Source: Candidatus Omnitrophota bacterium (lineage in GTDB: Bacteria > Omnitrophota > Omnitrophia > Omnitrophales > JACROU01). Taken from it: 64,000 nt of DNA. The notes under the pieces were generated by a model that was given only the letters and a program-made list of their open reading frames with translations, searched no databases and was not told where the DNA came from. Made by a program: the position numbers and the translations under genes. The stretch spans positions 258,926 through 322,925 of the forward strand of contig JAJDCD010000025.1 in NCBI GenBank assembly GCA_029261035.1, in the 5' to 3' direction. Below are positions 1 to 64,000 of this stretch, one piece after another (position 1 is the stretch's first letter; each line of letters starts with the position of its first letter).

Positions 1-1002
1 GAGGATATCTGCATATTTCAAACTCTCTTTGTCTTCATGAGTCGAGTTCCATCGAATCTCAATAGTTTCTAAAATAGGGGCCTTGTTCTTAAGTAATTTT
101 ACAACAAGAACCCTAGGAAGAGAACTAATAATAAATTTCGTTAAGATGTTGATATTAAACAAGATAAATAGATTAGATTTAATAATTTTAGCTAAATAGG
201 TTCGGCACTGCCCCAAATCATTTACCATATAATAAGCCTCAACCAAGTTCAGATTTAGATTCTCCACTGATTTTTTCACAAAAGGTAATCCAGGGTTTTG
301 TTCTAACAAATCTAAATGCTTCAAACAAGTATTTACACGCCCTTCCGTAAACTCCTTTAAGCTCCTTCTGCTATCGTGAAATCTAAATTGAGTCAAAATC
401 TCTGGAACAATTTTAAATTCATACTTCAAAGCCACTCTTAAATAAAAGTCCCAATCTTCCATCGCCTCCACTCTAGGATCAAAGAGTCCAAACTCATCAA
501 AACAGGCTTTTCTTACAACAATGGTGGAGGGCCATAAAATACATTGGCGAGCCATCGCGGAGTAGTGATACCCTCTTTTCAACGCAGAATAATGGAAGTT
601 GAGACGTTCTCCAGTCTCCTTATCTAAGGTGCTCCCCTGGTTATCAATAATCTCACTGAATGAATGGACTATCCCTATCCTACTATCCGATTCTATGAGT
701 GCCATTTGTTTTTCTAATTTCTCAGGATACCAAAGGTCATCGGAATCCAAAAAGGCCACGTACTCTCCATCAACTTGCCTCAAAGCAATATTTCTTGCCT
801 CAGAACTGCCTACATGACTTACTTTAATATATTGAATCTTGTCTCCATAAGCAGCCAAAACGTGTTCTGTATCATCTGTGGAACCATCATCCACGACAAC
901 AATTTCAAAATCTTTATATGTCTGACGAAGAATACTATCGATAGAATCGCAGATAATATGCGCTCGATTAAAAGTAGGAATAATGACACTTACTTTAGCC
1001 AT
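1..1002 (-). CDS. Family 2 glycosyltransferase, partial (C-terminus outside window)
   Basis: The frame is open from the ATG at 1000-1002 to the window edge (334 codons, no stop). The N-terminus reads as a GT-A family 2 nucleotide-sugar transferase: a VSVIIPTFNRA strand, VVVDDGSTDDT, then AFLDSDDLW, which holds the metal-binding DxD-type aspartates. It would transfer a sugar to a growing exopolysaccharide or lipid-linked unit at the cytoplasmic membrane. The start overlaps the stop of the upstream FkbM gene (ATGGCTAA), so the two are translationally coupled in the polysaccharide operon. Donor and acceptor cannot be told from sequence. Confidence 0.88.
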   Translation of the reverse strand, partial: MAKVSVIIPTFNRAHIICDSIDSILRQTYKDFEIVVVDDGSTDDTEHVLAAYGDKIQYIKVSHVGSSEARNIALRQVDGEYVAFLDSDDLWYPEKLEKQMALIESDSRIGIVHSFSEIIDNQGSTLDKETGERLNFHYSALKRGYHYSAMARQCILWPSTIVVRKACFDEFGLFDPRVEAMEDWDFYLRVALKYEFKIVPEILTQFRFHDSRRSLKEFTEGRVNTCLKHLDLLEQNPGLPFVKKSVENLNLNLVEAYYMVNDLGQCRTYLAKIIKSNLFILFNINILTKFIISSLPRVLVVKLLKNKAPILETIEIRWNSTHEDKESLKYADIL

Positions 1003-1858
1003 GATACTCCTCTTCATGAATTGCGTAATAATCTCCATTAAAAAGTTCTAAATCTGTTTTTTTCCCTGAATCATCTAAAAAGACATACCCTTTCTTTCTT
1101 AAAAAGTTAACTGCATTTTCAACATACCCTTCCTCTTGCCACACATTAACGACTTGGCGCAACTCTATTTGGATCATGGGTAAATAGGTATCAATGGATT
1201 TCTCAGCACCCAACAGCACATCATACTCGTACCCATCGGTATCTATTTTCATAAAATCCAGTCCATTCAACTTCTTCTTTTCCATAAATTCGTCAAAAGC
1301 AATAATCTCTGTTTTTTCAAACTTCCAAGCATAGGGATCTTCAAAAGAATACTTCCCTGTATTCACAGATGCTGTTTGAGGCTCTTCATGGTCATAAAGC
1401 AACGCCATTTCATCCTGTTTGCTGGCACGGCCTAATCCCATAGGAAGAATAGAAACATTCTCTATATGATTTAAAGCAATATTTTCCTTAATCTGATCCC
1501 TAAAGCTTTCAATGGGCTCGAAAGAATACACAGCGTCAAATAACTCACTAAGGATGAGTGAATAATGGCCAATATTAGCCCCAACATCAATGGCTATTCT
1601 ACGGGGCTTTCTTTTTGAAAGAAGATTTCGCATCGTCTTAATCAACTTCTTCTCATAACATCCAAAAACAAGGACGTTCCATCCAATATGATTACTGGAC
1701 TTCACATTAATTCTTTTAGAGGTCCCTAAAATCTTAGCTGGTTTTTCAATAATAGGTTGGCTTTCTTCACTAAAAAAAAGCCGAATCAACCTGTCTTTTC
1801 CTTTAAAATAAAAAGGGATTGCAGCAATCCATCTCGCAAACATAAGCTTTATATTCAT
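995..1858 (-). CDS. FkbM-family SAM-dependent methyltransferase
   Basis: 287 aa. The SAM-binding motif I is IAIDVGANIGHYS (about residue 90), followed by YSFEPI, and the family-typical MKIDTDGYEYDVLLGAEK lies around residue 205. FkbM-type enzymes O-methylate small molecules or sugars, and in surface-polysaccharide loci they are usually assigned to glycan methylation. The gene overlaps its upstream neighbour by 4 nt (ATGA at 1855-1858) and its downstream glycosyltransferase by 8 nt, so it belongs to the same polysaccharide transcript. The substrate is inferred from context only. Confidence 0.88.
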   Translation of the reverse strand: MNIKLMFARWIAAIPFYFKGKDRLIRLFFSEESQPIIEKPAKILGTSKRINVKSSNHIGWNVLVFGCYEKKLIKTMRNLLSKRKPRRIAIDVGANIGHYSLILSELFDAVYSFEPIESFRDQIKENIALNHIENVSILPMGLGRASKQDEMALLYDHEEPQTASVNTGKYSFEDPYAWKFEKTEIIAFDEFMEKKKLNGLDFMKIDTDGYEYDVLLGAEKSIDTYLPMIQIELRQVVNVWQEEGYVENAVNFLRKKGYVFLDDSGKKTDLELFNGDYYAIHEEEYHG

Positions 1859-2976
1859 ACCAATACCTTCTCTCTAGGTTCAACTAAATTCTTATACATA
1901 TTCAAATAGTCTTTCTTTAAATTATTCCAATCAAAACGTTGAAAGGCTCTATCATAATCTTGCTCCACATCGAGGCTTTCAAGAGGCATGGCTAAAACAC
2001 CTTTAATCTTATCCGCTAAAGCCCCTTTAAGCGACAAATCTACCAAACTCTTCTTATCCCCCAATATCCACTCTGAATGGGGTGAACGATGCAAAACGAC
2101 AGGAATTCTCGCTGCCATAGCCTCTAATATCACCAATCCAAAGCCTTCTTCTAAGGAACATAGAGTAAATAAGTCGGCACAGGAATAAACTAAATGGGCT
2201 TCATTAAAAGGTAAATGCATAAACTTATAATTCTTTCCCAACTTGCTCTCAGCCAAAGCCACAAGAGACTCATCTTCAAGATGGCCTAAAACAACTAAAT
2301 AATAATCGTCTCCTAACCGACTCACTTCTTCTATTAAATAATCTACCCTTTTATGAATTTTATTAATTGCCGAAACAGATAAAATAATTTTTTTGTTTAA
2401 AGGGATCCCGTATTTCAATTTTAAGTCATCCGTATTCTTTGTAGACAAATCAAAATTATTGAAATGAATACCAAAAGGAATCATACCTAATTTATCTTGC
2501 TCAATTCCATAATTTGTCATTTTTTCAATTTGCGCAGGAGTGAGCTGATGTAAAAAATCAACACGATGCAAAGCTGGATCCAATATACCATTTCCATTCG
2601 TCAAAATAGATTTAAATTGAAAGTCAAAACCCAGCTTCGTTCTAAAATGGTATATAAAATTAACCAGCGAATAATCAGCAAAATGGACAATGTCATATTT
2701 GTTCTTTTTTAAATGAGATAATAAAGAAATAAAAAATGAAAGCGCCTCAAAGTAATATGGGTTTCTGCTCTTCGAACTCTTAATCAAAGGCAATTTAGAC
2801 AAAAAGCCATCTCTCTTAAAATGAGGAATCACAACTTCTTGATCATTTGATTCTCCTGCCCCCTTAAACAAAGTGACGTCCACATCCTTCTTTATCAAAT
2901 GAAATAAATCATAGATGAATCGTTCATACCCTCTATAAACATTTCCTAAACCTGTAGAAATTAATGCTATTTTCAT
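1855..2976 (-). CDS. GT4-type glycosyltransferase (GT-B fold)
   Basis: 373 aa. The N-terminal half begins with a short GT-B strand (MKIALISTGLGNVYRGYERF). The C-terminal half has the donor-binding EEGFGLVILEAMAARIPVV (E-x7-E motif of GT4 retaining enzymes), preceded by a KIILSVSAI strand. It likely adds a hexose from a nucleotide sugar during repeat-unit assembly on the inner face of the cytoplasmic membrane. It lies between the polymerase (13 nt upstream) and the FkbM gene (4-nt overlap), in one operon. Confidence 0.9.
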   Translation of the reverse strand: MKIALISTGLGNVYRGYERFIYDLFHLIKKDVDVTLFKGAGESNDQEVVIPHFKRDGFLSKLPLIKSSKSRNPYYFEALSFFISLLSHLKKNKYDIVHFADYSLVNFIYHFRTKLGFDFQFKSILTNGNGILDPALHRVDFLHQLTPAQIEKMTNYGIEQDKLGMIPFGIHFNNFDLSTKNTDDLKLKYGIPLNKKIILSVSAINKIHKRVDYLIEEVSRLGDDYYLVVLGHLEDESLVALAESKLGKNYKFMHLPFNEAHLVYSCADLFTLCSLEEGFGLVILEAMAARIPVVLHRSPHSEWILGDKKSLVDLSLKGALADKIKGVLAMPLESLDVEQDYDRAFQRFDWNNLKKDYLNMYKNLVEPREKVLV

Positions 2977-2989
2977 TCTCTATATACCT

Positions 2990-5173
2990 TTATAAGCTCA
3001 CAGGGCTTTGATTTAAACGTTCTGAAAAATAACGCCTCACCCTATCCTTAACATGTTCATGATACTGCCCCTCAGGAGCAAGCGTTTCTAAATATTTTTG
3101 ACTCACAGATGGATTATAGTAAAGATAAACAGAAATCACATCCTCGGTATAGTTCGCATCCGATTGAATCGCTTTTTTGAAAAGATTAAACGCAATACTC
3201 TCCTGACCTAATTGCATTTCATTTTTTGCTAGCTGAAATGTGTAATAGGGATTATATGATTCTAAATTATGTGCTTTTTCCAAATAATAGTGTGCTTCTT
3301 GATGCTGTTGCCTCAGCTCATACAGCCACCCCAGGGAGTACCATGAAGGGGCTGGCATTGGAGATAGTTGAATCGCTTCAATTAAGGATTTCTCAGCTCT
3401 CTGATAGAGCTCTATTTGTTCTGGGGAATCCACACCTTCTAGCTTTCCTAAATAAATCTCGTTTAAGCCCAAGCTATAATGGATTCTAGATTGCTTTTTG
3501 TCCCATGCATTCGCTTTAAGAAATCCCTGATAACTCTTAGTTAATTGGGTGTATTGATCTTCTTTTACTACAGATGCCTCTTTTAGTAAATCTCTTGCTT
3601 TAAAATAAATATGATCAGCCAAAAACTGCTTAGATAAAATAGGTAGAAAAATTAACATTAAGAGAAGAAACAAGATCGAAGATCTTACTTTATTTGTCGG
3701 TTTTGTATCTTGAATATAGACATCCCCAAGGGACAGTATGCTCACCAATGCTCCAGCCAAAGATGAAGCTAAAAACATATTAAAGGGAAAATTTGTGGGG
3801 TAATCCACCAAACTATGCACTGTCATCGCAATAAGGGCACTAAACAATCCCAAAGATAACCAAGAATAAGTTTTTTTAGAATAAGAAAACCACCAAGAAA
3901 TAAATCGAAAGGTGAGAACTAAAACAAATAAAACTAAAATAGCAGACCCTACAATTCCTAGCTCTGCTAAGGCCTGAATATAATCATTCTCCGTATTATA
4001 AGAACGTATCTGTATATGATCTCCTATTTGAGGCATAGACTTATAAAATGGGATCATAACTCTAAAAGCACCTGCCCCCACCCCTACGATAGGAAAATCG
4101 AAAAACATTGTAAGGGCATCCTGCCAATTACGCAGTCGAGAATAAACAGAAAATTCTAAAAGAAAATCCGAATTAAAACTAAATTTCTGAAGTAATGGCG
4201 TCACATTCACTAAAGCAACAACAAAAAGAAGAGCAACACCCGTTAGGGCACCAAGAACCAACAACGATCTTTTTTTCAGAATAAGAAAGAATGAAAAAAC
4301 AAACAAAGAAACAAAAAAAGCCAAAATCCCTCCCCTGGATGCTGTAAAAAAAAGAGTATATAGCTGAACCACCAAAATACTGCTATAAAGAAATACGGAA
4401 GTACTAGAGCCTGAAAAAAAGCCTAAAAACTTCTCTTTCAGACTTCCTAACTGCATAAATTTTGATTTATCTAAAGTTAAAAAAATCAGGGAAAGAGTAA
4501 TGGGTGTAGTCATTGCTAAAATATTTGCGAAGTGATTTCTATTCACATAAGGGGTTAAGGGAATGGAGTTACTAAAGGAGTATATGCCATAAATTTTAGT
4601 CGAATCAATCTGGTAATAAAAAAGCCCTAAAAAACACATTCCAAAACTTAAAAATACAACAAACTGACAAAAGCGACGAAGACTTTGCTTACTTTGAAAA
4701 AAGTTTAATACAAAGAAAAATATCCCCGTATACATCAATAGCTTCAATAAGGCAACTCTAGAAAAATAATTATAGAATGTCAAAGGGTACAGCTTATGCT
4801 CATCCTCCTCAAACAAAGAAGTGTATTCCAAAAAAGTATTGCGTTCAGGGGAAATCATTTCTAAAAACTCGCTCGTCACAGGAAGCCACTGAAGAAAAAG
4901 ATATCCAACCCAGGTAACGAGGATCCAGAAAAATGGGTTTTTCCAAAGGCATTTTTCAATGGCCGTTTGGGAGAAAGGGCAAAAAAGCAAAAAACAAAAT
5001 AAAGCAACGGTCCATAACTCAAGGACTGTATATCCCAAAGTCATACCAGAACCAAATAAAAGCAACCCTACAATCAAGGAAGTATAATAAAAAAGTTCTA
5101 GACATCCCTTATAAGAAAACAAACCTGGAAATGAAATATTTATTTTTTTCTTCTCTAATGAAAATAAATTCAT
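2990..5173 (-). CDS. O-antigen ligase / Wzy-type polysaccharide polymerase with C-terminal TPRs
   Basis: 727 aa. Residues ~1-490 hold about a dozen hydrophobic segments, with a large periplasmic loop containing SRLRNWQDALTMFFDFPIVGVGAGAF, typical of the Wzy_C/O-antigen ligase family (R and G/H-rich loop, 'GvGxGxf'). Residues ~540-690 carry TPR-like helices (HYSLGLNEIYLG.., SWYSLGWLYELRQQHQEA..). Such proteins polymerise or ligate lipid-linked oligosaccharides on the periplasmic face, and the TPR extension is common in Omnitrophota, Planctomycetes and Deltaproteobacteria. An AGAGAG sequence precedes the ATG, and the stop of the phosphatase gene is 8 nt upstream. Confidence 0.87.
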   Translation of the reverse strand: MNLFSLEKKKINISFPGLFSYKGCLELFYYTSLIVGLLLFGSGMTLGYTVLELWTVALFCFLLFCPFSQTAIEKCLWKNPFFWILVTWVGYLFLQWLPVTSEFLEMISPERNTFLEYTSLFEEDEHKLYPLTFYNYFSRVALLKLLMYTGIFFFVLNFFQSKQSLRRFCQFVVFLSFGMCFLGLFYYQIDSTKIYGIYSFSNSIPLTPYVNRNHFANILAMTTPITLSLIFLTLDKSKFMQLGSLKEKFLGFFSGSSTSVFLYSSILVVQLYTLFFTASRGGILAFFVSLFVFSFFLILKKRSLLVLGALTGVALLFVVALVNVTPLLQKFSFNSDFLLEFSVYSRLRNWQDALTMFFDFPIVGVGAGAFRVMIPFYKSMPQIGDHIQIRSYNTENDYIQALAELGIVGSAILVLFVLVLTFRFISWWFSYSKKTYSWLSLGLFSALIAMTVHSLVDYPTNFPFNMFLASSLAGALVSILSLGDVYIQDTKPTNKVRSSILFLLLMLIFLPILSKQFLADHIYFKARDLLKEASVVKEDQYTQLTKSYQGFLKANAWDKKQSRIHYSLGLNEIYLGKLEGVDSPEQIELYQRAEKSLIEAIQLSPMPAPSWYSLGWLYELRQQHQEAHYYLEKAHNLESYNPYYTFQLAKNEMQLGQESIAFNLFKKAIQSDANYTEDVISVYLYYNPSVSQKYLETLAPEGQYHEHVKDRVRRYFSERLNQSPVSL

Positions 5174-5181
5174 TTTACTCT

Positions 5182-5901
5182 CTATAAAAGTCCTTTTATC
5201 GCTCGGTCTGGATTAGTTTCAAATATTTCTTTCGCCTTCTCTTCCCCAACAAGAGATGTGACTTTTTTATAAGCTTCTGACAATACAGGAGGTCTCGCTT
5301 TTATAGAATGAGTGTCTGAAGCAATAAAATGAATTAAATCTCTATCTAAAAGCTCTAAAGATGCCTCTTCTGCTTTTTTTCCAAAACGTCCTGTAATACT
5401 CATAGCGGTAACCTGACACATCGCTCCCTGGTCCACAAACGACTCAAACTCATCCAAATGGTTCTGTAAATAGGTGTTTCGTTCAGGGTGCACAATAATA
5501 GGAATAAATCGTTTAAGCGTTAATTGAAATATAAGGTTTTTTACATTGGGAGGGATTGTAGTATGAGGAAACTCCAACAAAAAATAATGCCCATTAGAAT
5601 TCAGTGTTAATGAAATATCCTTTTCCAAAAGTTCTGGTATATCAGGTCTACTATGCACTTCTGCTCCAGCAACAACAGAAAGTCCAATTGCACGTTCTTT
5701 AAGCTTTTCATTTAGAAACTTGATTTCTGCTGTAATATCCTGTCCCTCATGGCCATAAACACCATTAAAAGCATGTGGAGTAGCCACAATCGTACGAACT
5801 CCATCTTTCCATGCTAGATCGCACATCTCAAAGCATTCTTCCCAAGAAGTAGCCCCATCATCGATTTCAGGAATAATATGCGAATGAATGTCTATAACCA
5901 T
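5182..5901 (-). CDS. CpsB/YwqE-type PHP-fold tyrosine-protein phosphatase
   Basis: 239 aa, the usual family length. All PHP metal-ligand motifs are present: DIHSHIIPEIDDGA at the N-terminus, ATPHAFNG (~residue 41), VHPERN (~145) and ASDTHS (~195). In Firmicutes the Mn-dependent enzyme dephosphorylates the tyrosine-rich tail of the co-transcribed CpsD/Wzc kinase. Here it directly follows a Wzc-like gene whose tail is tyrosine-rich, so the pairing makes functional sense. AAGGA lies 7 nt before the ATG. Confidence 0.93.
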   Translation of the reverse strand: MVIDIHSHIIPEIDDGATSWEECFEMCDLAWKDGVRTIVATPHAFNGVYGHEGQDITAEIKFLNEKLKERAIGLSVVAGAEVHSRPDIPELLEKDISLTLNSNGHYFLLEFPHTTIPPNVKNLIFQLTLKRFIPIIVHPERNTYLQNHLDEFESFVDQGAMCQVTAMSITGRFGKKAEEASLELLDRDLIHFIASDTHSIKARPPVLSEAYKKVTSLVGEEKAKEIFETNPDRAIKGLL

Positions 5902-5962
5902 AACAAATCCTTAAGGAGTAAAAATAGGTTTCAAGAAATAACAAACTGATATGAGAGAATTT

Positions 5963-7855
5963 CTATTTCGAGGCAACGACTTTTGATTCATCTTTTTGAG
6001 ATGAATCTGATGAATGCTCCGCCGCGTATCCACCATACTGATATGAATAAGTAGAATACTTATATTTCTCTTGTTCGAAGTTCATATCATTTAAAACAAC
6101 CCCTAAAATATGGGCTTTAACATCTAAGAATTTTTCCTTACCTTTTAACAAATGATCTTTTTGAGTCTTGTTATAACGTGTTATCAAAATAGTTCCATCT
6201 AAATACGTCGATAACACAACAGGATCTGTTACTGCCAAAAACGGAGGTGAGTCAAAGATAACATAATCGTACTCTGCTTTTAATTTGTCTATCAGCTCTA
6301 TCATCCTCTTAGATCCGATTAATTCTGCAGGCATAGGAGGTATCGGGCCACAAAACATAACGGAAAGATTATCTATAGAAGGCTTGTACACAAACTCAGA
6401 GATATCTTGATCAGGGTCTGCCGTCAAAGCATTACTTAAACCTTGAATATTAGCTTGCTTAAATACTTTATGGAGGCGAGGCCTTCTCATATCCGCATCT
6501 ATAATAATTACTTTAGCTCCACTTTGAGCAATCGTCACAGCCAAATTACTCGCAACCAACGTTTTACCTTCTTGTGGGTTTAAACTTGTTACTCCCAACG
6601 CCCTCAAAGGTTTATCTGGAGAAGAAAAAAGCAATGCCGTTCTAATCGCACGAAACGACTCCGAAACACTCGACAGTTTATTTTCATTAACAATAAGCTC
6701 TGTCCCCTTGCCCATTTTTGAATGTGCGATCACACCTAAAACCGGGATTCCAGAAATCTTCTCGATATCTTCTGTGGACTTAATCGTATTATCTAAATTT
6801 TCAAAAAATAAGGCTAATCCACCTCCACCAAAAAGCCCTACAAAAATACTTAGAAAAATATTCAGAAAAATCCTTGGCGATACAGGGGTTGTAGGGACTT
6901 CGGCTACATCAACAACAATCACATTAGCATCTTCCATACCCTCTGAAGCTACAGTCTCGTTCAAGCGAGAAAGCATTGTTTCATAAATCTTACGATTGCT
7001 TTCCACTTCCCTTTTAAACTGATTAAATTGTATAGCAATTCTCCCCATTTCAATATTATTCCCGAGCTGTGAATTCAATTCATCCTCTAATCCAGAAATT
7101 TGAGAGGCAACCCGGATTACTTTTGGATGCTTTGGAAGATATTTTTTGTTCAGTGCTGAAAATTCTGTTTTCAACTTTGCCAATTCTAGCTGTAATTCAT
7201 TCACAAAACTCTCTGAGGTTTCCAACGATGCAAAGTCGACTCCCTGGTTTGCTTCTTTAAATTCTTGCAATTGACTTTCGGATTTAGAAAGTTTTTTCTG
7301 CGTTTCTTTTATCTTTAATTCAAGCCACCCTGTTGCCTGGCGAGTCATAGATAGTTTGTTCTCCAAGTTTTGTTCTACATAAAATCGAACAAGAGCATTT
7401 GCAATATCAGTGGCTTGTTGAGGGCTCTGAGAAAAGGCTTTTACGTCAACTAACCTAGATTGCTTTACCGGCTCTACATCTATCTGGTTAAGAAAAGCAG
7501 CTGTTGGGTCTTTAGCTCCCGATAACTGATTAGATAAATTAAGATGATTAATCACCTTTTTAGCAATCGTCCTGCTTTTTAAAATTTTATGTTGTGTTTT
7601 GTAATAATCAGAGCCTGCTGTATCAACGGAGAACACATCTTGAAAGGAAAGAATATTCTTACTTCCTTTCTCTATCAAAACTTTTGTGCTTGCCTGATAA
7701 ATTTTAGGCTGAGTTAATGAGTAAAAAAAGGTGGACGTTACCACAACAAGAAAAAAAGTGATTAATATTCTTTTCCGTTTAACTAGTATATGCCAATAGT
7801 CCCCAAGTGAAAGTTGTGGCTGTAAGCTAGATAATGTATTTTGAGATTCAATCAT
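5963..7855 (-). CDS. Wzc-like polysaccharide co-polymerase / BY-type tyrosine autokinase
   Basis: About 630 aa from the ATG at 7853-7855. An in-frame ATG 69 nt upstream would extend it into the preceding gene and gives an unnatural Cys/Arg-rich leader. Domains in order: Wzz chain-length domain with a first TM segment (ILITFFLVVVTSTFFY), a long periplasmic coiled coil, a second TM (FLNIFLSIFVGLFGGGGLALFF), then the cytoplasmic BY-kinase with Walker A (NPQEGKTLVAS), Walker A' (VIIIDADMRRPRLH) and Walker B (YVIFDSPPFLAVTDP). The tail has a tyrosine cluster (KYKYSTYSYQYGGY). It controls exopolysaccharide chain length and export together with the Wza-like and CpsB-like neighbours. Confidence 0.94.
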   Translation of the reverse strand: MIESQNTLSSLQPQLSLGDYWHILVKRKRILITFFLVVVTSTFFYSLTQPKIYQASTKVLIEKGSKNILSFQDVFSVDTAGSDYYKTQHKILKSRTIAKKVINHLNLSNQLSGAKDPTAAFLNQIDVEPVKQSRLVDVKAFSQSPQQATDIANALVRFYVEQNLENKLSMTRQATGWLELKIKETQKKLSKSESQLQEFKEANQGVDFASLETSESFVNELQLELAKLKTEFSALNKKYLPKHPKVIRVASQISGLEDELNSQLGNNIEMGRIAIQFNQFKREVESNRKIYETMLSRLNETVASEGMEDANVIVVDVAEVPTTPVSPRIFLNIFLSIFVGLFGGGGLALFFENLDNTIKSTEDIEKISGIPVLGVIAHSKMGKGTELIVNENKLSSVSESFRAIRTALLFSSPDKPLRALGVTSLNPQEGKTLVASNLAVTIAQSGAKVIIIDADMRRPRLHKVFKQANIQGLSNALTADPDQDISEFVYKPSIDNLSVMFCGPIPPMPAELIGSKRMIELIDKLKAEYDYVIFDSPPFLAVTDPVVLSTYLDGTILITRYNKTQKDHLLKGKEKFLDVKAHILGVVLNDMNFEQEKYKYSTYSYQYGGYAAEHSSDSSQKDESKVVASK

Positions 7856-7862
7856 AATCGTT

Positions 7863-8450
7863 TTAGAAAAAGCTCTCCGGAACAACCACCGTATCCCCTG
7901 GTTGCAACAGCTTATCTTCTCCATTTCCCTTTGTGATACTACTAATATTAACTTTAATCATTTTCTTTTTCTCATCATCACCAGATCGGATAATTCTAAC
8001 TTTTCTTTTATTGGCAATATCAGAAAAGCCACCCGCTGTCGTAATCGCTTGCACCACAGTCATTCCACCATTAAAAGGCACAGGGCCTGGTTTTTTTACT
8101 TGCCCATACACAAATACATTGCTGAATTCTTTAACAAAAACTTTTACTTGAGGATTCCGTATGTAATCCTTAGCCAGAGACGTCCTAACGTAATCCTCTA
8201 AACCATTAATCGTCATCCCTGTCACTTTTATTCTTCCTAACAACGGATAAGATATAAAACCATTCGTTGTAACCCTAACTTCCTGAGTTAAATCCAATTC
8301 ATCATAAACGGATATTTCAAGAACGTCATTAACGCCAATTTGATAGGTGTTCGATAAAATTTGAGAAGAATTTTCTTGAGAGAAAGAGATAGGCAAAAAA
8401 AGAAGAGAAGACAGGGTGAATATAGAAACAAGCTTCATCGCAAAAAACAT
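7863..8450 (-). CDS. Wza-type polysaccharide export protein (PES + SLBB domains)
   Basis: About 195 aa from the ATG at 8448-8450 (AAGG 7 nt upstream). An ATG at 8508-8510 is also possible and adds 20 aa before the signal peptide. The signal peptide (MKLVSIFTLSSLLFLPISFSQ) is followed by the Poly_export domain (YQIGVNDVLEISVYDELDLTQEVRV) and one SLBB domain (VFVYGQVKKPGPVPF). At about half the length of E. coli Wza it lacks the extra SLBB repeats and the long C-terminal outer-membrane helix, so it probably works with the adjacent beta-barrel gene. The stop is 7 nt before the Wzc start. Confidence 0.9.
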   Translation of the reverse strand: MFFAMKLVSIFTLSSLLFLPISFSQENSSQILSNTYQIGVNDVLEISVYDELDLTQEVRVTTNGFISYPLLGRIKVTGMTINGLEDYVRTSLAKDYIRNPQVKVFVKEFSNVFVYGQVKKPGPVPFNGGMTVVQAITTAGGFSDIANKRKVRIIRSGDDEKKKMIKVNISSITKGNGEDKLLQPGDTVVVPESFF

Positions 8451-8564
8451 TAGGGAACCTTGATTTCTATATTTAAGCATTCTCGCTTTGGGCTTTACAG
8501 CCTCTACCATTAGTCTTCTCTTCTTTCTTTATATAAATTTTGTATTGCAACTAACAGATAAAAC

Positions 8565-9821
8565 TTAAGCCGTTAGCGTAAATCCAACTGTGACAATGCT
8601 GTTATTATAATCGAATACCGCTGCATTAGAACTACGTCTATTGTACTGATATCGCACATCCGCACTAACCCAATCAGTAAATTCGTAAACTAACTTTGTA
8701 TCCACTGTGATTAAATCGTCATCTCTATCACCAATAAATCCGGCAGCACCAAAACGGTTGACTGTTTCATAGTCTTGATTGATATAGTAAAAAGAAGCAG
8801 AAGCGCTTAGCTTTTGAGTAATACCTTGATTTACCGTCAAGAAAAGCAAATCTTGTTTGTAAATTGTGGTATTAGAAAAAGTAGATTGTTCTTGGCTTCT
8901 CAAATAACCTGCATCAATTGAGGTACGAGCAAACGGTGTATAAATAACACCTATTTGAGAAATAAAGTTATTACCATCTTTACTATTCTGCACTTCTAAG
9001 TTTTCATAACCAAACTTCGCATATACAGAGGTTTTTGGAAATAAATCCCCTGTAACACCTGCCAAGATTTTATTACTAAAAGCATCTCGGGTATCATTGC
9101 GATAACTAAAATCTGTAATACTATACTCAACAAATGTCTGAACCTTTTCGGTTAAATCAAAAAAGATACTTTCAGTGAACTTGTGCGTATGTAAGTCCAA
9201 ACGATTTTGAGAGGAGTTATCAAAACTACGATAGAAACTTTCGTATCCAGACTCTACGGTAAATCGATTAAATGTATAACCCGCTTGTACAAAAGCCGTA
9301 TTTTCAAAACGAGGACTTCTTTTGGTGAATGTGGTTCCAGAACGACTGGAAGTATGCGTAATATCGTCGCCTAGATTAATATACAGTTTATTAAAACTTA
9401 AATTGATTTCTGATTTAAAATATTGATTCTCATCGTTTTCTCTAGGAAGCTTCATAAACTGTTCAAACTCAGCTTCATAATCCACAGTAATGAGATGCTG
9501 TTGAATTGGAACGATAATTTCAATTCCAGGAATCTCTCTAAAAATAGAGTCTCCTTTACCATCCCCTTGTTCCAAGAGAACGTTGTCATCCAAAGAATAT
9601 TCCCCTCTAAAACGCGGGTTTATCTGGATACCTCCTACTTCAAATCCCTCTCCTAGTTGATCATCAATCCAACTAGAAAGTCCTTTTCCAGTTTTCCCAG
9701 CTTTTCCTTCTAATCCTTGATCTGCTGTTGCTGCCAATAGTAATTGAGTAGGAATAAATCCAAAAATAAGAAGTAAAGCTAATGTTTTTTTACTGCGTTG
9801 AACAATTTGTTTAATCTTCAT
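8565..9821 (-). CDS. Outer-membrane beta-barrel protein, BBP2-type putative porin of EPS loci
   Basis: 418 aa. The signal peptide (TLALLLIFGFIPTQLLLAA) is followed by many alternating amphipathic strands and an end typical of outer-membrane barrels (VTVGFTLTA). The N-terminal part includes INPRFRGEYSLDDNVLLEQG, as in 'outer membrane beta-barrel' (BBP2_2) proteins found next to Wza/Wzc genes in diderms. It probably forms the outer-membrane exit for the polysaccharide, complementing the short Wza-like protein. SD GAGGT lies 5 nt before the ATG. Family assignment is by pattern and context. Confidence 0.75.
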   Translation of the reverse strand: MKIKQIVQRSKKTLALLLIFGFIPTQLLLAATADQGLEGKAGKTGKGLSSWIDDQLGEGFEVGGIQINPRFRGEYSLDDNVLLEQGDGKGDSIFREIPGIEIIVPIQQHLITVDYEAEFEQFMKLPRENDENQYFKSEINLSFNKLYINLGDDITHTSSRSGTTFTKRSPRFENTAFVQAGYTFNRFTVESGYESFYRSFDNSSQNRLDLHTHKFTESIFFDLTEKVQTFVEYSITDFSYRNDTRDAFSNKILAGVTGDLFPKTSVYAKFGYENLEVQNSKDGNNFISQIGVIYTPFARTSIDAGYLRSQEQSTFSNTTIYKQDLLFLTVNQGITQKLSASASFYYINQDYETVNRFGAAGFIGDRDDDLITVDTKLVYEFTDWVSADVRYQYNRRSSNAAVFDYNNSIVTVGFTLTA

Positions 9822-9860
9822 AGATACCTCGTCTATTTGGTTGATGAAAAATTACTAAAA

Positions 9861-10415
9861 TTAAGGACTTGTCATTGAAGCTGCTTGTTCATTACCACCA
9901 ACAGCACCATCCTGTGTTCCAATATTGGTTCCAAGTCCACCCGGAACATTTCCATTTTTGAGAGGTTCGGTCGTCACTGCTTTTGCATTACCAGTACCAA
10001 CCTGGCCAGTTCTAGTACCAGAAAATACACCCTTACGAATATAATCTAAAGACCCAGATAAAACAGTTAGACTTAATGACCTGCCCCCTCTACTGGACTG
10101 AGCTCTAACAGAATCCCCATTTTGAGCCAGATAATACCCTACTATATTATTTATTTTTACAGAGGATGTACCCGTTGTAGAAAAAGTTGCCGTTCCTGTA
10201 ACAATAGTAACTGAAGCCCCATCCAAACTAGGTACTGTCTCTCCTGCAGTGGCTGCTGTCAAAGTTCCATCAGCCGCAACATTAACTCGGGTTCCATTTA
10301 CCTCAATTGTTGCAGGGCCTGTAACTGAAACATCCGCAAACGCTGTTGGAGCAACTAAAATTGCTAAAAGAAATAAACCAAACACTAAACTGGTTTTTAA
10401 ATTGATTATTTTCAC
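9861..10415 (-). CDS. Small secreted FecR-like repeat-rich protein, first gene of the EPS operon
   Basis: 184 aa with a GTG start (10413-10415) preceded by a strong SD (GGCGGAGG). The signal peptide ends AFADVS. The mature part is Gly/Thr/Ala-rich and beta-prone (TIEVNGTRVNVAADGTL, VTIVTGTATFST, LTVLSGSLDYIRKG), resembling the FecR-like LysM-associated beta domain in which a G-x-V/L-x-V-x-x-G pattern recurs. The C-terminal ~45 residues are low-complexity Gly/Asn. It is the promoter-proximal gene of the polysaccharide operon and probably periplasmic or surface-exposed. No specific function is recognised. Confidence 0.65.
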   Translation of the reverse strand: MKIINLKTSLVFGLFLLAILVAPTAFADVSVTGPATIEVNGTRVNVAADGTLTAATAGETVPSLDGASVTIVTGTATFSTTGTSSVKINNIVGYYLAQNGDSVRAQSSRGGRSLSLTVLSGSLDYIRKGVFSGTRTGQVGTGNAKAVTTEPLKNGNVPGGLGTNIGTQDGAVGGNEQAASMTSP

Positions 10416-10541
10416 TGTGGCCTCCGCCTTTTTAAATCGTTAAAATGCCTAGAAATAACATTATTACCGGCTTATCTTATATCGACCATAAAAACTGTAA
10501 TATTTAAGTAAAAAGATAGAATTACTGCAAATTTGTACTGA

Positions 10542-10570
10542 AGTTTACCTATTTTAAGTGTAATGGTCAA
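10542..10570 (-). promoter_or_regulatory. Putative sigma70 promoter of the EPS operon
   Basis: Read on the minus strand: TTGACC (10565-10570), a 17-nt spacer and TAAACT (10542-10547), 4/6 matches at the -10. It would start transcription near 10535, giving a ~120-nt leader before the GTG at 10415. Confidence 0.5.
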
Positions 10571-10628
10571 CTCTTTTTACGAAAATAATTAAAAACAATC
10601 AGTATATTATAGGTCGTTTATATTTAAC

Positions 10629-10656
10629 TTGCTTTTTTAACTCAAAACTCTATAAT
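10629..10656 (+). promoter_or_regulatory. Sigma70 promoter of rpmB
   Basis: TTGCTT (10629-10634), a 16-nt spacer and a perfect TATAAT (10651-10656). The expected start near 10663 gives a 35-nt leader with a GGCGGAG ribosome site before the rpmB ATG. It is divergent from the EPS operon promoter. Confidence 0.75.
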
Positions 10657-10697
10657 ATGCGTCCTTTTGTTAAGAAAATTTATAGGCGGAGTTTATC

Positions 10698-10928
10698 ATG
10701 AAAATATGTGAATTTTGTAAAGTTAAACCGATGGTTGGAAAAACGATTGCACGACGCGGTATGGCGAAGAAAAAAGGCGGTGTGGGTAAGAAAGTTACCG
10801 GCATTACCCGTAGACGTTTCTTCCCTAACCTACAACGCGTAAAAGCTCTTTTACCTGGCGGCACTGTTAAAAGAATTAAAGTATGTGCTAGTTGTATTCA
10901 AGCAGGTAAAGTCACTAAAGCAGCCTAA
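10698..10928 (+). CDS. rpmB: 50S ribosomal protein L28
   Basis: 76 aa, full family length. The N-terminus (MKICEFCKVKPMVGK) and the C-terminal VCASCIQAGKV match L28. The two CxxC pairs (CEFC, CASC) form the zinc-ribbon version of the protein. L28 binds 23S rRNA near the E site of the large subunit. A strong promoter and SD sit directly upstream and a hairpin terminator directly downstream, so it is a single-gene transcript. It is the only complete plus-strand protein gene in the window. Confidence 0.96.
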   Translation: MKICEFCKVKPMVGKTIARRGMAKKKGGVGKKVTGITRRRFFPNLQRVKALLPGGTVKRIKVCASCIQAGKVTKAA

Positions 10929-10929
10929 G

Positions 10930-10984
10930 AAAGCGTAAAACGGTAGCGGTTTGGTAGTTTGTTATTCGTTTTACGCTTTTTTTA
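10930..10984. terminator. Bidirectional hairpin terminator between rpmB and recJ
   Basis: The arms AAGCGTAAAACG (10930-10941) and CGTTTTACGCTT (10968-10979) are a perfect 12-bp stem followed by a T run on the plus strand. The recJ stop codon and last two codons lie inside the right arm, so the same stem serves the convergent recJ transcript. Confidence 0.8.
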
Positions 10985-12647
10985 TGTCCCGAATAACCAA
11001 TTCGTAAATCTCTCTCCCCTCCCAAATCTTCAGAGTAGGAGAATAAATAACATCGTAATAACCTATAGAAATCTGACCATAGTTTTCAAATGGATTCTTC
11101 CAAACAGCTTCTAATGTAAGCCCGTCTTGATTACACATAAATCTTTGTTCTTTGCTGGCATAGTAACGCGGAGGAATTGGTTTTAATTCTACTTTTCGTG
11201 TAAGAAACACGGGTTTTGGATTTTTAAGACCAAAAGGTTCCAGAAGCGCAATCTCTTTCATCTGTTGCGATGTTAGATCAGAAAAACTAAGCTCTTCATC
11301 TATATCAAATGTTTTGGACAAATCATCCGGAAGAACAGTCTCTCGTGCCGCTTGATTAATTAACTCTCTAAATTGAGTTAAATTCTTTTCCTCAATGGAA
11401 AGCCCTACGGCTTGTTCGTGTCCCCCAAATTGTTCTAAAGGATCACTCGCCTGATTCAAGAGTTGATATAAATTTACATTTCTAATAGACCGGCCAGAGC
11501 CCTTACCCATACCTTTATCTAAACTAATCACTAAAGAGGGTCTGTGAAATTTGTCGACTAAACGTGCTGCTACAATCCCTATAACACCTTGATGCCAACC
11601 TTCATCCCAAACCACAATCACTTTAGATTCGTTAAAATTAATTTCTGTCTCAACTTTTTTAATTGCGTCTCGTGTTGCCTGCTGTTCAATTTTTTTTCTT
11701 TCCTTATTATATTTTTCTAATCTTTGAGCGAGCTTCTCAGACTCAACCACATCATCAGTTAAAAGTAATTCCAAAGAAGGTTCTGCTGAATCCATACGTC
11801 CCGATGCATTAATCCGAGGACCAAACATAAATCCAATATGGGTTACGTTATAACGACGCGCTCTCATCTTTGCGCTTTGGGCTAAGGATCTAAAGGGAAC
11901 ATTCGGATGGTCAGACATGGCTCTCAATCCGTACTTAACAAAGATTCTATTTTCTCCTTTAAGAGGAACCATATCGGCAACCGTTCCTAATGCTGCAAAA
12001 TCCAAGTACTGCATCGCCTTATCACCAATCAATGCTTGTGACAATTTAAAAGCTAGGCCTGTTGCACAATAAGGAACAAAAGGAGACTCACAAGCTTCTT
12101 GATGTGGGTTCACTAAACTATAAGCGTCTGGAACTTTTCCGTCTTTAACTTGATGATGATCGAAAATAAGACAATCAATTCCAGCCTCGTTGGCTTGCTT
12201 CACCTCATCAAAAGAAACGGTTCCACAATCTAAGGTCAACATAATGCGAGCACCTTCGTCTCTAGCAAATTCAACTCCATGTTTTGTAAAACCATACCCA
12301 TGTTTAGAACGGTGAGGTACGAAAGGCTTCCAGTTAGCTCCTAAACGATTAAGCGTACGTCCCACAATGGCACTTGCTGTAATGCCGTCCACATCATAAT
12401 CTCCATGAACAATAATCAGCTCGGATTGATCAATTGCTTGGATCAATCGCTTCACCGCTTTTTCCATACCATAGATAAGATAAGGATCCTGTAGGTCTTC
12501 AGGGGTGCCATAAAGAAACTGCCGCGCTTCTTCAACGGAGTCAATGCCGCGATGTTTAAGAAGTTTTGCTGTAAGGGGTGTTACTTGGAGAGATTCTACA
12601 AAGTCTGCTGCAGAATCTAATTGTTTCATGTTCCATTCAGTTAACAT
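10971..12647 (-). CDS. recJ: Single-stranded-DNA-specific 5'-3' exonuclease RecJ
   Basis: 558 aa, normal length. DHH-family motifs are in order: IIVHGDYDVDGITAS (motif I, ~residue 78), LTLDCGTVS, DHHQ (motif III, ~166), SLVNPHQ, and in the DHHA1 domain GMGKGSGRS and FGGHEQAVGLSI. A C-terminal OB-type domain follows. RecJ degrades ssDNA in RecFOR recombination and mismatch/base-excision repair. It follows secDF across a repeat-filled gap of ~140 bp, in the commonly seen order yajC-secDF-recJ. Confidence 0.97.
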   Translation of the reverse strand: MLTEWNMKQLDSAADFVESLQVTPLTAKLLKHRGIDSVEEARQFLYGTPEDLQDPYLIYGMEKAVKRLIQAIDQSELIIVHGDYDVDGITASAIVGRTLNRLGANWKPFVPHRSKHGYGFTKHGVEFARDEGARIMLTLDCGTVSFDEVKQANEAGIDCLIFDHHQVKDGKVPDAYSLVNPHQEACESPFVPYCATGLAFKLSQALIGDKAMQYLDFAALGTVADMVPLKGENRIFVKYGLRAMSDHPNVPFRSLAQSAKMRARRYNVTHIGFMFGPRINASGRMDSAEPSLELLLTDDVVESEKLAQRLEKYNKERKKIEQQATRDAIKKVETEINFNESKVIVVWDEGWHQGVIGIVAARLVDKFHRPSLVISLDKGMGKGSGRSIRNVNLYQLLNQASDPLEQFGGHEQAVGLSIEEKNLTQFRELINQAARETVLPDDLSKTFDIDEELSFSDLTSQQMKEIALLEPFGLKNPKPVFLTRKVELKPIPPRYYASKEQRFMCNQDGLTLEAVWKNPFENYGQISIGYYDVIYSPTLKIWEGREIYELVIRDIKKA

Positions 12648-12672
12648 TCTAAATAAGTCCCGATCATAAGAA

Positions 12673-12779
12673 GCGGATAGCGTCTAGCGTAGAGCGTATA
12701 GTTGTCTAACCCTCACCCTCCCCTATCAGGGAGAGGGGAAAGTTTTTCCTATCCGCTAAACGCTATGCGCTCTACGCTA
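12673..12779. repeat. Intergenic composite inverted repeat (GCGGATAGCGT...CTACGCTA family)
   Basis: Left arm 12673-12696 and right arm 12749-12779 are inverted copies (AGCGTAGAGCG / GCTCTACGCT and related). They enclose a second palindrome, CCCTC...GGGAGAGGG (12714-12738). The same outer-arm sequence recurs at 19234-19258 and 23161-23331. It fills the whole recJ-secDF gap and no gene is visible in it. Confidence 0.8.
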
Positions 12780-12789
12780 ATTTATTTTA

Positions 12790-15000
12790 CTATCTTCTTT
12801 TTCCGTTAAGATCTGCTGCCAAAGGTGCTGCAATAAAAACAGAAGAGTAAGTACCCACAACCACACCAATCAAAATAGCAAAGGCAAAGTCATTAATCAC
12901 TTCTCCACCAAAGACATACAATGCAATCACAGCCAAGAGTGTTAACCCGGATGTGATGATCGTTCTCGAAAGTGTCTGATTTAAACTCAAGTTAATTAAG
13001 TCTGAAAATGTCATTTTTTTCAACAAGCGCATATTTTCACGGACACGGTCAAAAATAACAATCGTATCATTCAACGAATAACCAATAATCGTAAGAATCG
13101 CTGCGATAAAGGTTAAGTTCATTTCACGACCTGACAGAGAATAAAGCCCTACCGTAATGGCTGCGTCATGAAACAACGCCACCGCTGCACAGACTGCGAA
13201 TTGAAATCTAAATCGGAAGGACACATAAACACCCATCGCTATGAGAGCCCAAATAGATGCCCACATAGCCTTCTGTCTCAAATCGGCTCCAACAGCAGGG
13301 CCAACTCGTTCGACTCTCATAATCTCGACTTGGTCATCCCCTACCAATGCTTTCAGAGACGCCTCTACTTCTTCTGGATTCATTTGAGGTGTTCTTACAA
13401 TAATTTCATTCAAGCTCGAATCCCCAAAGTTCTGAATCTGAGACCCTTCCACTCCCCCTTCTTTTAAAGCAGATCGAATGGCTCCCATATCCGTTGGCTC
13501 GGCAAATTTTACCTGAACTAAGCTTCCTCCAGAGAAATCAACACCAAAGTTGTCAGAACCCCGATTAAAAAAGAATAAAAGCCCACAGACAATTACAACA
13601 GAAGAAACACCATAAGCAATATGACGCCATTTAATATAATTAAAACTAGGAACACCCACCAACTCAAGCATTTTAATCTTAAGATCTTGCTTCTTACTGA
13701 TGAAATCAAAAATAGCACGTGTTACAAAAAGAGCGGTGAACATACTAACGATAATACCCAAACTCAATGTAACAGCAAAACCTCGAATAGGCCCCGTTCC
13801 AAAACGAAACAGAAGTAATGCTGTGATCAACGTTGTAATATTCGAGTCCAAAATTGTAGACAACGCTTTGTTGTAACCCGAAGCAATAACAGCCCGAGCT
13901 CCCTTCCCTAACTTCAACTCTTCACGCATACGTTCATAAATAAGAACGTTCGAGTCCACGGCCATACCCATGGCCAAAATAATACCTGCAATACCAGGCA
14001 ACGTTAGAGACGCATTAAACAAAGACAACCCTGCAATAAGAAAAAGTAAATTTAAAATTAATGCTACATTCGCAACCGCACCATTAATGAAGTAATAAGC
14101 AAACATCGCCACTAATACGAGAACAAGTCCCACAAAACAAGCTCGAATACCTTTTTCTATTGAATCCTGCCCCAATGTGGCCCCAACCGTTCGTTCTTCT
14201 TCGACATAAACCGGAGCTGGAAGAGCACCGGCACGAAGCACAAGCGCTAAATCACTAGCGTCTTCATAAGTAAATTGTCCTTGAACAATGGCTCGACCGT
14301 TAGGAATACGTTCTCTGACTTGAGGTGCAGAGCGTAATGCCCCGTCCAGAATAATAGCTATTCGACGAGGAATGCCATCCACCCTAAAATCTCCAGACGC
14401 TTTTGCTGTCGCTTGATCAAAGGTCTTAGCACCTTCGTCATTAAACTCTAAAGTAACAATAGGCTGACCTAAACTACCTTGATCAAAAGAAACACCTGCA
14501 TTAACCAACTTGTCTCCAGATAGAAAAGAATCTTTTTCTAAAAGAAGCTTTTCAGAACCCAAACCTTTACCTCGAGACAATTCCTTAATCTCATATCCTT
14601 CGGGAATTTCCCCACCAAGAGCCTGATCAATCAAGGCTTGTTCATGAGCAACCATTCTAAATTCCAAATGAGCTGTTTTTCCGATAATTTCCAAAGCACG
14701 TTTACGATCACTCACACCTGGAAGTTGTATGATAATCTGATCCACCCCTTGCTTGGAAACCGAGGGCTCTTTCACACCGAATTCGTCAATACGATTACGG
14801 ATAACTTCTACGGCACGATCTGTGGCATCTTCTCGAGCAAGTTCAGGAACCTTCTCAAGGTCCACTTTCATCACAACATGCATTCCACCTTGAAGATCGA
14901 GTCCTAGATTAATTTTTTCAGACGGAGGGCTAATTTTCCAAATCGAAAGAGCAACAATGGCAACAATCAGTAAAACTTTCCATTTGTAATATTTGTTCAT
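12790..15000 (-). CDS. secDF: Fused protein translocase subunit SecDF
   Basis: 736 aa. SecD and SecF are joined in one chain. The SecD half (1-~440) has the TM1 start, NLGLDLQGGMHVVM, the P1 head domain and the TM block with GMAVDSNVLIYERMREEL. The SecF half (~450-736) has VDFSGGSLVQVKF, a second periplasmic domain, and SLNDTIVIFDRVRENMRL. Twelve TM helices are expected. The complex uses the proton gradient to pull secreted proteins through SecYEG. A strong SD (AAAGGAG) precedes the ATG, and it is downstream of yajC, its usual partner. Confidence 0.97.
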   Translation of the reverse strand: MNKYYKWKVLLIVAIVALSIWKISPPSEKINLGLDLQGGMHVVMKVDLEKVPELAREDATDRAVEVIRNRIDEFGVKEPSVSKQGVDQIIIQLPGVSDRKRALEIIGKTAHLEFRMVAHEQALIDQALGGEIPEGYEIKELSRGKGLGSEKLLLEKDSFLSGDKLVNAGVSFDQGSLGQPIVTLEFNDEGAKTFDQATAKASGDFRVDGIPRRIAIILDGALRSAPQVRERIPNGRAIVQGQFTYEDASDLALVLRAGALPAPVYVEEERTVGATLGQDSIEKGIRACFVGLVLVLVAMFAYYFINGAVANVALILNLLFLIAGLSLFNASLTLPGIAGIILAMGMAVDSNVLIYERMREELKLGKGARAVIASGYNKALSTILDSNITTLITALLLFRFGTGPIRGFAVTLSLGIIVSMFTALFVTRAIFDFISKKQDLKIKMLELVGVPSFNYIKWRHIAYGVSSVVIVCGLLFFFNRGSDNFGVDFSGGSLVQVKFAEPTDMGAIRSALKEGGVEGSQIQNFGDSSLNEIIVRTPQMNPEEVEASLKALVGDDQVEIMRVERVGPAVGADLRQKAMWASIWALIAMGVYVSFRFRFQFAVCAAVALFHDAAITVGLYSLSGREMNLTFIAAILTIIGYSLNDTIVIFDRVRENMRLLKKMTFSDLINLSLNQTLSRTIITSGLTLLAVIALYVFGGEVINDFAFAILIGVVVGTYSSVFIAAPLAADLNGKRR

Positions 15001-15017
15001 TTATTCTCCTTTATGAA

Positions 15018-15172
15018 TAGCAGATAGCCATTAGCATATAGACAATAGGATTCTTTTGTCTATAGATTCTTCGTCGTTTCACTCCTCAGAATGACAGATT
15101 TAAGTTTGTCATCCTGAGCCGCCGTTCTTTGTGGCGGAGAAGGATCTTGAGACAATGGTTCTATTGGCTAAC
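15018..15172. repeat. Intergenic repeat with TCATCCTGAG...GAAGGATC inverted core
   Basis: Between yajC and secDF. The core GATTCTTCGTCG...CAGAATGACA (15064-15095) is followed by its inverted partner GTCATCCTGAG...GAAGGATC (15108-15146), with outer inverted AGCATATAGACAATAGGATTC / CAATGGTTCTATTGGCTA. Other members of this family are at 19278, 21193, 23200 and 26737. Confidence 0.75.
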
Positions 15173-15176
15173 AAAC

Positions 15177-15509
15177 CTAGTCTTGTTGAACCACTTGGCT
15201 TACAGCAGATTTTTCGAATTCAAGTTTAACTTCATCTTCACCTACTTTAACAACAACTTTCTTTTCATCAACACCTAACACTTTACCAATAATCCCACCA
15301 TTGGTAACAACCTTATCCCCTTTTTTTAAATTGCTCACCATTAACTTGTGTTCTTTTTGGCGTTTTTGTTGAGGACGAATCAATAAAAAGTAAAAAATTA
15401 CAAACATTAAAATCAAAGGCAAAAATGCCACAATAGGATTTCCCTGTCCTTCACCACCCGCACCGGGTTGTGTTGCTGCTCCTAAAATCATCAAGTCCGT
15501 TAAATTCAT
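15177..15509 (-). CDS. yajC: Preprotein translocase accessory subunit YajC
   Basis: 110 aa, usual length. One N-terminal TM segment (IVAFLPLILMFVIFYFLLI) is followed directly by the signature RPQQKRQKEH, and then a small basic/beta cytoplasmic domain (KGDKVVTNGGIIGKVLGV). YajC binds SecDF. SD AAAGGAAG lies before the ATG. It is followed by secDF with a 176-bp repeat between them. Confidence 0.95.
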   Translation of the reverse strand: MNLTDLMILGAATQPGAGGEGQGNPIVAFLPLILMFVIFYFLLIRPQQKRQKEHKLMVSNLKKGDKVVTNGGIIGKVLGVDEKKVVVKVGEDEVKLEFEKSAVSQVVQQD

Positions 15510-15531
15510 TATTTCTTCCTTTCGATTGTTT

Positions 15532-15722
15532 AGCTATCAACTGTCAGCTATTAGCCGTCAGCAAAAACTAAATACTTCCTTTGAAATCGGCAAATATCAA
15601 ACTGCCTTTAATTTAGTATTAAAACTTACACAACTTCAGCAAACTGTCATCCCCGAATGATTTAGTCGGGGATCCATTCTTTTATAAACTAGCTCCCCGA
15701 TACAAACATTCGGGAATGACAA
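15532..15722. repeat. Intergenic repeats (GTCATCCCCGAATG / CATTCGGGAATGAC family)
   Basis: The gap between tgt and yajC holds GTCATCCCCGAATG (15645) paired with CATTCGGGAATGAC (ending 15720), with an inner GGGGATCC and its degenerate partner. A short GTCAGCTATTAGCCGTCAGC direct-repeat piece lies at 15545-15562. Related copies are at 25795-25904 and 51288-51391. No gene is seen. Confidence 0.75.
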
Positions 15723-15745
15723 ATTTCAGGCCACAACAAAATTTA

Positions 15746-16879
<1,134 letters not shown>

Positions 16880-16914
16880 TTACTAGCTACGTCAAGAAAA
16901 CGATACGTACCTAA

Positions 16915-17090
16915 TGGGGGACTGTCCCGTTTAGTATGGGACTGTCCCAGACCACCCTTTAATCGATAAGAAATAAACTACGCCGCCTTAAGAAAAAAGG
17001 GACAGTCCCTTTTTGGGACAGTCCCCTTTTTTGCCTGTCATTGCGGGGCATTATTCATTCGGGCCGTGACAATTACCTCGCAATGACGTT
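16915..17090. repeat. REP-like GGGACTGTCCC palindrome cluster between GGDEF gene and tgt
   Basis: Four copies of the odd-centre palindrome GGGAC(T/A)GTCCC lie at 16918-16928, 16938-16948, 16999-17009 and 17015-17025, the last two flanked by A and T runs. A GTCATTGCGGGGCA...CTCGCAATGAC inverted pair (17037-17084) follows. An 18-bp direct repeat occurs at 16976-16993 and 17127-17144; the second copy is the 3' end of the GGDEF gene. No gene is seen in 16871-17128. Confidence 0.8.
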
Positions 17091-17128
17091 ATAAGTTTGA
17101 ATTTAGACAAGAAAACTATCCGCTAGAA

Positions 17129-19138
17129 CTACGCCGCCTTAAGACCATTCTCACCTGCTAGACTTACTTTATTTCTTCCATGTTCTTTAGAGTAGTAAAG
17201 AGCCGCATCCGCTGCTTTAACTAAGTCGCCTTCATTCTTGGCATGCATTGGAAAAGTGGCAACGCCTAAACTAACAGTAACTTTTAGTTTTTCTTTAGGT
17301 TTGGCTCCAGGAAAATCGTGTTCTTCAATTTTCTCTCGAATACGTTCCGCGACTTTCATAGCGTCCTCCATTCCCGTTTCGGGTAACACCACCACATACT
17401 CTTCCCCTCCATAGCGACAAGGAATATCCATTTCACGGACACTTCCTTTAAAAAGTTTGGCTGTTTGAACTAACACCAAGTCTCCCATCTGATGCCCGTA
17501 GGTATCATTGAATTTTTTAAAGAAATCAATGTCAGACATAATGACAGAAACCTCATGTCCTTTACGTTCCGCACGCACAAACTCATCATGAAGTCTTTGC
17601 TGAAAATATCTATGGATATGAAGCTGCGTTAAACCATCCGTAATAGCCAAGTGGTACAGTTGCGCATTATAAATAGTAACCGCTGCCTGTCCGGATAAAG
17701 TACTTAAGAACTCCACGTCTTCTTCCTGAAATTTTTCACCCGATAATTTATTAGTAATATTCATCACACCAATACATTCTTCGTTGGCAATCAGGGGCAT
17801 ACAGATAATCGAGTTCACATTCGACTTATTTGATTTTTTAAACTGCTTGTCTTTACCTACCTCATTAATCAGCATAGGTTTCTTAGTTTTAGCGACTTTA
17901 CCAGCGACACCTTCACCCACCTTAATCCTTGTCGTCTCAATTTCACCCTGATTAATCTTTGCTTCATCCAGAGGATCAATCCCTCGCACCACCTTAACTT
18001 CTAACTCCATCGTTTCTTTATTAATTAACATAATACTGCCCTTCTGTGCATTAACCGCTTCCTTCGATTTATCTAAAATAAGAAGAAGAGTTTTCTGCAG
18101 ATCGTGCGCAAAATTCAAAGCTTGGCTTACATCATAGATTGCCGAAAGGTTATCCATTTTCTTGCTCAAAGCATGCGTCGCTTTCTCTTTTTGCTGATCC
18201 AACAAAGCACTATCAATAGCCACAGCCGCTTGAGCCGATAGCTGACTAAAAAAAGAGATTTCATCTGTTGTATAAGGCATCCCATCTTTCTTAACCCCTA
18301 AGGTCAAAACTCCAACTAAAATATCTTTCACAATAAGGGGGAACCACATTTCAGAATCCAACTCATTCAAACGCCACTTATCTACAATGTTGGAAAAACG
18401 GTATGAGCCCGTCGAATCTTTTATGTGAAAGGGTTCTCCACTATTTAAAACCTGCCAAAACAAACCTTCTTCTTTTTGAAAGCGAATACTTTTCGCCTTC
18501 TTTTCATTGGGCCCCATATACTTATTTAAAACAAAAACACCCCGACTATCATCAGAAACCAAAATAGAACAATTACTCGCATCACTCACTTCATAAACAG
18601 AAGATAAAAAAACATGGCAGATTTCATCTAAATTCTGCATTGAAAGAAGAGACTTTCCTAATTGAGATAAAGAGAAAAAATCGAAAACCTTTTTCTCAAG
18701 CCCTCCAATATTTCGGCTGATTTCTTGAGATTCTCTTTCTTCTTTCATCGCGAGTTTTTTATTCATATGTAAAAGATCAAAACCTTTATTAAAATAAAAA
18801 TTAAGACTTTCTTGGGTCATCGAAGATTGGCAAATATCAAAAAAACAACTTTTCTTCTCATCCGCCAAGAAGGAAAATATCTTATTGTTCGATTTGTAAA
18901 CACAGGCATATTTTATTTTTTCAGAGCGAAGTACGTTTTGGACTAAATGCGCTTCGGAAGGTTCCCACAAAGATTCATCTATAAAAGCCATAATCTGATC
19001 ATGTTTTTCCATTTCAGCTAAAAAATCCTCAGGATGGTGTGTCCAAATGGCTTCTGTTCCAATTTTTTCGATATGTGAAGGATTTTTTAGTTTCTTTTTC
19101 GCAAAACAAACCACACTAAACTCTGACAAACTCTCCAT
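17129..19138 (-). CDS. GAF-GAF-GGDEF diguanylate cyclase
   Basis: About 669 aa from the ATG at 19136-19138, which has a G-rich SD (GGGGGCGG); an in-frame TTG 12 nt upstream is less likely. The N-terminal ~150 residues are unassigned, followed by a short helical linker, GAF1 (~165-310), GAF2 (~335-490) and GGDEF (~500-660). The active-site signature is GGEEY (~577), and DIDFFKKFNDTYGHQMGD binds GTP/Mg. An RxxD inhibitory site (REMD) sits exactly five residues before GGEEY, so product inhibition by c-di-GMP is expected. It is probably cytosolic, as no TM segments are visible. It interrupts the usual queA-tgt neighbourhood. Confidence 0.93.
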   Translation of the reverse strand: MESLSEFSVVCFAKKKLKNPSHIEKIGTEAIWTHHPEDFLAEMEKHDQIMAFIDESLWEPSEAHLVQNVLRSEKIKYACVYKSNNKIFSFLADEKKSCFFDICQSSMTQESLNFYFNKGFDLLHMNKKLAMKEERESQEISRNIGGLEKKVFDFFSLSQLGKSLLSMQNLDEICHVFLSSVYEVSDASNCSILVSDDSRGVFVLNKYMGPNEKKAKSIRFQKEEGLFWQVLNSGEPFHIKDSTGSYRFSNIVDKWRLNELDSEMWFPLIVKDILVGVLTLGVKKDGMPYTTDEISFFSQLSAQAAVAIDSALLDQQKEKATHALSKKMDNLSAIYDVSQALNFAHDLQKTLLLILDKSKEAVNAQKGSIMLINKETMELEVKVVRGIDPLDEAKINQGEIETTRIKVGEGVAGKVAKTKKPMLINEVGKDKQFKKSNKSNVNSIICMPLIANEECIGVMNITNKLSGEKFQEEDVEFLSTLSGQAAVTIYNAQLYHLAITDGLTQLHIHRYFQQRLHDEFVRAERKGHEVSVIMSDIDFFKKFNDTYGHQMGDLVLVQTAKLFKGSVREMDIPCRYGGEEYVVVLPETGMEDAMKVAERIREKIEEHDFPGAKPKEKLKVTVSLGVATFPMHAKNEGDLVKAADAALYYSKEHGRNKVSLAGENGLKAA

Positions 19139-19207
19139 GTCCGCCCCCAATCATACTTTAGGAAGAAATTCAAACTTTTTAATAACTCTAAATAAAGTCT
19201 AAACTAA

Positions 19208-19378
19208 GATGTGACAATATGCAAATATGTGTCTAGCAGATAGCGTAGAGCGTTTAGCATATAGGAAAAAGCTCCTCTGTCAGAGATCCTTCGTTGCTCT
19301 CAGGATGACAAAACTCAGCCTGTCATCCTGAGCAACGCGAAGGATCTCTGACAAAGAATCTTGTTTTTAAGCTATTCG
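19208..19378. repeat. Intergenic long hairpin repeat between queA and GGDEF gene
   Basis: A near-perfect stem: TGTCAGAGATCCTTCG...CAGGATGACA (19278-19310) against TGTCATCCTGAG...GAAGGATCTCTGACA (19320-19352), with a ~10-nt loop. Outer arms AGATAGCGTAGAGCG (left) and AGCTATTCGCTA (right) belong to the 12673 family. No gene is seen in 19139-19378. Confidence 0.8.
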
Positions 19379-20413
19379 CTAAATAATCAGCATTGCATCA
19401 CCATAACTAAAGAATCGGTACTTCTCTTGTATGGCTGTTTGATAGGAATTTAATATCTGTTCTCTGTCAGCAAAAGCACTGATGAGACACAATAGGGATG
19501 TTTGTGGGAGATGAAAGTTAGTGATCAACGCATCTGCTGTTGTCACGGAGTAAGGTGGGTATATAAAAATAGAGGTTGAGCCTTTTTCCGCCTGGATTCG
19601 TCCATGTTTTTTCTGGACCGACTCTAAAGCCCTGAGTGTCGTCGTTCCACACACAAAAACTTTATTCCCCTTCTGTTTTACATCGTTATAAATTTGAGCA
19701 GCTTCTTCGGAAATTTCAAAATGTTCTTCATGAAGCGACTGAGTTTCAAAATGGTTCTCTTTAAGGGGTTGGAATGTTCCATAGCCCACATGAAGCGTTA
19801 CCTCTCCAACACGAATTCCTTTTTCTTTTATTTTCTCCAATAACGTTTCATCAAAATGAAGTCCCGCTGTGGGCGCAGCAACCGCTCCGCGTTCTGCGGC
19901 ATAAACAGTTTGATACGTATCTTGATCTTTGCTAGATGCTTCTCTTTTAATATACGGTGGAAGAGGAATTTTTCCATAAAGGTTCAAACAATTCCAAAAG
20001 TTTTCTTTTTCACTAAACTCAACTCTACGAACTCCTGGTGTTTTTGTTTCTTCATAAACAGTTACTCTAAAATCTTCCCCAACAACCAACGATTCCCCTT
20101 GCTTCACTTTTCCTGAATGACTTACAAGCGCTTCCCACTCGCCTAAAGCAATTTCTCTTAAAAGTAAAACTTCTATTTCTCGCCCAGTATCTCTTTTTGC
20201 TTTTATACGTGCTGGAATCACTTTTGTATTATTAACAAAAAGAGCATCTCCAACTGTAAGAAAATCTAAAATATCAGAAAAATGTTTATGGGAAATTGTA
20301 TTGGTTTTTCTATCAAGTACTAAAAGTCGAGAAGAAGATCTTTTTTCAAGAGGAGAGGATGCTATTAATTCTTCTGGTAAATCGTAATCATAATCAGAAA
20401 GCTGAGTGGACAT
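19379..20413 (-). CDS. queA: S-adenosylmethionine:tRNA ribosyltransferase-isomerase
   Basis: 344 aa, family length. Recognised by SDYDYDLPEELIA at the start, LPPYIKRE, the AAPTAGLHFDE signature (~residue 180), HVGYGTFQP, and the end TNFHLPQTSLLCLISAF. It transfers and isomerises the ribosyl part of SAM onto preQ1-tRNA, giving epoxyqueuosine. It starts 6 nt after the stop of the small membrane protein gene. tgt is in the same direction 2.5 kb downstream. Confidence 0.97.
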   Translation of the reverse strand: MSTQLSDYDYDLPEELIASSPLEKRSSSRLLVLDRKTNTISHKHFSDILDFLTVGDALFVNNTKVIPARIKAKRDTGREIEVLLLREIALGEWEALVSHSGKVKQGESLVVGEDFRVTVYEETKTPGVRRVEFSEKENFWNCLNLYGKIPLPPYIKREASSKDQDTYQTVYAAERGAVAAPTAGLHFDETLLEKIKEKGIRVGEVTLHVGYGTFQPLKENHFETQSLHEEHFEISEEAAQIYNDVKQKGNKVFVCGTTTLRALESVQKKHGRIQAEKGSTSIFIYPPYSVTTADALITNFHLPQTSLLCLISAFADREQILNSYQTAIQEKYRFFSYGDAMLII

Positions 20414-20419
20414 AGAATA

Positions 20420-21094
20420 CTAAATCACTTCCCCTTTAAGAATTGCTGGGATAGGCTTCGCATCGATGCGAAGACCGCCATCGTGCTCGATATGTAATGT
20501 ATAAATAGTGCCAGGAATAAAGAGTGTTCCAGGAGCTTCAAGCTGTGCAGACTTAATCCCTTCAATTTCTTTTGTTTCTGGGTTTAATGCATAGTCCCAA
20601 AACCGATTCCATAGTCTCTGTTCATATAAATCATCCACTTCCAACTTATACCCTTTAGGGATTTCAGACACAGGGTTAATAATCATTTCTTGAGTGTCTT
20701 TTCCATCTAAAACAAACGCTTTTAAGAAAAGATAAATACTTTTACCCTTAAGACCATCGCCCTTCTTAACAAAATCGTCTTTAAACCGAATGACCAATGA
20801 CTGAAACTGAATTTGATTGCCAAAAAATGTAAAATACTTCGGCTCTAACGGTTTACCTTCTACATCAAATTCTAAAAACTTTATAGTGGTTCTAATCTTC
20901 CCCTTATCTTCATCCAACTCCGCTTTAGTAACAAGCACTTCTGCTACTTGGGACTCTGAGGACAAACGTTCAACAACTTGTTTTAACACTTTGTTCTCAT
21001 GAAATGTGTGTTGGATAAGAAAAAAAACCTTCACCCCTAAACAAATCCCCATGATAAGAAAGAAAGCAACAAAAGCTAATTTAATTTTATTCAT
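20420..21094 (-). CDS. Membrane-anchored protein of unknown function upstream of queA
   Basis: 224 aa from the ATG at 21092-21094, which has an AAAGGAC SD. The open frame runs 66 codons further upstream, but that part is translated intergenic repeat (VILSVAKNLKGEI...), so I reject it. One N-terminal TM segment (LAFVAFFLIMGICLGVKVFF) is followed by a probable periplasmic domain with recurring phrases about strands and loops (TTIKFLEFDVEGKPLEPKYFTFFGNQIQF). No known family is recognised. It sits between a SpoIID-domain gene and queA. Confidence 0.7.
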   Translation of the reverse strand: MNKIKLAFVAFFLIMGICLGVKVFFLIQHTFHENKVLKQVVERLSSESQVAEVLVTKAELDEDKGKIRTTIKFLEFDVEGKPLEPKYFTFFGNQIQFQSLVIRFKDDFVKKGDGLKGKSIYLFLKAFVLDGKDTQEMIINPVSEIPKGYKLEVDDLYEQRLWNRFWDYALNPETKEIEGIKSAQLEAPGTLFIPGTIYTLHIEHDGGLRIDAKPIPAILKGEVI

Positions 21095-21124
21095 TAGTGT
21101 CCTTTGTTTATAGCTTTTAGTAAA

Positions 21125-21265
21125 AGCTTTTTCTAGTGTCATTGCGTGGCAATTGAGAAAAGAGCCGTGGCAATCTCGGATAAAAAAACTCTTGTCATCC
21201 TGAGCGCAGCGAAGGATCTCTCCCTTAAGATTCTTCGCTACGCTCAGAATGACAACGACAACTAT
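21125..21265. repeat. Intergenic repeats between the SpoIID-domain gene and the membrane-anchored gene
   Basis: GTCATTGCGTGGCA...GCCGTGGCAATCTC (21138-21178) is followed by the pair GTCATCCTGAGCGCAGCGAAGGATC (21194-) and GATTCTTCGCTACGCTCAGAATGAC (ending ~21254), forming a hairpin. It lies within the falsely extended frame of the 20420 gene. Confidence 0.8.
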
Positions 21266-21278
21266 TGTATTCAGACGC

Positions 21279-22550
21279 TTACCTAACAACATCTCTTATG
21301 GAACTAAACCAACTAGAAAGAACTCTTTTCAATGTTCCACCATTATAAGGAGGGTATGCTTGAAGCATTGTTGATTGAGGATAAAAATATTCTAAAATTT
21401 TGTTGTACGAATAAGATTCATCTGCCATCGTTTTAGCGCCCCATTGAGAAAGGCCGACACCATGCCCCCATCCCCTACCTTTAATCTGAAGTCCTTCCCT
21501 CTGATTATCAAAAGTTATAAGAGTGCTGAGTAATTTTTTATATCCAATAATTCTTCTAAATTCAGAGGCTTTCATAACCTTATTTCCTTGGCTGTGAATA
21601 ATATTCACTTTTCTTAAACGTCCCGAACGGTCTCTATCCACAGCTTCAACACGAATAATATCTCCAACAGGCGTTTTGTCTTTTTCTAACAACTCTTTAA
21701 TTTCCTTATAACTTACTTTTCGCTCCCAAGAGGCATACTTCGAACTTTCAACAAACTTACTTTTCACTCCTCGAAGAGAAGGGTGAGAGCGAATATTCCA
21801 AACCTCAGCAGCATCTGTGGTAGACCCTCCAGAAGAGGAGTGAAAGAATGTAGGAAAAACCCCTCCGCTATACGTTAAAATCTCTCCCTGTGTTAAATCG
21901 ACAGCAAGAGATGTCCGGTTATGTTCGTTCGTCTTCCCCCCATAAACTTGACTAGACACATCACTTTTCAAAAAGAAGGGTGCTTTAGGAGCTCTTAACC
22001 CTTGAAACAAAGCAAAAGTACGTGCCGCTACCGCCTGAGCCTTTAACGCCTCCATATTCCAACGAGGACTTACTTCTCGAGGTAAAACTCCTTTTAAATA
22101 TTCATCCAAAGGAAGCTCATTAATCACACTTAATTTTTCTTCATTATTAATTAAAATTCGAACTCGAAATCGATATTCTCTCTTATTAACTATAATCACT
22201 TTGTTTTCTGGAATTAAGCGGATATCTTTTGTTTTCACTGTCTGTCCATCAATAACAAGTCCTGACGAAGAGACTCCTACTGTCATCTTACGTTTAGGGT
22301 AACCTTGTCGAATCAACTTTCTTGAGTCGGAATCCAAAGCAACAAAATGACCCTCTGAACTAAACGTTACAGGCTCATCCGATCTTAGAATAAGCACTTT
22401 CGTCAAAGGGGCTTGGTTTAGCCCTACCGGCAACAGAATAGAACTGGGTGCTGGGGGAACTATTTTCTTCGTGTCAGCATACCCAGATGAAGAAAAAGAA
22501 GTCACAATAAATATAAATAAAACTAATTTAACAATCGCTTTTTGAATCAT
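21279..22550 (-). CDS. SpoIID/LytB domain protein (amidase enhancer / lytic transglycosylase-like)
   Basis: 423 aa. The signal peptide ends SGYA. The SpoIID domain (~residues 140-400) carries LDEYLKGVLPREVSPRWNMEALKAQAVAARTFAL, the substrate-loop SSGG, and the C-terminal GRGWGHGVGLSQWGA signature. SpoIID enzymes cleave glycan strands lacking stem peptides in the periplasm, and this form is common in diderms. It overlaps the HAD gene's stop by one base (TAATG), so the two are coupled. Confidence 0.92.
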   Translation of the reverse strand: MIQKAIVKLVLFIFIVTSFSSSGYADTKKIVPPAPSSILLPVGLNQAPLTKVLILRSDEPVTFSSEGHFVALDSDSRKLIRQGYPKRKMTVGVSSSGLVIDGQTVKTKDIRLIPENKVIIVNKREYRFRVRILINNEEKLSVINELPLDEYLKGVLPREVSPRWNMEALKAQAVAARTFALFQGLRAPKAPFFLKSDVSSQVYGGKTNEHNRTSLAVDLTQGEILTYSGGVFPTFFHSSSGGSTTDAAEVWNIRSHPSLRGVKSKFVESSKYASWERKVSYKEIKELLEKDKTPVGDIIRVEAVDRDRSGRLRKVNIIHSQGNKVMKASEFRRIIGYKKLLSTLITFDNQREGLQIKGRGWGHGVGLSQWGAKTMADESYSYNKILEYFYPQSTMLQAYPPYNGGTLKRVLSSWFSSIRDVVR

Positions 22551-23152
22551 TATAACAATACTCCCAAAGATTTTAGTTCATGCTCAAAGTGTTCTGAGGA
22601 TTTAAAATGATGCGCTTTAAAACCTATCTTTTTAGCCGCATCAATATTTTTCTTAACATCATCCGTGAAAAAGATCTCTTCCGGCGCTAACCCTGTCGCA
22701 TCTAACACCTTCTTATATATTTCGATATCTGGTTTTTGACATTTTAGCTCATGAGACAAGAAAAGTTGATCTAGTTCTAAAAGAATAGGATAAACCACCT
22801 TCACATACTCAATATGCCAGTCATTCGTATTTGATAGCGCCCAAACAGGATACGACGATTTTAACTTTCGAATCAGGGACTCCATATCCTCTTTACGCCC
22901 AAAAATCTCGTTCCAGATGTTCTTAAACTTTTCTTTAGATAAATCAAACTTTAAATCGGAGGATACTTGGTCAAAAAACTCATCCGAAGTCACCTTCCCT
23001 TCAGTATAGTCTTTATCCCCTCCCTGAAGCAAAAAATAACGTACGATATCCATCTCAGAAATCCCTGCCTGCTCCTTCATATTAAAGACAAAGCGCTCAG
23101 GGAAGTAATCAATAATCACATTTCCAATATCAAGTAAAATTGCTTTAATCAT
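22550..23152 (-). CDS. HAD-superfamily hydrolase (IA subfamily)
   Basis: 200 aa from the ATG at 23150-23152; the frame extends 8 codons upstream into a repeat. HAD motifs: motif I LDIGNVIID, in which the first nucleophile is Asp and the usual second Asp is Asn (DxG-N); motif II ALSNTND; motif III K at LKCQKPD; motif IV FFTDDVKKN. The pattern matches YihX/epoxide-hydrolase-N-like phosphatases that act on small phosphorylated sugars such as glucose-1-phosphate. No clear SD is visible. The exact substrate is unknown. Confidence 0.88.
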   Translation of the reverse strand: MIKAILLDIGNVIIDYFPERFVFNMKEQAGISEMDIVRYFLLQGGDKDYTEGKVTSDEFFDQVSSDLKFDLSKEKFKNIWNEIFGRKEDMESLIRKLKSSYPVWALSNTNDWHIEYVKVVYPILLELDQLFLSHELKCQKPDIEIYKKVLDATGLAPEEIFFTDDVKKNIDAAKKIGFKAHHFKSSEHFEHELKSLGVLL

Positions 23153-23160
23153 GATGAAAA

Positions 23161-23331
23161 TTAGCGTAGAGCGCATAGCGTTTAGCGGATAGAAAAACCC
23201 TTCTTTTACCTCTAGATCCTTCGCTCCACTCAGGATGACAAACTAAAGAACTGTCATTCTGAGGAGTGCAACGACGAAGAATCTAAAGACAAATGATTCT
23301 ATCAGCTCTACGCTAAACGCTATCCGCTGTC
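23161..23331. repeat. Intergenic inverted repeat (AGCGTAGAGCG...CTCTACGCT) with TCATCCTGAG core
   Basis: Outer arms: AGCGTAGAGCGCATAGCG (from 23163) and CGCTAAACGCTATCCGCT (ending 23329). Core: GATCCTTCGCTCCACTCAGG / GTCATTCTGAGGAGTG, an inverted pair at 23215-23285. It fills the whole gap between the DUF4149-like gene and the HAD gene. No gene is seen. Confidence 0.8.
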
Positions 23332-23332
23332 C

Positions 23333-23809
23333 TTATGTAAGAAACAAAACACCAAAACCAATAAGTAAAATAAGAAGCGTCACTTTTACAGACATTTTAT
23401 GCCAAAAACCAAAAGCTTTTCTTTTTGGGTCTTCAGAGCCTGGCTCCCACGACGTTATTTCTTCTCTTAAAATACGCAGTCTTTTCGACACCACATTCAG
23501 TTGAAAAACACCTAGGATAGACATAACGAAAATTAAAATTAAACGGATCACAACTAACTCATCAGGATTTTCTGGATTTTCCCACAACTGATAACGAGCC
23601 ATAGCCGAAACCAATAAGACCAACATAGCAACAAATTGAAATAAATAGAACCGTCTAAAAATTTGTGCTTGAAGTCCCCCAGCTTCCTTTCGAGGTAAAT
23701 TGCCAAAAACGATAGGCGCCACAATAAAACTCAAAATAATTATTCCACCTAGCCAAACAATTAAACTTAGGTGATAAAAAAAATCAACGGTTGAAAAAGC
23801 AACATTCAT
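23333..23809 (-). CDS. DUF4149-like four-helix membrane protein
   Basis: 158 aa from the ATG at 23807-23809, directly behind a strong SD (AAAGGAG). Four hydrophobic segments: HLSLIVWLGGIIILSFIVAPIVF, FYLFQFVAMLVLLVSAMA, VIRLILIFVMSILGVFQL and VTLLILLIGFGVLFL. The early H-x7-G-G with the later R pattern resembles DUF4149/TMEM205-like proteins. No biochemical function is established. It is located between palindromic repeats, apparently a monocistronic gene. Confidence 0.72.
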   Translation of the reverse strand: MNVAFSTVDFFYHLSLIVWLGGIIILSFIVAPIVFGNLPRKEAGGLQAQIFRRFYLFQFVAMLVLLVSAMARYQLWENPENPDELVVIRLILIFVMSILGVFQLNVVSKRLRILREEITSWEPGSEDPKRKAFGFWHKMSVKVTLLILLIGFGVLFLT

Positions 23810-23837
23810 ATTTACTCCTTTGTTAGCTGAAAATGGT

Positions 23838-23944
23838 GTCATTGCGAGGTATCTACAAATTGAGCCGCGGCAATCTCAGGCAAAGGAATCGGTCCAGCTC
23901 CCTTGAGATTGCCACGGACCCCTTGTTTACTTCCTCGCAATGAC
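23838..23944. repeat. Intergenic inverted repeat GTCATTGCGAGG...CCTCGCAATGAC
   Basis: A 12-bp terminal inverted repeat (23838-23849 and 23933-23944) flanks GCCGCGGCAATCTCA / TGAGATTGCCACGG, a second inverted pair. It overlaps the last six codons of the glycosyltransferase at 23927, so the end of that protein is repeat-derived. Confidence 0.85.
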
Positions 23945-24706
23945 GGTGTTTTTACTTTTCTTACCTAAAAGAATACGTAAGTTCACCAGCATTTCGTAAT
24001 ACATCGAGCCAAAAGAAAACACCAACCCCCAATACCCATCCAGAAACGCTTTCTTCAAAAAATAATTCTGAAAAAAACGAGCCCAAGGTTTAATAAAAAG
24101 ACGAATAAAAGACAGTTTAAATTCAGGGTCTTTCAAACAATAATCCGCTTCAAGTTCGGTGTAAAAATTTATTTTGTGAATATAGTGAGAAATCGATTCA
24201 AAAAAGAAATGAACGAGTTCCCCATTCAGTTTACCAATCTCCCCACGAACCTTAGGTGAACGATGGATCTTCTCTGGAAGCTCTAACAAATCTACTTTCT
24301 TAAAAAGCCTCAATTGAAAATCAGGATGACCAAAATGTACTGGCCTACTTACATCTAAGTAGTTACGCCGCATAAAATGATAAGCAGAAAAAGAACCTCC
24401 TTTTAAAACAACGTCTTCGATCTGCTTTCTCAGCTCGTCGCTCACACGCTCATCTGCATCTAAAAGAAAGAACCAGTCACAACTAACCCTCTCTAAACCC
24501 TTCAATCTCTGCTCTTCACACGAAGAAGCGGGCTCAACAAACACATCAGAGGTATATCGCTTAGCTATAGAAACGGTATCATCTTCAGAAGAACCATCAA
24601 TCACAATAACTTGCTCTGCCCACTCTACACTCTGAAGACACTCTTCAATATTCTTCTCTTCATTTCGAGTTGCTAAGACAACACTCACAGGTACTTTCAA
24701 ATTCAT
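23927..24706 (-). CDS. Family 2 glycosyltransferase, WaaE/KdtX-like
   Basis: About 259 aa. GT-A motifs: VVLATRNEEKNIEECLQSV, WAEQVIVIDGSSEDDT and DWFFLLDADERVSDE (DxD). This is the pattern of WaaE/KdtX lipopolysaccharide-core glucosyltransferases. GGGAGG abuts the first ATG with zero spacing, so initiation at the TTG two codons further in (6-nt spacing) is possible. The last residues (NTVIARK) are encoded by the GTCATTGCGAGG repeat, meaning the original C-terminus was replaced or extended. It is probably cytoplasmic-membrane associated and acts in LPS or glycan assembly. Confidence 0.88.
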   Translation of the reverse strand: MNLKVPVSVVLATRNEEKNIEECLQSVEWAEQVIVIDGSSEDDTVSIAKRYTSDVFVEPASSCEEQRLKGLERVSCDWFFLLDADERVSDELRKQIEDVVLKGGSFSAYHFMRRNYLDVSRPVHFGHPDFQLRLFKKVDLLELPEKIHRSPKVRGEIGKLNGELVHFFFESISHYIHKINFYTELEADYCLKDPEFKLSFIRLFIKPWARFFQNYFLKKAFLDGYWGLVFSFGSMYYEMLVNLRILLGKKSKNTVIARK

Positions 24707-24716
24707 CCTCCCAAAT

Positions 24717-24823
24717 AGTGACAGTCACCATGGTCTTGTCTTACGCCAAGCCTGGTGACAGTCACTTTTAACTTTTGTGACTGTCACCAGGCTGCGTCCT
24801 CGCAGACCATGGTGACTGTCACT
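24717..24823. repeat. Long inverted repeat built from GTGACAGTCAC palindromes
   Basis: Arms 24717-24765 and 24777-24823 are inverted copies with an 11-nt loop and an unpaired centre. Four GTGAC(A/T)GTCAC palindromes sit at the arm ends, with CCATGG inside. It lies between two GT2 genes on the same strand. It is similar in design to the GGGACTGTCCC cluster at 16915 and to 26569-26587. Confidence 0.85.
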
Positions 24824-24835
24824 ACACCCCAAAAT

Positions 24836-25765
24836 CTAAACCAAATCAAAAATTTCCTGGTCGGTTCTAATGCTTTTATTGCCCTTTTCCTGACTTCTTT
24901 TCTTAAACGCTTCTGGCAATTTAGGCAATGCTTTAAAGAAGCCTTGAACAAAATCCACATGTCCTCGAAGCAAAGCAAAAACAAGTCTGAGAGGCAAAAA
25001 AAACAGATGCTGAATCCACATCCAACTACTTCTTAAGTTTTTCCATAAAAATAAAAAAGAATTTCTATGATTAATAATTAACGTTCCTTTTTCACCAAAC
25101 TTCTTATGAAAACTTTCTGCACCCGAGTGATACACAATCGACTTTGGCTCATAAACACAATTCCAACCCCGTCGCCAAGCTCTGAAACAAATATCCGAGT
25201 CTTCTAAACGTCCTGGCAAATAAAGTTCGTCATACCCCCCCAATTCCAAAAATTTTTCCCGATCCACAGCCCCATAACCTGCTGCCATGGTTAATCCTGG
25301 TTCATCAATCAGAGGTTCGTACCCTGGATAACGAGAGCTTGCCCAAAAAATACCATACTTCAATCGAAAACGGGTCTTCCCACCCTCATAGTGCGTTTTA
25401 TCAGAAGACAATGTTTTAGAAACCGTCATAAAAGTGTTAGAGTCCTTCTTGAAAGACTCCATCAAAGGATCGACAAAATCAGGTTCTACCTGTATATCGT
25501 TATTCATCAAAATAACAATGTCATCATCAATCGATTTAAGGTAATCATTGTAAGAACACAGCACTTTATTTTTAGGAGCATCCACCCACGTGACATCCTC
25601 ACTAAAAGGAGCTATCACCTCTTTGCTTTTATCGGTGCTCACATTGTCTAAAATTGTAATTCGTGTTGGCGTGGTTGCTTGTTTAGCAGCTTCGATTATA
25701 GAAGGGAGGCATCGAGGAAGCAACTCTTCCCCATTGTAATTAAGAATAACAATATTTGCTTTCAT
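24836..25765 (-). CDS. Family 2 glycosyltransferase, rhamnosyltransferase-like
   Basis: 309 aa from the ATG at 25763-25765 (MKANIVILNYNGEE); the frame continues 9 codons upstream without support. GT-A motifs: NYNGEELLPRCLPSI, ILDNVSTD, ILMNNDIQVEP (DxD equivalent NND), and GRLEDSDICFRAWRRGW near residue 195, with the catalytic ED. This arrangement is typical of rhamnosyl- and related transferases of surface glycans. No SD is evident. The gene is followed by the palindromic repeat and another GT2. Confidence 0.9.
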   Translation of the reverse strand: MKANIVILNYNGEELLPRCLPSIIEAAKQATTPTRITILDNVSTDKSKEVIAPFSEDVTWVDAPKNKVLCSYNDYLKSIDDDIVILMNNDIQVEPDFVDPLMESFKKDSNTFMTVSKTLSSDKTHYEGGKTRFRLKYGIFWASSRYPGYEPLIDEPGLTMAAGYGAVDREKFLELGGYDELYLPGRLEDSDICFRAWRRGWNCVYEPKSIVYHSGAESFHKKFGEKGTLIINHRNSFLFLWKNLRSSWMWIQHLFFLPLRLVFALLRGHVDFVQGFFKALPKLPEAFKKRSQEKGNKSIRTDQEIFDLV

Positions 25766-25794
25766 AAATAAACACCAGAATATTGAAGACAATT

Positions 25795-25904
25795 GTCATT
25801 CCCGCCTGCCTACCGGTAGGTAGGCGAAGGCGGGAATCCACTGACAAAAGATTTTTTGTGACATTAAAAGTACTGGATCCCCGACTAAAACATTCGGGGA
25901 TGAC
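25795..25904. repeat. Intergenic repeat GTCATTCCCG...CGGGGATGAC
   Basis: Terminal GTCATTCCCG (25795) and CATTCGGGGATGAC (ending 25904) form an inverted pair. A perfect CTGCCTACCGGTAGGTAGGC palindrome (25807-25826) and an inner GGGAATCC / GGATCCCC pair lie between. It fills the gap between a GT2 and a methyltransferase. Confidence 0.8.
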
Positions 25905-25907
25905 AAA

Positions 25908-26537
25908 TTATTTTCTTTTGGCTATAACCAGCATTTGCCAAGCAAAGCTTTTTCGAATCTTACAGAGAAAGTTGATGAGTTTTTGTTTCCAAGGATTAGC
26001 GTAAGGGCCATTGTAATAATAATAATCAATTATTTCAAAACCATGTCGGTCAAACAACTGGCTTAACACTTCTTTTTCATAAGTAGCCACATGTTCATCA
26101 TTAGGACGAATCCCATCTTTTAAAGTTACAGCTTTTAAAGATCGAAGCCCAAAACAATTATCTGTGGTTAGTAAAAACAAACTGTCACTATTCATATGAC
26201 GATTTACCGAATCTAAGAAAAGGCCGGGATTAGATACATGTTCAATAATATTACCCGCTGTAACAACCTCAAAGGTACGACCTAAATCCAAACACTCCAC
26301 ATTACCGACCTGAACATGATATCCCTTATCCTTAAGCTGCTTAACATCTTCTTCTTGGTAATCAATACCCAAAACGTCACTCGCCACATTCTTCACCTTA
26401 CGATGAAGCCAATGAGAATTAACCTCATTCTCCGCCTCGTGGTCTACACAGCCTAGGTCGAGCACCGATTTACCTTCAATCAGCCCCTCCATCACGTCCC
26501 ATCGGTCCGCTATAAGTTTCTTTTTTCCATTCATCAT
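25908..26537 (-). CDS. Class I SAM-dependent methyltransferase
   Basis: About 209 aa from the ATG at 26535-26537 (a second ATG follows immediately); a TTG 21 nt upstream lies before the predicted start of transcription and is unlikely. Motif I is GKSVLDLGCVDHEAE. GNVECLDLGRTFEVVTAGNIIEHVSNPGLFLDSV is the post-I/II region of ubiE/Methyltransf_11-type enzymes. The role is unknown; its place among glycosyltransferases suggests glycan or lipid methylation. A promoter lies 9 nt ahead of the ATG (see 26547). Confidence 0.82.
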   Translation of the reverse strand: MMNGKKKLIADRWDVMEGLIEGKSVLDLGCVDHEAENEVNSHWLHRKVKNVASDVLGIDYQEEDVKQLKDKGYHVQVGNVECLDLGRTFEVVTAGNIIEHVSNPGLFLDSVNRHMNSDSLFLLTTDNCFGLRSLKAVTLKDGIRPNDEHVATYEKEVLSQLFDRHGFEIIDYYYYNGPYANPWKQKLINFLCKIRKSFAWQMLVIAKRK

Positions 26538-26546
26538 AATCGAGAG

Positions 26547-26575
26547 ATTATACAGCAAAAAAAGGAGGCTGTCAC
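26547..26575 (-). promoter_or_regulatory. Promoter giving a leaderless mRNA for the methyltransferase
   Basis: Minus strand: GTGACA (26570-26575), a 17-nt spacer and a perfect TATAAT (26547-26552). The ATG is only 9 nt past the -10, so the transcript should have a 0-3 nt leader. The -35 is the arm of a GTGACAG palindrome. Confidence 0.65.
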
Positions 26576-26876
26576 TTCATGTGACAGTCCCATTTTTTCA
26601 CAAACCCTTATATAGTTAAAGTTTAGAGCTAAAGCTGGGGCCATGGACTTTTGATATTGTTGCACAGCAACTGTGTCAAAAGTGTATTAAAACAGGCCCG
26701 GGCCTACATAGAACAATACAGAGGTTTTGAGGTTGTTTGTCATTCTGAACATAAGTGAAGAATCTGGATTAGATTATAAACCTTTTAATGTGCTTTAGAT
26801 CCTTCGTTTTACTCAGGATGACACCTTACCTAATTTCCTACTTAAAGACTATGTTCCCTGTGCGAATCAACTATTT
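26569..26876. repeat. Palindromes and repeats downstream of the giant ORF
   Basis: This 300-bp gap holds CTGTCAC-TTCAT-GTGACAG (26569-26587) with A/T runs on both sides; a symmetric element ACTTTTGA..GTTGC-ACA-GCAAC..TCAAAAGT (26647-26682); the palindrome AGGCCCGGGCCT (26694-26705); and a TCATTCTGAAC...GAAGAATC / TAGATCCTTCG...CAGGATGACA pair (26740-26823). No gene is seen, and no clear U-tract terminator for the giant ORF. Confidence 0.8.
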
Positions 26877-27710
26877 TTACGCAGCCTGCTTGATTTGCTG
26901 TGTCGCCTTAAATTCCTCTAGCAAACTATCCAGAACAGCAAACACACCTTCCCCAACAAGCCAAAAACCGTCTTTAGACTCTAACCCAACTTCAGTAAAG
27001 AGACGTTCTTGAGCCACAGGGTCGGCACTTACAGAAGCCAAAGCACGCAACAATGAAAATAAAATTTGAGGATGAATCTGATGCTCAGACAATCTCTCTT
27101 TATCCAATTTAAATCGAAGTAAGTTCTTAGCTTTATCCGGCATAGACACCGTATCTTCCAAAGCTTCTAAAGAAAATCTCTGTCCAAACCCACGAAACAT
27201 CAAATTAAGTTCACTGGCATAAGGCGTGTTTGTTCTTAAACTTTTCACATGAATATTCTTTCCACTAGCAACTTCTCTTATCTCAGGAATCGCGTCATAC
27301 TCCGTACCCACATCATCAATCGCAACAATACGATCCTGAGGTCGCAAACTTTCAACCAAAGCTTGAATACCGTTTACAATCATAGATTCTGTAACAACAA
27401 CCACAACTGGAGATTCGGTTAACTGCGAATCAAGAATTCTTTTAAGTACAAATTGATTAAAGCCGCCTTGAGTTACTCCCAAGTCAACAAGAGGCCGCGT
27501 AGAACTTTGAGCATAAAGAGGTTTGATTCCCAAAACAACATTTAAAAGGTCTCCCATCAATACTCCATCATCAGGAGCAAATACACGATCCGTAACATCC
27601 GTACCTACAGATAAAATGCTTAATACATTCCTATACCCCTGTCCATTACGAACTAAACCATTCTGAAATTGAATCAAAACTGAATAATCGATACCACGGG
27701 TAAGCTCTCC
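26877..27710 (-). other. Giant ORF block 22: C-terminal block
   Basis: About 277 residues. It holds a hydrophobic stretch ending LYAQSS (a signal-peptidase-like site preceding TRPLVDLGVT), then a Rossmann-like alpha/beta core (SPVVVVVTESMIVNGIQALVESL, DRIVAIDDVGTEYDAIPEI), and ends with a helical domain (LFSLLRALASVSADPVAQERLF). No family is recognised. Confidence 0.55.
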
Positions 27711-30700
27711 ACCCAAACTACTTGCTTCAGAACGTTTTTGGTTCATAGCTTCCAAAGCCTCTTGCATGCGACGCTCTCTTCTAAAACGCTTTACTCTATC
27801 TTTCATTTTTCTGATTCGAGCAGAAATATTAGGCTGGGACACTCCAAGTTCTTGAGCAATATCACCAACCCTATTTCCTTCTATAATCATCTCCGCAACT
27901 TGACGGTGACTTGAGGCGAATCGCTCAAACCAACCTTCCTTCTTAACTTCCTTGAAATAACGAATTTCTTTCTTTCGTTTCAGCTCTTTCCTTCCTGATA
28001 TATCCTCGCCCTTCCTCAAACGTTGGATTTTTTCTTCTGCTCTGCTTAATGATTGAGATATGCTCTGTATATTTGCATTAAATTGACGCGCTATTTCTGG
28101 AACCTTTTTACCCGACATAAATAACTGAACCACTTCTTTTTCTCTTATGCTAAGTTGTTTAAACAACCCTTCTCTTTTAGCTTTTCTAAAAATTTTCATT
28201 CTTGTCTTGTCTTGTAAAGCTTTGGTTTCAGCTTTTATTCTTGCTTGCTCCTCTTTACTTGTCCATTTGCCCTCTCTCATTAAAGATATATTTGACTTAG
28301 CACGATCTAACCTTCTCAGAACAGTAGTTGGAGTTACATTCGTTTCAATAGCAATAATAGCCACTCTGTATCCTAGCAAAATCCTCCAAGCAACTTCCTT
28401 TTCTTCTTTCGGCAACTTTTCATACAAACCTTCCTCTTGAGCTTTCCTCAAAAACTCTCGGTCCACTTCATAATCTCTCACCCCCCCCAAACTGCTGGCT
28501 TTTATCTGTGAACCTGTATTATTTGAGTCTGGAAACGGAATAATGATCCCTTCTTTTTCTTTTGCTGCTTGTCTCTGTTGTCCAATCTTTTCTCTAGCCT
28601 TTTTTCTGTGCAAATAAATGGCTGCTTGCGTCACCTCAAGCCATTCCGCTATCTCAACATATTTTTTCCCGGACAAAATACCTTCTATGACTCTCTTCTC
28701 TTGAAATGACAAGACTTCTAACAACCCCTCTTCCTTTGCTTTGCTAAAAAATTGGATCTCCTCTTTATAGTTCGCTTTTTTTCTTTTTCTAATTTCATTG
28801 CCACTATCAGGATGATTTGCCTTTTTATTAGCAGTTCTAAATGCAAGGTATACGGTCGATTCATTGAGTGAAGTTTCTTTGATTACTTCTGGAATCGTGT
28901 TACCTAAAAGGACTCCTTCAATAACCCGCTTTTCTGTCTCAGAAAGCCTGTCCCAATAAACTCCTTTCGCAGCCTGCCATAACACTCTATATGCTTCATA
29001 GTCTATTTCCCACCGAGAAGAAACTTCTTTTCCTGCTATTAAATCATCTATTTTCTGCTTGGTTCTTTTTATGGTGTCACGAACAGTAGCAGAATCCACT
29101 TTAAGCTGTTTGGCAATGGCGCTCGGCTGTCTTCCAGTTAAAAATAATTTCAAAATCTGCTTCTCTCGTTTTGTCAGTTTATCGAGAAACCCTTGCTCTT
29201 TTACCTCCAGAAAAAAGCTTTTAAGTTTTTGATAATCCACATATTCCACATTATTAACAGGTAAACCTTGTTTAAGCTTGTTCAACTTTTTCTTAGCTTT
29301 ATCGAGGTTGTTGGAAACAGCACCTACAGAAATTCCTACCTCAACAGCAATTTCTTCCTTTCGTTTACCGGAAACAAGCAAATGAATCACTTTCTGCTCT
29401 CGAGTTGAGAGTTGTTCCAGGTAACCTGATTTTTTCTCTTTTTCCCAATACTCCTTTTCTTTATCGTAGTCAAAATACGTTATTGTTCGTACAGTATTAC
29501 CGCTTCTCATTTTTTTAAACTTTGCTTTAGCTCGACTCATTGCAACAGAAACATCCGAAGGAGTAATATCCATTTCTTCAGCTATTTGTTTATTTCGTTT
29601 TCCTGAAAGAATCAACGCAATGACCTGCTTTTGTTGTTGTGACAGTGCATCAAACAATCCTTCCTCTTGAGCTAACGAAAAATACTCTCTCAGCTTTTTA
29701 TATTTTGTTTCTATAACAGTTGTTGGTTTAGCCGAATCACTATTCTTATTAATTTCTTGTTCGTGTTTTATTGCATCATCCGATTGCTCGTTACCCAAAC
29801 TTTTACCCTCAATGTCTTCACTAGAAACTTTCTTAGGCTTGTAAGTATAGCCACCCGAAGATTTGTTGCCTTTTCTCTCATCTTCCAAAAGCCCCGCAAT
29901 TATCCGAGCTGCATCCAGATCTTTCATTTCAAGCTGAAATCTCAATCTTTGATCTATCTTATCTAATAAATAACTAACTTGGAGCACGCTTTGTACCGTT
30001 TCTCCTTTTCCTATACGACTCATTATGTCAGTAAGCCTATAAAAGCAAGATGATTGTTGTTCTTTTTCCACATCCCTATCCGGCAATTCATCTCCAAGCT
30101 CAACCTTCTTCTTTCTATTCTCCGGATTAATCATTCCAGTCCCTGTGGCATAGCTCATCAGTTCATCAAAAGCATCATCAGAAGCGCCGGACTTTTTTCT
30201 TTTTTGAATTTCTTCCCAGATTCTTTGAGAGTCCATTCTATACTTATTAACAACATTATCAATTTGATTCATAAAACTTAGCGTTGTTTTTCCATCAAAA
30301 AGATCTTCCGCTAAAATTAAGGACTCATCCATTGCCGCAACTAAACGGACTGCATCCTCAAAATTTAGACTTTTCATAATTAGAATATACATTTTGGGAA
30401 TAACTGCATTACGCACCTCTGTTAATAAAATTTCAGCAAGAAAATACCAGCCTCTTTCTTTAACCAGTTGGCTCACATACTCCATAAGAGTCTCATGAGA
30501 ATTAGAAGCAAGAGAACCGAAATAATTAATATGCGCCATTAAAAACTTCTCATTAATTGCTTTATTTACCCCTTTATAAGCGTTTAAAAAATCACGCTCA
30601 CTATAATTTGCTAAATACTCTGACTTTAATTCTGGATTTAAATGAAAGAAAGCATAGATCACTTCTTTTTGAAATGGTTCAGAATGCATAGAAAAACGTC

Positions 30701-33700
30701 CAAAAGAACTAACGAGATTCTTCATCATCCGAAAAGACGCTTCAGCCCAAACATGACTTAATATATCGTAAACTTTATCGATGGACTCTTCAGAAACACT
30801 GCTAATTTCGTGAATAATGTGAATAAAGCTCCATAAGCGCAACCACATTCTATCTGGATAATTATCGAGCATATGGAAAGTTAGAATTTCTTTACTAGCT
30901 AGATAAGCAACCGTTGGATTAGCAACTAAATCAATACGCAGTTTTATTATCTTCTTTCCGTCTTCTAAAACCAGAGCAACAGGAGCTGTCTGATTGGAAA
31001 CAATTTGCCAAACCACTTCTCCAAAAACAAGATTCTTCGATTTATCCCTACCCCCACTAATAACCGAAATAACGTCCTTTACAAGCACCTCTAAACTCCC
31101 ACTAAATTCATCAAATTCAAAAACCCCGTTGGATTCCAAATATTTTTCAAGCCCATTTTGATTTATCTGAAAAGCATCTTCTTCCACAGGCAGTTCAGCT
31201 ACAATATTAACTGGATCTTCCTCAACGATATCTACAACAGGAAAGCTAGATTGAAAAGTCAGTCTACTTACTCGAATCACTTCGATAAAGTTAATCAATT
31301 GATTAATATCTTCACTCGAATTAAGAATATTTATTTTCTTTAATTCCTTTCTCGGAGCCGTAATTACAATATGACCTCCCTCTAAAACCAGAGGTCTTTT
31401 TTTGCCTACTTTAATGTCAACAGTAATAGGGTTTGAAAGAGAAACCCCTTTTTTAGATAGAATTTCTCTAATTTTATGTTTAATATTTTCTCGCACTTCT
31501 GTTGCTTTTAACTTTGAAGAATTGAGCAGTGCTATATTTAATAAATCATTCCCAACATCATCATCGCTAAGGTCCAGCTCCTCTATTAATGTCTCAGACT
31601 CTGCATTTCTTGAAACCGCTTTAAATACAGGCTCTTTTCCGCGTTTTAACAAATCTTGGTGAACACCAAAATATTCTGCCACCACACTTATTTCTTTGTC
31701 AGACAACTTTTCTTTTCCTTGCTCAATTTTCTTAACTGATTTTTTAACGAATAAAGTATTTGTTTTTAAAAGATCTGCTCGATTCATTCCCTTCGACAAT
31801 CTCAACAGCCAAATCCTGTTCCCAATTGATTTTTTACCTTCACCACCATCAAGCAAAGCTTCCTCTAATGCTTTCCCTACAATAACTTCAGTGACTGTCA
31901 CTCCCAAATACTCAGCGATAGCTTGAACTAAACTGACCGGCACGCTCTGAGGGTCACTATTCATCTTTTCTAACTTACTTGCAGTTACAATTTTTATATC
32001 CGAAACAAGATCTTCTAACGTTTTACCCTTTTTTAATAATACTTTAGCCAGAGGAAAAGAAGTTTTTCCTATCTTTGCTACTCTACTACTAGTTGAAGCA
32101 CTCTTTACATCTAGATTTTCATTTTTCACCTTTTCTAATAGTGTGATGTCCCCTTTATTATCAAACTGAGCTTTCCATTGTCTTTGAGCCCATTCAGGCA
32201 ATTCCTTATAGCCTATGCCATCAAAGCTCAATTCGAAACCATCTTTTTTAGACTCTAAAACTCCATGTCGAGCTAATAGCAAGAGTAAGGTGAAAACATC
32301 TTTACTCTTAATCCCTCCAAATTGGTTTCTTAAATGATTAATAATAAATGAGACTCCTTTTGAGCGTAAAACAGAACCCCATCTTAAAAATAAGCTTTTA
32401 CGACTAGAAAGATTATAAATCACTTGGTAACGACCCAATAAATTAGCTTTATCTGCCCCTATTCTTTCTCCAAAAATATATGTATGAACCTCATCTCCGA
32501 CAATTGGAAAGCTTGTAACGAGCCTGCCTTCATCTTCTGCTGTTGGTTCTATAATACTTCTGAGAATAGAAACGCCTTTATTATCAGAAGAAGGTTCCAA
32601 GAAATGCAGATACCAGTTAAGCTCCCAGCTAGGAAGAATCTTTTTATAATTAACTCCTCTTTGAATGCCTTCAAGAACTATTTCTCTAACTTGGATCTGA
32701 TCTAATTCTCTTGGAAAAAAAGAAGTCATTGCTCCATCCAAATTAGATTCTGGACTTAACATATGGCGATCAAAAACATGGGCTAATCCTGACTCGTAAA
32801 AAACATCCAGACTACTATCATAATTAACAATAGAAGCTGCCCCCGAACTCAAAGAACCTCTGCCTTTTACCTTTTCCTCAGAATCTAAATTAAAAACACG
32901 TATTGAAATATCATATTGGTGAATTAATTCTTTGGCATGGTCAAGCATCTGTTTAGCCTTAGCCAAATCCCCTTTTTGAACTTCAACGCGAGCAGCAACG
33001 CCCAAAGATCGTATTTGATACCAACGGAGCGTTCTGCTATTTTTATGTTTTTTTAGATGCAATTTTGCTTTCTTATACGCTTCTTGATATTTTCCTAAAG
33101 ATAACAAAAATTCAAGCTCATAAACTCTAACCCAAGAATCATCCGGATACATTTCCTTTAACATCTCTGCCTTACTTAATCCTAGTTCATATTTACCTAA
33201 GGCAACAAGAACTCGTAACTCTAACATTAAAGTCCAATAATTCCGCCGATCAACAGACAAAGCTTTTTCCACAACTTCCAACGCTCTATTTGCATCCCCC
33301 TGATTTAAATAAGCTTTTGCCAGCATATTATGAGCAAAGCTATTGGAAGGATTCATCCTCACCGAATGTTCGGAAATTTGAATAGCACGATCATTCATTC
33401 CTAGCTGTATGAGTAGCTTTGCCGCAGAGTTTCGAGCAAAAATATCGTGTTTTCCTACATCTAAGATTTCTTCCACAACTCTCAACGCCTCTATCTTTAA
33501 CTCCAACTTAATTAAAATATTTGCCTTTAAAATCATTTTTCTAAAGTCATCAGGCTTAATACGATAAGCTTTCTCTACTATATACAACGCTTCTTGAAGC
33601 CTATCTTTATCACCCGTTCGTGCAGATCTGAAAATGGCCCGCGCCAATATTTCCAAAGCAAAATGGTAATCTGGACTACTATACAAAAGATTTCTTAAAT

Positions 33701-36700
33701 TTTGCTCTGCCTCTTCAAATCGTCGTTCTTTAATTAAATACTGCGCTTGTCTAACACGTAAAAAATCTTGTTGTAATTCATAAACCGGAACATTTCCTCG
33801 TGTAAGACCAACACGACGATCTTCCTCCACCCCCAAACTATTACCTTCTACATACTCTTTTGGTCTAGGAGTTCCCAAATCCTCAGCAAAGAAAACAACA
33901 CCACTCCGTTGAGCAATGAATATCTGCATAATATCCACAACACTGGGTTTCTGCCCTTCAAAAAATTCACTCGTAATATCAATAATCATTCTAAAATCAC
34001 GAACTAATTCATCTTCCTCTGCATCTGAATTATGTACAGGGCCTGTTATAAAAATTTTCTCGGCTATTTGTTTTAATCTCTGCAATAAACGACTGTTCTT
34101 TAGTGGATCTTTCAAGAGCTCTCCAGTCAAACCGCCTAATATCCAATCTTGTAAACTAATTAACTCCATAGTGACCAAGTGTCCAAACTTTTCTCTTAAA
34201 TAAGAGCTCTCTTCTCCCAAGCTTTGTGCGGATAAACCTTCAGTTTCATTTTTGAAACTAGAGTCTACAGCGCTGAGCAGTTGCTCTAAATGTTCCGGAG
34301 ATGAAACTAACTCTAACTCTCTTTCTAAAAATTCATAAAAAGGCTTTAGATTGTAAAAACTTGGACTATCTCGATTATAGTAGTAGTTATTTTGGCCTAA
34401 CTGATCTCCTAGATAAGCTCCGACAATGCGAGCAAAAGCTTCGCTGACATTTTCTAAGTTTTGGATAATATGTTCATCATCTTCGTAAATTGTGTTACCC
34501 AAACCAAGGTCTACTTTGTCGTAATCTGAGTCAAAGACCTTATAAGGGAATTGTTCTATATACTTTTTCTTCATCTCAATAAGTATAGCTTTAAATTCAT
34601 TCCTCTGACTTTCTGTTAAGGTATTCCAAAACACATCATGCATCGATTGATGGATGATGTACCAAATATTATCAGAGTGCCCCGCTCCTGTTCCTACAAA
34701 GTAAGATCTGTATTGATACGGCATTACTGCTAAGCCTTCACGAACCATTATTTCAAGACCTTTTCGACTTTTGTTTTTTGTTAAATTATGATTTCGTTGC
34801 CACCAAGAATGTCTTTGTTGACTACTACGCCCCATATTGGCCCGATCTGCTCCATATTCAAATCTAATACCTTCTAAAACAACCTTTGGATTAACCCCTA
34901 ACTTTAACAACTGAATATGTTCTCTAGACCAAGGAAGACTTTTTGTCTTTTGATTAAAAGATATTGGATCTATTCTTAGTTCTTTTATTCTTTGCACAAG
35001 CTCTTTGCTTCTTTTAATTTGATCATCCCGTAACCATCCATCCAAATGGCTTCTTAACATTTTTATTAAATTCGGATCTGAAGAATAAGTTCGGCTAAAA
35101 TTTCCTGACTCAAATCTCCTCACAACCCCATCAAGCACTTGTCTAGACAAATACCCCTTGTTTCTCATAAGAGAAATAAGTTGATCAAAAAGCTCTTCAG
35201 CATTTGGGCGTTTCATAATGTAAGAGATGAATTCAAAGAAATGATGTTCTAAAGCCTTTAAGTTATTTGGAAAATATTCAAGCACATCCAGATCCACCAT
35301 TTTTGCTATTCGGTTCCCATTTTGATCACGAGTGACAGAAAATTGATCCCACCTAAAATCTCCAATAGCCCAAGAATGGTCTAATAGACGAAGATACGAT
35401 TCAATAATATGGGGTATTAATTTGATATTAGACGGATCATGAGTCACAGGTTCGACATACTCAACACTTTGATATAAAAACCCAGCTTTTCCTTCTTGGA
35501 CAGCTCCCACACGAGGAAATAAATCAAAACCAGAAGTTGAAGCCATATAATCTGCAGCTCTTTGATAATTATTTACATACTTATTTAAATCAGTTTTATT
35601 TCCTCTAGTTTCATAAATATAAAAACTCGATTCAACGTCCTCCTCACTCACCAACTGAACCTTATAGATATTCTTTTGAAGGTTTGTTTTAACTCGTTCG
35701 AACTTGATCCATTTTAATGGAGTCAGGCCTACAGGAAGATTCAGGTTTTGTATTGTTTCTCTAATAAAATCATTGTCTTTTAATACATCTAATGGAATCG
35801 TTAATTGATGTGGGCCATAAGGTTTTATTTTATATTTAGTTTCACTGCTCAAGAGAGGCTTACCCAAGCTTTCTGCTCGTGAAAAACTCATTCTTTTTAT
35901 TACGATAGGACCTTTTTCTGAAATGGGATTAACAAAACCAATAGCTTTAACAATATTTGTTCCAAATAAACGGTCCCAAAGTTTCATTTTTGAATGTAAA
36001 TCAATGGTAATCTTTTGCAGCCCTTCTTCTGCCTCAACTGTAATAGCACCTAATTTATTTTCTCGAACTAATGGCTTCACTTCTCTATTTAACAATCCCA
36101 ACCAGAACCAAGCTTCACTTTCTGCTTCAATCCACAAATTAAGATAACGAAATTGATCCAAATCAATGGGTTGAGATGGAGTTGCCATGAAGTAACCTTC
36201 ATTTGGAAATAACGTTAGCTGATTGTCTTTAAAAGTATATTTAGGGCCATTAACCTCCTCTATGACTTCCATTCCTTTTAAGGCTTCAATGGATTTAATT
36301 CCTGTTTGCTGTGTGGTTTTTATTAGATTACACCCCGCTAAAGCTGTAGGGCCTGCTAGTAAAGTTAACAAAAGAAAACCTGATCTAAACCCTAATCTTC
36401 TACCCAAACTATCGCCTTCCAACATTTCACCTACAGACTCCCCTTCACCACTATCACGAGAGTATTCTGTGGAAAGAATCTCTAATGATTTGGCATTTAT
36501 TTTCATTAAATTTCCTAAAGCAGAAAAGTTCATCGTGATTGAATTGAATAATCTCTTCAATTTAACAAGTGTCCCAACAACAATCATAATAGGAAGAAGT
36601 ACTGATATTAAAAAAATAGGGATCGTTTCCATAGAAAATGAAGAGTTTAAAATTAAAGTTAAATTGACTCCAGACACAAACAGCAAGATTGGATCTGCAA

Positions 36701-39700
36701 CAAAATAGAATAATCCTTTAGACTTAATTTCTTCGATTTTAGTAGCGATAAATTCAGAGAAGACAATATCTGAAGGATAGTTACGACTAATATAGTCCGC
36801 AATATAACGAGCAACAAGCTCCTTATTCTCTTCTGTAGCAATTTCAGGATTTAATGCAAAGATAAGATGAATAAGGCTCAAGACATCGATAACAACCAAA
36901 GCTTTTGGTTGCTCAGAAACAATTTCTAAAAGCAAACCAAAGGTATCCAAGGTAGCCATTTGTTTTCTCTTCAAAAGAACTTCAGCTTCAATAGATTCTA
37001 GTTGTTCTTCCGCCCCTCCTAAACTTTTTGCTTCCACACTTTGAGGAGCAAACTCTTCCGTTCGCTTTTTGTCAAAGTCAACAGAGTAAATACCAGAATC
37101 AATTTGAATATAGCCCAAATCTTTTCTGTCATCATTTTTTTGAGAGAATAAAATAGAAAAATTTACTAGGGTAACAGAATCCCCCATAAAAAGACTGTGC
37201 CGAAATGCTTTATAAACCTTATACCTAGATTCCTCTGGTACGTCTGGGTCTAAATTGATGGTTTGTATAATAAAGTTATAACGGCTCTCTATATACTGCA
37301 TTGAAGAAAGAGAGCTAACAACAACAAGCCCCTCACCTTCTTCTTTTTCTAAAATAATGGAGTAATCAGAATATTTAAAAGGTTTGTTTAAAGGAGTAAA
37401 TTTATACTGAGCAATAGAATAGGAACGAATAGTTCCATCAGAATAGATAAAATACATTAGATCTTCATTTCTCTTACTAGATAGAATTTGTTTAATATTT
37501 TTTTGACCCGATGTTTTTACTGCTGATTTCAACACTCTTCTACTGGCCTCATCATTCAAAGAGTGAACCCTCATTAGATAGTAGTGAAGTACTTTTTCTA
37601 AAAACCCATGCTTTAATAAAGACGCTTTTTGTTCTTCACTAAAAACACCATCTTCCGGGATAAGCTTCAAAACCCGCTTTAAATAATCTATTTCATTCAA
37701 CATAGGATATCGAAAAAAGTCCACGACTCTTTCTTTGTAAATTTCAGGATTAGATTGACGCAATGATCGTGGAGGTAATTTTATTTTTTGACTCAAAAAA
37801 GGTAGCCCAAGGCTATGAATCAATCCTAAAACACTAACTGGAAATGCAATGAAAGAAATTAACCCTATAACATAATGAACTACCTCTACATTAACCTGAG
37901 AAAAAACAATTCCATAAAACGCTAAAGCTAATACAGAAAAAGAGAAAAATGCAGCCCATTTAGAAGTCTCTATTTCTTGGCTCCCTAAACTATCCGCTTC
38001 AACCCCATCTCCATCTTCCTTATTTCGTTTTCCTCCAAACCAATACCCCAAAGTTCCTATAATTTCTAGTTCAAACTCCTCATCCGTTAAATCATCCAAA
38101 TCTTTATCTAATGGATCTTCACCTAAAGACATCCCCTGTGTAGAGGGTATTCCTTGTGGAGTTGGAATATAGGGGGGTGCACGCATTGCCTCGTAAGCCA
38201 AATACCCTGAAACAGCTAACACAAATCCCAAACTAACAGCACCTAGCAATGTTAACGGTAACTCTCTATCTGTAATTTGGGTCGATTCAATTTCTTTGAG
38301 GCTATCTTTACCTAAACTTGAGGCGCTATATTTTCCGCTCTGTGACAAAACTGTTTCTAAAGGTATTCTTATTTGTCTTATAGCTCCTTTAGTTTCCAAA
38401 CGATTAAATAAGTCGATGAATGCCGGTCTTCGTCGAACAGAAACATCTGATGCTATTCTTTGAATTACATCTTCGTCCATTCCCATCCCACCCAAAAATT
38501 GATCGTCTTTTAATTTTGAATCTGATTTATTAAAATGAACCTCCCCATTTCCATTGTCGATAAGCTCGATAATAAGGTTTCCGTCCTCTACGTAGGCTCT
38601 ATAGACAATATGTAAATCATCCTTAAAACCAGGCTCTTTCTGCTTTCTTTCAACAAAAGCATCCCAAGAATTTTCTAATGAAAAAAACATAACCGCATTG
38701 ATCTTCCCTATAAGGAATTCATTTTCCACTTTTAAGCGCCTAAGAAGTTCTGTTTCACTCATATGGAGTTTACCCACAGACTGATAAATGCTACGAACCA
38801 TTTCGCGAACTAAATCTCTGAGTGCATTCTCCTCTTTTTTTCCTGGAACTGAAAAATACGTTAGCTCTTTATAATAAATCTCATCTCCTCTTTTCAATCC
38901 AGATTTTTCTATATTCGAATGTCTTCGTGCATACCTATCTCCCAAACTAGAACCCTCAACGAGACTACTTGGTTCCAAAGCCCATTTATTATCTTCATTC
39001 CACTCTAAACCAAAACCGATAACGTCACGAAGTTCTCGAAGATAATCTGCAGGAACAAATTTAGCCTTCGATTCATATCTTCTAATCTGAAATGCAGAGT
39101 GGCTCATAGCAGGATGACTCGCAATGGCTCTTCGGCTCAACCCTCCTCTGAGTAAAATTAAAAGTTCTCTTAGTTTGTTTGTGCTTTTTATTTTTCCTTC
39201 TTTGGACTTACCTAAGGGCTTCCCTGCTAAATTTCTTAACTTCATCGTCCGGGTAACGGAATCTTGGTTGATCAATTGAACTGCAGGGCTTTCTAGGGAA
39301 TCCAACAGCTTTGGCCAATCAATCGTTTCGTCTTCTGATTTTCTAGGTAACTCTTGATTCATTCCGATGAGCAAAGTAGCTATATGCTTCTCTGGTTGAT
39401 CCAAATCGGATGAAGCATCCAAAATTAAGTCGTTTTCAAAATAACCCATTCTCATAAGCTGAATTGTAGGGCCAGCAGATGAAAATATTTTAAACCCACG
39501 GTCTCGAGCATAACGCGGAATAGGAATAGTATGCCCTGTTAAAATTCCAGCCAATCCCATTGTAGATAGGAACTGTTGTTGCTTTTCTGAGTCAAACTCT
39601 CGTTTATTAACTAAGGTATGGAGATAAGGGTTTTCATTAACCCGGTAGCCGCCCCAATACAGCACATTTGCCAACTCTTCTAAACTTACCAAATCATATA

Positions 39701-42700
39701 AAGGCAATTCATCTTGAGCTAAATCTTCAGAGCTAACCAGTATTTGAGCTAACTTAATTGGATTCTCTGCCTCTTTAGGAAACATAACATCTACAGGAGG
39801 ATTCGCATGAAGTGCCATCAAATACTCTTTCCCTACACGAATACGTATCATCAACGGCAACGATCGAAAAAGAGAGTCTAAATGATGAGCAAGTTGTCTT
39901 TTTTGTTTTGTGCCGTAACGAGCCTCTAAACTATTTTCAAATTCTTTATTTTGATAATGCTCTTTCCCCTTCGGGTCTTTCTTACGAGCAGAAAAATTAG
40001 AACCTTCGACATGAGATAACTCATGATTTCCCAAAATGGTATGAATATTTCCAGGAAAAGCTGTCTTAAGCTGCATAAACAAAATCAAAGTAGCCAACGA
40101 TTGAGTTTGAGCATTTTTCTTCAGCATTAAATTACCTGACGGATGAATCAAGTCCCCTAAAAACACAAGATGAAGCGTTCCATCTTTCAAACCAGAAAGA
40201 ACACGAGGGTGCATTAACATCTCAACCAAGTTATAGTAATGCCCTTGAAGATCCCCTATAGGTAATACATTCTCCCCGTCGGTTATATGGACTATCGCTC
40301 CCGGCTGAGATTCAAAGTCGAGACCTGGCATCGCCTCATCCATACGTGTCCATGGACGAGCTGTTCTAGAATAGGAAAGCATCGCCTCCCGAGCATCCCT
40401 AAACAAACGTCTTAAATCTAGGTAAGACAAACTCTCAACCAAATCTTCCGGCTCAAAATAAAGATCAAAATTTTTATTAACCGGTAAGGTTCTTATAGGA
40501 GATTTCCCCAAACTAGAAGCTTCAACTTCATCTGAATCATCTGACTTCAGTACAGCATCTTGCTCTGCTTCACTTGCTTCATTAGACTCTCCCGCATTAG
40601 AAGCCACACCAGCCATGATCCTTGCTTTTGCTTGGGCTATATCAGCATCAGATAATCTAGGCGAAGGTACCACCGAATTGAATAGCTCCGTCACAAAGCT
40701 CTCATCTTCATCCTCACTACTTTCACCTTCCACTCCTAAACTATCTGCATCTACCCTATCAGAGCCAGCTAGTTTTACAGTTAAGTCTTTAGAAAGCTTC
40801 TCATCCCCTAAACTAGATGCTTGGGCGGAAGCTTCATCAGGAGGAACTTCTCCCTCACTCAATTTAACAACAAATTCTTTAGCTTCCTTTAATAACTTTA
40901 GGGTCAGCACTGGAGAAATTCCAAAATCATTAGCAATCTTTACTACCGCCTCTCCCTTAAGAAACTTTTTAAGAACAATGACATGCCATGAGTCCATATA
41001 ATCAAACAACAAGTCTCTATTCACTTCTTCAAAATCACTTACTGTGACATCTATTTCAAATTTAGGCTCATTAGATTCATCAGAAACCAATTGAATGCCT
41101 TCAAGCTGTTCAAGTTGACTTTCGTTTACTTCAGATCCAACAAGAATTTCTTCAGCCTTTAATAATTTTTCCAAGGCTCTTCTTCTATAGATAGATACAC
41201 TTGTCTGAGCAATACCTAAAATTTCTCCAATCCGCTTTATCTTTAAAGAAGGCTCAAGCAAAACAAATTTAACCACTTTTTTTTCATTTTCTGAAAGGCC
41301 GGATCCATTAAGTAGCTGCTCCTTACTATTAGGGTTCCTTTTGAACAGTTCTTCAATTTGAGGGACGACTCTTGTTTTTTTTGAACGTCTTATCTTTTCT
41401 CGTTTTTCTTGCTTTGAATCATCTGGCTTTAACTCTCCACCTTGCTTGAGGATTTCTTCAGCCTCCAAGAGCTTTTCTAAGGCTCTTGATCTAAATATAC
41501 TCGCACTTGAATAAGCAACTCCTATTTTATTTGCTATTTTTTCTATAGTTAAATCAGGGTCAGATAAAGCAAATTCTACGATTCTTCTTTCATTTTCTGA
41601 AAGGCCGGATCCATTAAGTAGCTGCTCCTTACTATTAGGGTTCCTTTTGAACAGTTCTTCAATTTGAGGGAGGACTCTTCTTTTTTTTGAACGTCTTATC
41701 TTTTCTCGTTTTTCTTGCTTAGAATCATCTGGCTTTAACTCTCCACCTTGCTTGAGGATTTCTTCAGCCTTTAATAATTTTTCCAAGGCTCTTCTTCTAT
41801 ATATAGATACACTTGGCTGAGCAATACCTAAAATTTCTCCAATCCGCTTTGTCTTTAAAGAAGGATAAAGCAAAACAAATTCAACCACTTTTTTTTCATT
41901 TTCTGAAAGGCCGGATACATTAAGTAGCCGCTCCTTACTGTTAGGGTTCCTTTTGAACAGTTCTTCAATTTGAGGGAGGGCTCTTAGTTTTTGCTTTGAA
42001 TCATCTGGCTTTAACTCTCCACCTTGCTTGAGGATTTCTTCAGCCTCTAAGAGCTTTTTTAAGGCTCTTCTTCTATATATAGTTACACTTGGCTGAGCAA
42101 TACCTAAAATTTCTTCAATCTGCCTTATCTTTAAAGAAGGATCAAGCAAAGCAAATTCAACCACTTCTTTTTCATTCTTTGACAGATCTGAACTTTCAAG
42201 CAATTGAAATGAATTTTTAGAATTCCTTTCAAAAATTGTTCGGATAGCATTAACATGTTTAGAAAACTTACCCTTTCCTAAACTAGCCCCAGAAGTTTTC
42301 TTTTTCTTCTTTTCTTCAAATCCGCCTGGAAACTTCGTTGGAAGCTTTGACTTTTTAACTCTAGGAGGAACTTTAGATTTCGGTCTTTCAAATGGTTGTT
42401 TTCCTAAGCTTCTTGCCAAAACCCTCTTTTCTTCCGCTGTGATTAATTCTTTTTCTAAAAGCAAATCAAGCAAAATAGGTCTAATAGTTATTTCCCCTCG
42501 ATTTCTTTTCTTTTCACCACTAAGCCTATCCCCTAATAATCGAAGAAGCTGTTCATAAGTCATAGGTGTTTCTTCCATACGTTGAGTAAATAACTGGTAA
42601 ATATCCTTTATGGCCTGGTAGCTGTCTGGATTACCAACAGAAGTCACAATAAAGTATCTCAACATACTCTTCTCTATATATCTTTTTCTCTCTGTTTCGG

Positions 42701-45700
42701 TCAATCTTCCTTCCAACTCTTTTTGAATAGTTATTTCACGTTCACTTCGACCAGGGTTTGGTCTTATTATTTGGTTAGATTGTAATTGGAAACTACTTGT
42801 ATGGCTGGCTCCAATAGGAACTACGATACGATAATTTGGGGATTGATATCCTGCCTGTACTGCCTGAGCCCATAACCGTTCGTTCATCTGTATCACTTGC
42901 TGCCAAAGCTCACGGTCTCTTAAATAAATCATTTCCACCGAGTAACGGAACGCTAAATCGCTATAAAAATAAGCTCCTTCAATATCATTGTTAAACAAAC
43001 TCCAATGCGCCAACTCTGTCAATTTATTGACATCCCAAGAAATTACCCAGGAGTCAAAACCCCTACTCTCTGGAAGCAAGTATGCTTTATTCTGAATAGC
43101 CCACTCCATTAAATGAGATGAAAAACTACTATCTCCAAATTCAGAACGAAGCCTTTCTACTTTTTGCGCTACTGAAGCAGCTCTTGGAGACTGGTCATTG
43201 AAAAAGTTATATTGACGGCCTCGAATTTGATTTCGATACGCAAGCAGAGCGTTGTTTAAGGCTTGGTTTGTTTGAGAGTCTTTAATGATATCTTCTATTA
43301 ATAGATTGAAGCTTGCTTGTTTTTGCTGAATCTTTGACATCTGTCTTAACGCTTCTAGACCGTTTATTTCTACAAGTCCATCAAAATCAATATCCCCTTC
43401 AGCCCACAAAACCATAGGCAGAACTCCATTATTAGGATCCCTGGAAAGCTGCCCTTCTATTCCCTCTAAAATATCTTTAAGACGTCTAGCATTATCCTGT
43501 CCCGTGTGCGTTACTGGTATTAGAGTTAATGGAAAATCAGAAGGCACTTCAATCGGTTCAAAATTCCGATATTGAAAGTTTCTTTTAACGAGGTCCTTTC
43601 TAGCCAATGGAGACTCAACCCCTAAGAAAGTAATGTCATCACGAATCCTCGCTGGAGAAGCTGTAGACTTTTTTTCTTTAATTGGTTTTGAACTTGGAAA
43701 CAAAAATAGAACAGTAGTAAAAACTAAGGCTAACACACCTAAAACTATGGCTGGTTTAATAAGCAAACGAAATGGAGGAGCTCTTTCTTTAGAACCTTTT
43801 TCAACATTCTCTTTAATTTTTCTTTCTTGATTGATACGAAACAAATTCTTTAATTCTTGTAGTAGTTTCTGAGACTCTTCTTCAGAAAGTGAGCCATCAT
43901 TCATTTCTAAAATAATCGTTTGAATATCTTGGGTCGTAATCAAACTTTGAGTTTTATTATCTCTCCTAGAAATAATTTTTTTTGCTATCTTAGAGCGTAA
44001 TGCCTTTTTCTGCACCTTCTCATGCTTAGGCAAACCCTTCCCACTTAAAAAGTCTATTTGTGCCAAACGTGTCTGAACCTCAGCAAATCCCAATGTGAAA
44101 AGCTCCTTACTTTCCCCTAAACTAGAAGCTTCGGTATTTTCAGAATCATCTGTTTCTTGCCCTTCATTTTGCTCACCTTTCCCATTCTTGTTCAGTTGAG
44201 GAAACATATCTTCTAATTTGAGGTTTCTTCTAGCTGCTTCTGCAGCTAGCATAGTATCCAGCTCCTGCCTAAACTGTTTCCATTCAGCATCAGGATAAGG
44301 AACTGAAGGATCTGACATAGGTGAAAGCAAACGACGAATAGGATATAAAAGATTGGGTAAAAGCCAAAGAAATGTTGCTAAAGAAAAATAGTAAATAGAA
44401 AAACTAGCTAACGAGTATGGATGACTAAACAAAACCCATTGAGCCGCAAATAAGAAAGCCCCCAACTTCACACTTGTTCGGACAAAAGAAATTAAGCTAG
44501 AAAGATATACAAAAGCTTTGAGACGAAACGATTCTGGCTGAAAAGTTACTTCCTCAGCAAACGGCTTCCACTTATCTTTAAAATAAACAGCAACATCTGC
44601 AAGACGAAATAAAGCTCTATATCTCTTTGCATCCGCTTCTGTAATTTCACTAGGGTGTAACATCATGCCATGTTCCTGAAATGAGGAAGTCTGACGATTT
44701 AGTCCAATACGCATTTTGAAAACCCCTTGTTTAACAGGGATCTCTTCTTCTAAAATTATTTCTGCATTGCGTAAATACTTGATAGGGATCCCTCTTTTGG
44801 AAGAAAACCTCTCTCCTTGCCCAGTCAAAGGATCAAAAGAAGGTCGAAGAAAAGGCTGTACATCTTCAACGGGTAGGCGTAAAACAGCACGTCTTTTAAA
44901 ATCTTCTAGCGGTGGCAGCGGTAACTTTATCTGAAACTTTTCCCATAATTGTTTATAAAACTCATATGCTGTCTCAGCTCGACCACTTTCTGCTGTTCTG
45001 TCAGCATAACCAATAACCATCTCATAAGCCTGGAAAAGGTTATCTTTAGTTCTTTGTAACATAAAAAAAATACGGCCCTTACTGGAGAAAACCATTGGGT
45101 TATCAGGATCAGCTTTAACAATATCATCACTAAAAGCAGGATACCCACCCATACGCCCAAGTGTGACCTGAGCTTTAAGAATACCGACACTTGTTCCATA
45201 TAAGTAATGTGGTCTTTTATACCAAAGATCAAAATCCGTCATTAAAAAAGGATAATCCATCAACAAACGACTACGACCCTTTAATTCCGGAATAACGCCC
45301 CAAGAATGATAAATATCATCGGTGTCACTCGGCTTAAAATCCAGCCACTTCTCAGGTCCCTTTTTCTTTCCTAAACTAGCCCCCCTGGCTTTAGGAGATT
45401 TCTGTGCTGCTGTAACCTTACTTATTACACGAATGTCATGAATAGTCGTTACTCCACCCAGATGATTAAAAAGGCTAATCTGATGAACCAAACGATCCCT
45501 ATTAAAAGCATGGTCTTGGGTACCTGGAATAATATAAGGTGTTAAATCCAATTCTAAAACTTGGGTTTTTCCATTCGTATTTGGAAAAGAAACTTCAACA
45601 GGAGTATATAAGTTTTCTCTTTCAGGGACAGCGTAACCTACTAACTCTCTGCCGTACTCGTTTTGTATTACTATATTTGCTGGAACACTTTTTTCTGTTG

Positions 45701-48700
45701 GGGGCTTCGTGGAAAATCTAATGTGCAAAACAGGATTTTCATCTATATGCTTTGGCTCTAATTTTATGCTAAAAGTAGCTTTAGTAGTTCTAGGCATAAG
45801 CTCAGCAGGTAACTCTAAAAAAGCTGAAAAACTATTGGTCGAAAAATACATATGAGGAAAGACTGCATACTCCTGTTCTTTTCCTCTCTCATCCTTTCCT
45901 AAACTTGCAGCTTGGATATTTGTATTATCTGGTAAAAACTTAGACGGAGCATTGAGTGAAATTAAGTCAGGAAGTGTTTTTGGATCTAGGATTCTTCTTT
46001 CCAGCAATGCATCCATTTGTGTTCTAGTTTCTTGTTCTGTGGGACGCAAAATAGTGGATGGATTAAAAATTTCTCTCAATGTCTCTTGATGTCGGTTAAA
46101 ACCTGCACGATCAACACCGGGGAGAATATTAGCAGAACGAACACTTGCTTTAACGGCAGCTTCAAGATTTCTTCTAAATACAGATAAAATATGTCGGCGA
46201 ACATAGTTTCTGACATCTTCAGAAGACGGGGTTGCTCCTTCAGCTTGGAGTTTTTCTATAATTGTAGCTTCTCCTAGCCTAGAGACCAGTCGTGTTGTTA
46301 ATGTATCCAGTTCTGTAGCAAAAGCACCTTCTGTCGTATTTACCGAATTCATTAATCGAACAATCATCTCCGACTCAGCTGGATTCCATTGTAAGGATAA
46401 AACTATTCTGTAATAAAGAAGAGCTTGTCTAACCCACTCTTTGGGTTCTTCAGATGAAACAATTGCAAGGTACAAGCCATAGGCTGCTAAAAGACGATCA
46501 GAGTAAGTGGTAATAAAACTATCATGATCCATATTCGGAATAATGCTTGTCTTAAGCTGCTCCCATGTAACATCATCCGCTTCTATTCCGCGACGCTCTA
46601 AATAACCATTCAAAGTATATTTAAAACCTGTTAAAGGAGTCCTATTTGGATCTCCATTAAATCGTAAAAGCCAAACTAATGGAAAAATGAGAGGTCGTTG
46701 TGCATGAGTCATCATGTTTGGAATCTTACGTTCATCTATGTTTGCATTCTGCCTAAGAAGTCTCTCCAACTCTGGCATCTGGACCTCATCAGCCATTCGA
46801 GTAAGGTCAGCCATAGACAAATCAGGGTTCTGTTGCAACGCTTTCTTCCACCGCAATAAATGCCCATCATAATCTGAGTCAGTATAAGCACTCAGATAGA
46901 TCGTAGACAACCAGCTTTGAAATACTGCCGCCCTCATATCTATCAGTTGTAATTCTAAACGTTCTCTTTGGGTCAATCCACGGTTAAAAGAAGACTCATC
47001 ATTTCTAATAATCCAATGCGTTCCTTCGTGAAAAACTGCCGGTAATCCAAGTACAAACAAATGTGAATCTTCCGTAAAGGTCTTCTCCTCACTCATCACA
47101 ATCGTCCATGTCGAGCCCCCGTTCTCAGTTCTCGTCTGGCCATTAACTCCCTCAGGAAGTCCGGTCACAAACGTCGTCACAGAAAGAAGCCTTTGAACTA
47201 ATCTGTCTTTGGCCGCTGCACCAATTCCCGGTCTAGCGATATCTACCGCCATTCGATATCCATACTCCAAAGCCTCTCTTCTAAAAGCAGATTTGCCTTT
47301 AGGCGACAGCCTAAGCTGATCTCTATCAGCAGATCCCATCAGCCGTACTAATTCACGCACCGAAGAAGTAATGTTAGGGCTAAACAAATGGTTCTCCAAC
47401 TTTACTCTTCTTAACTCGACAACAATAGGATACCAAGCACCAAAATCTCTTCTCTCAATTTGCTCAACAGTTAAAGGAACTGGAACTTCAGGTGTTATCT
47501 CCTCATCTGAAGTTAATGTTGGAACACTTTCATTTTCAGTTTTTAAAAAGATCATTTTCCAGCCAAACATCGCGATCAACAATAACGATGTAGCAACGCC
47601 ACCAAACAAGAGGAATTTCCTGCTCTTAGCTCTTTTTTGCTTTATCTGTTCTATCTTCTGCAATGACTGCTGGTCCATTTGTTCTTTGATGGGTAACAAT
47701 AGCTGATCAACAATCTCCTCTTGAGCATCTTTAAACGCAGAAACATCAACGGAATCTAATGTAAAAATAGATTTTTTGTCATAAATAATTTTTATTTCCA
47801 AACCATGTGGATGAAGATGGGTCGCGATGATAGGGCCTTGAACCTCTCTATAAATTTCAGAGTCTCGAAAATGATTTAATAGCTTCTGAGCAATTGTTTT
47901 TGAAACAGGTCCAACAGTTGATATTTCAAGAGCCTTTCTTTCTCCCAAACTAGCTCCAACAGATTCTTCCCCTAGGTCTACTTCTTGCTTTAAAATAGCT
48001 AACTCCAAGGTTTTAATAATTTCCTTATCCGTTTCGGATATAACTTGGATGGGATACAGCGACTGATCTTTTCCAGGAAAAAATGTATCTAATAGGCGTT
48101 TGGATCTTTTTATAAAACTGTCAGGAACTATCAAAAAAAGCTTTCCCTTATTATCAAGGCCAATATTTACAATTGATTTTAAATAAGTTACGACAGAAAG
48201 TTTTGGAGGGTAACCTTCTCTTTCAATAAAAGATTTTGCTTTTTTAGTTGCAACAGCAAATGCAAATTCCCACTGCCTCACTCTAAACTCTTTTGAAGAA
48301 CCTCGCACAAAAACGCTGCCCGTATTTCTATTCAAATGTATTGAGTGAGGGCCATACAAAACCTGGACAGAGCCATCTTCTAGCCTTTTAACATCAACAG
48401 CAATTTGCCTCTCTAAAAATAGTTCTATCAGATCTTCCGTTAAAGCAGACACCTTATTCCAATTTTCTTGTTTAGACTTAGATCTCTTCCCATTACCTTT
48501 CTCGTCCTCAAAAATTATCGTATCAATTGTGTCAATTGCATCGTGTGCGATTTCAAGAACCTCCTCTTCAGAAATTTCTGCTTGTAGCTCGTCTCTAAAG
48601 TATGCAGTAATTTGAGAAACACTTAAACCTTTCAGAATTTTTTCTACAACCGTTTTAGAATCAGAGTCTAGAATTGAAAGAAGATAATGCTTCTCTCTAC

Positions 48701-51074
48701 CTAATACTTTGAAGAGCATATTAATCTTACGAATAGCTCTATCTTCGAAGGGGTATATTGCAGCAAATTCTAAGACCTCTTGCAAACGATCTAAGTCATT
48801 AAACTCAATACTAAAACCTTTGTAACCTAAAAAGCCAACCTCAATCTTAATTTCTTCTTTTTGAGCAACCTTACCCACAGTCATATTAGAGGTTATAAAC
48901 GATTTCATATCCTTTAACTGAGTAATGAGTCTCCTCATATTGCTAGCTAAAACAGACTTCCCTCTTACCACAATTCGGATTTTTTCGTCTTCACGCTCCA
49001 CCCTAACTCTATCTAGAGAGTCAAAGTCTTCAGATTTTTCTGAAACAATTGCTTTTAATAAAAGTTCTAAATTCTTGTAGTCCTGATTCCCCACGCGATA
49101 ATCAATTTTTTCTCCTACTCTCATAACAGTCAATTCTAAACCACCAATTTGAGACAGCATTTTTGCTTGAATAATTTTATCTACAAACAAAGGAATCTTC
49201 TTCAAAGACAAAGCAAGTTCTCGATTCCCTTCTGATTCGTACGTTTCTCCGTCAACAGAAATAATATATTTTAAACCATCCCTAACAACGCTAATTTCAT
49301 GCCCTACACTTCCTAAACTAGCACCAGAAACTTTCTTATTCTTCTTATCTTTAAATCCACCAGGAAGTTTAGTAGGCAATTTTGATTTTTTAACTGCAGG
49401 AGGAAGTTTAGATTTTGGTCTTTCAAAAGGTTTCTTTCCTAAACTATTAGCAACCGAAGCTACTAATTGTTCTCTTTGAGAAGCTGACACCCCTAATTGA
49501 ATAGGGTTAACAACTGACAAATGCTGCTTCATCACATTGGATACGTCAACCGAACCCAACATAGACTCAACATAAGTCCTGTGAGAATCATTTTCAAGAT
49601 AAGGTGCAATCGTAGAATAGCTCCACTGATGCTGTTTATAAAAATCCGTCAAAGCTCCAGCATGAAAACCCCCTGTAATCACGAGCGCTTTTGATTTTTT
49701 CTTTTCTTTAAGAGTTTTCTGAATTGTTTGGGTAAAAGCGCCTTCTCGAGCTTCTGCTATTTGATAAAATTGGAGAGCATTTTGAAATACATCATTTATC
49801 TGAGATTCTTCGTTGTTCTTTTCCTCTTCACCCAGAATGACAGTGGTAGGAGAGTTCTTCACTTCTGCCCAGTCTGTTCGAGTGAGTTGGAGTAAGAGTA
49901 GTTTCCTTAATAGTTTAAATGCTCCGACATTTCGAATCGCTTCTTTAGCACTTTCTGTTACTGCTAATTTGTTAGAGATGAGCTCAATCCATTGCGCGAG
50001 TTCTGCGAACAGCTCTTTGCTTTGGAGTTCATATTGGAAAATAATGTTTTTGGTATATTCTGAAAAGTGAGGATAATCTTTGAAATCAAAGCCTTTTGGT
50101 TCTAATTCTTGGTGGAGTTTTTCAAGTAAATGGCGTGGGTTGGTTTCGACATAATTTTCAAAGAAGATCTTTTGTATTAGATCCTTCGTTTCACTCAGAA
50201 TGACAAATTTGGATAGGATAAGCTCCCACCCTTGTTGAGCTTGTGCAATAGTATTTTTTTCTGACTCTGTTTTTAATTTGAGTAATCGAAGTAAGTTAGG
50301 AAATTGTCTTTGTTCTATTGGGTTTCTCAAATCTCTTTCAAGATGTCTTTGACTCATATGATCCAAATCTGAAAGAACCTTCATTAAAGAAAAGTTCTTC
50401 TCGCCCATATCCAAAGATATTCTTAACAAAGACAAAAGATCTCCTGTATCTGTACTCTTAGAAACAAGCAACGTTAATTCTTTATCTAAACTCTGTCTCT
50501 GTAACTCTAGCCACTCTTTAACTTCATCTTCATGTATTAATACTTGCTTCAGAGCTTCTACATTTTTTAGATAGAGTTCTGGATTTTCAATTCCTACAAA
50601 CTCCACCTTCTTATTTCCATGTTTGGATAAAAATAGGTCCGACTGGGTCGCTTCTCCCATCTGGGAAAGCTTATCTAATATTTTTTTATTTAATTCTGGA
50701 TTTTCCGTGAAATTAAGCAAATCAGCATCTAAACCTTGCTCCGTGGCCGCCTCAACAAAAATGAGATCGATGTCGTGCTGCTCGACAAGATATTCCATAA
50801 TAGAAGCTAAATTTTTCTGAGCTTCATAGTTCGCATGAGCATCTTGAAGATGAATGATTAAGGGATGTTCCTGAGTCGGTTTTGAAGAAAGAAAGTTTTT
50901 TTCTTGAACAGAACCTAATTCTGAAGGAATAGACAATTGTAAATCATAAAAAGGAAGACGGTCTACCTGCTTAGGTAGAGACGCTAAGGGAATTTGCCCA
51001 TAACTAAGAGTATTCCATGAAAAGAGTAAACAAGTAATTAAAGCTATAAATCTAAGATATTTTTTAAAATACAT
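26877..51074 (-). CDS. Giant 8,065-codon ORF: polyprotein-like chain of ~23 blocks separated by x-[AG]-x-SLG motifs
   Basis: One uninterrupted frame of 24.2 kb. The ATG at 51072-51074 is chosen: it starts a clear signal peptide (MYFKKYLRFIALITCLLFSWNTLSYGQ), an AGGGAGG lies at 51090-51096, and the alternative TTG at 51110 would lie upstream of the predicted transcription start. Blocks of 24-1,340 residues are separated by x-[AG]-x-S-L-G. They include a TraB/ChaN-like domain, an HEGTH block, membrane segments, four then eight HTH units, a complete calcineurin-type phosphatase, an ATPase-like block, a lipoprotein-like block, a kinase-like fold and TPRs. Secretory and DNA-binding-like modules in one chain do not suit a single folded protein. 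Giant genes are known in Omnitrophota, but I recognise no family covering this arrangement. Block details are in separate entries; function unknown. Confidence 0.93.
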   Translation of the reverse strand: MYFKKYLRFIALITCLLFSWNTLSYGQIPLASLPKQVDRLPFYDLQLSIPSELGSVQEKNFLSSKPTQEHPLIIHLQDAHANYEAQKNLASIMEYLVEQHDIDLIFVEAATEQGLDADLLNFTENPELNKKILDKLSQMGEATQSDLFLSKHGNKKVEFVGIENPELYLKNVEALKQVLIHEDEVKEWLELQRQSLDKELTLLVSKSTDTGDLLSLLRISLDMGEKNFSLMKVLSDLDHMSQRHLERDLRNPIEQRQFPNLLRLLKLKTESEKNTIAQAQQGWELILSKFVILSETKDLIQKIFFENYVETNPRHLLEKLHQELEPKGFDFKDYPHFSEYTKNIIFQYELQSKELFAELAQWIELISNKLAVTESAKEAIRNVGAFKLLRKLLLLQLTRTDWAEVKNSPTTVILGEEEKNNEESQINDVFQNALQFYQIAEAREGAFTQTIQKTLKEKKKSKALVITGGFHAGALTDFYKQHQWSYSTIAPYLENDSHRTYVESMLGSVDVSNVMKQHLSVVNPIQLGVSASQREQLVASVANSLGKKPFERPKSKLPPAVKKSKLPTKLPGGFKDKKNKKVSGASLGSVGHEISVVRDGLKYIISVDGETYESEGNRELALSLKKIPLFVDKIIQAKMLSQIGGLELTVMRVGEKIDYRVGNQDYKNLELLLKAIVSEKSEDFDSLDRVRVEREDEKIRIVVRGKSVLASNMRRLITQLKDMKSFITSNMTVGKVAQKEEIKIEVGFLGYKGFSIEFNDLDRLQEVLEFAAIYPFEDRAIRKINMLFKVLGREKHYLLSILDSDSKTVVEKILKGLSVSQITAYFRDELQAEISEEEVLEIAHDAIDTIDTIIFEDEKGNGKRSKSKQENWNKVSALTEDLIELFLERQIAVDVKRLEDGSVQVLYGPHSIHLNRNTGSVFVRGSSKEFRVRQWEFAFAVATKKAKSFIEREGYPPKLSVVTYLKSIVNIGLDNKGKLFLIVPDSFIKRSKRLLDTFFPGKDQSLYPIQVISETDKEIIKTLELAILKQEVDLGEESVGASLGERKALEISTVGPVSKTIAQKLLNHFRDSEIYREVQGPIIATHLHPHGLEIKIIYDKKSIFTLDSVDVSAFKDAQEEIVDQLLLPIKEQMDQQSLQKIEQIKQKRAKSRKFLLFGGVATSLLLIAMFGWKMIFLKTENESVPTLTSDEEITPEVPVPLTVEQIERRDFGAWYPIVVELRRVKLENHLFSPNITSSVRELVRLMGSADRDQLRLSPKGKSAFRREALEYGYRMAVDIARPGIGAAAKDRLVQRLLSVTTFVTGLPEGVNGQTRTENGGSTWTIVMSEEKTFTEDSHLFVLGLPAVFHEGTHWIIRNDESSFNRGLTQRERLELQLIDMRAAVFQSWLSTIYLSAYTDSDYDGHLLRWKKALQQNPDLSMADLTRMADEVQMPELERLLRQNANIDERKIPNMMTHAQRPLIFPLVWLLRFNGDPNRTPLTGFKYTLNGYLERRGIEADDVTWEQLKTSIIPNMDHDSFITTYSDRLLAAYGLYLAIVSSEEPKEWVRQALLYYRIVLSLQWNPAESEMIVRLMNSVNTTEGAFATELDTLTTRLVSRLGEATIIEKLQAEGATPSSEDVRNYVRRHILSVFRRNLEAAVKASVRSANILPGVDRAGFNRHQETLREIFNPSTILRPTEQETRTQMDALLERRILDPKTLPDLISLNAPSKFLPDNTNIQAASLGKDERGKEQEYAVFPHMYFSTNSFSAFLELPAELMPRTTKATFSIKLEPKHIDENPVLHIRFSTKPPTEKSVPANIVIQNEYGRELVGYAVPERENLYTPVEVSFPNTNGKTQVLELDLTPYIIPGTQDHAFNRDRLVHQISLFNHLGGVTTIHDIRVISKVTAAQKSPKARGASLGKKKGPEKWLDFKPSDTDDIYHSWGVIPELKGRSRLLMDYPFLMTDFDLWYKRPHYLYGTSVGILKAQVTLGRMGGYPAFSDDIVKADPDNPMVFSSKGRIFFMLQRTKDNLFQAYEMVIGYADRTAESGRAETAYEFYKQLWEKFQIKLPLPPLEDFKRRAVLRLPVEDVQPFLRPSFDPLTGQGERFSSKRGIPIKYLRNAEIILEEEIPVKQGVFKMRIGLNRQTSSFQEHGMMLHPSEITEADAKRYRALFRLADVAVYFKDKWKPFAEEVTFQPESFRLKAFVYLSSLISFVRTSVKLGAFLFAAQWVLFSHPYSLASFSIYYFSLATFLWLLPNLLYPIRRLLSPMSDPSVPYPDAEWKQFRQELDTMLAAEAARRNLKLEDMFPQLNKNGKGEQNEGQETDDSENTEASSLGESKELFTLGFAEVQTRLAQIDFLSGKGLPKHEKVQKKALRSKIAKKIISRRDNKTQSLITTQDIQTIILEMNDGSLSEEESQKLLQELKNLFRINQERKIKENVEKGSKERAPPFRLLIKPAIVLGVLALVFTTVLFLFPSSKPIKEKKSTASPARIRDDITFLGVESPLARKDLVKRNFQYRNFEPIEVPSDFPLTLIPVTHTGQDNARRLKDILEGIEGQLSRDPNNGVLPMVLWAEGDIDFDGLVEINGLEALRQMSKIQQKQASFNLLIEDIIKDSQTNQALNNALLAYRNQIRGRQYNFFNDQSPRAASVAQKVERLRSEFGDSSFSSHLMEWAIQNKAYLLPESRGFDSWVISWDVNKLTELAHWSLFNNDIEGAYFYSDLAFRYSVEMIYLRDRELWQQVIQMNERLWAQAVQAGYQSPNYRIVVPIGASHTSSFQLQSNQIIRPNPGRSEREITIQKELEGRLTETERKRYIEKSMLRYFIVTSVGNPDSYQAIKDIYQLFTQRMEETPMTYEQLLRLLGDRLSGEKKRNRGEITIRPILLDLLLEKELITAEEKRVLARSLGKQPFERPKSKVPPRVKKSKLPTKFPGGFEEKKKKKTSGASLGKGKFSKHVNAIRTIFERNSKNSFQLLESSDLSKNEKEVVEFALLDPSLKIRQIEEILGIAQPSVTIYRRRALKKLLEAEEILKQGGELKPDDSKQKLRALPQIEELFKRNPNSKERLLNVSGLSENEKKVVEFVLLYPSLKTKRIGEILGIAQPSVSIYRRRALEKLLKAEEILKQGGELKPDDSKQEKREKIRRSKKRRVLPQIEELFKRNPNSKEQLLNGSGLSENERRIVEFALSDPDLTIEKIANKIGVAYSSASIFRSRALEKLLEAEEILKQGGELKPDDSKQEKREKIRRSKKTRVVPQIEELFKRNPNSKEQLLNGSGLSENEKKVVKFVLLEPSLKIKRIGEILGIAQTSVSIYRRRALEKLLKAEEILVGSEVNESQLEQLEGIQLVSDESNEPKFEIDVTVSDFEEVNRDLLFDYMDSWHVIVLKKFLKGEAVVKIANDFGISPVLTLKLLKEAKEFVVKLSEGEVPPDEASAQASSLGDEKLSKDLTVKLAGSDRVDADSLGVEGESSEDEDESFVTELFNSVVPSPRLSDADIAQAKARIMAGVASNAGESNEASEAEQDAVLKSDDSDEVEASSLGKSPIRTLPVNKNFDLYFEPEDLVESLSYLDLRRLFRDAREAMLSYSRTARPWTRMDEAMPGLDFESQPGAIVHITDGENVLPIGDLQGHYYNLVEMLMHPRVLSGLKDGTLHLVFLGDLIHPSGNLMLKKNAQTQSLATLILFMQLKTAFPGNIHTILGNHELSHVEGSNFSARKKDPKGKEHYQNKEFENSLEARYGTKQKRQLAHHLDSLFRSLPLMIRIRVGKEYLMALHANPPVDVMFPKEAENPIKLAQILVSSEDLAQDELPLYDLVSLEELANVLYWGGYRVNENPYLHTLVNKREFDSEKQQQFLSTMGLAGILTGHTIPIPRYARDRGFKIFSSAGPTIQLMRMGYFENDLILDASSDLDQPEKHIATLLIGMNQELPRKSEDETIDWPKLLDSLESPAVQLINQDSVTRTMKLRNLAGKPLGKSKEGKIKSTNKLRELLILLRGGLSRRAIASHPAMSHSAFQIRRYESKAKFVPADYLRELRDVIGFGLEWNEDNKWALEPSSLVEGSSLGDRYARRHSNIEKSGLKRGDEIYYKELTYFSVPGKKEENALRDLVREMVRSIYQSVGKLHMSETELLRRLKVENEFLIGKINAVMFFSLENSWDAFVERKQKEPGFKDDLHIVYRAYVEDGNLIIELIDNGNGEVHFNKSDSKLKDDQFLGGMGMDEDVIQRIASDVSVRRRPAFIDLFNRLETKGAIRQIRIPLETVLSQSGKYSASSLGKDSLKEIESTQITDRELPLTLLGAVSLGFVLAVSGYLAYEAMRAPPYIPTPQGIPSTQGMSLGEDPLDKDLDDLTDEEFELEIIGTLGYWFGGKRNKEDGDGVEADSLGSQEIETSKWAAFFSFSVLALAFYGIVFSQVNVEVVHYVIGLISFIAFPVSVLGLIHSLGLPFLSQKIKLPPRSLRQSNPEIYKERVVDFFRYPMLNEIDYLKRVLKLIPEDGVFSEEQKASLLKHGFLEKVLHYYLMRVHSLNDEASRRVLKSAVKTSGQKNIKQILSSKRNEDLMYFIYSDGTIRSYSIAQYKFTPLNKPFKYSDYSIILEKEEGEGLVVVSSLSSMQYIESRYNFIIQTINLDPDVPEESRYKVYKAFRHSLFMGDSVTLVNFSILFSQKNDDRKDLGYIQIDSGIYSVDFDKKRTEEFAPQSVEAKSLGGAEEQLESIEAEVLLKRKQMATLDTFGLLLEIVSEQPKALVVIDVLSLIHLIFALNPEIATEENKELVARYIADYISRNYPSDIVFSEFIATKIEEIKSKGLFYFVADPILLFVSGVNLTLILNSSFSMETIPIFLISVLLPIMIVVGTLVKLKRLFNSITMNFSALGNLMKINAKSLEILSTEYSRDSGEGESVGEMLEGDSLGRRLGFRSGFLLLTLLAGPTALAGCNLIKTTQQTGIKSIEALKGMEVIEEVNGPKYTFKDNQLTLFPNEGYFMATPSQPIDLDQFRYLNLWIEAESEAWFWLGLLNREVKPLVRENKLGAITVEAEEGLQKITIDLHSKMKLWDRLFGTNIVKAIGFVNPISEKGPIVIKRMSFSRAESLGKPLLSSETKYKIKPYGPHQLTIPLDVLKDNDFIRETIQNLNLPVGLTPLKWIKFERVKTNLQKNIYKVQLVSEEDVESSFYIYETRGNKTDLNKYVNNYQRAADYMASTSGFDLFPRVGAVQEGKAGFLYQSVEYVEPVTHDPSNIKLIPHIIESYLRLLDHSWAIGDFRWDQFSVTRDQNGNRIAKMVDLDVLEYFPNNLKALEHHFFEFISYIMKRPNAEELFDQLISLMRNKGYLSRQVLDGVVRRFESGNFSRTYSSDPNLIKMLRSHLDGWLRDDQIKRSKELVQRIKELRIDPISFNQKTKSLPWSREHIQLLKLGVNPKVVLEGIRFEYGADRANMGRSSQQRHSWWQRNHNLTKNKSRKGLEIMVREGLAVMPYQYRSYFVGTGAGHSDNIWYIIHQSMHDVFWNTLTESQRNEFKAILIEMKKKYIEQFPYKVFDSDYDKVDLGLGNTIYEDDEHIIQNLENVSEAFARIVGAYLGDQLGQNNYYYNRDSPSFYNLKPFYEFLERELELVSSPEHLEQLLSAVDSSFKNETEGLSAQSLGEESSYLREKFGHLVTMELISLQDWILGGLTGELLKDPLKNSRLLQRLKQIAEKIFITGPVHNSDAEEDELVRDFRMIIDITSEFFEGQKPSVVDIMQIFIAQRSGVVFFAEDLGTPRPKEYVEGNSLGVEEDRRVGLTRGNVPVYELQQDFLRVRQAQYLIKERRFEEAEQNLRNLLYSSPDYHFALEILARAIFRSARTGDKDRLQEALYIVEKAYRIKPDDFRKMILKANILIKLELKIEALRVVEEILDVGKHDIFARNSAAKLLIQLGMNDRAIQISEHSVRMNPSNSFAHNMLAKAYLNQGDANRALEVVEKALSVDRRNYWTLMLELRVLVALGKYELGLSKAEMLKEMYPDDSWVRVYELEFLLSLGKYQEAYKKAKLHLKKHKNSRTLRWYQIRSLGVAARVEVQKGDLAKAKQMLDHAKELIHQYDISIRVFNLDSEEKVKGRGSLSSGAASIVNYDSSLDVFYESGLAHVFDRHMLSPESNLDGAMTSFFPRELDQIQVREIVLEGIQRGVNYKKILPSWELNWYLHFLEPSSDNKGVSILRSIIEPTAEDEGRLVTSFPIVGDEVHTYIFGERIGADKANLLGRYQVIYNLSSRKSLFLRWGSVLRSKGVSFIINHLRNQFGGIKSKDVFTLLLLLARHGVLESKKDGFELSFDGIGYKELPEWAQRQWKAQFDNKGDITLLEKVKNENLDVKSASTSSRVAKIGKTSFPLAKVLLKKGKTLEDLVSDIKIVTASKLEKMNSDPQSVPVSLVQAIAEYLGVTVTEVIVGKALEEALLDGGEGKKSIGNRIWLLRLSKGMNRADLLKTNTLFVKKSVKKIEQGKEKLSDKEISVVAEYFGVHQDLLKRGKEPVFKAVSRNAESETLIEELDLSDDDVGNDLLNIALLNSSKLKATEVRENIKHKIREILSKKGVSLSNPITVDIKVGKKRPLVLEGGHIVITAPRKELKKINILNSSEDINQLINFIEVIRVSRLTFQSSFPVVDIVEEDPVNIVAELPVEEDAFQINQNGLEKYLESNGVFEFDEFSGSLEVLVKDVISVISGGRDKSKNLVFGEVVWQIVSNQTAPVALVLEDGKKIIKLRIDLVANPTVAYLASKEILTFHMLDNYPDRMWLRLWSFIHIIHEISSVSEESIDKVYDILSHVWAEASFRMMKNLVSSFGRFSMHSEPFQKEVIYAFFHLNPELKSEYLANYSERDFLNAYKGVNKAINEKFLMAHINYFGSLASNSHETLMEYVSQLVKERGWYFLAEILLTEVRNAVIPKMYILIMKSLNFEDAVRLVAAMDESLILAEDLFDGKTTLSFMNQIDNVVNKYRMDSQRIWEEIQKRKKSGASDDAFDELMSYATGTGMINPENRKKKVELGDELPDRDVEKEQQSSCFYRLTDIMSRIGKGETVQSVLQVSYLLDKIDQRLRFQLEMKDLDAARIIAGLLEDERKGNKSSGGYTYKPKKVSSEDIEGKSLGNEQSDDAIKHEQEINKNSDSAKPTTVIETKYKKLREYFSLAQEEGLFDALSQQQKQVIALILSGKRNKQIAEEMDITPSDVSVAMSRAKAKFKKMRSGNTVRTITYFDYDKEKEYWEKEKKSGYLEQLSTREQKVIHLLVSGKRKEEIAVEVGISVGAVSNNLDKAKKKLNKLKQGLPVNNVEYVDYQKLKSFFLEVKEQGFLDKLTKREKQILKLFLTGRQPSAIAKQLKVDSATVRDTIKRTKQKIDDLIAGKEVSSRWEIDYEAYRVLWQAAKGVYWDRLSETEKRVIEGVLLGNTIPEVIKETSLNESTVYLAFRTANKKANHPDSGNEIRKRKKANYKEEIQFFSKAKEEGLLEVLSFQEKRVIEGILSGKKYVEIAEWLEVTQAAIYLHRKKAREKIGQQRQAAKEKEGIIIPFPDSNNTGSQIKASSLGGVRDYEVDREFLRKAQEEGLYEKLPKEEKEVAWRILLGYRVAIIAIETNVTPTTVLRRLDRAKSNISLMREGKWTSKEEQARIKAETKALQDKTRMKIFRKAKREGLFKQLSIREKEVVQLFMSGKKVPEIARQFNANIQSISQSLSRAEEKIQRLRKGEDISGRKELKRKKEIRYFKEVKKEGWFERFASSHRQVAEMIIEGNRVGDIAQELGVSQPNISARIRKMKDRVKRFRRERRMQEALEAMNQKRSEASSLGGELTRGIDYSVLIQFQNGLVRNGQGYRNVLSILSVGTDVTDRVFAPDDGVLMGDLLNVVLGIKPLYAQSSTRPLVDLGVTQGGFNQFVLKRILDSQLTESPVVVVVTESMIVNGIQALVESLRPQDRIVAIDDVGTEYDAIPEIREVASGKNIHVKSLRTNTPYASELNLMFRGFGQRFSLEALEDTVSMPDKAKNLLRFKLDKERLSEHQIHPQILFSLLRALASVSADPVAQERLFTEVGLESKDGFWLVGEGVFAVLDSLLEEFKATQQIKQAA
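27720..29792 (-). repeat. Giant ORF blocks 20-21: eight sigma region 4/LuxR-like HTH units
   Basis: Eight ~75-95-residue units on one plan: an aromatic helix (YFSLAQEEGLF, FFSKAKEEGLL...), then LSxxEKxVIxLxLxGK, then a HTH (EIAxxLxVSxxTVxxxxxRAxxKI), then a short basic linker. Five units precede the SLG at 28493 and three follow it. The units are diverged, unlike block 8. A single protein carrying so many unpaired HTHs is unusual. Confidence 0.85.
29802..33830 (-). other. Giant ORF block 19: TPR array, XRE-like HTHs and unassigned parts
   Basis: About 1,340 residues, the longest block. It begins with ~8 TPR units (32940-33770; e.g. RRFEEAEQNLRNLLYSSPDYHFALEILARAIF and GDANRALEVVEKALSVD). A middle part is unassigned (FYESGLAHVFDRH...). 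Two XRE/Cro-like HTHs follow (31640-32100; IGNRIWLLRLSKGMNRADLLKTN.. and VSLVQAIAEYLGVTV). A helical region without recognised family occupies 30000-31600. XRE and TPR together suggest a regulatory module. Confidence 0.65.
33840..34214 (-). other. Giant ORF block 18: short helical block
   Basis: About 125 residues, mostly helical (FGHLVTMELISLQDWILGGL, LQRLKQIAEKIF), ending in a proline-containing linker before EGNSLG. No family is recognised. Confidence 0.5.
34224..35861 (-). other. Giant ORF block 17: protein-kinase/APH-like fold plus helical part
   Basis: About 545 residues. IYKVQLVSEEDVESSFYIYETRG suggests an N-lobe; IIESYLRLLDHSWAIGDFRWDQFSV with AKMVDLDVLEYF gives D-x4-(N/Q) and D-x-D in the spacing of the catalytic and metal loops of APH/kinase folds. 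The second half is helical, with HSWWQRN and YYNRDSPSFYNL. Tentative; the catalytic Asn is replaced by Gln. Confidence 0.45.
35871..36401 (-). other. Giant ORF block 16: embedded lipoprotein-like block
   Basis: Directly after EGDSLG there is a complete lipoprotein signal: basic RRLGFR, a hydrophobic core, then LAGC with Cys4915 at 36330-36332, 24 residues after the SLG glycine. The remaining ~150 residues form a beta-rich domain (FRYLNLWIEAESEAWFWLGLL, LQKITIDLHSK) resembling a carbohydrate-binding jelly roll. Read alone, the block would be called a secreted lipoprotein. Confidence 0.7.
36411..38309 (-). other. Giant ORF blocks 13-15: membrane-rich blocks
   Basis: Three SLG-bounded blocks. 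Block 13 (37992-38309) has one TM (LLGAVSLGFVLAVSGYLAYEA), a proline-rich linker with the extra GMSLG, and an acidic tail. Block 14 (37026-37982) has two TMs (AFFSFSVLALAFYGIVF; YVIGLISFIAFPVSVLGLI) and a soluble alpha/beta part. Block 15 (36411-37016) has helical segments and two TMs (PILLFVSGVNLTLIL; IPIFLISVLLPIMIVVGTL). No family is recognised. Confidence 0.6.
38319..38939 (-). other. Giant ORF block 12: GHKL/HATPase-like domain
   Basis: About 207 residues. ALRDLVREMVRSIYQS... resembles an N-box helix. The central LIIELIDNGNGEVHF matches the G1 box (DNG.G) of histidine-kinase ATPases, and FLGGMGMDEDVIQRI the G2-type loop. It lacks a DHp/H-box in the same block. Tentative. Confidence 0.5.
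38949..40505 (-). other. Giant ORF block 11: calcineurin-like metallophosphoesterase plus XRE-like HTH
   Basis: All the phosphoesterase motifs are present in order: GDLQGHYYNL (G3607-H3612, 40239-40256), FLGDLIHPSGN, LGNHELSH (G3682-E3685), MALHANPP and TGHTIPIPR. This is the full metal-ligand set of calcineurin-like/bis(5'-nucleosyl)-tetraphosphatase-type enzymes. After ~100 residues comes a short helix-turn-helix (LSRRAIASHPAMSHSAFQIRRYE). Likely catalytically competent. Confidence 0.8.
40515..40805 (-). other. Giant ORF blocks 9-10: two short acidic blocks
   Basis: Two SLG-bounded pieces: 21 residues (40743-40805) and ~73 residues (40515-40733). The second is highly acidic (ESSEDEDESF, SNEASEAEQD). 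They look disordered. No fold is expected. Confidence 0.7.
41130..42275 (-). repeat. Giant ORF block 8: four tandem sigma-70 region 4-like HTH units
   Basis: Four ~80-100-residue units, each with IEELFKRNPNSKE..LL, then LSENEKKVVEF, then a HTH (IGEILGIAQPSVSIYRRRALEKL), then EEILKQGGELKPDDSKQ. The three central copies are nearly identical even at the DNA level (the phrase GAACAGTTCTTCAATTTGAG recurs near 41345, 41655 and 41960). This points to recent tandem duplication. Confidence 0.85.
42285..42401 (-). repeat. 39-residue Lys/Pro-rich linker, copy 2
   Basis: Same length as copy 1 (49320-49436), 31/39 identical, and again bounded on both sides by SLG motifs. The preceding SLG reads LARSLG. 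The two copies are about 7 kb apart, so a duplication of an SLG-linker-SLG unit is the simplest origin. Confidence 0.85.
42411..44114 (-). other. Giant ORF block 6: one TM helix plus possible second TraB/ChaN-like domain
   Basis: About 570 residues. The N-terminal helical stretch has MNDGSLSEEES, then one TM helix (LGVLALVFTTVLFLF) and a domain with TLIPVTHTGQDNARRLKDILEGIE at its start and IVVPIGASHTSSFQ at its end, echoing the paired His loops of block 0. The relationship is suggestive only. Confidence 0.4.
44124..45368 (-). other. Giant ORF block 5: unassigned domain with C-terminal membrane helices
   Basis: About 415 residues. A globular part with aromatic-rich phrases (YPFLMTDFDLWYKRPHYLYG) is followed by two or three hydrophobic helices (LGAFLFAAQWVLF, IYYFSLATFLWLLPNLLY), then a polar, acidic tail (EGQETDDSENTEAS) leading to SLG. 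No family is recognised. Confidence 0.55.
45378..45896 (-). other. Giant ORF block 4: beta-sandwich-like block
   Basis: About 170 residues, rich in predicted strands (TKATFSIKLEP, VLHIRFSTK, ANIVIQNEYG, VLELDLTPYI, GVTTIHDIRVISKV). The layout resembles a carbohydrate-binding or galactose-binding-like jelly roll. Assignment by pattern only. Confidence 0.45.
45906..47942 (-). other. Giant ORF block 3: TM anchor plus HEGTH zinc-metallopeptidase-like domain
   Basis: Residues 1045-1723. A coiled, basic stretch leads into one TM helix (FLLFGGVATSLLLIAMFGW). The following domain has LPAVFHEGTHWII with H1349-E-G-T-H1353, the zinc-binding HExxH core, at 47016-47030. The third ligand is not certain; ELQLIDMRAAVF 25-30 residues later could supply a Glu or Asp. 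If active, this is the obvious candidate protease inside the chain. Confidence 0.6.
47952..49310 (-). other. Giant ORF block 2: unassigned alpha/beta block
   Basis: About 450 residues (589-1041). Short beta-strand phrases recur around 'G-x-x-Y/I-x-V-x-G' patterns: DGLKYIISVDGETY, VGEKIDYRVGNQDY, EEIKIEVGFLGYKGFSIEF, and later GSVQVLYGPHSIHLNRNTGSVFV. This suggests repeated small alpha/beta units. A basic stretch (GNGKRSKSKQ) sits in the middle. No family is recognised. Confidence 0.6.
49320..49436 (-). repeat. 39-residue Lys/Pro-rich linker, copy 1
   Basis: This block lies exactly between two SLG motifs and contains PFERPKSK, VKKSKLPTK and PGGF. It matches copy 2 (42285-42401) at 31 of 39 residues with no gap. 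Its high Lys/Pro content suggests an unstructured, basic segment. Confidence 0.85.
49446..51074 (-). other. Giant ORF block 0: signal peptide + TraB/ChaN/TIKI-like domain
   Basis: Residues 1-543. After the signal peptide come LIIHLQDAHANYEAQ (~75), DLIFVEAA (~110) and, near the end, ALVITGGFHAGALTDFY. This is the order of a His-containing loop, a 'VEaa' strand and a C-terminal GxxH seen in the TraB/TIKI/ChaN-like fold. Two intergenic-repeat remnants are read through in frame (49803-49843 and 50178-50207). The domain assignment is tentative. Confidence 0.5.
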
Positions 51075-51112
51075 ATAGTTAAAACCAGACCTCCCTAAAG
51101 AATTGAACAAAA

Positions 51113-51141
51113 AGGTTACCCTATACCCTAGCAGATGTCAA
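51113..51141 (-). promoter_or_regulatory. Promoter of the giant ORF
   Basis: Minus strand: a perfect TTGACA (51136-51141), a 17-nt spacer and TAACCT (51113-51118; 4/6). Transcription should start near 51106, leaving a ~32-nt leader that includes AGGGAGG, 15 nt before the ATG, which is longer than usual. Confidence 0.6.
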
Positions 51142-51222
51142 ACTTTTAAAAAGCTTATAACACCTAACTGTTGATAAGCTTCCTAACCCATTTATTTAAA
51201 ATATGTTAGAACATGCTTCCCC

Positions 51223-51274
51223 CATTCAGGCCCGGGCCTCTTTTTTTCTAAAATTAGAGGCCCGGGCCTGAATG
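51223..51274. repeat. Perfect 19-bp hairpin with AGGCCCGGGCCT in each arm
   Basis: CATTCAGGCCCGGGCCTCT (51223-51241) and its exact inverse (51256-51274), with a 14-nt T/A-rich loop. The palindromic core also occurs once at 26694-26705, on the other side of the giant ORF. Confidence 0.85.
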
Positions 51275-51287
51275 AAGGAGCTGTTAG

Positions 51288-51391
51288 CAAAGACACTGGA
51301 TCCCCGATAAAAGATTTCGGGGATGACAGATCTTTTGTAGAAACGGTACCCCTTTGTCATTCCTGACTTGATCAGGGATCCAGTGTCTTTG
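51288..51391. repeat. Inverted repeat CAAAGACACTGGATCCC
   Basis: Left arm 51288-51305 and right arm 51375-51391, enclosing GATTTCGGGGATGAC and GTCATTCCTGAC pieces. Same family as 15645-15720 and 25795-25904. It lies 13 nt after the stop of the CinA-like gene and may act as its terminator, although no U-tract follows. Confidence 0.75.
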
Positions 51392-51403
51392 TTTTTTTAT
51401 TAT

Positions 51404-52126
51404 TTAATCGATTTTATAGATAAATTGCTTTGGAATACGTTCTAGGAGGAAATCCTGAACTTGCTTGTTTGCTTTGGTGTTTTTGGATTCGATCGTAATT
51501 AGGTTCTTATAGTGCTTGTTGTGATAATCAGGATAAGAACCAATTTCAACTTCCCCATTCACATGAGAAGCTTGTTCTAAAATAGCAGATATTTCTTCTT
51601 CCTTAATGGTTACAAATATACGCGTTACTTCAAAAGGTTCCTGCTTGAATTGATTTTTAATAGACTCAAACTGCTCTTTAAACAAAGGCGGGTACCCTGG
51701 AAGTACATAAATATTTTTAACTTTAACAATTGGAATCAATTTTTTATCTTCTGTGATAATTTCGGCTTCTTTAGGAAGTTCTGCCATCGATAGGACATGC
51801 TCTTTAATTTCATCTCCAAAGAAATATTTCAACTTACCTTCATACTCATTGTTTCTTTCCAGAGAAGTACCAAGACCATGCGCAATAGCAGACATGGTCA
51901 CATCATCATGTGTTGGTCCAATACCCCCGGTAGTAAAAACAAAGTCGAACAAAGGATGGATTCTTTTTATAAGCGCTGCTATGGTCTTCTCCTCATCAGG
52001 AAGAATAAATACTCCCCCAACCGTAACACCCAATTTACGAAATTCTTGGATTAAATAATTTGAATTTAGATCTGTAATTTTTCCGGAAAGGATTTCATTA
52101 CCAATAACAACTATAGCTACAGTCAT
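51404..52126 (-). CDS. CinA-type molybdopterin-binding domain protein (COG1058)
   Basis: 240 aa from the ATG at 52124-52126; a GTG at 52144 is an alternative. The MoCF/CinA-N domain is clear: MTVAIVVIGNEILSGKITDLNSNYL at the start and DFVFTTGGIGPTHDDVTMSAIA around residue 70. The C-terminal CinA amidohydrolase domain is missing, as in the short archaeal/bacterial versions. The domain is linked to FAD/NAD pyrophosphatase-type activity in CinA; the role here is unknown. It starts 22 nt after the stop of the unknown 113-aa gene. Confidence 0.87.
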   Translation of the reverse strand: MTVAIVVIGNEILSGKITDLNSNYLIQEFRKLGVTVGGVFILPDEEKTIAALIKRIHPLFDFVFTTGGIGPTHDDVTMSAIAHGLGTSLERNNEYEGKLKYFFGDEIKEHVLSMAELPKEAEIITEDKKLIPIVKVKNIYVLPGYPPLFKEQFESIKNQFKQEPFEVTRIFVTIKEEEISAILEQASHVNGEVEIGSYPDYHNKHYKNLITIESKNTKANKQVQDFLLERIPKQFIYKID

Positions 52127-52148
52127 AGCTTCAACTTTCTGCACTACG

Positions 52149-52490
52149 TTATTTAATTGATTTTAAGGTTTCTTTGTAGGTTTTCTTAGCAATTGAAGGC
52201 TTAACAACAATGTGCTGACCGTCTTCAATAGAGTTTTTATTAAGCTCTTTCTTAATGAGAGCAAAACCAAGCTCTTTCAAACCATTCTCATTTTCTTCTC
52301 TATTTTTCATTTTCCACTTTTTAGTTGCAATATCTCGAGGCAAGCGGATCATAACTGATAACACTTCTTCTGGGGTCTTCACATTAAATTTAAAACCAAA
52401 GTCATTTGCAATATTTCCTAAGAAATGAGCAGCTGTTATTTTGTATTTAATTCCATTAGAAGCTTCAAAGGTTTGATTTTTATCAGACAT
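52149..52490 (-). CDS. Unknown 113-aa soluble protein
   Basis: An ATG with GAAGGA 8 nt upstream. The sequence is Lys/Asn-rich, with KYKITAAHFLGNIANDFGFKF and SVMIRLPRDIATKKWKMK, no signal peptide and no TM. No family is recognised. It is likely co-transcribed with the CinA-like gene; the rRNA terminator lies upstream, so it probably has its own promoter. An ATCCT-TAT-AGGAT palindrome at 52551-52563 lies in its upstream region. Confidence 0.6.
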   Translation of the reverse strand: MSDKNQTFEASNGIKYKITAAHFLGNIANDFGFKFNVKTPEEVLSVMIRLPRDIATKKWKMKNREENENGLKELGFALIKKELNKNSIEDGQHIVVKPSIAKKTYKETLKSIK

Positions 52491-52573
52491 GATTTTTTTC
52501 CTTCACTTATTGTTTGGTGATCTCACATTTAGACCTGTAATAATACCAAATCCTTATAGGATATATAACCAGA

Positions 52574-52606
52574 CAAAAGAAAAAATGCCGCTGGAAAGCC
52601 AGCGGC
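52574..52606 (-). terminator. Rho-independent terminator of the rRNA operon
   Basis: A perfect 8-bp stem, GCCGCTGG / CCAGCGGC, with a 4-nt loop (52587-52606), followed on the minus strand by ATTTTTTCTTTT. It sits 16 nt after the 5S gene. Confidence 0.92.
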
Positions 52607-52622
52607 ACTTTATTAAATAAAA

Positions 52623-52736
52623 CCGGCAATTACCTACTCTCCCAATCCCGTTAGAGATAAGTACCATCGGCGGAGGAGGGCTTAACTGCCGTATTCGAAA
52701 TGGGAACGGGTGTTTCCCCTCTCCTATGATCACCGG
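52623..52736 (-). rRNA. rrf: 5S ribosomal RNA
   Basis: About 114 nt with the closing stem CCGGTGA / TTGCCGG. Conserved pieces include GAAACACCCGTTCCCATT and CCGAACACGG-type GAATACGGCAGTTAAGCC. It lies between 23S and the terminator. Ends are approximate by 1-3 nt. Confidence 0.92.
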
Positions 52737-52832
52737 AAACTGTTATAGTATTTTCGTTTCACGATTTAAAAAATCTGACAATTGAAATCAATATCAAGAG
52801 CTTGGATAATAGTCAAGTAGCTGAAATTATAT

Positions 52833-55834
<3,002 letters not shown>

Positions 55835-56029
55835 ATAAAAACCACTCGAACTACTCGATGTATTACCCTTACTCTAGAAATTGATTTACAATTGTCAAAG
55901 AACGATTGATAGCCAAAAGCTATCAAAATACTAAAAAATTAAAATCATAATTAAGAACTAAAATAATTTAATTCTGAATTATGATTTATTTTAAAAACTC
56001 TAAATTGTGTGTGCTTTCCAAACAAAGTT

Positions 56030-56105
<76 letters not shown>

Positions 56106-56151
56106 ATGCTGAGAATTACTAACTCGTGATTTGAGCTTAGTTCTGTACTGA

Positions 56152-56228
56152 TGGTGGGCCCGAGTGGATTCGAACCACTGACCTCTGCGTTATCAGCACA
56201 GCGCTCTAACCAACTGAGCTACGGGCCC
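56152..56228 (-). tRNA. tRNA-Ile (GAT)
   Basis: 77 nt including an encoded CCA. The acceptor stem is GGGCCCG / CGGGCCC, the T arm has GGTTCGAATCC, and the anticodon loop is CTGATAA with anticodon GAT. It is upstream of tRNA-Ala in the rRNA spacer, the common bacterial order. Confidence 0.95.
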
Positions 56229-56501
56229 AAATAATATATAGCTTTATCACTGATTTGTTAGCCAAAAAAAGCTATCAAAACAAAACAAAGCTAAGGCGCC
56301 TCGCATTCAGAGAACAATCAGTAAAACAAAATCTGTTGTGCTGACTGCGCCCAAATAAAAAAATCTGGAGTGCAAAAGAATTAGGGTCAAAAGACCGAGT
56401 AAATTACTACACCGAATTTTCAATACTTAACTCACATCCAGTAAACCGGTGAGGTTACTATGATGCTTAAGAATTAAGTAAGGCCTAGTTTTACTCCTTA
56501 G

Positions 56502-58048
<1,547 letters not shown>

Positions 58049-58202
58049 AACTCGAAGACCCTAATTCATTTTGCACATCCAAACTATCAAAGAACAATAT
58101 AATACTGTATCACTTATTTGCTTTTACTTGTAAAACAAAGAAGCTATAAAGCATTCTTAAAATATATTAATGAACAATCCTCAGAAGTGTGAGGGGAGAC
58201 GA

Positions 58203-58231
58203 ATTATATGTAAGTACCAAATTAATGTCAA
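58203..58231 (-). promoter_or_regulatory. Consensus sigma70 promoter of the rRNA operon
   Basis: Minus strand: TTGACA (58226-58231), a 17-nt spacer and TATAAT (58203-58208), a 12/12 match. An A-rich tract directly upstream looks like an UP element. The start would be near 58196, ~150 nt before mature 16S. Confidence 0.9.
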
Positions 58232-58303
58232 CATTTTTTTTAAACTTATTTTCCGAAGGGTTTTAGGGCAGTTTTCAAAACTTGAAAATCACACCAAAAA
58301 CAA

Positions 58304-60148
58304 CTATTCAACGGTAACCGATTTGGCCAGATTCCTAGGTTTATCGACATCTCGTCCATTAAGGACAGCCACATGATAAGCCAGTAATTGGAGGGGTAAA
58401 ACAGTCAAAATAGGCGAAAATAAGGCCGATATAGCTGGGATTTCAAACATATAGGCAGACTTTTCTTTCAGAGCAGTGTCCCCTTCTGTCCCCACAGATA
58501 TGATGATTCCCTTTCTTGCCCGCAGCTCCTCAATATTACTCATCATTTTTTCTTGAATTTTAGACTGAGGGGCAATACAGATGATGGGTAAATTTTCATC
58601 TACTAATGCGATAGGGCCATGCTTCATCTCTCCGGCCGCATAACCATGAGCATGCGTATAAGTAATCTCTTTAAACTTTAAAGCTCCTTCTAACGCGGTA
58701 GGAAAATCATAACCTCTTCCCAAATAAACAAAATCTTTTCTTTCATAAAATTCTTTTGAACATTTTTTTATGAGCTCCGCTTGCGATTCTAAAACTCGTT
58801 TCACATCATTAGAAACTTCTGCTGCTTCATCAATTAAACTTTTCGATCTATCTTCTTTTAACACACCTCGAAGTTGTCCTAAATAAATTGAAAACAAAGC
58901 CATCGTCATCAGCTGCGCTATATATGCTTTTGTTGAAGCAACACCAATTTCGGGTCCTGCATGCGTATAAATAACAGCGTCCGCTTCTCGTGCAATAGTA
59001 CTCCCAAGAACATTTACAATACCTAATGTAAAAGCTCCTCTTTCTTTTGCTTCACTCAGCGCTGCCAAAGTATCTGCCGTTTCCCCCGACTGAGAAATAA
59101 GAATCACTAAATCATTTTTATCTAAGATAGGATCGGAATATCTAAACTCACTCGAGACACTAACTTCAACGGAGATACGCGCATTCTCTTCAATCATATA
59201 TTTAGAGGCAAGCCCCGCATGATAAGCCGTTCCGCAACTAACAATATGAATCTTGTGAACCTGTTTCAATAATTCTTCCTGTTTTGAATCTAAGGTATCC
59301 CACTCTACCATGTGATCAACAACCCTTTTATTAAAAACAGCATCTACCACCGCTGGCTGCTCGTAAATCTCTTTCAGCATAAAATGAGGATAACCCCCTT
59401 TTTGCGCCTGTTCACTGGACCATTCAATTTTGGTCGGTTTAAAATCAACTTTTTCTTTTGTCTCTAAATTATAAACTTCCACAGAAGACGCGCTTAACAC
59501 CGCATATTCATTATCATCCAAATACACTACGTCCTTCGTGTAGTCCAAAAGTGCCGTTACATCACTCGCAACAAAGTTCTCTTCCTTTCCCAAACCAATC
59601 ACAATTGGATTAGAACGACGAAACACGTACACATGTCCTGGGGCATCATGGCAAATCCCAACAAACGCAAACCGTCCTCTCATTTGCAAAATAGCTTTTC
59701 TAAATGCCTCCTGAGCATCCTGAGATTGCGCGAATTCGTATTGCCATAACTGGACTGCAATTTCAGAATCTGTATCGGACTTAAAATGAATACCTTTCTC
59801 TTCCAACTCCGCTCTTAGCTGAACATAATTTTCAATAATCCCATTATGGACAATAGCAAACTGTTCTTTCTCATCTAAGTGTGGGTGGGCATTCATCTGA
59901 TTCGGAACTCCATGGGTTGCCCATCGCGTATGCCCAATACCAATCCCTTTGATCTTAGAGTCTCCATCAATACGCGCTCTTAGATTTTCTAACTTACCCT
60001 CTTCTTTAATAGAAAAAATACGGCTATCTTTTCCATTAAGACAAGCCACTCCACTAGAATCATATCCTCGATACTCCAAAGCCTGCAACCCCTTCAGTAA
60101 AACAGGAATTACATCTTTATCTCCTGCATAACCTACAATTCCACACAT
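58304..60148 (-). CDS. glmS: Glutamine-fructose-6-phosphate aminotransferase (isomerizing)
   Basis: 614 aa, full length. MCGIVGYAG supplies the N-terminal catalytic Cys2 of the Ntn glutaminase domain (1-~240), which also has HTRWATHG and HNGIIENY. Two SIS domains follow, with VSCGTAYHAG, SQSGETADTL, STKAYIAQ and the C-terminal KPRNLAKSVTVE. The enzyme makes glucosamine-6-P for peptidoglycan, LPS and the surface glycans encoded at the left end. AAAGGAC precedes the ATG. Confidence 0.98.
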   Translation of the reverse strand: MCGIVGYAGDKDVIPVLLKGLQALEYRGYDSSGVACLNGKDSRIFSIKEEGKLENLRARIDGDSKIKGIGIGHTRWATHGVPNQMNAHPHLDEKEQFAIVHNGIIENYVQLRAELEEKGIHFKSDTDSEIAVQLWQYEFAQSQDAQEAFRKAILQMRGRFAFVGICHDAPGHVYVFRRSNPIVIGLGKEENFVASDVTALLDYTKDVVYLDDNEYAVLSASSVEVYNLETKEKVDFKPTKIEWSSEQAQKGGYPHFMLKEIYEQPAVVDAVFNKRVVDHMVEWDTLDSKQEELLKQVHKIHIVSCGTAYHAGLASKYMIEENARISVEVSVSSEFRYSDPILDKNDLVILISQSGETADTLAALSEAKERGAFTLGIVNVLGSTIAREADAVIYTHAGPEIGVASTKAYIAQLMTMALFSIYLGQLRGVLKEDRSKSLIDEAAEVSNDVKRVLESQAELIKKCSKEFYERKDFVYLGRGYDFPTALEGALKFKEITYTHAHGYAAGEMKHGPIALVDENLPIICIAPQSKIQEKMMSNIEELRARKGIIISVGTEGDTALKEKSAYMFEIPAISALFSPILTVLPLQLLAYHVAVLNGRDVDKPRNLAKSVTVE

Positions 60149-60218
60149 AATAATGTCCTTTTGAATTAATGAATATTAAGAGCCTAAAGTAATCTTACGG
60201 CAAATGATTAAAGATAGT

Positions 60219-62123
60219 TTAAGTTAAAACTTCAGCTCGAACCATATTTTGAGCTAATTCAAACTGAACTAAAAGTTTTTCCGGTGATGATTCTGGAGTC
60301 AAACACTTCTCGCCAACACAAATCACAATCTGAGGATTTGATTTTTCAAGTAACTGAATTCCCAATGGCTCCAATTCTTTCCTTGCGTCCTCTAATTCCA
60401 AAACCTCAAAATCAATCCGGTTACCAGGCAATTTAAAAGCCTCATTTGTTAATTTTCGTAATTGTTCGCTGTTTGGCTTCCCAACAATTTTCATTTTCAT
60501 CATTGGATAAAACCAATCAATCAAAGCCGATCCATAAGCCGCAGAGAAAAACGAATACTGTTGATAGCGAGGTGCAAAAAAGTTCAAAATTGCTTTTGAT
60601 TTATTTCTATAAACTTCCTTCCCTTTCATGCGAAAAACTTTTAAATAAATGCGCGCCATCAAGCAGTTTTCAACTAAAGGAACTTCTCTGCGTTTCAAAT
60701 TACCAAAAGCAGTTTCTTCTTCAGAAAAGTCATAAAAAACTCCTTCTGGAGTTCCTAGCTGACGTTCTACGATCGGCAATAAAGTAATGAAGTCATTCCA
60801 ATACTTTTTGTTCTGCGAATACTCATAAGCATCTAGTAATGCTTTTAAATACCAAACCTGATCTTTTAATGAAAACAAAGGCTTGTCCGTTGCCGGAAAA
60901 CCATGTTTCATTCCGAGCCCTTTTGCAAAAAGAGTCTTTTGTAAAAAATCCACAGCTCTTAGAGCAATCTTACCCAACTCAGCATCTGAGTTCTTTCTGG
61001 CTCCTTCCAAAAGACTACTTACAATCTGGGAACACGAATCTGTAAAAACATGGCGATCCACCAAAGGAACCCCTAACTCTGCTCTCTCTGCTTCAGAATA
61101 ACTATAGTAAACTTTCCCCGGAATACGAACAGATTGTTCTTTCTGATTTAAACCACTTGTTCTTATCGTTAAATCTGAATTTTGACTTCCAAAAAACCCA
61201 CCTAAAGGCTTGTCCCATAAATTCTTTTTCAAATAATCTAACGTCCTATCGATAAGAAGAATATCTTCTTCTCTATCCAATTGTGTTTTCCCCCAAATCA
61301 AATCTCTAAGCAAAAAGGCATTGGTGCTGAGCAGTTTCTCATATTGAGGCTCTGTCCAATCTCTTTTATCCGTGTAACGAAAAAAGCCTCCGGCAACCGA
61401 ATCAAATAACTTGTTTTGCCCTTCTAAAAATTGCCTCAACACCCTCTTCACTTTTTCGTCTGAGCTCACTTCACTCAACAAAAATAAAAACTCGGTCACT
61501 TCTGGAATCGGACTTTTGTCCCGTTCTCCCATTCCTCCATGCAAGTCATCCGTGCTAATTAAAAGCGAAGCCATAATTTTATCAATAAAACTAGGGGCAA
61601 AATCTTCGTTTTCAGAACTCTCAATTTGTTGTTGTAACGCTTTGCCAAATAAAATATTTTCATTATTTTTAGTTTTATCAAACTCTTCACCCTTTTTCTG
61701 ATATAGGTCAATAATGTTAGGCAAAGACAATCTCATTTCTTCCGCCGTTAGAAATGTGGATCCGACCAAAACATTTCCTTGAGGGGTTAGAAAAACGGTA
61801 GAGGGCCACCCTCCCATATTGTATCTCTCATTAACATCCACCCTTTGGTCCGCATCCACACGAATAGGAACAAACATTTGATTTGCCAACCAAATAACCT
61901 CTTCGTCTTCATAGGCTTCTTGATCCATAACGTGACACCAATGACACCATGTTGTTGTTAAGTTCAACAAAATAGGTTTGTTCTCAGACTTTGCTTTTTT
62001 AAAAGCTTCCTCAGACCAGTCGTACCAGCGTATTGTTGGAGAAGAAGATTGAGAGTAGACAGGAGGATTCAACTGCAACAAGAAAACAATAAGCAAACTA
62101 TAAACAAAAATCTTTTTTATCAT
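60219..62123 (-). CDS. Secreted DUF255/thioredoxin-fold protein (YyaL/SSP411-like)
   Basis: 634 aa. The signal peptide ends PVYSQS. The N-terminal thioredoxin-like domain has TTTWCHWCHVMDQEAYEDEEV (CxxC as CHWC) and NMGGWPSTVFLTPQG. The remainder is an (alpha/alpha)6-barrel-like region with GGMGERDKSPIPEVTEF and GGFFRYTDKRDW. The family member SPATA20/YyaL is usually cytosolic, so a signal peptide is a notable variation and suggests a periplasmic redox or sugar-related role. The start lies 28 nt inside the stop of the upstream PLD-like gene, so translation is coupled. Confidence 0.88.
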   Translation of the reverse strand: MIKKIFVYSLLIVFLLQLNPPVYSQSSSPTIRWYDWSEEAFKKAKSENKPILLNLTTTWCHWCHVMDQEAYEDEEVIWLANQMFVPIRVDADQRVDVNERYNMGGWPSTVFLTPQGNVLVGSTFLTAEEMRLSLPNIIDLYQKKGEEFDKTKNNENILFGKALQQQIESSENEDFAPSFIDKIMASLLISTDDLHGGMGERDKSPIPEVTEFLFLLSEVSSDEKVKRVLRQFLEGQNKLFDSVAGGFFRYTDKRDWTEPQYEKLLSTNAFLLRDLIWGKTQLDREEDILLIDRTLDYLKKNLWDKPLGGFFGSQNSDLTIRTSGLNQKEQSVRIPGKVYYSYSEAERAELGVPLVDRHVFTDSCSQIVSSLLEGARKNSDAELGKIALRAVDFLQKTLFAKGLGMKHGFPATDKPLFSLKDQVWYLKALLDAYEYSQNKKYWNDFITLLPIVERQLGTPEGVFYDFSEEETAFGNLKRREVPLVENCLMARIYLKVFRMKGKEVYRNKSKAILNFFAPRYQQYSFFSAAYGSALIDWFYPMMKMKIVGKPNSEQLRKLTNEAFKLPGNRIDFEVLELEDARKELEPLGIQLLEKSNPQIVICVGEKCLTPESSPEKLLVQFELAQNMVRAEVLT

Positions 62124-62151
62124 ATTGGGATTATTATGAGTAAATCAAAAA

Positions 62152-63672
62152 CTACTTTGCTTTACTCAACACCTTTTCTAAGTAGTCCAAAGTTCTCAAT
62201 GAGTTATCTGGAGGTAATTGTGAAAGCCGAAAGACCACAGGTTCGAGTGTTGCCACAGAATACTTTTTTATGAGTTGGGTAAATTTTCTAAGCATCTCCA
62301 CATCAAAAGGATCATCGAAAAGTTCTGCATACATTCGAGCCTTACTCCATAACGCTTCATCATTACCACTTAATTGAGTTTTTAGAACCTCTAAATCTCT
62401 TTGTTTCTGATCAAATGTACGAAGGCCATTATTTTTATAAGCCAAAGAAGAAAGGCTTGAGAAAGTATTCCTGCCAGAATCATTTAAACTGGTAAACACA
62501 AATTCAAGAGCATCCTCTCTCTTCAACTTATAGAAACCCTCCCTTAAAAGGCCTTCTTTTATATGGTACCGCTCAGACAATTTATATAAAGACGTATTCC
62601 AATAAGGTTTATTCTCACTTTCAGCTTCTTGATTTAAACTTAAGAGATATGCAAACTGAGTCTCCGAAGACCATTCATCCATATATTGACTTTCATAAAA
62701 CTGATATGGGATAAGTAACACATTCTTTTTTTGATTTAAGAAAGAATCTTGTTTTAAACTAAAAGCAAAACTAATTCTAAAAGAAGGCTCTGTATTTAAA
62801 CCAGAATAAGAAATAAGACTGTATTTCTTTTGAAGACGGTCTAAAATCTTTGCAACAGAAGGCATTTCTGTTTTCTTTCTCAACAAAAGAGTTCTGCTTT
62901 TTTTGGCTTCTAAGTTTAATAAAGAAACGAGTTCTTGTGGAGAAATCTCCAAAAGATCCTGTCCACGTTCTTGTTGTATTTTCAGCAAATGAAAATAAAG
63001 GCGCCAAGCATTGTCATCCTCATTTTTAACAATTTCTGGAAGAAGCTCTTTATTTGTTAATAAAATCTTAGGCAGCTTAACAAAAGATGAAGATACAGAA
63101 GCTCTACTTTTCTCTTCTCTCAAGGGTAACTTATTAAAACGAGCTAATTTTTGTTTTGCTAAAAACGTAGAATCAATCCAAGTACCGGAAGCCAGATCTC
63201 CTTTTAAAAGACTACCCCCCTCTATAACATGTTTTTGATCTATAACAACCAACTGATCACTGACTCTCGAAATAGCAGAAACCCAAAATAACTGCACTCC
63301 AGAATTTTTCAACCTTTCCCAAAAGTCTTTATGAGCCTGCACTTCATATTGGGTCATTCCACTAACCCAAACTTTAACAACAATCCCTTTTTCTCTAGCT
63401 GCTAATATCTCGCGCAATAACGGAAATTCGTGGTCAAAACCCTCCAAAGAAATAAAAATAGAACTCTTTGCCTGATTCATTAATTTAGCCAGATTCAACA
63501 AATATTGATCATCACTATTGTCTCGAACAGCAATTTGAGGTGCCGATGGAACAACCGGTTGCGCTTTCGTTTTAGACACAACGCTCTCTTGAGATAAGCC
63601 AGAAGGCGTGATTCCAAAAGAAAATGCCACACATAACACTAAAATTAAATATAAAGATTTGGTCTTTTTCAT
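62152..63672 (-). CDS. Secreted phospholipase D-fold protein with degenerate HKD motif
   Basis: 506 aa. SD GAGGACC; the signal peptide ends SGLSQE. Residues 60-160 follow the PLD/bactofilin-type pattern (LAKLMNQAKSSIFISLEGFDHEFPLLREILAAREKGIVVKVWVSG) up to the motif position at residues 138-145, where the expected HxKxxxxD reads SDQLVVID: only the Asp is kept. The C-terminal 300 residues are helical with no family recognised. It is probably a non-catalytic or altered-function PLD-like protein in the periplasm, coupled to the DUF255 gene downstream. Confidence 0.75.
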   Translation of the reverse strand: MKKTKSLYLILVLCVAFSFGITPSGLSQESVVSKTKAQPVVPSAPQIAVRDNSDDQYLLNLAKLMNQAKSSIFISLEGFDHEFPLLREILAAREKGIVVKVWVSGMTQYEVQAHKDFWERLKNSGVQLFWVSAISRVSDQLVVIDQKHVIEGGSLLKGDLASGTWIDSTFLAKQKLARFNKLPLREEKSRASVSSSFVKLPKILLTNKELLPEIVKNEDDNAWRLYFHLLKIQQERGQDLLEISPQELVSLLNLEAKKSRTLLLRKKTEMPSVAKILDRLQKKYSLISYSGLNTEPSFRISFAFSLKQDSFLNQKKNVLLIPYQFYESQYMDEWSSETQFAYLLSLNQEAESENKPYWNTSLYKLSERYHIKEGLLREGFYKLKREDALEFVFTSLNDSGRNTFSSLSSLAYKNNGLRTFDQKQRDLEVLKTQLSGNDEALWSKARMYAELFDDPFDVEMLRKFTQLIKKYSVATLEPVVFRLSQLPPDNSLRTLDYLEKVLSKAK

Positions 63673-63823
63673 ATAAGGTCCTCTTTCTTAATTTAGATAT
63701 AGCTGCCTATTTTCGCTAATGTATATGGGAATATCAATCTTTTTTAATCCTTTTGGGGTGAGTCTCTGGTATCTATCATCTATAAAAGGAGTTATAAAAT
63801 AAAAATCTCAACCCTCTCTCCGA
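63673..63823. other. Divergent intergenic region
   Basis: AT-rich gap between the PLD-like gene (minus) and the plus-strand gene at 63860. The ribosome site of the PLD-like gene is at 63677-63685. No clear minus-strand promoter, gene or repeat stands out. Confidence 0.5.
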
Positions 63824-63852
63824 TTGACACCACACAAAGACAGTCCTATAAT
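63824..63852 (+). promoter_or_regulatory. Perfect consensus promoter giving a leaderless mRNA
   Basis: TTGACA (63824-63829), a 17-nt spacer and TATAAT (63847-63852). The ATG at 63860-63862 begins 7 nt after the -10, exactly where transcription should start. No Shine-Dalgarno is present. Confidence 0.8.
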
Positions 63853-63859
63853 TGGTGTC

Positions 63860-64000
63860 ATGGCTAATACATCTGACAGAACCTACAAACGAAAACACTT
63901 CTTTATTAAGCCCAAACTTCAGACTCACTATATTATTTACACAAGCCTCACGTTGTTCATTGTAACAGGCGCAGCCGTTTTAAGTACCTATTTTGGTATT
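63860..64000 (+). CDS. Membrane protein, partial (N-terminus only)
   Basis: 47 codons are visible. A polar, basic start (SDRTYKRKHFFIKPKLQTHY) leads into a hydrophobic segment (IIYTSLTLFIVTGAAVLSTYFGI), typical of a type II membrane anchor such as in HAMP/chemoreceptor-like or cyclase-like proteins. Too short to assign. The ATG is taken from the promoter position, as no SD exists. Confidence 0.6.
   Translation, partial: MANTSDRTYKRKHFFIKPKLQTHYIIYTSLTLFIVTGAAVLSTYFGI

Follow-up and report, generated by a model that had tools for sequence, protein, structure and literature searches.

Polyproteins are regarded as a viral, and rarely a eukaryotic, strategy. A virus-coded protease acts there on many sites sharing one short extended motif, and protease and sites are able to co-evolve. 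To our knowledge, no cellular prokaryote runs dozens of genes as polyproteins. The plastid polyproteins of Euglena (RBCS, LHCP) contain a conserved linker decapeptide that is excised after import (PMC4938576). The MARTX toxins of Vibrio are exported giant chains whose modular cargo is freed by proteolysis (PMC6315884). In the phylum Omnitrophota, giant ORFs of more than 20 kb with few annotated domains have been described, which are poorly conserved in the Velamenicoccia; the passages on giant ORFs in that paper mention neither polyproteins nor processing (Seymour et al. 2023, PMC10066038).

From their sequences, an uncultured member of the Omnitrophota and related bacteria are predicted here to form dozens of giant exported proteins that join whole enzymes via a family-specific motif. 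The window (the whole stretch of DNA analysed, 64,000 nucleotides) carries one of the genes on its minus strand, to which all feature coordinates below refer. The frame covers 26877..51074 from an ATG (8,065 aa) or 26877..51110 from a TTG (8,077 aa), and the ATG at 51074 coincides with the start of the signal peptide. Immediately upstream lies a complete rRNA operon (52621-58047, minus strand) comprising 16S, two tRNAs, 23S and 5S.

By far the most over-represented tripeptide in the giant ORF is SLG, with 28 copies, 24 of them with Ala or Gly at position -2. In 2,000 local shuffles SLG occurred 4.1 times on average (maximum 13) and [AG]xSLG 0.43 times (maximum 4). The 27 other ORFs of the window together contain ten SLG, in none of which position -2 is A or G. 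The 8,065-residue open frame with a repeated SLG motif, noted in an earlier sequence-only reading of this DNA, is thereby borne out. That reading also proposed that Ala/Gly at -2 separates SLG at boundaries from SLG in helices. This holds for 23 copies and fails at aa 4293 (GAVSLG within LLGAVSLG, 38226..38240), which lies in a predicted membrane helix, so that 23 of the 24 copies are boundary-like and this one is probably a chance match. Its six-residue motif had the right core, [AG]xSLG, and was too short: the consensus of this genome and two related genera is [VSAT]-x-[AG]-[ASQ]-S-L-G, and beyond these roughly seven positions little is conserved.

The protein starts with a Sec-type signal peptide (MYFKKYLRFIALITCLLFSWNTLSYG, 51000..51074), similar to those ahead of the same domain in the paralogues read, followed by the N-terminal domain (N-domain, 49476..50999). 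Motif 1 (VANSLG, aa 556, 49437..49451) and motif 2 (SGASLG, aa 598, 49311..49325) enclose the 42-aa spacer block B02 (49320..49445). Its near-copy B08 (42285..42410) lies between motif 7 (LARSLG, aa 2901, 42402..42416) and motif 8 (SGASLG, aa 2943, 42276..42290), i.e. the spacer is duplicated from motif to motif. Motif 3 (VGASLG, aa 1054, 47943..47957) precedes block B04 (45906..47951), which contains one membrane helix and an HEGTH-bearing domain and has no Pfam match above cut-off; it ends at motif 4 (QAASLG, aa 1736, 45897..45911), followed by motif 5 (RGASLG, aa 1912, 45369..45383) and motif 6 (EASSLG, aa 2330, 44115..44129). Block B09 (40815..42284), an HTH array of the LuxR/sigma-region-4 type (GerE, 1.7e-16), extends from motif 8 to motif 9 (QASSLG, aa 3433, 40806..40820), with motif 10 (DADSLG, aa 3457, 40734..40748) and motif 11 (EASSLG, aa 3533, 40506..40520) close by. 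A calcineurin-like phosphoesterase forms block B12 (38949..40514) up to motif 12 (EGSSLG, aa 4055, 38940..38954), and a relative lies 9 aa past a motif within L030, a giant from a sister genus. Block B13 (38319..38948) reads by eye as a GHKL/histidine-kinase-like ATPase; the window copy has no Pfam match, while HATPase_c is detected in L030.

In the second half of the protein, motifs 13 (SASSLG, aa 4265, 38310..38324), 14 (QGMSLG, aa 4328, 38121..38135), 15 (EADSLG, aa 4374, 37983..37997), 16 (EAKSLG, aa 4696, 37017..37031) and 17 (EGDSLG, aa 4901, 36402..36416) lead to block B19 (35871..36410), at whose start stands a lipoprotein-type signal (SLGRRLGFRSGFLLLTLLAGPTALAGC). After motifs 18 (RAESLG, aa 5081, 35862..35876), 19 (SAQSLG, aa 5630, 34215..34229) and 20 (EGNSLG, aa 5758, 33831..33845) follows block B22 (29802..33839), a TPR array and then an uncharacterised region. 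Two further HTH arrays, B23 (28494..29801; GerE, 1.1e-31) and B24 (27720..28493), are delimited by motifs 21 (EGKSLG, aa 7104, 29793..29807), 22 (KASSLG, aa 7540, 28485..28499) and 23 (EASSLG, aa 7798, 27711..27725). A conserved alpha/beta, possibly Rossmann-like C-terminal domain (26880..27608) ends in IKQAA and the stop codon.

The giant is a member of a large family. Homologues of its N-domain (the first ~540 aa) occur in 39/39 genomes searched (its own and same-order relatives), with about 1-32 matches each, and the domain stands at the head of numerous giant ORFs, the longest among the matches listed having 11,659 aa. The best 80 relatives from the genome collection all belong to Candidatus Omnitrophota, Omnitrophus fodinae among them. 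In a phylum sample the domain is present in 142/285 genomes; the largest ORFs with it met there measure 13,402 aa (G003:C55) and 13,298 aa (G085:C59). Own-genome paralogues were taken as the stretches around matches, and the window motif is common to the paralogous giants (15/15 read) and to related genera. The O. fodinae giant appears split by a frame change, which may be an assembly error; the next frame contains SLG and an LQQAA end.

The AlphaFold model of the N-domain is confident (pLDDT 85.7). Its top Foldseek matches are EreC, the EreC relative BcR135 and ChaN, all of one superfamily; for EreC the probability is 1.0 but E only 2e-3 and TM-scores are low. His, Glu, Arg and a GG.H motif are invariant in 134/134 N-domains, which suggests an enzyme, presumably hydrolase-like. 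The domain resembles the EreA/ChaN superfamily (relatives of TIKI/TraB) in its probable fold and its His/Glu/Arg/His constellation, but differs from it in a ChaN match below the Pfam cut-off, a long extra helical region and the fusion to cargo. What can be seen of TIKI/TraB-type features is limited to the motif GGFH (GX2H) and one conserved Glu. In several genomes of the families with the RSE motif introduced below, an N-domain protein of ~715-790 aa is encoded on the giant's locus (L085, L100, L105, L119, L124, L125), often with TLSELRN past the domain. These proteins are candidates for a partner or processing enzyme.

At the other end, complete ORFs terminate in Ala, mostly as AA or SA, in 23/26 cases in the window's family and in 18/22 in the RSE families, compared with about 14% of control ORFs. 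The conserved C-terminal domain is present in about a dozen complete giants, and a fold search with it returned just weak Rossmann-like matches. The family extends beyond what had been read from the window: it is phylum-wide, its motif is lineage-specific, its exported, enzyme-like N-domain is constant, and it has a C-terminal [AS]A end.

The motifs are placed between domains. In every SLG-group ORF tested, the first motif follows 21-177 aa past the N-domain. Twelve ORFs contain 109 motifs, and not one of these falls within a Pfam domain, compared with 16.4 expected under uniform placement (P=1.2e-8), a null on the generous side, as residues of this kind are favoured in polar linkers; for RSExR, the motif of most sister families, the values are 0/40 and 3.8. 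This agrees with the earlier proposal that the motif stands between domain types. Motif flanks are more polar than average (p=6e-11). The distance from domain edge to motif is no shorter than random (median 186 vs 225, P=0.19). Motifs avoid domains, yet blocks often exceed what Pfam recognises. One copy of [AG]xSLG, at aa 305 of giant L025, lies within the N-domain and is not a boundary.

Several blocks behave as units. A 352-aa block common to giants L022 and L023 has motifs exactly at either end, and repeats within L022 (217-15531 of that locus, 5,105 aa, with a match to a WD40-type beta-propeller) often start or stop at motifs. A CMP kinase (1139-1389) fills the space between motifs at 1109 and 1400, and a UDP-glucose dehydrogenase block begins 9 aa past an RSExR. 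The PEPCK block of paralogue L024 (aa 2182-2862) aligns end to end with the separate 596-aa PEPCK of the same genome and is therefore a diverged second copy. In the P-loop of this block Ser takes the place of Cys (ACGKT to ASGKT), with other motifs retained. Together with the CMP kinase and the motif-to-motif duplications, the PEPCK alignment strongly supports the view that blocks resemble self-standing proteins; as a full match to a single gene it concerns a paralogue's block and not one of the window. The shortest inter-motif blocks comprise 24-46 aa.

Further cargo matches include a macro domain, histidine phosphatase, PPDK, ARMT1, methyltransferases, NUDIX, isocitrate lyase, malate synthase, glutamate dehydrogenase, amino-acid kinase, glucosamine isomerase, GAPDH, phosphofructokinase, phosphoglucomutase and transaldolase. 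A search for cargo conserved in both SLG and RSE families, intended for a comparison of homologous boundaries, found little in common beyond the N-domain. The window giant is almost free of cysteine: past residue 60 Cys makes up 0.02% of residues, compared with 0.78% in neighbouring ORFs, and one of the two Cys concerned is that of the B19 lipobox. Giants are nearly Cys-free in most same-order families; the giant of family f6 and those of other classes are not Cys-poor. Sulphur saving is not a favoured explanation, since Met stands at 1.8%. Apart from the window lipobox, several of the few residual Cys of the giants lie in ICL KKCGH, GAPDH SCTTN, PPDK CGYCG and UGDH GGSCFPKD, which we take to be catalytic Cys motifs. 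That nearly Cys-free enzymes preserve a catalytic Cys hints at a central metabolism located outside the reducing cytoplasm.

The motif itself changes between families. In the SLG group, A or G occupies position -2 in 189/225 SLG, and in the pooled own-genome paralogues A.SLG occurs 70 times compared with 1.4 expected. Enrichment of the SLG motif extends to O. fodinae and to family f6, one ORF of which carries 21 copies. In most sister families R-S-E-[VLMA]-R replaces it within the same architecture. In family f2 AGFG is found 8 times (0.36 expected) and is probably, though tentatively, a third lineage motif. A search for short motifs in family f4 and in other classes gave none that was evident. 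Both SLG and RSExR are distributed over the various giants of a genome.

A tree of 134 N-domains requires 11 changes of the motif label, at least 6 of them forced by supported branches, and a model-based tree of 45 rows forces at least 4. Holding the SLG rows of the latter as one clade is rejected (AU p=9e-88), and so, on these trees, is the idea that the motif was simply passed down inside a single gene clade. Old paralogue clades span families, the motif tracking the genome and not the gene clade; this points to a trans-acting, genome-encoded reader. On the simplest reading, a factor encoded in the genome recognises the motif throughout these proteins; it is most likely a protease. The sequences show this family-wise change across unrelated clades, as they do the architecture, the motif placement and the motif-to-motif duplication of some blocks.

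Cleavage is favoured by the position of internal signals. In 442,322 aa of giants there is one internal lipobox-type signal, at aa 4927 of the window giant, 28 aa past a motif. Two internal Tat-type signals were found; the sole one in the order lies at aa 1675 of L030, 12 aa past a motif, the other in another class without the motif. Lipoprotein and Tat-type signals usually act at a free N-terminus, and the two in the order start just past motifs, where cutting would free one. We consider it probable that the giants are proteolytically processed polyproteins, as the earlier reading inferred. The exported precursor would carry at its front a Sec signal peptide and the constant, hydrolase-like domain of EreA/ChaN fold, and would continue with exchangeable cargo blocks, of which many are entire enzymes or regulators, up to the C-terminal [AS]A of most complete members. 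The reader, encoded in the genome and acting in trans, is most likely an endoprotease, which would recognise the linker motif and free the blocks. In the SLG family, a cut just past the A/G of [VSAT]-x-[AG]-x-S-L-G would fit small-x-small, a pattern upstream of SLG that seems to resemble a protease site; in most sister families the reader would recognise RSE[VLMA]R instead. The protease identity of the reader, the position of the cut and the site of action of the products are what we infer.

The evidence on the compartment conflicts. The Sec signal and the loss of Cys speak for an oxidising compartment, with export preceding use. Internal Tat and lipoprotein signals, HTH arrays and enzymes that use nucleotides favour the cytoplasm as the place of processing. 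A charge test of membrane topology gave a suggestive bias. Two candidates are disfavoured as general processor: an S41 C-terminal processing protease, an idea derived from the C-terminal AA, was found in just 13/38 genomes, and clostripain (C11), considered as cutter of the Arg motif, was found in 0/38. More tentatively, a bacterial order might make a large set of exported enzymes, among them diverged, nearly Cys-free copies of central-metabolism enzymes, as giant polyproteins that are cut by one genome-encoded protease, perhaps the N-domain itself, the motif being replaced concertedly at more than 100 sites per lineage; we put this forward as a possibility.

The motif could instead be a docking site on an uncut giant scaffold, read by an adaptor, a chaperone, a secretion factor or a cross-linking enzyme. 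Any trans-acting reader fits the concerted motif switch, and adaptor binding to an uncut chain would explain it too, which counts against cleavage; published work otherwise takes giant ORFs for surface or adhesion proteins (PMC10066038). We nevertheless regard an uncut scaffold as unlikely, since DNA-binding arrays, lipoprotein-type and Tat-type signals and soluble enzymes are hard to reconcile with it unless they are released, the signals lie directly past motifs and the inter-motif blocks can be very short. A sub-case of proteolytic processing, whose probability overlaps with it, is a multi-effector weapon exported and cut inside another cell in the manner of MARTX. Omnitrophota are suspected predators or parasites, and peptides of one giant ORF were up three-fold in attached Velamenicoccus cells (PMC10066038); constant ends around variable cargo, and Cys purged with catalytic Cys retained, would suit this as well. 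No translocation domain or MARTX-type part was recognised, though, many of the cargo domains belong to ordinary enzymes of metabolism or regulation, and the internal Tat and lipoprotein signals suggest use inside the producing cell, so that we hold a weapon to be quite improbable.

Codon usage bears on two further explanations. At the motifs of the window's genome 87% of Ser codons are AGY, and the window's own sites show a skew to AGY and, for Leu, to TTR. This could betray a relic, i.e. a fusion scar or helix-capping linker spread by duplication and now free of recognition, and the 87% AGY is indeed a sign of shared descent, as are some motif-to-motif block duplications of such spreading. 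A relic is very unlikely all the same, because the motif tracks the genome, about seven residues were retained while the flanks diverged, and the same peptide is encoded in f6 mainly with TCN Ser codons. The skew could also reflect a recombination site, a translation restart or a frameshift signal in DNA or RNA that incidentally encodes the peptide. Here most of the Leu skew is the usual level for LG, the third bases of Gly are free, and TCN prevails in f6 and in the own-genome paralogue L017; synonymous variation in f6 and other paralogues largely refutes an element at the DNA level, which is scarcely credible. The skew at the window's motifs is best read as shared descent, given that other Ser codons predominate for this peptide in f6.

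If the giants are processed polyproteins, they resemble the Euglena plastid precursors in being signal-led, with a conserved short linker between protein units; unlike here, those are eukaryotic, their units are repeats of one protein, and their ten-residue linker has no sequence relation to the present motif. As in MARTX, a single exported giant chain bears modular cargo, whose release by proteolysis is a proposal in our case. MARTX is self-cut by an embedded cysteine protease domain, whereas the Omnitrophota motif would be read in trans in the products of dozens of genes; no Pfam family for a MARTX-type cysteine protease domain or RTX repeats appeared in any scanned block. With viral polyproteins the giants share one short motif at many sites, but they are products of cellular genes with dozens of paralogues, exported and variable in cargo. 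The giant ORFs of Seymour et al. are from the same phylum. A full-text literature search for Omnitrophota with polyprotein, with preprints and most subscription papers outside its coverage, returned no paper. No known bacterial system compared fits processing of this kind; even if nothing is cleaved, the motif-switching giant family would remain undescribed.

Some of the giant ORFs of the Omnitrophota could be explained in this way. Processing at the motif predicts exact N-termini, testable by proteomics, and the switch of motif from family to family would represent a natural experiment in the co-evolution of a protease with its substrates.
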